Origin: JAGLHV01 sp023143305 [NCBI: Clostridia bacterium]
GTDB taxonomy: Bacteria; CBDUZB01; JAGLHV01
Assembly: GCA_030637025.1 (NCBI GenBank)
Contig: DAOVVV010000037.1
Span: 1-23,304, forward strand
Direction: 5' to 3'
Length of the DNA stretch: 23,304 nucleotides
Under the pieces are notes generated by a model. The model was not told the DNA's origin. It saw only the letters and a program-made list of their open reading frames with translations, and ran no database searches. This document shows, in pieces, positions 1 through 23,304 of the stretch. Positions within the stretch are counted from its first letter, which is position 1. Each line of letters opens with the position of its first letter. Both the position numbers and the translations under genes were made by a program.

Positions 1-1397
1 CCTGCTAACATTCCGCTTGCTTCATCAATATTAGTTACTGTAATATCCCTACTGCCGGAAAAAACATTATCATCAACAGTAACATTAACTCGCAATTGAG
101 TAGCACTAATAAAATCAATGGAATTTATGGTTATCCCCGTTCCACCAAAGACAATATTAGCCCCATTATAAAAATTTAACCCGTTAACAACAATATCTAA
201 CGTTTCTCCGGGAGAAGCAAAAAAAGGAGAAAGAGAAAGAATCTGCGGCGAGCCAAGATATTTAATGGTATAATAATCATCATTTGCTCCATTGTCACTT
301 CCTCCGGTAACAATAATATTACTATTGTCATCTGTCGTTACTCCATACCCATAATCATTAAGAACCCCATCATAAGCTGTCGAAGAAATAACCATTAAAT
401 TGGCATCATATTTTATCGTAAAATAATCAAAACTTGCTCCATTGTCACTGTCTCCGGTAACAATAATATTATTATTCCCATCTGTTGTCACTCTATACGC
501 ACGATCCCAATTACCCCCATCATAGACTGCCGAACTAATAACCACTAAATTACTATCATATTTTATCGTAAAATAATCAAAATTTGCTCCATTGTGACTG
601 TCTCCAGTAACAATAATATTATTATTGCCATCTGTCGTTACTCCATACCCATAATCCGCATTACCCCCATCATAGACTGCCGAACTAATAATTACTAAAT
701 TACTATCATATTTTATCGTAAAATAATCATCATTGACTCCATTATCACAAGAACCAGTAACAATAATATTATTATTACCATCTGTCGTCACCCCATCCGC
801 ACTTTCAGTAGCACCTCCATCATAGGCCACCGAAGTAATAACCACTAAATTACTATCATATTTTATCGTAAAATAATCCCGATTTGCTCCAATAATACTA
901 CATCCGGTAACAATAATATTATTATTACCATCTGTCGTTACTCCATACCCATAATCCCAATTACCCCCATCATAGACTGCCGAAGTAATAACCACTAAAT
1001 TACTATCATATTTTACGGCACAATAATCAGTATTTACACCATTGTTAGAATATCCACTAACAATAATATTATTATTGCCATCTGCCGTTACTCCATATGC
1101 ACAATCATTATTACCCCCATCATAGGTTGCCGAACAAATAAATATTAAATTACTATCATATTTTATCGTAAAATAACCTTCATTTGGTCCATTCCAACTA
1201 TATCCGGTAACAATAATATTATTATTGCCATCTGTCGTCACTGAATACGCAACATCGTCATTGCCCCCATCATAGACTGCCGAAGAAAGAGAAATCAATG
1301 TTCCCGCTTGAACTTTAACATTAAAAGCAAACATAAATCCAACATAAACTAAAAAAATTATTCCTATTTTACGAAAATTTAAATATTCTCTTTTCAT
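1..1397 (-). CDS. Secreted seven-repeat beta-propeller protein with IPT/TIG-like domain, 3' end cut by window edge
   Basis: The frame is open from an ATG at 1395-1397 to the left edge, about 465 codons, so the C-terminus is missing. The N-terminus (MKREYLNFRK then a hydrophobic run ending near VQAG) is a signal peptide, and an AGGAGG lies 10 nt before the ATG. Seven ~50-residue repeats follow with the pattern YDGGN..Y.YGVTTDGNNNIIVTG and DYFTIKYD, which resembles SBBP-type beta-propeller repeats; seven units would make one closed propeller. After the last unit (TIKYLGSPQI) comes an IPT/TIG-like Ig domain that runs to the edge. The protein is a tandem paralogue of the next gene, with nearly identical DNA over its IPT region. 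By homology it should end in a FlgD-like sorting tail outside the window. Ligand and role are unknown. Confidence 0.85.
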   Translation of the reverse strand, partial: MKREYLNFRKIGIIFLVYVGFMFAFNVKVQAGTLISLSSAVYDGGNDDVAYSVTTDGNNNIIVTGYSWNGPNEGYFTIKYDSNLIFICSATYDGGNNDCAYGVTADGNNNIIVSGYSNNGVNTDYCAVKYDSNLVVITSAVYDGGNWDYGYGVTTDGNNNIIVTGCSIIGANRDYFTIKYDSNLVVITSVAYDGGATESADGVTTDGNNNIIVTGSCDNGVNDDYFTIKYDSNLVIISSAVYDGGNADYGYGVTTDGNNNIIVTGDSHNGANFDYFTIKYDSNLVVISSAVYDGGNWDRAYRVTTDGNNNIIVTGDSDNGASFDYFTIKYDANLMVISSTAYDGVLNDYGYGVTTDDNSNIIVTGGSDNGANDDYYTIKYLGSPQILSLSPFFASPGETLDIVVNGLNFYNGANIVFGGTGITINSIDFISATQLRVNVTVDDNVFSGSRDITVTNIDEASGMLA

Positions 1398-1554
1398 CTA
1401 AAATAATCCTCCTGATTTTGTTCTATTAAAAATCAATAAAGAAAAATAAAGACACAATGTGTTTTGAATTTAATATTTGCCTTTTGTTCATTGTCTTGTC
1501 TTTTACCAATTCAACAAATTTAAACCAATTCAACTGTCTTTTTAACTGTCTTTT
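1398..1554. repeat. Intergenic spacer with short tandem units (GACAGTT / AATTGGTT type)
   Basis: The part from about 1488 to 1554 lies directly after the stop codon of the upstream gene. In gene direction it holds AAAAGACAGTT-like units followed by GAATTGGTT-like 9-nt units. The same modules recur in four other spacers of the window. The part next to 1397 contains the ribosome binding site of the downstream gene. No terminator with a U-tract is evident. Confidence 0.6.
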
Positions 1555-3267
1555 TTATTTTGCCACCACAACCGTCCCGTTAAACACTTTCCCACCCACT
1601 TTAATCTGATATATATATACCTTACCACTTACAACATACCCACTACTATCCCTGCCATCCCAGGTTAAAGATGTCGTACTACTTGACAGTAAGTTCTCCC
1701 TTACCACACTGCCCGATAAATCAAAAATCATTCCCTCAACTGTTTCGTTATTAGGATTGGTAAAAATAAAATTAGCTACATCATTTATTCCGTCTCCATT
1801 AGGAGTGATTATTTTAGGAATTAACTCAACAAAACGAGATTCTTCTTCCTCCTGAAAACTAATGTTTTCCCTAATTTCAAATCCTCCTGCTAACATTCCG
1901 CTTGCTTCATCAATATTAGTTACTGTAATATCCCTACTGCCGGAAAAAGCATTATCATCAACGGTAACATTGGCTCGCAATTGAGTAGCACTAATAAAAT
2001 CAATGGAATTTATGGTTATTCCTGTACCACTAAACATAATATTTGCTCCATTATAAAAATTTAACCCGTTAACAACAATATCTAACGTTTCTCCGGGAGA
2101 AGCAAAAAAAGGAGAAAGAGAAAATATTTGAGGCGAACCAAGATATTTTATGGTAAAATAATCATTGCTTGCTACATTCCAACTGGCTCCTGTAACAATT
2201 ATATTATTATTCCCATCCGTCGTTACTCCATATGCAGAATCACCACCCCCATCATAAGCTACCGAAGAAATAACCACTAAATTATTATCATATTTTATGG
2301 TAAAATAATCAAAATTTATTCCATTACTTCTTTCTCCGCTAATAATAATATTATTATTAGCGTCTGTCGTCACTCCACTCGCAACATCAGTATTACCTCC
2401 ATCATAGACTGCAGAAGTAATAGCCACTAAATTATTATCATATTTTATGGTAAAATAATCATCATTTGTTCCGTTGTGACTAAATCCGGCAACAATAATA
2501 TTATTATTATCATCTGTCGTCACTCCATACGCATAATCATTATTACCTGCATCATAGGCTGCTGAAGTAATAAATACTAAATCACTATCATATTTTATGG
2601 TAAAATAATCAAAATTTGCTCCATTACTACTTCTTCCGGTAACAACAATATTATTATTCCCATCCGTCGTCACTCCACTCGCAACATCAGTATTACCTCC
2701 ATCATAGACTGCAGAAGTAATAGCCACTAAATTATTATCATATTTTATGGTAAAATAATCAAAACTACTATATCCGGTAACAATAATATTATTGTTACCG
2801 TCTGTCGTCACTCCACACACCCCGTCAGTATTACCTCCATCATAGACTGCAGAAGTAATAGCCACTAAATTATTATCATATTTTATGGTAAAATAATCAT
2901 CATTTGTTCCGTTGTGACTAAATCCGGTAACAATAATATTATTATTACCATCTGTCGTCACTCCATACGCATAATCATTATTACCTGCATCATAGGCTGC
3001 TGAAGTAATAAATACTAAATCACTATCATATTTTATGGTAAAATAATCAAAATCTGCTCCATTCAAACTGTATCCGGTAACAATAATATTATTATTACCA
3101 TCTGTCGTCACTCCATACGCATAATCACTATTACCCCCATCATAGCTTACCGAATCAATAGGAATCAATGTCCCCGCCCAAAGTTTAACATTGAAAATAA
3201 ACATAACCCCGACATAAACCAAAAAAAACAATCCTAATTTACAAAAATTTAAATATTTTCTTTTCAT
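1555..3267 (-). CDS. Secreted seven-repeat beta-propeller protein with IPT/TIG-like domain and FlgD-like C-terminal sorting tail
   Basis: The 570-aa product has a signal peptide (residues 1-31) and seven ~50-residue SBBP-like propeller repeats (about 40-376; consensus VTTDGNNNIIVTG, DYFTIKYD). An IPT/TIG-like Ig domain follows (about 377-465), then an acidic linker (EEEE) and a FlgD-like/gliding-motility-type domain (about 485-570) with IITPNGDGIND, LTWDGRDSSG, VYIYQIKVGGK and terminal VVVAK. Repeats 1-3 and 4-6 are more alike in order than neighbouring repeats are, which points to duplication of a three-unit block; repeat 3 lacks about four residues. In T9SS organisms such tails direct export through a PorV-containing translocon. 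Here that role is inferred. An AAGGAG lies about 14 nt before the ATG. The binding target of the propeller is unknown. Confidence 0.9.
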   Translation of the reverse strand: MKRKYLNFCKLGLFFLVYVGVMFIFNVKLWAGTLIPIDSVSYDGGNSDYAYGVTTDGNNNIIVTGYSLNGADFDYFTIKYDSDLVFITSAAYDAGNNDYAYGVTTDGNNNIIVTGFSHNGTNDDYFTIKYDNNLVAITSAVYDGGNTDGVCGVTTDGNNNIIVTGYSSFDYFTIKYDNNLVAITSAVYDGGNTDVASGVTTDGNNNIVVTGRSSNGANFDYFTIKYDSDLVFITSAAYDAGNNDYAYGVTTDDNNNIIVAGFSHNGTNDDYFTIKYDNNLVAITSAVYDGGNTDVASGVTTDANNNIIISGERSNGINFDYFTIKYDNNLVVISSVAYDGGGDSAYGVTTDGNNNIIVTGASWNVASNDYFTIKYLGSPQIFSLSPFFASPGETLDIVVNGLNFYNGANIMFSGTGITINSIDFISATQLRANVTVDDNAFSGSRDITVTNIDEASGMLAGGFEIRENISFQEEEESRFVELIPKIITPNGDGINDVANFIFTNPNNETVEGMIFDLSGSVVRENLLSSSTTSLTWDGRDSSGYVVSGKVYIYQIKVGGKVFNGTVVVAK

Positions 3268-3371
3268 CTATTGTAATAATTCTCCTTACTAATAAATACT
3301 GTGTCACAAATAGTCGCGTCATACATTGTCATAAACACAAATAAGCAAACTCCCAAATTCAAACTTCCCGC

Positions 3372-3528
3372 CTTATCCGCCAGTCTGTAAGGAGGATCTT
3401 TCTCTTTTTACTTTGTGCCTCTGTGCCTTGATGCCTTTGTGCCTGTCTTTTATTCTTGTTTTTTATCTTTTATCTATCGATTGTGGACTATGGACTATGG
3501 ACTATGGGACTATCTTTTAACTTTATTT
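3372..3528. repeat. Mosaic of short tandem repeats upstream of the propeller gene
   Basis: At 3410-3449 there is a block that in minus orientation reads as four 8-nt units (GCACAAAG, GCATCAAG, GCACAGAG, GCACAAAG) after AAGACAG. The same 40-nt block is found at 16691-16730 and 18901-18940. At 3484-3512 there are three TGGACTA heptamers and one TGGGACTA. Small open frames crossing this block are composed of repeat sequence and are not taken as genes. Confidence 0.75.
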
Positions 3529-3640
3529 TTACTTCGCCACCACCACCAACCTTACCCCTTACACAACTCTCACCATGATCCCACTCATCTCAGGTTAAAG
3601 AAGGACACCACACTTGTAATTTATAACTATAGTCTATATT
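3529..3640 (-). pseudogene. Decayed fragment of a FlgD-like C-terminal tail
   Basis: In minus orientation the segment ends in GTGGTGGTGGCGAAG followed by TAA, encoding VVVAK and stop, the same ending as the FlgD-tail proteins at 1555 and 10923. Upstream, TTTAACCTGAGATGAGTGGG aligns with the stretch encoding SLTWDGRD in the gene at 1555-3267, and GTAAGGGGTAAGGTT aligns with its VVSGKV codons. The codons for the YIYQIKVGGK strand are deleted and an in-frame TAA interrupts the frame. It is therefore a remnant of a third gene copy or of a recombination event between prfB and the propeller genes. Confidence 0.5.
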
Positions 3641-3654
3641 TATGAACTGAGAAT

Positions 3655-4773
3655 TTAATCTGAAGGAGTAGTCTTTTGAATATTTTGTTCTAAATAAGCT
3701 TCTATAAATCTACTAATTTCTCCGTCCATCACTGCTTCTACATTTCCCGTTTCCGTTCCGGTACGATGATCTTTGACCATAGTATAGGGACAGAAGACAT
3801 AAGAACGAATCTGGTTTCCCCAGGCAATATCACTTTTTTGATCATAATTTTTTTCTATAGCTTTTTTCCTTTTTTCTTCTTCCAGATTAAAAAGCTTCGC
3901 CTTGAGCACCTTCATTGCGGTTGCTTTATTTTTAAACTGAGAACGTTCATTCTGGCATTGTACCACAATATTGGTAGGTAAATGGGTAATACGTACTGCG
4001 GAATCCGTCTTATTTACATGTTGCCCCCCGTGCCCGCTGGCCCGGTAAGTATCTATTCGTAAGTCCTTTTCATCAATATCCACTTTTATTTCGTCAGCTA
4101 TTTCCGGCATTACATCACAGGAAGCAAAAGAAGTATGACGCCGTTTATTAGAATCAAAAGGAGAAATACGCACTAAACGATGAACACCCACTTCTGCTTT
4201 TAAATAACCATAAGCATATTTACCCTTGACCATAAAAGTAACTCTTTTTATTCCTGCTTCTTCTCCGGGTAAAATATCAATAATTTTAATCAAGTACCCT
4301 TGTCTTTCTATCCACCGATTATACATTCGCAAAAGCATTTCTACCCAATCACACGCTTCTGTCCCTCCTGCCCCGGAATGAAGGGTAACAATAGCATTGT
4401 TTTCATCATACTTTTCACTCAACTTACATTGAAGCAAAAAACTCTTAAGTTTTCTTTCTAACAGTTCTATATCTTTCTCCAATTCACCAAATTCCGACTC
4501 TCCTTCTTCACAAAGTAATTCCATTAAAACAAATAAATCCTCAAGGCTTTTTTTAAAACCCTGCAAGGAATCTACCGCATTTTTCAAATTACTTATTTCC
4601 TGCATTATTTTTTGTGCTTCCTGCGGATTATCCCAAAAATTTCCTGCGGCAGTTTCTTGTTCTAATTTTTTAATTAGTTTTTCTTTTTCTTTAATCTTAA
4701 GATTTTTTTCCAATCGTCCCAAAGAATCAGAAATTACATTCAACTTTTCTTTTAATTCATTTAATTCTTTCAT
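3655..4773 (-). CDS. prfB: Peptide chain release factor 2
   Basis: This cytoplasmic protein recognises UGA and UAA stop codons in the ribosomal A site and triggers hydrolysis of peptidyl-tRNA. The 372-aa product has the class I release factor layout. There is an N-terminal coiled-coil domain (1-115), then the HSGAGGTEACDW motif near 132. The RF2-specific stop-codon tripeptide SPF is at 204-206 (RISPFDSNKRRHTSF), and the catalytic GGQ is at 249-251 (SGHGGQHVNKTDSAVRITH). The length matches RF2. The reading frame is continuous through the N-terminal region, so the programmed +1 frameshift that autoregulates many prfB genes is absent. AGGGG lies 11 nt before the ATG. It is transcribed away from the riboswitch-controlled protease and is the only housekeeping gene here. 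Confidence 0.97.
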   Translation of the reverse strand: MKELNELKEKLNVISDSLGRLEKNLKIKEKEKLIKKLEQETAAGNFWDNPQEAQKIMQEISNLKNAVDSLQGFKKSLEDLFVLMELLCEEGESEFGELEKDIELLERKLKSFLLQCKLSEKYDENNAIVTLHSGAGGTEACDWVEMLLRMYNRWIERQGYLIKIIDILPGEEAGIKRVTFMVKGKYAYGYLKAEVGVHRLVRISPFDSNKRRHTSFASCDVMPEIADEIKVDIDEKDLRIDTYRASGHGGQHVNKTDSAVRITHLPTNIVVQCQNERSQFKNKATAMKVLKAKLFNLEEEKRKKAIEKNYDQKSDIAWGNQIRSYVFCPYTMVKDHRTGTETGNVEAVMDGEISRFIEAYLEQNIQKTTPSD

Positions 4774-4818
4774 TTTTTTGTTTTTCCCCTAAAAGATTTT
4801 TAAAAATAGTCTGGATAA

Positions 4819-4848
4819 AATATAACAAAAAAAAGTCTATATTGTAAA
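4819..4848 (-). promoter_or_regulatory. Probable promoter of prfB
   Basis: On the minus strand TTTACA (4843-4848) and TATATT (4819-4824) are separated by 18 nt, close to sigma70 consensus, and lie about 45 nt before the prfB ATG. It is divergent from the promoter at 4936-4963. Confidence 0.5.
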
Positions 4849-4935
4849 GCAAAATAATAAAACCGTTTAAATAATTACTGTTTTTTAAAAAAAAGACAAA
4901 TAACAAACTATACAAACACAAAAATTAAACAACTC

Positions 4936-4963
4936 TTGACAAAATAAGTTATTGTGTTATTTT
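4936..4963 (+). promoter_or_regulatory. Promoter of the riboswitch-protease-PorV operon
   Basis: TTGACA (4936-4941) is followed after 16 nt by TATTTT (4958-4963). The -35 box is perfect and the -10 box is moderate. Transcription would start near 4970, about 35 nt before the aptamer. Confidence 0.6.
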
Positions 4964-5000
4964 TGAAATGTAGTAGCAGTACAGGGGGAAAAGCTAATTT

Positions 5001-5087
5001 ATTTCGACAAAAGCAAATCTCGAGCAATCGAGAGACGCAAAGCCACGGTCCACCATTAAGTAATGGCGGAAGCCGGGCTACCGAAAA
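5001..5087 (+). ncRNA. Cyclic-di-GMP-I (GEMM-I) riboswitch
   Basis: The sequence carries the GEMM-I hallmarks in order. GCAAA is followed by a perfect hairpin capped by a GCAA (GNRA) tetraloop (UCUCGA-GCAA-UCGAGA). Then come GACGCAAAGCCACGG, a second hairpin (CCAUU-AAGU-AAUGG), and the 3' signature GCCGGGCUACCGAA. A short closing stem UUUCG/CGAAA is possible. This family binds the second messenger cyclic-di-GMP. The aptamer ends one or two bases before the protease start codon and no terminator follows, so control of translation is the likeliest output. Whether it is an on or off switch cannot be read directly. Confidence 0.9.
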
Positions 5088-7556
5088 ATGAAAAACAAAT
5101 TAGCCATTTTCCTATTAATTTTATCAAGCCAGGCGTTCCTTGCCGGCGAAAAAACTTATGCAGTAATTAATCCATCTTTAACTAAAAATTCAATGCAATT
5201 TCATCCTTCAAAAAATAAATTCAAGGTAAAAACTATACCCCGGGAAATTTTAATTAAATTCAAGTCAAATTCTTTATTGATAAAAAATCAGTTTTCCTTA
5301 AAAAACAAACAACATAAAATAAAAAACATCTTTACCCTCTCCGGTCAGAAAAACATAAAAGAAAAAAACATTTCCAAATGGCATAAAATCTCTTTACCCC
5401 CAAATACAACGTTAGAGGAACTATCCGAAATTTACAAGAATTGCCCTGAGATAGAATTGGTAGAACCAAACCACATCTACGATATCTGCAGTTCCCCTAA
5501 CGATCCTTATTATAATTCTTCTACCAGCTGGGGACAATCTTACCGGGATATGTGGGGATTACACAAAATAGGCCTTTCCCATGCATGGGAAATAGAAAAA
5601 GGGAATGCATCAATTATTGTAGCCGTGGTAGATACGGGAATAGACCATACCCATCCGGATATCACTCATAATATCTGGCATAATTCCGGAGAAATTCCCG
5701 ATAACGGTATTGACGACGATCACAATGGCTATATAGATGACACAATAGGATGGAATTTTACTAATAATTCTAATGACCCTAAAGATGGACAAGGACACGG
5801 CAGTCACATTGCCGGGACTATTGCCGGAATAACTAATAATGCGACAGGAATTAGCGGAATTTCCTGGAATTCACAAATAATGTCCGTTAAAGGAATAAGT
5901 GATAACGGCTGGGGAACAGCCGCTGACTTAGCCAACAGTATAAAATATGCAGCTGATAACGGAGCGAACATTATTAATTTAAGCTGGGGAGGAATAGGTA
6001 CCAGCTGGATAATAAAAGAAGCCCTGGATTATGCTTACAGTAAAGGATGTATTATTGTTGCCGCTGCCGGAAATAGTAATCAGGATGTAAATACTTTTTT
6101 CCCTGCTAATTATGAAAAGGCTATTACTGTTGCCGCAACTAATTTTCTGGACGAAAAAACTTTTTTTTCTAATTATGGAACGAAAATTGATGTCGCAGCT
6201 CCGGGAATGGATATTTTATCTCTAAAAGCCGAAGGAACGGTTACTTCCGGGGTTGTAGGAACTAATTACTGCCGATTAAGCGGCACCAGTATGTCAGCAC
6301 CTCATGTTTGTGGAATAGCCGCTCTTATTCTTTCCCGGCATCCTGATTATACCAACGAAAAAATCGCTACACTCATAACCTGCTCTGCAGATGATTTGGG
6401 AGAGGAAGGAAAAGATATTTATTTTGGCTGGGGTCGAATAAACGCTTATAAAGCCCTCTTAGCCAGTGACGGAATATTTATTACCGACAGGGATTTAACG
6501 GTAATAGATACCCCTGGTGATAAAGGAAAAAGTATAACTATTTCCTGGCCGAAAAATTCCTACTCTGAAATTGAAGGATATAAAATCTATTACAGTCTTA
6601 CTTCTTTTACCGACTTATCGCAAGCCACTTATTATCCTTCTTCTCCTCTAAACAATCCCCAGGCAACTTCTGCTATTATAACTAACTTAGGAAGCGAATC
6701 CTGCGGTTATTATTTTTCTGTAATCGGAAATATTGACCGGGAAACAATGAGTACAGATTTAAACTTAACCACTTCTTTTTCTACTACAGAAGCAACCTAT
6801 CCGGTAAATAATACTATTAATACACTTACTGATAATGAAGTTATTATCGCCGGATTTGACCCGCAAACTAAAGTCGTTATTCCTCAGGGAACAAGCAATA
6901 ATGAAAAAACATTGGATATTTTTAAACCTAACACTTCCGAATTACCCAATCAAGAAGGGGAAGAGTTTTCCTCTCTGAACGACCAATCAGATGAACTTCT
7001 ATCTACTATCAGAGAAATCAAAACTTCTTCGGATTTAGCAGGAAGAATTAATCTAACTATTCCTTATCAAATAAGTTACTCTTCTTCCCCTCTTTATTCT
7101 CAAGAAAACAATTTAAGAATTTTTCAATTAAATGAAATCAAAAAATCATGGGAAATGGTTTCCGGTTTTCAAAAAGTAGATAAAGTGTTTAAGAACGTTT
7201 CTTGTGAAATTGAAAATCCTGATTGGCAAAATAGCACATTATACCGGATATTTCCGGCAATTCTCCATGCCCAAAAATTAAATCAAGTATGGGTTTATCC
7301 TAATCCCTATAAACCTAATTCTTTCAGTCATCATACTAAAATAATTTTTAGTAATTTAACACAGGAAGCAACGATAAGAATTTTCAATCTTGCAGGAGAA
7401 ATGGTCTTTAAAGGACAGGAAACGGATAGTGACGGAAAATACCAATGGCCGGTGACAAATAATAACGGAAAGAAACTGGCCAGTGGAATATATATTTATT
7501 TAATTACTAATAATCAAGGAGATAAGAAAACAGGTAAAATAGGAGTTATAAAATGA
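5088..7556 (+). CDS. Secreted subtilisin-like serine protease (S8) with FlgD-like C-terminal tail
   Basis: The 822-aa product starts with a signal peptide (MKNKLAIFLLILSSQAFLAG). A propeptide-like region follows (about 50-130). The S8 catalytic domain spans about 160-460, with Asp182 in VVDTGIDHTHPDI, His237 in GHGSHIAGTIAG, oxyanion Asn329 in AAAGNS and Ser401 in LSGTSMSAPHVCG. The GEIPDNGIDDDHNGYIDD stretch is an insert common in cell-surface subtilases and probably binds calcium. An FN3-like domain (about 480-570) and a long linker lead to a FlgD-like tail (about 740-822) with WVYPNPYKP, RIFNLAGEMV, SGIYIYLI and terminal VIK, typical of a type A T9SS-like sorting domain. No separate Shine-Dalgarno is visible because the riboswitch abuts the ATG. 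The next gene overlaps by ATGA. It could process cell-surface proteins or degrade external protein. Confidence 0.93.
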   Translation: MKNKLAIFLLILSSQAFLAGEKTYAVINPSLTKNSMQFHPSKNKFKVKTIPREILIKFKSNSLLIKNQFSLKNKQHKIKNIFTLSGQKNIKEKNISKWHKISLPPNTTLEELSEIYKNCPEIELVEPNHIYDICSSPNDPYYNSSTSWGQSYRDMWGLHKIGLSHAWEIEKGNASIIVAVVDTGIDHTHPDITHNIWHNSGEIPDNGIDDDHNGYIDDTIGWNFTNNSNDPKDGQGHGSHIAGTIAGITNNATGISGISWNSQIMSVKGISDNGWGTAADLANSIKYAADNGANIINLSWGGIGTSWIIKEALDYAYSKGCIIVAAAGNSNQDVNTFFPANYEKAITVAATNFLDEKTFFSNYGTKIDVAAPGMDILSLKAEGTVTSGVVGTNYCRLSGTSMSAPHVCGIAALILSRHPDYTNEKIATLITCSADDLGEEGKDIYFGWGRINAYKALLASDGIFITDRDLTVIDTPGDKGKSITISWPKNSYSEIEGYKIYYSLTSFTDLSQATYYPSSPLNNPQATSAIITNLGSESCGYYFSVIGNIDRETMSTDLNLTTSFSTTEATYPVNNTINTLTDNEVIIAGFDPQTKVVIPQGTSNNEKTLDIFKPNTSELPNQEGEEFSSLNDQSDELLSTIREIKTSSDLAGRINLTIPYQISYSSSPLYSQENNLRIFQLNEIKKSWEMVSGFQKVDKVFKNVSCEIENPDWQNSTLYRIFPAILHAQKLNQVWVYPNPYKPNSFSHHTKIIFSNLTQEATIRIFNLAGEMVFKGQETDSDGKYQWPVTNNNGKKLASGIYIYLITNNQGDKKTGKIGVIK

Positions 7557-8485
7557 AAATTATTTTATTATTACTAATAAATTATTTCTGTTTGTTCTGC
7601 GGAATTTGTTTTACCTCTAATATAGGCACTACAGGAGCTCAATTCTTAAAAATCGGTATAGGTGCCCGCCCTATCGCTATGGGTGAAGCTTTTGTTGCTG
7701 TAGCCAACGATGCTAATTCCTGCTATTGGAACCCTGCCGGATTAAGTGAAATTACAACCCGGCAAACAACTACTACCTATATTCAATGGCTCGAAGAAAT
7801 TGGATATAACTACTCCAGTTATATCCAACCTATAAAGGATAACCATTTTCATTATGGAACAATCGGGCTTAGCGTAGCTTATTTGGGTATGGATGCTATC
7901 CCCAAAACCCAAATCGATTCCAATGATAACCTCGTAGAAACAGGAAAAACCTTTGATGCTTTAGACCTTGCTTTTATTTTTTCTTACGGGGGAAGAATAA
8001 AAAAATTTCTTTTGGGTTATAACATTAAATATATCAAACAAACAATTGAAGCAGAAAATGCTTCTACTTATAGTTTTGATTTAGGAATGAAATATCTTTC
8101 TTCCGATAACCTCTCTTTTGGTTTAGTTGCACAAAATATCATCGGTAAAATTAAATTTGTCAAAGAAGAAGATTCCCTGCCATTGAACATTAAAGGCGGT
8201 ATCGCCTATAAAACGGCTCATAATTCCTTGTTTTCCATAGACATTCATTTCCCGTTGGAAATAAACCAACCCAGTTACCACCTGGGCGGAGAACAAATCT
8301 TAAGTAATTTACTTATCCTTCGCGGAGGATATAAAATTAATACCCTCTCTGAATCTAATGAATTATCCGGATTATCTCTTGGACTGGGCCTTAATTGGAG
8401 AAAATACCATTTAGATTATGCCTGGGTACCTCATGGCAATTTAGGTCAAACTCATCATCTTTCTTTTTTCCTGAAGTTTAACTAG
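7553..8485 (+). CDS. PorV/PorQ-like outer-membrane beta-barrel protein
   Basis: The 310-aa product has an N-terminal signal peptide, then the family hallmark IGTTGAQFLKIGIGARPIAMG, EAFVAVANDA and CYWNPAGLSEI. Alternating beta-strand pattern continues to the end (HLSFFLKFN), fitting a FadL/PorV-type outer-membrane barrel. In T9SS bacteria PorV escorts cargo with C-terminal sorting domains to the cell-surface attachment complex. The gene overlaps the protease stop by ATGA with AGGAG seven nt upstream, so the two are translationally coupled, which supports a carrier-cargo pairing. It is expected to share the riboswitch of the operon. Specificity for this protease is inferred from position only. 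Confidence 0.88.
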   Translation: MKIILLLLINYFCLFCGICFTSNIGTTGAQFLKIGIGARPIAMGEAFVAVANDANSCYWNPAGLSEITTRQTTTTYIQWLEEIGYNYSSYIQPIKDNHFHYGTIGLSVAYLGMDAIPKTQIDSNDNLVETGKTFDALDLAFIFSYGGRIKKFLLGYNIKYIKQTIEAENASTYSFDLGMKYLSSDNLSFGLVAQNIIGKIKFVKEEDSLPLNIKGGIAYKTAHNSLFSIDIHFPLEINQPSYHLGGEQILSNLLILRGGYKINTLSESNELSGLSLGLGLNWRKYHLDYAWVPHGNLGQTHHLSFFLKFN

Positions 8486-8933
8486 CACCACCTACTGCCG
8501 AAACCCCTTTTAAATTAGGTAGCCAGGGAACAGTGTGAATATTATATGCTTCTTCTTTAAAGGAAAGAGACCTTACTGAGGCAAAAGAGAACTTCAACAG
8601 ATGGGAGCGAAGCAACTTATCTTTAATTTTCAAATGAGAAATAATTCCTTTATTTATCTTCGAAGCAAGGATTATATTAGTAATATCTTCCTGTTTAAAA
8701 TCCCGATTAATTACCTGTTTTTTAAAAAAAACAAAAGACATTAATCTGCATCTATTAGAAAAACTATTAAAATTATTAATTATTTTAGGAAAAGAAACAA
8801 CATTGGGTAGAAATAATGTATTCACATAGGCCCAGGTATGTACAGAAACTAAAACACCCACCAGGATAATAACTACACCTATCATCCTCAACTTAAAAAA
8901 TAAATTTTTTCTTTTTTTAACTAATTTAAACAT
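8478..8933 (-). CDS. Small membrane-anchored or exported protein of unknown function
   Basis: The 151-aa product is not recognised. It has a basic N-terminus (MFKLVKKRKN) followed by one hydrophobic segment (about 17-36, VVIILVGVLVSVHTWAY), consistent with a single-pass inner-membrane anchor or uncleaved signal. The remainder is basic and has no familiar motif; it ends in LPNLKGVSAVGGAS. Its last eight bases overlap the end of the convergent PorV-like gene. No good Shine-Dalgarno precedes the ATG. The long open frame and clear membrane segment favour a real gene, but a spurious frame is possible. Confidence 0.5.
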   Translation of the reverse strand: MFKLVKKRKNLFFKLRMIGVVIILVGVLVSVHTWAYVNTLFLPNVVSFPKIINNFNSFSNRCRLMSFVFFKKQVINRDFKQEDITNIILASKINKGIISHLKIKDKLLRSHLLKFSFASVRSLSFKEEAYNIHTVPWLPNLKGVSAVGGAS

Positions 8934-9011
8934 TTTACCGGCTCTTTTTATACTTCAAATTCCAAACACTACAAGATTTATTGTAATATAAAAAAAAAAT
9001 AAAATCAAGCA

Positions 9012-9070
9012 CAAAAAACAAAAAAAAAGGAACGGTTTTATTTTTTTAAAATTTAAAAAATAGAACCATC
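9012..9070 (-). terminator. Probable intrinsic terminator after the PorV-OmpA gene
   Basis: Just after the stop codon, the minus strand can form an A/U-rich stem with GGTT...AACC at its base and TTTAAA-rich arms. A CCTTTTTTTTTG run follows. The stem is weak but it is placed at the end of the five-gene block. Confidence 0.45.
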
Positions 9071-9077
9071 CTCTTTC

Positions 9078-10664
9078 TTAATCAGTCAAAATTACAAATT
9101 CCACACGTCTGTTTTCAGTCCGTCCCACCTTAGTTTTATTAGAACTTACGGGTTTTGTTTCTCCAAAACCCAAACAACTTAACCGCCCTCTGTTAATACC
9201 CTTTTTTACTAAATAATTAAATACGCTTTTCGCTCTCTTTTGGGAAAGGTTTAAATTATTCTCTGCCCTTCCGATTGAATCCGTATGGCCCTCTATCCTT
9301 ACTTTATAAAGGGGACATTTATTTAAAATTTCTACCACCTGATTTAAAGATGGTTTATCCAATATGCTGATTTTTGCATTTCCCGATTTAAAATGAGCTT
9401 TTACCGTAATAATTATTTTCTTTTTCTCTTTTCTTATTTCTAACTTTTTCGTTTTACGAATAGCATCTAAAAGTGCCTGTCGCTGAGAAGCTAATGCCTT
9501 TGCTTTTGTTGCCTCCATTCGGGCTCTTCTTGCTTCCCGTTTTGCCCGCTGAGCATCTTCCTTTGCTCCCTCGGCTAACTCCTGCAATCTTCGTTTTTCT
9601 TCTTCCTCTTCCTCTTTCTTTCGTGCTCTTTCCTCTTCCTTAATTGCCACTGTTTCTATTTCCTGCGGTGATTCTCCAAAACGGATGGTTAAAGATGCAC
9701 GATGTGAGCCACTTGTGTCTTCTATTTCTAACGGCCAGATGAAAGCATAATCAAACTGTAACCCGAATTTTCCCATTGTTTCATTATTAAAACTAAACCC
9801 GGAAGTAACCTCACGATTATTTCCCCCGATTCTAAATCCCCATGTCCTGCGGGCAAACCAACTTTCCCAACCCAGATAAACAATCAACTCTTCATCCCTA
9901 TAACTAACATCTACCGCAGAAACAATATTTTCCACCGCTAAAACATTTAAAAAATTACAATCTCCAAAATAATAAGCCAATCCTAACCTTCCTTCCAAAG
10001 GCACCTTATCTTCCGTCTTCAATCCTACATCCGGTTCGGTAATATTCTTAGCCATCAATCCAATAGACAAACCTTTCTCTTTTTTGCCGTTAGCTTTTAT
10101 TAATACCCCCACATCCCCGGTAAAATTACCTTTAGAATGGCCGTCGATAAAAACAGGGTCTTCCCTTGTCCGGTCATCCGTTGTATAAGAATGATTTAAA
10201 TATTTCAGATTAACCCCTAAAAAAAATGCCGGAATCAACTGGGGAAGAAAATCATTGACCTTCTTTGCATAAGAAAAGGTAAAGGTATTTTCTTCATATA
10301 ATTCCGTAGTAACAAAATTAGCCCAGGTCATTCCAAAACTACCTATTTTATTTAAAGGGAAAACAAAAGCACCATAATTTAAACCTAAATCAACCTTTTC
10401 CTCCCCTGCATACAAGTTCAACCCGGTAAATAAGCGGGCATACATAAAATTTGCTTCACAGCGTTTGATTTGGGCAATCCCGGCAGCATTCCACAAAGGA
10501 GCAGAGGCATCATCGCTTATTGCGGTAAATGCTCCTCCCATCCCTGCCGACCTTGTTCCCCAACCGCTATCTTTAAAAGCCGCTTCAGATAAAGAAACCA
10601 ATAACATATAAAACATAATAACCAAAACAGCTAAATTAACTTTATTAAATATTCTCCTATCCAT
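9078..10664 (-). CDS. PorV-like outer-membrane barrel fused to a coiled coil and OmpA peptidoglycan-binding domain
   Basis: The 528-aa product (from ATG 10662-10664) has a signal peptide (MDRRIFNKVNLAVLVIMFYM...). A PorV/UPF0164-like barrel follows, with AAFKDSGWGTRSAGMGG, AFTAISDDASAPLWNAAGIA and last strand HRASLTIRF. A highly charged helix comes next (about 331-422, EEERARKKEEEEEEKRR...). The OmpA C-terminal domain (about 423-528) has EGHTDSIGRAENNLNLSQKR, with Asp462, and NRRVEFVI. OmpA domains of this type bind the diaminopimelate peptide of peptidoglycan, so the barrel would be tethered to the wall. The frame stays open to 10790, but that extension lies in a dispersed repeat and would hide the signal peptide, so the inner ATG is chosen. 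The paralogue at 17723 lacks the helix and OmpA part. Last gene of its block. Confidence 0.9.
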   Translation of the reverse strand: MDRRIFNKVNLAVLVIMFYMLLVSLSEAAFKDSGWGTRSAGMGGAFTAISDDASAPLWNAAGIAQIKRCEANFMYARLFTGLNLYAGEEKVDLGLNYGAFVFPLNKIGSFGMTWANFVTTELYEENTFTFSYAKKVNDFLPQLIPAFFLGVNLKYLNHSYTTDDRTREDPVFIDGHSKGNFTGDVGVLIKANGKKEKGLSIGLMAKNITEPDVGLKTEDKVPLEGRLGLAYYFGDCNFLNVLAVENIVSAVDVSYRDEELIVYLGWESWFARRTWGFRIGGNNREVTSGFSFNNETMGKFGLQFDYAFIWPLEIEDTSGSHRASLTIRFGESPQEIETVAIKEEERARKKEEEEEEKRRLQELAEGAKEDAQRAKREARRARMEATKAKALASQRQALLDAIRKTKKLEIRKEKKKIIITVKAHFKSGNAKISILDKPSLNQVVEILNKCPLYKVRIEGHTDSIGRAENNLNLSQKRAKSVFNYLVKKGINRGRLSCLGFGETKPVSSNKTKVGRTENRRVEFVILTD

Positions 10665-10760
10665 CTGATTATTCACTTCCCATTGACTACGAATTTTACT
10701 CCCCCCCCTGACACCTTCAACTGTTCTTAACCGTCTTTTCCAACCGTCTTTATTATTTTG

Positions 10761-10922
10761 CCTGCCCGCTAGTTTTATTGGGCAAGTCATTCCTGCGAAA
10801 GCAGGAATCTATTCTTTTGTCTTTTTCTTTGTTTTTAACTTCGCTGTTATCTTTTATCCTTTAACCAATCCAACCAATAAAACCAATTCAACCGTCTTTT
10901 AACTGTCTTTTACCCGTCTTTT
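10761..10922. repeat. Intercistronic mosaic repeat (inverted-repeat module plus 9- and 11-nt tandem units)
   Basis: TGCCC (10763-10767)/GGGCA (10780-10784) and ATTCCTGC (10789-10796)/GCAGGAAT (10801-10808) form two small hairpins. A near-identical copy of this double module lies at 18831-18876. Directly after the stop of the 10923 gene, in minus orientation, there are three 11-nt AAAAGACnGnT units and three 9-nt units (GAATTGGTT, TTATTGGTT, GGATTGGTT). Confidence 0.75.
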
Positions 10923-12086
10923 TTACTTCGCTACGACTATTACTCCGCTTACTTTTTTCCCATTGTATTCATATTGATATATATAAACACCACTCTCTAC
11001 TATATCACTATCGTCATTGCGTCCATCCCATTGATAAGGAGCTATCTCTATAGTTCTTACTTTTCTACCTGTAACATCATAAATTTTAATGGAAACATTA
11101 TCCGTATCGGTTAACCCGTCAAAAGAAGCATAATCATTTATGCCATCCTGACTGGCGGGCGTAATAATTCTTTGCCGGGGACAATGAGTAAGCTCATTAA
11201 TTAACGCCGGAAAGACGGCAAATAAAGTATTATGGTCCAAAGAAGTAGTTACTGTATTTAAATCACTATTCACTGTTCCTCCTACTAACCTCCACTCAAA
11301 CCCATCCCACCATAAAATTTTTAATTCCCCTTCGGTAATAGGTGTCCCATCCTCTTTGACTTCACCGCTAAGATCAAAATAAAGTAAAGTTAACTTATAG
11401 GGTAAATTAAACTCAATATTTTCCGGTAAAATTTCATATACTGCTAACGGATTAACACTGCCGGCCACACCAAATCCCGCAGGAACATCAGCCGGGTCTT
11501 TCTGGCTAAAGGTTATCTCTATTTCACTTTCCAACGCACCTGCAGGTATTTCAAGACACACCTCTCCGTCTTCAGGATTTCCATCTACTAAAACAATAGT
11601 GCCCCCCTCAGGACCGATAATCTTAGTAACACTGGGATTTACAGCTATAATCTGCGCCGCACTTTTAGTACTAACACCCCCATCGCTATAAACAACCTCT
11701 ATATAACAGTTTACCCCATCTGTAGTTACTACATCTCCCGGAATATAATCTTTAAATTCATAAGTAGAAAGGGAAGGAGTAAACTCACGGGTAATTGCCC
11801 TATAGCTTGTCTCCGGTTCGGAAACCTTTTTATAATATAAAGATACCTTCTCCATTGTAATTTCCGTCATAATTTCCGCTTCCACATAAATCTTACTTCC
11901 CACTATATTAACTTCCGAAGGAATCTCAAACATTATCATCGCTTCAGGAATCAAGGAAACCAAAGCAACAGAACTTATAGTTTGTAATGTAGCAGCTATT
12001 AGCATAGAACAAGAAAAACACATAATGTTTAATCCCATTGCTAAACACAAAATTATCGATACTTTTTTCCTGCTGCGTTTAAACAT
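10923..12086 (-). CDS. Secreted protein with Ig-like, ZU5-like and FlgD-like sorting domains
   Basis: The 387-aa product has a signal peptide (about 1-31) and an Ig-like domain (about 55-150, VGSKIYVEAEI, VSLYYKKV). A ZU5-like beta domain follows (about 155-300: IIGPEGGTIVLVDGNPEDGE, LEIPAGALESEIEITFSQK, LWWDGFEWRLVGGTVN). The FlgD-like tail (about 305-387) has RIITPASQDGINDYASFDG, YQWDGRNDDSD, ESGVYIYQYEYNGK and VIVVAK. AAGGAGAAGG sits just before the ATG. It matches the C-terminal two thirds of the 18955 gene domain for domain, so each of the two minus-strand blocks has one such protein. The sorting tail suggests export to the surface with the adjacent PorV-OmpA protein as partner. Precise role unknown. 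Confidence 0.85.
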   Translation of the reverse strand: MFKRSRKKVSIILCLAMGLNIMCFSCSMLIAATLQTISSVALVSLIPEAMIMFEIPSEVNIVGSKIYVEAEIMTEITMEKVSLYYKKVSEPETSYRAITREFTPSLSTYEFKDYIPGDVVTTDGVNCYIEVVYSDGGVSTKSAAQIIAVNPSVTKIIGPEGGTIVLVDGNPEDGEVCLEIPAGALESEIEITFSQKDPADVPAGFGVAGSVNPLAVYEILPENIEFNLPYKLTLLYFDLSGEVKEDGTPITEGELKILWWDGFEWRLVGGTVNSDLNTVTTSLDHNTLFAVFPALINELTHCPRQRIITPASQDGINDYASFDGLTDTDNVSIKIYDVTGRKVRTIEIAPYQWDGRNDDSDIVESGVYIYQYEYNGKKVSGVIVVAK

Positions 12087-12099
12087 TTCCTTCTCCTTT

Positions 12100-12342
12100 T
12101 ATTTTACCCGCCAATTTAAACTGCCTTTTAACCGTCTTTTTCTTTTCCCTTTGTGCGCCTATGTACCTTTTTCTTTTAACCAATTTAAACCAATTCAACT
12201 GTCTTTATATCTTTTGTCTTTTCCTTTGCCTTTGTCTGTCATCTGTGAACTATCTTTAACTGTCTTTTATCTTTTATTTTTTACCCAATTGAAACCAATT
12301 TAACCAATCAAACTGTTTTCTAACTGTCTTTGTTAACTTCCT
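12100..12342. repeat. Intercistronic mosaic of short tandem repeats
   Basis: In minus orientation, after the 12343 stop, the spacer has AAAGACAGTT and AAAACAGTTT, then 9-nt units (GATTGGTTA, AATTGGTTT, CAATTGGGT). The set recurs nearer to 12086, with a GCACAAAG-like piece around 12150. Plus-strand open frames here are low-complexity and not credible. Confidence 0.65.
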
Positions 12343-13164
12343 TTAATAAATTATAATCTTTCCTTTTCTATTCATTTTAAAAGAGATCATTTTCTCAAGA
12401 ATATCCTCCGGATTACCATAATCAACAAACATACGCATTTTATATTTACCCTTTTTTAAATCCGCTTTTTTCCAGCTCCCATGATAAAATTCCGTTCGTT
12501 TAGGAAAAACCGGACGATTACATCGAAGTCTTATTCTTTTAATCTCTTTACCTTTTTTATCTATAATAACCGCTTCACACTGGGGGCGTAGATGAATATT
12601 TCCTTTATTTTCAATCTCCGCCGCAATCCACAACCCTTCTTCTGCTTTCTTTTTTTCTTTTATTTTAGACTTTTTTATAATTACTTTACTAATATTCGCT
12701 TTAACAATTTCAGTCCCTCTAATTATAACATATAAAGGAACACTAATCACCACATTAATCATACTTTCTTCCGGGCTTTCAGGAGAAAAACTATTCATAG
12801 CCATTAATAAACCCTTAGCTTTTTGCGGAATAGAAATCTTAAATTTTATTTCTTTTTTCTCCCCCGGTTTAAGCTTAAACTCCGAAGGAACAAATTGTAA
12901 CCAATCAGCAATCTTAATTTCTTTGTTTTCATCAGAGAGAAACCAGTATCTTGATTTTATACTAACTTTTGTAGTTTCCTTTTTCTGATTAAGAACAAAG
13001 TAACTCCCTTCTATTTTCTCCCCTGCAGCAATTTTTATCTCTATTTTACGGGGAGTGACACTAACAGTAGGTTTTTTCGCTAAAATTAACCCCACACAGA
13101 TTAAATTCAACCATGCCATCAAAAAAACTAATCTGATTGTCCACTGTTTACAATTTATTTTCAT
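12343..13164 (-). CDS. Exported Ig-like protein resembling pilus-chaperone/DUF916-type domains
   Basis: The 273-aa product has a signal peptide (about 1-30). An N-terminal beta-sandwich follows, with VTPRKIEIKIAAGEKIEGSY, WLQFVPSEFKLKPGEKKEIK and FKISIPQKAKGLLMAMNSFS. A second beta domain carries AAEIENKGNIHLRPQCEAVI and GSWKKADLKKGKYKMRMFVD. Such two-domain Ig proteins (periplasmic chaperone-like, or the extracellular Ig modules beside WxL proteins) bind or organise surface polymers. Assignment to one family is not possible by eye. The protein is very Lys-rich. It lies between the 235-aa secreted protein and the ZU5/FlgD protein. The 16782 gene occupies a comparable place in the other block. 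Confidence 0.75.
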   Translation of the reverse strand: MKINCKQWTIRLVFLMAWLNLICVGLILAKKPTVSVTPRKIEIKIAAGEKIEGSYFVLNQKKETTKVSIKSRYWFLSDENKEIKIADWLQFVPSEFKLKPGEKKEIKFKISIPQKAKGLLMAMNSFSPESPEESMINVVISVPLYVIIRGTEIVKANISKVIIKKSKIKEKKKAEEGLWIAAEIENKGNIHLRPQCEAVIIDKKGKEIKRIRLRCNRPVFPKRTEFYHGSWKKADLKKGKYKMRMFVDYGNPEDILEKMISFKMNRKGKIIIY

Positions 13165-13209
13165 TAAGCTACATTCCCCTTCTTGTAAAATTCCTCTTCT
13201 TTTTCTCCC

Positions 13210-13241
13210 CCCTGGTTTCTTTCTTGATAAAGAAACCAGGG
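13210..13241 (-). other. Strong intercistronic hairpin without U-tract
   Basis: A perfect 13-bp inverted repeat (CCCTGGTTTCTTT at 13210-13222, AAAGAAACCAGGG at 13229-13241) has a 6-nt loop. On the minus strand it is followed by GGGGAGAAAAAG, not by Us, so it is not a normal terminator. A smaller hairpin, AGCTTATA/TATAAGCT (about 13262-13282), overlaps the stop of the preceding gene. Together they could protect the upstream message from 3' decay or reduce read-through. Confidence 0.75.
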
Positions 13242-13273
13242 AAAAAAGAAAAACCTATCTAAGCTTATATTTT

Positions 13274-13981
13274 TTATAAGCTATACAACTCTAATACTAA
13301 CTTACTCGTTCTATACTCTTGCAGCGAAGAATCATGAAACCCGGCTGATAAATAAACAATACTCGGTGAATCACCGCCTGAAGGATTATCCGTCTCTGTC
13401 GGCGAATCATGCCAGTAAATACCTTCATCATCCCATATCCGAACGCCAAAATCATCATCAACCCAAACTGGGTTGGTACGACTATGATCAGACATCCATT
13501 TCCAAAAATGATTGGCATAAGGTTCATCTCCCGGCCAAGGATCAGGCGCCGTAACTGCTTCCACTGCCCCCTTCACGCTAAAGGCTAAAGGAATATAGCT
13601 TGTCGTATCAGTTACCCCTACTAAACCACCGAAATCATCTGATGTACCTGTATACAAGGGATTAGCACCAGTACCCTTATTGTCCGTATAGATCTGAATA
13701 CCCCAATCCGCATAGTTACAATCAAGGCTAACCTCAATATACTGATCAGCTACTTTCCACGAAGCCTGACCGGCAACTACACCACTCCAGCCAACCTGAC
13801 TTGCCGATACATTGTCACTGACATTTTTAATGTCTATACTGAAAGTATAAAATTGGGTCCCGGACAAATCAACGCTTGCGGTTGAAGTCTCCGTCTGCAA
13901 ACTCGCAGCTGTAGCTATTCCCACACTAAACAGTAATAATCCAACCATAAGACTTAATACCATTAAAACACTCTTTTTCAT
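13274..13981 (-). CDS. Secreted protein, paralogue of the N-terminal half of the 402-aa neighbour
   Basis: The 235-aa product has a clear signal peptide (MKKSVLMVLSLMVGLLLFSVGIATA) and one domain of about 200 residues of unknown family. Blocks shared with residues 24-219 of the preceding gene product include KVADQYIE, DCN..DWG.Q.YTDNKGTGA, PLYTGT, YIPLAFSVKG, KWMSD.SR.NPVW and GIYWH. The protein stops at LVLELYSL, exactly where the neighbour goes on into its second domain. A long run of G before the ATG in GGGGGGTGA gives a strong ribosome binding site, and two hairpins follow the gene, so this may be the most abundant product of the block, perhaps a structural subunit. Function is otherwise unknown. 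Confidence 0.85.
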   Translation of the reverse strand: MKKSVLMVLSLMVGLLLFSVGIATAASLQTETSTASVDLSGTQFYTFSIDIKNVSDNVSASQVGWSGVVAGQASWKVADQYIEVSLDCNYADWGIQIYTDNKGTGANPLYTGTSDDFGGLVGVTDTTSYIPLAFSVKGAVEAVTAPDPWPGDEPYANHFWKWMSDHSRTNPVWVDDDFGVRIWDDEGIYWHDSPTETDNPSGGDSPSIVYLSAGFHDSSLQEYRTSKLVLELYSL

Positions 13982-14042
13982 TCTTTTTCACCCCCCTTTT
14001 TTTATATATTTTATGCATTAAAAACTTAATTTTTATTATTTT

Positions 14043-15251
14043 TTACTCTTCCCACCGTACGTTATCTATCCAAAAAGTAATTCCACTCCCTCCATCGGCA
14101 AACATGGAAAAAGGTAATTTGATCTTACTAAAATTAATAGGAAGCCCATAAGTTTTACCTACCAGAGTGGAAAGATCTATTGCTACAGAATGCCAGGCAT
14201 CATCCAACGGCACCCCTAAATCAGCATAAACGTATTTTTCTGCAGAATCTAAACGACCCAGGGTATCTGTCCATTCAACACTTACCCCAAAATCATTACT
14301 GGCCTTTACATCAAATTTAAGATAAGCATCTGAGTATTCAGACATATCTGTTTCCACTGAAGGGCCGCCAATCCCATCAAATCCAAACTGAATCCATATA
14401 CCGCCCCAACCACCGGTAATAGTAAATTTTGAACTTGCCGGAGCTTCGGTATAAATTGTATCATCACCAACCATTTCAATTGTACCCCAAAATCCAATAT
14501 ACCCACCATCCGGGTCAGGTGGATTGAGTACATCCGCCTTTAAAGCAGAATATTTATAACTATCACAAAGGATACCATAAACGAGACTATCATCCAAAGA
14601 ATATAGCTCCAGAATTAATTTATTAGTTGTATACTGCTGGGCAGTAGATTGATGAAACCTTCCGGCCAAATAAACAAGATTAGGAGAATCATTCCATGCA
14701 GGATTGTACGGCTCTGTATCGGATTCATGCCAATAAATACCGTTTTCATCCCAAACCCGGACATAACTATTGTCATCTTCCCAAACAGGATTAACACGAC
14801 TATAATCCGACATCCATTTCCAACAATGATTGTTATAAAACTCCTCACCTACCCCTTCCCCCGGTTCAGGATCAGGAGCAATGACAACTTCCGTTGAGCC
14901 TTTCACGCTAAAAGCTAAAGGGATATAGGTTGAAGGATGAATTAGCCCCACTAAACCACCCGGATCATCTGCTGTACCGGTATACAAAGGGTCAGCACCA
15001 GTACCTTTATTATCCGTATACATTTGAACACCCCAATCCAGAAGATTACAATCAATATTAATCTCAATATATTGGTCCGCTACTTTCCAGGTATCAGACC
15101 CGGCAATTATATCTGAATAGGTAATTTGAGTATCGGAAGTGTTATCCTCAACTTTTTTAATCGCGATATCAAAAGACCAATGTGCATATACCGGAAGACT
15201 TAATATTATCATCAATATAAATCCCCAAATAATCATTTTTTTTTGTCTCAT
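14043..15251 (-). CDS. Secreted two-domain protein, first gene of the compound-riboswitch block
   Basis: The 402-aa product has a signal peptide (about 1-23). An N-terminal module (24-219) is paralogous to the whole mature 235-aa neighbour (WKVADQYIEI, MYTDNKGTGADPLYTG, SDYSRVNPVWEDD, LILELYSL). A C-terminal domain (about 222-402) has the look of a carbohydrate-binding jelly-roll, with SKFTITGGWGGIWIQFGFDG, YLKFDVKA, WHSVAIDLS and final GITFWIDNVRW. The N-terminal module is not recognised. A comparable jelly-roll ends in FVDDIKYV in the first gene of the other leader-controlled block. AAGGAAA precedes the ATG. The leader terminator lies about 39 nt upstream, so expression should depend on read-through. 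Confidence 0.87.
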   Translation of the reverse strand: MRQKKMIIWGFILMIILSLPVYAHWSFDIAIKKVEDNTSDTQITYSDIIAGSDTWKVADQYIEINIDCNLLDWGVQMYTDNKGTGADPLYTGTADDPGGLVGLIHPSTYIPLAFSVKGSTEVVIAPDPEPGEGVGEEFYNNHCWKWMSDYSRVNPVWEDDNSYVRVWDENGIYWHESDTEPYNPAWNDSPNLVYLAGRFHQSTAQQYTTNKLILELYSLDDSLVYGILCDSYKYSALKADVLNPPDPDGGYIGFWGTIEMVGDDTIYTEAPASSKFTITGGWGGIWIQFGFDGIGGPSVETDMSEYSDAYLKFDVKASNDFGVSVEWTDTLGRLDSAEKYVYADLGVPLDDAWHSVAIDLSTLVGKTYGLPINFSKIKLPFSMFADGGSGITFWIDNVRWEE

Positions 15252-15289
15252 ATCTGATTTTCCTTAAATTATTTTACTATTTTACTAAT

Positions 15290-15345
15290 AAAAAACGGGC
15301 TACCTTACTTGGCTATAATTATCTTATAGTCAGTTCGGTAGCCCG
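15290..15345 (-). terminator. Regulated intrinsic terminator of the leader before the 402-aa gene
   Basis: On the minus strand CGGGCTACC (15337-15345) pairs perfectly with GGTAGCCCG (15296-15304), followed by six Ts. An inner stem CTATAA/TTATAG lies between them. The left arm is part of the aptamer 3' signature GCCGGGCTACCGAA, so aptamer folding and terminator folding exclude each other. This predicts read-through when the aptamer is folded. Confidence 0.85.
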
Positions 15346-15509
15346 GCTATCTTGTTTTTTAAAAAAAGACCCGTAACTTTGCCTGCTTACTAAGCAAAAA
15401 CTACTTTTTGTCCCGCATAGTAAGCGATTCATCCATTATCCGCCGCTACTTAACAACGGAAAAATAAATAAATGTCTTCGCCTCACGACGAATCTGCCTT
15501 TTCGGATAA
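15334..15509 (-). ncRNA. Compound cyclic-di-GMP-I-like riboswitch leader
   Basis: Read on the minus strand, the RNA begins with AAAAGGCAGA and a hairpin capped by GUGA (GNRA), UUCGUC-GUGA-GGCGAA, like the 5' half of GEMM-I. It ends with GCAAAGUUACGGGUC (15368-15382) and AGCCGGGCUACCGAA (15334-15348), the 3' half of GEMM-I. Between them lie about 85 nt not found in the canonical aptamer at 5001-5087. This insertion includes a CCGUU/AGCGG hairpin with UUAAG in the loop. A stem UUAUCCG (15503-15509)/CGGAUAA (15436-15442) closes a separate 5' domain. It is either one aptamer with a large insertion or two fused, diverged domains. Cyclic-di-GMP binding is inferred. Confidence 0.7.
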
Positions 15510-15551
15510 AATTTTCAAAGAAATACTTGTTTAAGAGCTTCCTTACTTAAT

Positions 15552-15580
15552 AGTATAGCACAAAACTTCTCTTTTGTCAA
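15552..15580 (-). promoter_or_regulatory. Strong sigma70-type promoter for the compound leader and 402-aa gene block
   Basis: On the minus strand TTGACA (15575-15580) and TATACT (15552-15557) are separated by exactly 17 nt. The start point would be near 15545, just before the leader. It lies 25 nt after the stop codon of the gene at 15606. Confidence 0.85.
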
Positions 15581-15605
15581 TATTGTTTATGTCCCATAAC
15601 CTTAC

Positions 15606-16544
15606 TTATTCATACGCCTGGGCACTAACACAAACAGATATTTTTTGTGGACTGCCAATGGAAGTTGTCTGCGGAGCTTTAAATTCAACCCATAAATATA
15701 CAAATTCTCCTACAGATAAACCTACCCCATCTTCATTCCCGGCAAATTTACCATCCGGAGAAGAGCCACATTCTGCCGGGGTTGTAGATAAAGCATGCTG
15801 ACTATTATTAAAACTCCCTTCTGACGGCCGAGTTGAATTAAACATTACACTAAGAATATACCGGTTATGCTCAATCGGTTCACTTTGCACTGCAGTCCAG
15901 CCGGGAGGATTTTTTAACTTTAATAAACAATTTAATACACCCTCACCAATATTTCTAACCAGAAAAGATTGAGTAGATATTGCATCCCCACCGGCAGAAA
16001 CCTCTCCAAAATCATAGGCACCTTCTATAGATATACCGATTATTTCTGCCCTGGCTATAGCATAAGCACAACTACCTATCCCTGTATAAGGGTCATAATT
16101 AGAAATATATCCCTCATAAGGCGGAGGGCCATCAGCAGCTATTATCTCCTCTGGAACTTCTTCTAAGACAGCATTATCCGTGGCTTTAATGGAAATATAA
16201 TAAAGTTGCCCCGGATTAAATCCGGTAAGCATATATCTTTCTAATTCCCCTTTTGCTTTTGGTGTCCAGGTTTGAGAATATATAGTGGCATTGTTATATG
16301 CTTCTTCTGTATCTATGGGACTACCGGAATATCTCACCTCATAACTTGCCACTCCGGGTTGCCAATCAGATAATTCGTTCGGAACTCTCCAGGTTATTTC
16401 TATTTCTCCTCTGTCCAATCCGGTATAAGCTGCTAAATCATCAAGAGTTAAAAGATATCCCGGGACGGAAGTGGCATAACTATATGCAATTACTCCCAAA
16501 ATAATACTACTTGAGATTATAAATCCCCTCAAAATCTTTTTCAT
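15606..16544 (-). CDS. Secreted protein with FN3-like domain and a C-terminal module shared with the 363-aa protein
   Basis: The 312-aa product has a signal peptide (MKKILRGFIISSSIILGVIAYSYA). An FN3-like domain spans about 45-135 (ITWRVPNELSDWQPGVASYE, RYMLTGFNPGQLYYISIKAT). A C-terminal beta module spans about 165-312 (DFGEVSAGGDAISTQSFLVR, NPPGWTAVQSE, ECGSSPDGKFAGNEDG, VYLWVEFKAPQTTSIGSPQK). That module matches residues 195-363 of the protein at 20611 (DPPGWSSSADE, QECADSGAVGKFDSDDSGNG, AVWIRLKTPTGGSISGQQ). The gene is the last of the second leader-controlled block. AGGGGG precedes the ATG. No terminator is seen after it. Role unknown; surface or structural protein is likely. Confidence 0.83.
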   Translation of the reverse strand: MKKILRGFIISSSIILGVIAYSYATSVPGYLLTLDDLAAYTGLDRGEIEITWRVPNELSDWQPGVASYEVRYSGSPIDTEEAYNNATIYSQTWTPKAKGELERYMLTGFNPGQLYYISIKATDNAVLEEVPEEIIAADGPPPYEGYISNYDPYTGIGSCAYAIARAEIIGISIEGAYDFGEVSAGGDAISTQSFLVRNIGEGVLNCLLKLKNPPGWTAVQSEPIEHNRYILSVMFNSTRPSEGSFNNSQHALSTTPAECGSSPDGKFAGNEDGVGLSVGEFVYLWVEFKAPQTTSIGSPQKISVCVSAQAYE

Positions 16545-16574
16545 TATTCCCCCTCAACTACTCCAAACAAACTC

Positions 16575-16781
16575 CGTTGTCTATGGACCGTATTTAACTA
16601 ACCAATTTAAACCAATAAAACCGTCTTTTAACTGTCTTTAAATCCCCCTAACCCCTTTTTTCAAAGGGGGAAAAATTGTCTTTTTCTTTTACTTTGTGCC
16701 TCTGTGCCTTGATGCCTTTGTGCCTGTCTTTTTATTCCTTAACCAATTTAAACCAATATAACCAATAAAACCGTTTTTAAT
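16575..16781. repeat. Intercistronic mosaic repeat
   Basis: In minus orientation from the 16782 stop the spacer holds 9-nt units (TTATTGGTT, ATATTGGTT) and AAATTGGTT. The 40-nt GCACAAAG octamer block follows (16691-16730), then an inverted repeat CCCCTTT/AAAGGGG (16652-16669) and further GACAGTT and ATTGGTT units. The octamer block is identical to those at 3410 and 18901. Confidence 0.75.
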
Positions 16782-17669
16782 CTATTTCGTCGTTACATAA
16801 ATCTTACAATAAACCTCTTTAGCCACATCCCCTGAAAAAACCTTAATCCGGGCAATAAACATATATTTTTTCTTGCGATATTTTCTTTTTTTAGGAAAAC
16901 TAAGAAACACCTTTATCTTTTTGCTGCTCTTCATTCCGACAATTGCTTTCTTGGCACTAAAAGTCAAAAAGGACGGGTCAGGACAATCTTCATAACCTTT
17001 AGTAAGTTCAACCTGAGAATCCGCTACCCTGATACTTTCGATATTATAGAGACTTCCGATTTCCCCTAAATTTTTTATTTCCATAACCTTACCGGTTTTT
17101 TTCTCTATATCAATTATTGCGCCCACTTTCACTTTTTCAAGGTGTATTTCCTGCGGATTAATTGTAAAATTTAAATTTAGCGGTTTCTTTATTTTCCCTT
17201 TTTTATGAAAAGTAGTAAACAAGAATTTACTCTCTACCCCTACATTAATTACTTCGTTAGTGCTGTAAGACCAGATATTAAACTGATATTTTTTATCCAG
17301 ATATTCATCCCTATCCGGAATAGAAATAACTATATCCATTGCCTGTTTTTTTCCGGGCCCAATAATAGAATTTTCAGGAATAATTTTTATCCAGGAAACG
17401 TTTGGTATCGGTTGGTAACCTTCTTTTAATTTCTTTTTAGCCGGGGATAATACTTCTGCTTTAAGATTTATTGCCCTTTCCCCGGTATTGGTAATAACTA
17501 AAAATAAATTAGCTAAATGCGAGGTATGATGAGTTTGTCCCACCCTTAAATTTTGAATAGTTACTTCTTCAAAAGAAGCAATAATTCCTGTAGCATAAAC
17601 AGGATGGATAAAACAAACTATAGTAAACAAAAAGAAACAACTAATAATGATTAAACCTTTTTTAATCAT
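16782..17669 (-). CDS. Secreted protein of two Ig-like domains
   Basis: The 295-aa product has a signal peptide (about 1-26) followed by two beta-sandwich domains. The first (about 27-160) has LFLVITNTGERAINLKAEVL, PNVSWIKIIPENSIIGPGKK, MDIVISIPD and DKKYQFNIW. It matches the N-terminal domain of the 18955 product (LSWIQLVEP, INMIINIPE, DKKYQFRLE). The second (about 165-295) has TINPQEIHLEKVKVG, VMEIKNLGEIG and YMFIARIKVFSG. The pattern resembles ASH or periplasmic-chaperone-like Ig folds. AGGAGAGAAGG precedes the ATG. It sits 53 nt behind the PorV-like gene and corresponds in position to the Ig-like gene at 12343. Role inferred as surface or assembly protein. Confidence 0.8.
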   Translation of the reverse strand: MIKKGLIIISCFFLFTIVCFIHPVYATGIIASFEEVTIQNLRVGQTHHTSHLANLFLVITNTGERAINLKAEVLSPAKKKLKEGYQPIPNVSWIKIIPENSIIGPGKKQAMDIVISIPDRDEYLDKKYQFNIWSYSTNEVINVGVESKFLFTTFHKKGKIKKPLNLNFTINPQEIHLEKVKVGAIIDIEKKTGKVMEIKNLGEIGSLYNIESIRVADSQVELTKGYEDCPDPSFLTFSAKKAIVGMKSSKKIKVFLSFPKKRKYRKKKYMFIARIKVFSGDVAKEVYCKIYVTTK

Positions 17670-17722
17670 TTATTCCTTCTCTCCTGATGTGAAAACATAT
17701 TTATTAACCTATTATATACAAT

Positions 17723-18730
17723 TTAGAAATGAATTCCTAAAGAAACACGATGTGTCCCGCTGGTTTCTTCTATTTCCAGCGGCCAGATAAGGGCATAATC
17801 AAACTGGACGGCAAAAACTTCACCCATTAAATGATTTAATCCCATACCCAAAGTAAACTCTTGTAAATTATAGCCTATCCGGAAGGCAAAAGCAGATGAA
17901 AACCGCGTTTCCATCCCTAAATGAAAGTTAATATCTTTATCGCGATAAGTAAAATCAAAAGCAGGGATAAATCCTTCTATGTTCAAAAAATTAAATATTC
18001 TACAAGCATTACCTCTATAAGCAATTCCTGCTCTCATTTCTAAAGGAACTTCATCTTTCAATTTATACTCACTATTATCCAGACCTACATCCGGCTGATT
18101 AATATTTTTCAGGGATAAACCAAGAGACACCGGTGAATCTTTTTGGGGTTTAACTAAAACTCCTAAATCAACAGCACATGCACCCGCAGAATCCCCATCT
18201 TCAAATACCGGATCATCTACTGTCCGTTCATCCAGGGTATACCCATGATTTAAATATTTTAAATTCATTCCCAAAAATACAACCGGAACCATTTTAGGAG
18301 CAAAATCATTAATTTTTCTGGCATAGGAAACACTAAGAGTGTCTTCTTTATACAATTTTGTAGAAGCAAACCTTGCCCAGGATAAGCCAAAAGCTCCCAT
18401 TCTTTCCGTCGGACAAATAAAAGAAAAATAATTCAATCCTAAAGTCGTAGTATCTTCTCCGGCATATAATTTTAAACCGCTAAATAATCGAGCATACATA
18501 AAACTTGCTTCGTATTGTTTTACCTGAGCTATTCCTGCCGGATTCCATAAAGGAGCATTAGCATCATCAGCTATTGCCACAAAAGCACCGCCCATTCCGG
18601 CCGGCCGTGTTCCCCAACCGCTATCTTTAAATGCCGCTTCACCCAAAGTAACAAAAAACAAACAATAAACACCTGAAATAATAAATAACCCGATTTTATT
18701 AAATGTTTTTCTATTCATCTTAATTACCAT
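17723..18730 (-). CDS. PorV-like outer-membrane beta-barrel protein
   Basis: The 335-aa product is a close paralogue of the barrel part of the 9078 gene: EAAFKDSGWGTRPAGMGGAF, AIADDANAPLWNPAGIAQVK, YEASFMYARLFSGLKLYAGE, WPLEIEETSG and HRVSLGIHF. The C-terminal Phe is typical of an outer-membrane barrel. The coiled-coil and OmpA parts of the paralogue are absent. Three in-frame starts exist (18739 GTG, 18730 ATG, 18718 ATG). The one at 18730 is chosen because AGGAAG lies 8 nt upstream, while 18718 would match the start used for the paralogue. By T9SS analogy it may carry the FlgD-tailed protein encoded just upstream (18955). Confidence 0.88.
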   Translation of the reverse strand: MVIKMNRKTFNKIGLFIISGVYCLFFVTLGEAAFKDSGWGTRPAGMGGAFVAIADDANAPLWNPAGIAQVKQYEASFMYARLFSGLKLYAGEDTTTLGLNYFSFICPTERMGAFGLSWARFASTKLYKEDTLSVSYARKINDFAPKMVPVVFLGMNLKYLNHGYTLDERTVDDPVFEDGDSAGACAVDLGVLVKPQKDSPVSLGLSLKNINQPDVGLDNSEYKLKDEVPLEMRAGIAYRGNACRIFNFLNIEGFIPAFDFTYRDKDINFHLGMETRFSSAFAFRIGYNLQEFTLGMGLNHLMGEVFAVQFDYALIWPLEIEETSGTHRVSLGIHF

Positions 18731-18827
18731 TTTCACCACTTCCTCTTAACTACAAATTCAAAACTTTTAAACAAATCCCAATTTCAAATTTACTACTTGC
18801 CATTCACAATCTCTTATCTTCTTCTTT

Positions 18828-18954
18828 TCCTGCCCTCTATTTTTATTGGGCAAGTCATTCCTGCGGAAGCAGGAATCTATTCTTTTGTCTTTATCTTTTA
18901 ACTTTGTGCCTCTGTGCCTTGATGCCTTTGTGCCTGTCTTTTGACCGTCTTTTA
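18828..18954. repeat. Intercistronic mosaic repeat, second copy of the double inverted-repeat module
   Basis: TGCCC (18831-18835)/GGGCA (18848-18852) and ATTCCTGC (18857-18864)/GCAGGAAT (18869-18876) repeat the module at 10763-10808 almost base for base, including the flank ATCTATTCTTTTGTCTTT. The 40-nt octamer block (18901-18940) and a GACGGT unit next to the 18955 stop follow. The remaining spacer, 18740-18827, shows nothing recognisable. Confidence 0.75.
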
Positions 18955-20526
18955 TTATTTCGCTACTGCTATTACCCCGCTGGTCAATTTTCCATTGTAC
19001 TTGTATTGATAAATATAAACACCGCTTTCCACTATATCCCTATCGTCATCCCGGCCATCCCACCTTACCTGAATATATGGTTCTACTGAAATTATTTCGG
19101 GGGTTAAAGTCCTTATTTTCTTACCTCTAATATCAAATATCTTAACTTCACTATCCAACCCATTAAAATCAGCATAATCATTTATCCCGTCGCCGTTAGG
19201 CGTTATAATCCGTTCATAAGGCCTAAAATCTTTTGATTCAAAACCCCTGGCGGCAAAAAGGGCGTACATAGAAAAATGAGAAATTTCAGCCGTAACAGTA
19301 TGATTTTCGGTATTAACTACACCCCCGACATAACGCCAGCTATAGCCATCCCAGTAAAAAAGTTTTAAAGTAGTAGCGTCAAGAGGAGGAAAAATATCAT
19401 CAACAAATCCATCACTTTGATTAACAGAATCATCGCTTTCATTATCCATATAAAGCATAGACAACATTACCGGCCTTCTAAACTCAAAATTGTCCGGAGA
19501 AAAATCATAAACAGCTACCGGTTTATCATTCAAGATAAGACGCCGCGTAGCTATAGGTACACTCACTTCTTCAATTTCCTTTTGTGTAATGGTTATCGTT
19601 GTATCAGCAGTTAAAGCATTGCGCGGTATAACAATTTTAGTTTCTCCGTCTTCAGAATTACCATCGACTACTGTTACCGTACCCCCATCCTCAGTGACCG
19701 TACTACTGGTTATTGTACTTACTTCCAGAATATAAGGAACTTCAGGAGCATTAAAAGGAAAATAGTTTGTATCCTCTGTAATATCCATAGCCATATAATA
19801 TTCTATTCCCTGGGCAGTTACTGCTTCTTTAGGAATAACCGTCCTGCCTGTATAAAAAGCACCTGCCGGGTCAGGGCTAAACAAAGTACTTGTATAAAAC
19901 TCTTCCCCTTTTTTTCTATAATATAAAGTCACTTTATTTATGTCATCATCCATAGTAGAAAAATCCAAGTTAAATACTATTTTATTACCAATCATTCCTA
20001 CTTTGTTAATAAACGGAGAAGTACTTGACCCATAAGAACTAAAGAAAGACGTTACATTTAAATACATTTTGGTTATTCCGCCTGCCCCTGCATTGGGACC
20101 GACATCTATTGCTTCTAACCGAAATTGATATTTTTTATCCCTATATTGCTGGTCTTCCGGAATATTAATAATCATATTAATTGCCTTTTGTTCTCCTGCG
20201 GCCAAAATGAAACTGGTCGGCTCAACCAATTGTATCCAGGAAAGATCCGGTAAGACCTCATAACCCTCTTCATCCGGGTTACCTATAAATAAACTTACCT
20301 CCACTTGAGCAGAAGTAGTTTTAGGATTTATTACATAAATATGAGCATAAGAAGGAACCATCTCATTATAATTGTAAACACTTCCTATTCCTATATCTAT
20401 CCATACCTCCGAAGGGGTAATCTGCACACCTAAGGCAAAAACAAGCACAGGAATAAAACATAAGGTTATTCCAGCTATGATAAAAAGTAATTTAATTTTT
20501 AGTTTTCTAAATAAAAATACTTGCAT
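18955..20526 (-). CDS. Secreted multidomain protein: two Ig-like domains, ZU5-like domain and FlgD-like sorting tail
   Basis: The 523-aa product has a signal peptide (about 1-31). A first Ig-like domain (about 31-165) is shared with the 16782 product. A second (about 170-275, VGMIGNKIVFNLDF, VTLYYRKK) and a ZU5-like domain (about 280-430, VTEDGGTVTVVDGNSEDGE, IVIPRNALTADTTITITQK, LFYWDGYSWRYVGGVVN) are shared with the 10923 product. The FlgD-like tail (about 440-523) has RIITPNGDGINDYADFNGLD, VRWDGRDDDRD, ESGVYIYQYKYNGK and VIAVAK. It equals the 10923 protein with an extra N-terminal domain. GGAAGTGAG precedes the ATG. It is second in its block, behind a strong intercistronic hairpin. Export by a T9SS-like route is inferred from the tail. 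Confidence 0.87.
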   Translation of the reverse strand: MQVFLFRKLKIKLLFIIAGITLCFIPVLVFALGVQITPSEVWIDIGIGSVYNYNEMVPSYAHIYVINPKTTSAQVEVSLFIGNPDEEGYEVLPDLSWIQLVEPTSFILAAGEQKAINMIINIPEDQQYRDKKYQFRLEAIDVGPNAGAGGITKMYLNVTSFFSSYGSSTSPFINKVGMIGNKIVFNLDFSTMDDDINKVTLYYRKKGEEFYTSTLFSPDPAGAFYTGRTVIPKEAVTAQGIEYYMAMDITEDTNYFPFNAPEVPYILEVSTITSSTVTEDGGTVTVVDGNSEDGETKIVIPRNALTADTTITITQKEIEEVSVPIATRRLILNDKPVAVYDFSPDNFEFRRPVMLSMLYMDNESDDSVNQSDGFVDDIFPPLDATTLKLFYWDGYSWRYVGGVVNTENHTVTAEISHFSMYALFAARGFESKDFRPYERIITPNGDGINDYADFNGLDSEVKIFDIRGKKIRTLTPEIISVEPYIQVRWDGRDDDRDIVESGVYIYQYKYNGKLTSGVIAVAK

Positions 20527-20552
20527 TTTCTCACTTCCATTTTTTTACTACA

Positions 20553-20594
20553 GTATACAAGATGGTTTTTATTTAATAAAACCACCTTGTATAC
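20553..20594 (-). other. Strong intercistronic hairpin between first and second gene of the block
   Basis: GTATACAAG plus TGGTTTT pairs with AAAACCA plus CTTGTATAC, 16 of 17 positions, with an 8-nt loop. On the minus strand it is followed by TGTAGTAAAAAAA and not by Us. It could shield the 3' end of the first cistron or limit expression of the genes after it. It plays the same positional role as the hairpin at 13210-13241. Confidence 0.7.
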
Positions 20595-20610
20595 CTTTAT
20601 AGACTTTTTT

Positions 20611-21702
20611 TTAACTTTTTTCCGCAGTAACTACTACGCGAATTGTTTGTTGTCCTGATATTGAACCACCTGTCGGTGTTTTGAGTCGAATCCATACTGC
20701 CCGCGTATTATTCCATGCCGAATCCCAGGAAACAGCTACACCATTACCACTATCATCACTGTCAAATTTACCTACCGCTCCTGAATCCGCACACTCCTGA
20801 GAAGTAGTAGTAATAATATCCTCTGCACCAAAATCCTCTGTTATTATACTCCCAGGTGTTACATCCGTGTTAGAAACCACACCGTAAATAACATATTCGT
20901 TAAATCCAGGGGTCTCATCAGCACTTGAAGACCAACCCGGAGGGTCAAGTACTTTAAGCAGAAAATCTTCGTTCACATCTCCGATATTGGCTACGGTCAA
21001 ATACTTATCACCTACAGCGTTTTCACTGCTAATCATCTCTATCCCATATGATGAATCTCCAAAAGCCATATTTCCGGAAACACTTACACCTACTGTTCCT
21101 CCGCTTATAGTAACCGTGATAATACCTGCTCCACCGCCCACATATTTTATATCATCAACAAAAACCTCAATCGGGTTGGTTAAACTGGAATTTTCACCTG
21201 CCGCTAACATCATCCACCAAAGATTGGTAACCGCACTCATATTTTGCTTGGAAAGATCTATTTCTGCTGCTGTCCATCCGGTAGAACTAATAGTAATCGG
21301 ATCTCCGGCAACAGTATGTTCACCGCAAGAATCCTCATCCAAAGTTCCCGAACCTACACCGAAATGAGCAACAACACCTTCTTTATTAGCAGAAACATTA
21401 AATTGCATTTTCGTATGGCCGGTTAAATCAAGAGGTATCGCTCCGCCAAAAGCTTGTGCACCGATTTTTGCCCAGGTAATTTCTTTAGGAAAAGAAAATT
21501 TTGCACAAATATCGTCTCCGCCTTCATATGGGTCAGTAATCTCTGAGTCCGTTATATCACCGGCAGCACCACTCCATAAAGACAGAACCTGCTGCCAACT
21601 ATCTTCATAAATCGGAGTATCTGCATAGGAATTACCTACCATAAACATGCTGGTTACAACTAACAACGCCATTATAACTAAAGACTTTTTCATTTTTTTC
21701 AC
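20611..21702 (-). CDS. Secreted jelly-roll protein, first gene of the second compound-riboswitch block
   Basis: The 363-aa product has a signal peptide (about 1-27). A jelly-roll, carbohydrate-binding-like domain (about 28-190) has DICAKFSFPKEITWAKIGAQ, IPLDLTGHTKMQFNVSA, GWTAAEIDLS and IEVFVDDIKYVGG. A second beta module (about 195-363) is shared with the protein at 15606. The jelly-roll resembles the C-terminal domain of the 402-aa protein that follows the other compound leader. A very strong ribosome binding site, GGAAGGAGGTGA, lies just before the ATG. About 190 nt of A/U-rich leader separate it from the main terminator. Glycan binding is plausible from the fold type but unproven. Confidence 0.85.
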   Translation of the reverse strand: MKKMKKSLVIMALLVVTSMFMVGNSYADTPIYEDSWQQVLSLWSGAAGDITDSEITDPYEGGDDICAKFSFPKEITWAKIGAQAFGGAIPLDLTGHTKMQFNVSANKEGVVAHFGVGSGTLDEDSCGEHTVAGDPITISSTGWTAAEIDLSKQNMSAVTNLWWMMLAAGENSSLTNPIEVFVDDIKYVGGGAGIITVTISGGTVGVSVSGNMAFGDSSYGIEMISSENAVGDKYLTVANIGDVNEDFLLKVLDPPGWSSSADETPGFNEYVIYGVVSNTDVTPGSIITEDFGAEDIITTTSQECADSGAVGKFDSDDSGNGVAVSWDSAWNNTRAVWIRLKTPTGGSISGQQTIRVVVTAEKS

Positions 21703-21827
21703 CTCCTTCCTTTGTTTTATTTTTTTTATTTATTTTGTAATTATAAAAAAAACCATACCACTAAATCCGGGAGGAAAACAACAATTTTAATATACCTGAT
21801 TAGCTTAAATATGGGCAATTCGGTAAT

Positions 21828-21876
21828 AAAAAACGGAAAGTTTATTAATTCTCAGAGGTTTTTACTTAAAACTTTC
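21828..21876 (-). terminator. Second, downstream terminator-like hairpin in the same leader
   Basis: On the minus strand GAAAGTTT (21869-21876) pairs with AAACTTTC (21836-21843); after CG come six Ts (21828-21833). It lies between the main leader terminator and the gene. The other compound leader has no equivalent. Confidence 0.5.
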
Positions 21877-21891
21877 ACCTAATTATATAAC

Positions 21892-21950
21892 AAAAAAAAC
21901 CGACCCACCTACTTGGCTACAATTGTCTTATAGTCAGTTCGATAGTTCGG
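21892..21950 (-). terminator. Regulated intrinsic terminator of the second compound leader
   Basis: On the minus strand CCGAACTATC (21941-21950) pairs with GGTGGGTCGG (21900-21909) at nine of ten positions, followed by eight Ts. An inner stem CTATAA/TTGTAG matches the inner stem of the terminator at 15290-15345. The left arm is part of the aptamer 3' signature. Base changes relative to the first leader are partly matched on the opposite arm. Confidence 0.8.
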
Positions 21951-22111
21951 CCATCCCCCCATTACTTACCGGCGGACCCGCAACTTTGCCTGCTTACCAG
22001 GCACAAATCAAAAATATACCTTTTGACCTGACTCCAGTAAGAGACTTACCCGTCATCACTTAGCGACGAATAAGTGCCTTCGCCTCACAGCGAATTTGCC
22101 TTTTCGTATAA
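21938..22111 (-). ncRNA. Compound cyclic-di-GMP-I-like riboswitch leader, paralogue of 15334-15509
   Basis: Read on the minus strand, AAAAGGCAAA and hairpin UUCGCU-GUGA-GGCGAA (22079-22094) form a GEMM-I-like 5' half. GCAAAGUUGCGGGUC (21975-21989), the CCGCCGGUAAGUAAUGGGGG region and AUGGCCGAACUAUCGAA (21938-21954) form the 3' half. About 85 nt separate the halves. The insertion contains a UCGUCG/UGACGG hairpin with UAAGU in its loop and a UGCCUG/CAGGCA hairpin. UUAUACG (22105-22111) can pair with CGGGUAA (22046-22052), one mismatch, closing a 5' domain as in the paralogous leader. AGUCAG/CUGACU may close the 3' domain. Ligand inferred. Confidence 0.7.
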
Positions 22112-22137
22112 AATTTTCAAATATCAAATCTAAAAAT

Positions 22138-22167
22138 ACTATACCATATTTTTTTTACCTTTGTCAA
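22138..22167 (-). promoter_or_regulatory. Strong sigma70-type promoter for the second compound leader
   Basis: On the minus strand TTGACA (22162-22167) and TATAGT (22138-22143) are separated by 18 nt. The start point would be near 22131, a few bases before the leader. It lies directly after the stop codon region of the PorV-like gene at 22190. Confidence 0.8.
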
Positions 22168-22189
22168 GAAAAAAATAAAAAACATTTTA

Positions 22190-23143
22190 CTACCTAACCG
22201 GAACACCCTTCTCTCCTCCCCATTTTATAGTTATTCCTATCCTGTGGGGGAAATAGAATTCACTCTGTTTTCTCCATGCACTCCGGTAAACAAAAGCATA
22301 ATCCAGCTGAAAATCTAAAAACTCAATTCCAAATCCGCTGGTTATTTCATTTTCGTTTATACCCAATCTGGCCGATATTAAATCTTCCATCAACCGGTAT
22401 TCCCCTCCACAGTACATTTTTATTTTTTCCCCGTCTATTTTTAAAGTGTCAATAGCCAGATATAATTTATTTTCCAATATCCTGCAATCTACCCCAAATC
22501 TTACACTAAAAGGAAACTTATCCTCCTCTTCTATCAATTTAATAACCGGTTTAATTATGTTCTGTAAATACAAACCAGCGGAAACAGGCATAAGTTTATA
22601 TTTATACATTACCCCTAAATCCGCTCCATATCCGGTATCAGAATAAGTATCTATTTTCTCCCGTACTATTTTCACGCTCCCGCCTAAATAAAAAGCAGAG
22701 CATATTTTTTTACTTAAAGCGATTATCCCTGCTGTTTGAGCAACATCAAAATCTCCGATATCTTCATTATCCTGATTGCGTTTATCCAATCCCGAGGACC
22801 TTAAATCTACTATCCCCAGTCCTATCCCAACATTTTCCCGCGGTAAAGCTAACCCTAAAAAACTATACGGGGTATCCTCATTCAATAAAGAATAAGCCGC
22901 AACTAATTCTTTTCTTTTTATTAAACTCAAACCCGCAGGATTCCAGTAAACACTACTGGCATCCTCACATCCTGCAGTATATGCTCTGCCTAAACCTAAA
23001 GAACGAACACCCGCACCCCAAAAAAGATATGCTCCCGGTATCCCTCCGTCTTGTTCGGCAAATCCTACCTCAGGACATATCCACAAACTAATTACCCCTA
23101 TTAATCCTAATCTCAAGATTAATCTATATTTTTTTTTACCCAT
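22190..23143 (-). CDS. PorV/PorQ-like outer-membrane beta-barrel protein
   Basis: The 317-aa product has a signal peptide (about 1-29). The family hallmark follows: GAYLFWGAGVRSLGLGRAYT, EDASSVYWNPAGLSLIKR, and later barrel strands with GYGADLGVMYKYKLMPVSAG, SGFGIEFLDFQLDYAFVYRS and HRIGITIKW. AGAGG lies just before the ATG. It follows the end of a FlgD-tail protein by 24 nt, so carrier and cargo again appear to be cotranscribed, as in the protease/PorV pair. It is more distant from the 9078 and 17723 barrels than those are from each other and is nearer in style to the 7553 product. Confidence 0.86.
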   Translation of the reverse strand: MGKKKYRLILRLGLIGVISLWICPEVGFAEQDGGIPGAYLFWGAGVRSLGLGRAYTAGCEDASSVYWNPAGLSLIKRKELVAAYSLLNEDTPYSFLGLALPRENVGIGLGIVDLRSSGLDKRNQDNEDIGDFDVAQTAGIIALSKKICSAFYLGGSVKIVREKIDTYSDTGYGADLGVMYKYKLMPVSAGLYLQNIIKPVIKLIEEEDKFPFSVRFGVDCRILENKLYLAIDTLKIDGEKIKMYCGGEYRLMEDLISARLGINENEITSGFGIEFLDFQLDYAFVYRSAWRKQSEFYFPHRIGITIKWGGEKGVPVR

Positions 23144-23167
23144 TTTCCTCTTCTCTTTCTTAATTTG

Positions 23168-23304
23168 TTATTTCACTATGGCTATCCTTCGGGTTATATA
23201 TTTACCGTTGGCTATACCCTTGCTCTTTAACCGTATAACATACCCCCCATTAGCACAAAGCTTTCCTTCTCCGTTTCTGCCATTCCAACTTATCCTATTC
23301 TCTC
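23168..23304 (-). CDS. C-terminal end of a secreted protein with FlgD-like sorting tail, 5' part outside window
   Basis: From the right edge the frame reads RISWNGRNGEGKLCANGGYV, then IRLKSKGIANGKYITRRIAI, VK and TAA. The W.GRNGEG, GGYVIRL and RRIAIVK pattern is the last part of a FlgD-like/T9SS type A-like tail. Only 44 residues are visible, so the main domains are unknown. It lies 24 nt before the PorV-like gene and probably shares its transcript. Confidence 0.75.
   Translation of the reverse strand, partial: ENRISWNGRNGEGKLCANGGYVIRLKSKGIANGKYITRRIAIVK

Follow-up and report, generated by a model that had tools for sequence, protein, structure and literature searches.

GEMM-I (c-di-GMP-I) RNAs are a well-studied riboswitch class in which the junction forms the ligand pocket. 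Leaders 2 and 3 of the locus described here have GGCA, a GNRA-capped P2, GCAAAG, P3, and a terminator platform in common with this class (RF01051 and RF03167), but differ from it by a two-hairpin insert of 91 or 86 nt, respectively, in J2/3. The accessible parts of the relevant papers state that the A or G state of position 20 decides the choice between cGAMP and c-di-GMP (PMC6456294), that the ligand contacts include C92 (PMC9049102), and that a Vc2 G20A/C92U mutant binds c-di-AMP (PMC9049102, PMC7288161). Compared with tandem c-di-GMP-I riboswitches, as portrayed in the accessible portion of PMC9481103, the locus is similar in having several GEMM leaders close by, with tandem pairs in four relatives, but here each leader stands apart, and a single ligand core is present in the expanded form. 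Likewise, the type IX cargo/shuttle pairs presented in the available sections of PMC12618676 and PMC9143113 resemble the operons here in that the gene for a tailed cargo protein neighbors one for a barrel like PorV or PorP/SprF. Unlike those pairs, the operons here are riboswitch-led, the relatives are not labelled Bacteroidota, and PorU is not detected.

The window, meaning the whole 23,304-nt stretch of DNA that was analyzed, is likely to contain three class-I cyclic-dinucleotide riboswitches that control type-IX-like cargo-shuttle operons, with leaders 2 and 3 enlarged by the J2/3 insert and ligand-ON, and leader 1 compact. Sequence, covariation, terminator overlap, operon conservation, and enrichment were observed directly; the ligand, the sign of regulation, and the secretion route are inferred. 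A link between cyclic-dinucleotide riboswitches and cargo-plus-PorV genes in uncultured lineages would provide a testable rule for the timing of surface dressing. The leaders and their promoters (from a sigma-70-like scan) are as follows.

4936..4963, + strand: leader 1 promoter, TTGACA-16-TATTTT, with TG before the -10
5003..5086, + strand: leader 1, c-di-GMP-I-type aptamer of compact form whose position 20 is A (ACAAAAGCAAA)
15552..15580, - strand: leader 2 promoter, TTGACA-17-TATACT
15334..15506, - strand: leader 2 (W2), expanded GEMM-I aptamer (Rfam and R3)
Leader 2 parts, - strand: GGCA 15498-15495, P2 15492-15477 (GUGA loop), GCAAAG 15382-15377, P3 15378-15340, C92 15338
15383..15473, - strand: leader 2 J2/3 insert, 91 nt (PA 15473-15427, PB 15424-15386)
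22138..22167, - strand: leader 3 promoter, TTGACA-18-TATAGT
21938..22108, - strand: leader 3 (W3), expanded GEMM-I aptamer (R3)
Leader 3 parts, - strand: GGCA 22100-22097, P2 22094-22079, GCAAAG 21989-21984, P3 21985-21944, position 92 (U) 21942
21990..22075, - strand: leader 3 J2/3 insert, 86 nt (PA 22075-22044, PB 22041-21993)

A preliminary description had proposed three GEMM-I-type leaders, and all three are real: leaders 1 and 2 reach the Rfam cut-off, and leader 3 is recognized by R3, a covariance model made from eight leaders outside the window whose E-values are rough owing to a shortened calibration. In the Rfam scan, leader 1 matches RF03167 (c-di-GMP-I-GGC) at 5003-5086(+) with 65.2 bits (E=1.4e-13), above the gathering threshold of 59 bits. 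The RF01051 search suggested for the minus-strand leaders succeeded for leader 2 but not for leader 3. Leader 2 aligns over 15397-15334(-) with 35.5 bits against a gathering threshold of 35 (E=0.0011), and it barely reaches this cut-off because the Rfam alignment skips one helix, P2. Leader 3, at 22108-21938(-), yields no Rfam match at E<=1 and thus stays below the gathering threshold. RF01051 misses it because of the insert, not because the RNA is unrelated, and it is therefore a relative of the c-di-GMP-I family rather than a member by Rfam's rule. R3 scores 104.1 bits on 21938-22108(-) (E=4.5e-30), 86.9 bits on 15334-15506(-) (E=6.5e-25), and 53.5 bits on 5003-5085(+) (E=7.2e-15). Rfam-based surveys may under-count such expanded RNAs, given that one of the two in the window is borderline and the other is missed. 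Rfam also returned miRNA-like matches at 20545-20601, 13187-13266, and 8098-8148, which fall far under their gathering scores and were set aside as plain hairpins.

The proposed sigma70-like promoters are plausible for all three leaders, weakly so for leader 1. Positions 4700-23304 contain 60 sigma-70-like sites, no excess over chance (shuffle mean 60.8), and therefore only the scores at the leaders were used. Sites with 11 of 12 matches occur just twice in the scan, once each at leaders 2 and 3, and each has TG ahead of its -10; the leader 1 promoter is among 15 sites with 10 of 12 matches, two of which carry TG.

In leaders 2 and 3, the GEMM-I aptamer carries a two-hairpin insert (PA and PB) of 86 to 91 nt in J2/3, just 5' of GCAAAG. 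The two leaders thereby depart from the P1/P2/P3 three-way junction by two more helices at J2/3, in a model drawn without P1. Both have G20 and A47, with C92 in leader 2 and U92 in leader 3, in a numbering that we take to correspond to that of Vc2. PB of leader 3 does not close as modeled in the fold of a shorter single sequence, but it does in that of a longer fragment. A complete second aptamer was considered for the insert and ruled out, as there is no second GCAAAG or GGCUACC core.

The expanded GEMM-I form is a new riboswitch architecture, shared by a small number of related uncultured bacteria, and its recurrence implies that the GEMM-I pocket tolerates, or uses, two extra helices. Twelve expanded leaders were found in eight genomes, all with the identical insert site. 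Because a blastn search of leader 2 against 60 relatives gave only partial matches, in two genomes, covariance models were used. Eight other long matches (at least 115 nt) were checked for a J2/3 insert and none had one, since GCAAAG (or CACAAAG) directly follows P2. No description of the insert was found in the literature searched, including the accessible parts of PMC7266159, PMC9481103, and PMC12452182; most subscription journals lay outside that search, so absence is not proven.

The inserted helices appear to covary strongly, as judged from the alignments. In a four-sequence alignment made by MAFFT only, 99.3% of cells are paired, and 11 cells have changes on both sides compared to 5.3 in shuffles (0/500 as high). 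Two of the five measures applied to this unfitted alignment are weak: pairs with both-sided change (7 versus 4.6; 17/500 shuffles as high) and further pair types (22 versus 22.8; 384/500). In an eight-sequence alignment fitted to the model, both-sided changes occur in 25 of 37 pairs, versus 11.3 in shuffles, and in 15 of the 19 insert pairs. The eight non-window leaders alone, again in a fitted alignment, give 24 of 36 pairs versus 15.0.

Leaders 2 and 3 are each followed by an intrinsic terminator.

15290..15345, - strand: leader 2 terminator, 9-bp outer stem 15345-15337/15304-15296, then T6
21892..21950, - strand: leader 3 terminator, outer stem 21950-21941/21909-21900, then T8

In both leaders the 5' arm of the terminator takes six paired positions of the P3 3' strand of the aptamer. 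Since terminator and P3 compete, the two leaders are probably ligand-ON switches, as modeled from these overlaps. c-di-GMP or a close relative would bind the expanded junction, the bound ligand would hold P3 together and so prevent the terminator, which needs the P3 3' strand, and a rise in ligand would switch on operons 2 and 3. In favor of the main reading, diguanylate cyclase domains occur in G001-G003, with 24 GGDEF matches.

The genes served by the three leaders are listed below.

5088..7556, + strand: S8 subtilase with a C-terminal T9SS-type tail (PF00082 212.7 bits; CHU_C 34.2; TIGR04183 33 bits, over cut-off)
7553..8485, + strand: PorV-family outer membrane barrel (NF033709 181.7 bits, cut-off 90)
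14043..15251, - strand: first gene of operon 2, exported protein of no known family
13274..13981, - strand: exported protein of no known family, in part a paralogue of 14043-15251, with DNA blocks that are 71% and 77% identical
12343..13164, - strand: exported Ig-like protein with weak WxLIP/ASH similarity, all under cut-off
10923..12086, - strand: CHU_C-tailed protein (39.9 bits), like the ZU5/CHU_C gene of operon 3
9078..10790, - strand: PorV-like barrel with a C-terminal OmpA domain (PF00691 81.2 bits; NF033709 65.8 bits, under the cut-off of 90)
20611..21702, - strand: first gene of operon 3, exported protein whose homologues head a GEMM-led operon in L080, L081, and L085
18955..20526, - strand: exported protein combining a weak ZU5 match (16.7 bits; cut-off 21) with a CHU_C tail (28.8 bits; cut-off 27)
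17723..18739, - strand: PorV-family barrel (NF033709 97.8 bits, cut-off 90; PF11751 PorP_SprF 23.5 bits, cut-off 22.3)
16782..17669, - strand: exported Ig-like protein, conserved fourth gene of operon 3
15606..16544, - strand: exported fn3-like protein (under cut-off), similar to the C-terminal portion of the final operon gene in L080 and L081

Much as the preliminary description had it, the genes behind each leader on its strand include ones for proteins whose N-termini look by eye like signal peptides, for a single protein with a C-terminal tail, and for a single barrel of the PorV family. Each operon would supply proteins exported through Sec, one of them with a type-IX-like C-terminal tail and paired with a PorV/PorP-like barrel of its own, which may act as the shuttle or anchor of that tailed protein. 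An AlphaFold model of 20611-21693 with three homologues had a mean pLDDT of 45.9 and was discarded.

The linkage between leaders and operons is conserved, with compact GEMM leaders heading the same operons in distant relatives. The order of operon 3 recurs behind a compact leader in L080 and L081 (five genes, with one extra in L081) and in L085 (at least the first four), and operon 1 subtilase homologues lie behind tandem GEMM leaders in four genomes. In five of eight loci, no GEMM at gathering score was found near the PorV-like gene; three of these contigs are short, and L082 and L084 have 5 and 10 kb upstream.

The expected enrichment of GEMM leaders before PorV and CHU_C-tailed genes was also seen, across 74 leaders in nine genomes. 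Among the matches listed, which for PorV cover the stronger end of the scores, 19 of the 74 have a PorV match on their own strand no more than 6 kb downstream, as opposed to four upstream on that strand and one downstream and three upstream on the other. CHU_C matches within 6 kb number 20 downstream and two upstream on the same strand, and none in either direction on the other. Density alone would give about 1.9 (PorV) and 1.5 (CHU_C), and these counts are not independent, because orthologues and tandem pairs are each counted singly. The 55 leaders with no PorV match listed within 6 kb downstream on their own strand reflect short contigs in part. The 74 leaders comprise 46 of 49 rows in a first set and 28 of 41 in a second. 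Dropped from the first were the sub-threshold G002:C94 (22.8 bits) and G003:C338 (18.9 bits) and G003:C257:6957-7043, the second piece of an expanded leader; dropped from the second were 13 G061 rows with the same matches at the same places as G001. Two expanded leaders were counted with ends set by model R1, and G002:C32 with a shortened end.

The preliminary description had gone further and envisioned a regulon that switches a whole surface secretion or assembly system. A local set of GEMM-I leaders before cargo-plus-barrel operons stands, but what the operons carry is cargo-shuttle pairs rather than the secretion machinery: the gene for the SprA-like translocon lies outside the window operons, and a GEMM leader lies upstream of the SprA match in just one of nine genomes (G064). 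It is rather unlikely that the operons are ordinary surface-protein clusters with no link to type IX secretion, their tails and barrels being general outer-membrane features of the lineage. Such a reading gains from the failure to find the catalytic part of the PorU sortase in any of the nine genomes with profile NF033707, whose listed matches all start no earlier than position 861 of 1095, in the tail region, with none over cut-off. Also, the SprA-like ORF of L169 has no Pfam match except CBM_11 at 0.044 and no PDB sequence match. PorV family barrels and CTD-tailed cargo, which go with type IX secretion, are both present, and against the reading three window tails exceed the CHU_C cut-off. 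Furthermore, a distant SprA match occurs in all nine genomes and in none of 14 controls, and the full L169 ORF reaches 159.9 bits (E=5.3e-47) in four stretches, with no match over the cut-off of 200. No paper joining type IX secretion to c-di-GMP riboswitch control was found in the literature searched; most subscription journals were outside the search, so absence is not proven.

Several views of the insert itself also need to be weighed. Neutral expansion, with peripheral hairpins at the junction edge that have no effect on ligand or switching, is quite possible, if short of an even prospect. Inserts do differ greatly in length, with 91 nt in leader 2 and 86 nt in leader 3 against roughly 40 nt in G064 and G438, and sequence is conserved within the window-type group only; however, about six loci have two predicted hairpins at one site, ending within a few nucleotides of GCAAAG or GCAAAA, and the helices covary strongly. 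Another origin is suggested by PA of the window type, which resembles a GEMM P3 arm, and therefore the insert probably arose, to judge from sequence, when a tandem aptamer collapsed. In a comparison with 62 P3 arms, the best matches to PA are P3 tips of compact leaders, at 19 of 24 positions in W2 and 19 of 23 in W3. None of 200 single-letter shuffles does as well for either, and 2/200 and 5/200 do for the G002 and G003 orthologues; in addition, tandem GEMM pairs precede the operon 1 subtilase homologues in four related genomes. That the expanded leaders still act as a two-input or cooperative device, with PA as the P3 arm of the lost first aptamer competing with the true P3 for docking to P2, is unlikely. 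A second ligand core (GCAAAG or GGGCUACC) is absent from the insert, PA of five other tested inserts has no P3 likeness (34-108 of 200 shuffles as good), and neither do four tested PB hairpins (110-199 of 200). A GNRA-like loop that would fit PB as a former P2 was seen at a single locus type (G064:C51 and its G068 and G070 counterparts).

More speculative, and in our judgment improbable, is the proposal that the insert defines a new functional class in which two aptamers have fused, with PA as a transplanted P3-like arm that, along with the second arm PB, adjusts or alters how the ligand is recognized. Under this proposal, leader 3 with its U92 could favor an adenine-containing dinucleotide, and neighboring operons for surface proteins would read different dinucleotides, leader 1 having A20, leader 2 G20/C92, and leader 3 G20/U92. 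It is very doubtful that leaders 2 and 3 are decayed aptamers that sense no dinucleotide and serve as plain terminators or attenuators. Leader 3 does have U92 and lacks an Rfam match at E<=1, and in silico the terminator form is strongly favored over the forced aptamer form (by 28.4 kcal/mol in W2 and 8.5 kcal/mol in W3, with ligand and tertiary contacts uncounted). Yet GGCA, GCAAAG, and P3 are retained in both leaders and in their G002 and G003 orthologues, and covariation continues in P2 and the insert helices.

The leaders do not form the uniform set that had been described: leader 1 is marked by A20 and by running up to the start codon, leaders 2 and 3 by the large insert and a terminator. 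Leader 1 ends 1-2 nt ahead of the ATG (5088), and given this contact and A20, it may respond to 3',3'-cGAMP and act at the level of translation. Translational control of operon 1, possibly by cGAMP, could run opposite in direction to that of leaders 2 and 3. A at position 20 is what the GEMM-Ib (cGAMP) subclass would call for in leader 1, and the same residue is common to the GEMM-Ib (c-AMP-GMP) riboswitches of Geobacter covered in the accessible part of PMC6456294. Unlike in those systems, as far as that text describes them, no Hypr-type Ser occurs in the 20 readable GGDEF (diguanylate cyclase) domains of G001-G003 (15 Asp, 5 Asn), four more of the 24 matches being unreadable, and the leader 1 orthologues in G002 and G003 have G20. 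The G001 copy of leader 1 shares A20. Position 20 was read in 73 GEMM sequences, 48 from the 49 rows of the first set and 25 from the 28 rows retained in the second, where three lacked a locus; one of the 73, G067:C24:15207, has C.

The riboswitch-led set of surface operons in the window is real, and in it a known type of riboswitch takes a new architecture. The three leaders named in the preliminary description were recognized correctly: leader 1 is a good Rfam match (65.2 bits), and leaders 2 and 3 score 86.9 and 104.1 bits with R3, a covariance model of eight expanded leaders from outside the window. Both minus-strand leaders had been expected to match at the level of RF01051, which holds for leader 2 (35.5 bits against a threshold of 35) but not for leader 3, which has no match at E<=1 in the Rfam search of the window.

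Features of the window
5003-5086 (+), leader 1, GEMM-I aptamer
5088-7556 (+), subtilase gene, first of operon 1
15506-15334 (-), leader 2, expanded GEMM-I aptamer
22108-21938 (-), leader 3, expanded GEMM-I aptamer
20611-21702 (-), operon 3 gene
18955-20526 (-), operon 3 gene
17723-18739 (-), operon 3 gene, PorV-family barrel
16782-17669 (-), operon 3 gene
15606-16544 (-), operon 3 gene
9078-10790 (-), operon 2 gene, PorV-like barrel with OmpA domain

By eye, leaders 2 and 3 consist of CGAAAAGGCA, a GNRA-capped P2, extra sequence (91 and 86 nt, respectively), GCAAAG, P3 and CCGAA/UCGAA, and the extra sequence is predicted to make two successive hairpins, PA and then PB. RNAalifold predicts both, with compensatory changes, from a MAFFT alignment of leaders 2 and 3, G002:C122 and G003:C257. 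On this alignment, which unlike both eight-sequence alignments was not fitted to a model, 99.3% of cells are paired in the named structure versus 30-49% for slid versions, and both-sided change occurs in 11 cells versus 5.3 in shuffles. Weak measures on these four sequences give 7 pairs with both-sided change versus 4.6 (17 of 500 shuffles were as high) and 22 further pair types versus 22.8. Both-sided change affects 25 of 37 pairs with eight sequences (11.3 shuffled) and 24 of 36 in the eight non-window leaders (15.0 shuffled), counts that lean toward the modeled structure because those alignments were fitted to models. Folded singly, leader 2 forms both hairpins; leader 3 forms PA but not PB, and a longer fragment forms both. 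Position 92 (window 21942) is U in leader 3 and C in leader 2, G002:C122 and G003:C257.

The first model, R1, built from those four sequences, found two further expanded leaders, both in G064, and confirmed the insert in G002:C32 and G001:C168 at the place where it had first been spotted by eye. R2 (eight sequences) added three in G068 and G070, and R3 one in G438, for a total of 12 in 8 genomes, where the window's genome is counted apart from G001 although both may be one species. We judge these to represent about six independent loci by orthology.

Expanded leaders (genome:contig)
Window and genomes G001 to G003: leaders 2 and 3, G001:C168, G002:C122, G002:C32, G003:C257
Other genomes: G064:C51, G064:C138, G068:C9, G068:C75, G070:C7, G438:C43

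An R3 search of 386 genomes gave matches at E<=1e-10 in 17, six with an expanded leader, and may miss leaders because filters were strict and only eight candidates were scored per genome. In this search the hits of G362 coincide in place with those of G068, and the hits of G492 with those of G064; in the R2 search those of G187 coincide with those of G002. Eight other R2 matches of at least 115 nt lack the J2/3 insert, with GCAAAG (or CACAAAG) directly behind P2. Of the 31-letter words sampled from the window, 53% also occur in G001, the closest genome compared; a JAGLHV01 record holds a protein 99% identical to the 17723-18739 product, whose farther relatives are labeled Elusimicrobia or plain bacterium, with one Clostridia.

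Because PA agrees at 19 of 24 positions in leader 2 and 19 of 23 in leader 3 with P3 tips of congeneric compact leaders (those without the insert), the insert of this locus family probably began as a P3 arm, and collapse of two tandem aptamers would be one possible route. With likeness taken as the best of 62 P3 arms and 200 single-letter shuffles as control, no shuffle was as good for leaders 2 and 3, and 2 and 5 were for two orthologues. For five other PA hairpins 34-108 shuffles match equally well, as do 110-199 for the four PB hairpins tested. Tandem GEMM pairs precede homologues of the window subtilase (37.7-44.2% identity) in four genomes; a PorV gene follows in G062, G063 and G065, and the G067 contig ends there. 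The upstream member of every pair carries C at position 20 (AAAACGCAAA) and its partner G20, and these C20 members are possibly a variant aptamer.

C20 upstream aptamers
G062:C8:20248-20340 (L122)
G063:C60:32521-32612 (L124)
G065:C132:4466-4560 (L109)
G067:C24:15207-15301 (L125)

The proposed linkage between leaders and operons was borne out. In L080 and L081 a compact GEMM leader heads homologues of the operon 3 genes in unchanged order (one extra gene in L081), and in L085 one heads at least the first four; at each of these loci the leader precedes the PorV-like gene by ~3 kb. GEMM is absent at gathering score from the other five of eight loci, three of them on short contigs; in L082 and L084 the PorV-like gene is preceded by ~5 and ~10 kb of sequence that still lacks it, and the link is therefore not universal. 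Among 74 GEMM leaders in nine genomes, PorV lies downstream of 19 versus upstream of 4 (same strand, within 6 kb; two-sided binomial p=0.0026) and CHU_C downstream of 20 versus upstream of 2 (p=0.0001), where uniform density predicts ~1.9 and ~1.5; these counts are non-independent, including orthologues and tandem pairs. Among the remaining first genes after GEMM leaders are, by eye, ones for pilin-like or membrane-anchored N-termini and for more exported proteins, along with an SprA-like gene in G064. Homologous blocks spaced ~8.05 kb apart mark operon 2 as a diverged duplicate of operon 3. The last three genes of operon 2 share 47.5, 72.3 and 76.6% identity with G002:C122. Strong hairpins without a T run lie between early genes at 20590-20550 (operon 3) and 13240-13210 (operon 2), and perhaps adjust how much of the first product is made relative to the later ones.

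Leaders and linkage thus stand as first described; the suggestion that one second messenger switches a whole secretion system exceeds the evidence. SprA-like matches occur in nine of nine genomes, all below cut-off, and in none of 14 controls; the G062 ORF (159.9 bits, E=5.3e-47, four stretches) has neither a Pfam SprA nor a PDB match, and PorU matches are confined to the tail part. At G064:C186:4830-4906 and 5577-5960 (L170), a compact GEMM leader followed by a T-rich stretch lies upstream of the SprA-like gene. By analogy, the window operons look like cargo-shuttle pairs: in Flavobacterium, type B tailed proteins often have their own PorP/SprF-like shuttle encoded alongside (PMC12618676). 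Type B cargo is bound by PorP-like proteins (PMC9143113).

Behind leaders 2 and 3, the 5' arm of a terminator (-25.2 and -15.9 kcal/mol) lies within the P3 3' strand, with six positions in common in each. Without ligand the terminator form is computed to be more stable by 28.4 and 8.5 kcal/mol, and a ligand-held aptamer would prevent the terminator, giving an ON switch. Control by leader 1 is likely translational because its ATG directly adjoins the aptamer and no terminator fits; G001, G002 and G003 share this spacing. Position 20 is A in leader 1 and in the G001 copy, and G in G002 and G003; in Geobacter, A20 marks cGAMP-responsive GEMM-Ib (PMC6456294). Of 24 GGDEF domains 20 were readable, and none of these showed the Hypr Ser; five (L065, L067, L069, L058, L073) carry Asn at this residue, which is Asp in diguanylate cyclases. 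Some leaders have two alternative P3 3' halves in succession (GCCGAGCGTATCGA then GCCGAGCTACCGAA in L008, where the second can pair with a terminator), possibly a strand-exchange switch.

Leaders with two alternative P3 3' halves
G001:C31:4467-4608 (L008)
G003:C336:3944-4085 (L031)
G002:C178:2822 (L177)
G002:C32 (L037)
G064:C32 (L204)
G069:C39 (L201)

The repeat ATTCCTGCGRAAGCAGGAAT precedes both PorV-like genes (10789-10808, 18857-18876) within a 74-nt block that is 93% identical. Because the listed start at 10790 falls within it, the 9078-10790 gene probably starts at the internal MDRRIFNKVN. An AT-rich repeat, AACCAATTTAAACCAATTCAACTGTCTTTT, and its variants recur between window genes (1496-1542, 10854-10900, 12161-12207, 12275-12321, 16583-16629, 16733-16779). 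Tandem 150-bp repeats occupy 213-3282. Those at 1555-3267 code for protein repeats weakly similar to delta-60 (52.5 bits against a cut-off of 76.5), and the protein they belong to carries a CTD-like tail; closer to the window start there is a related stretch.
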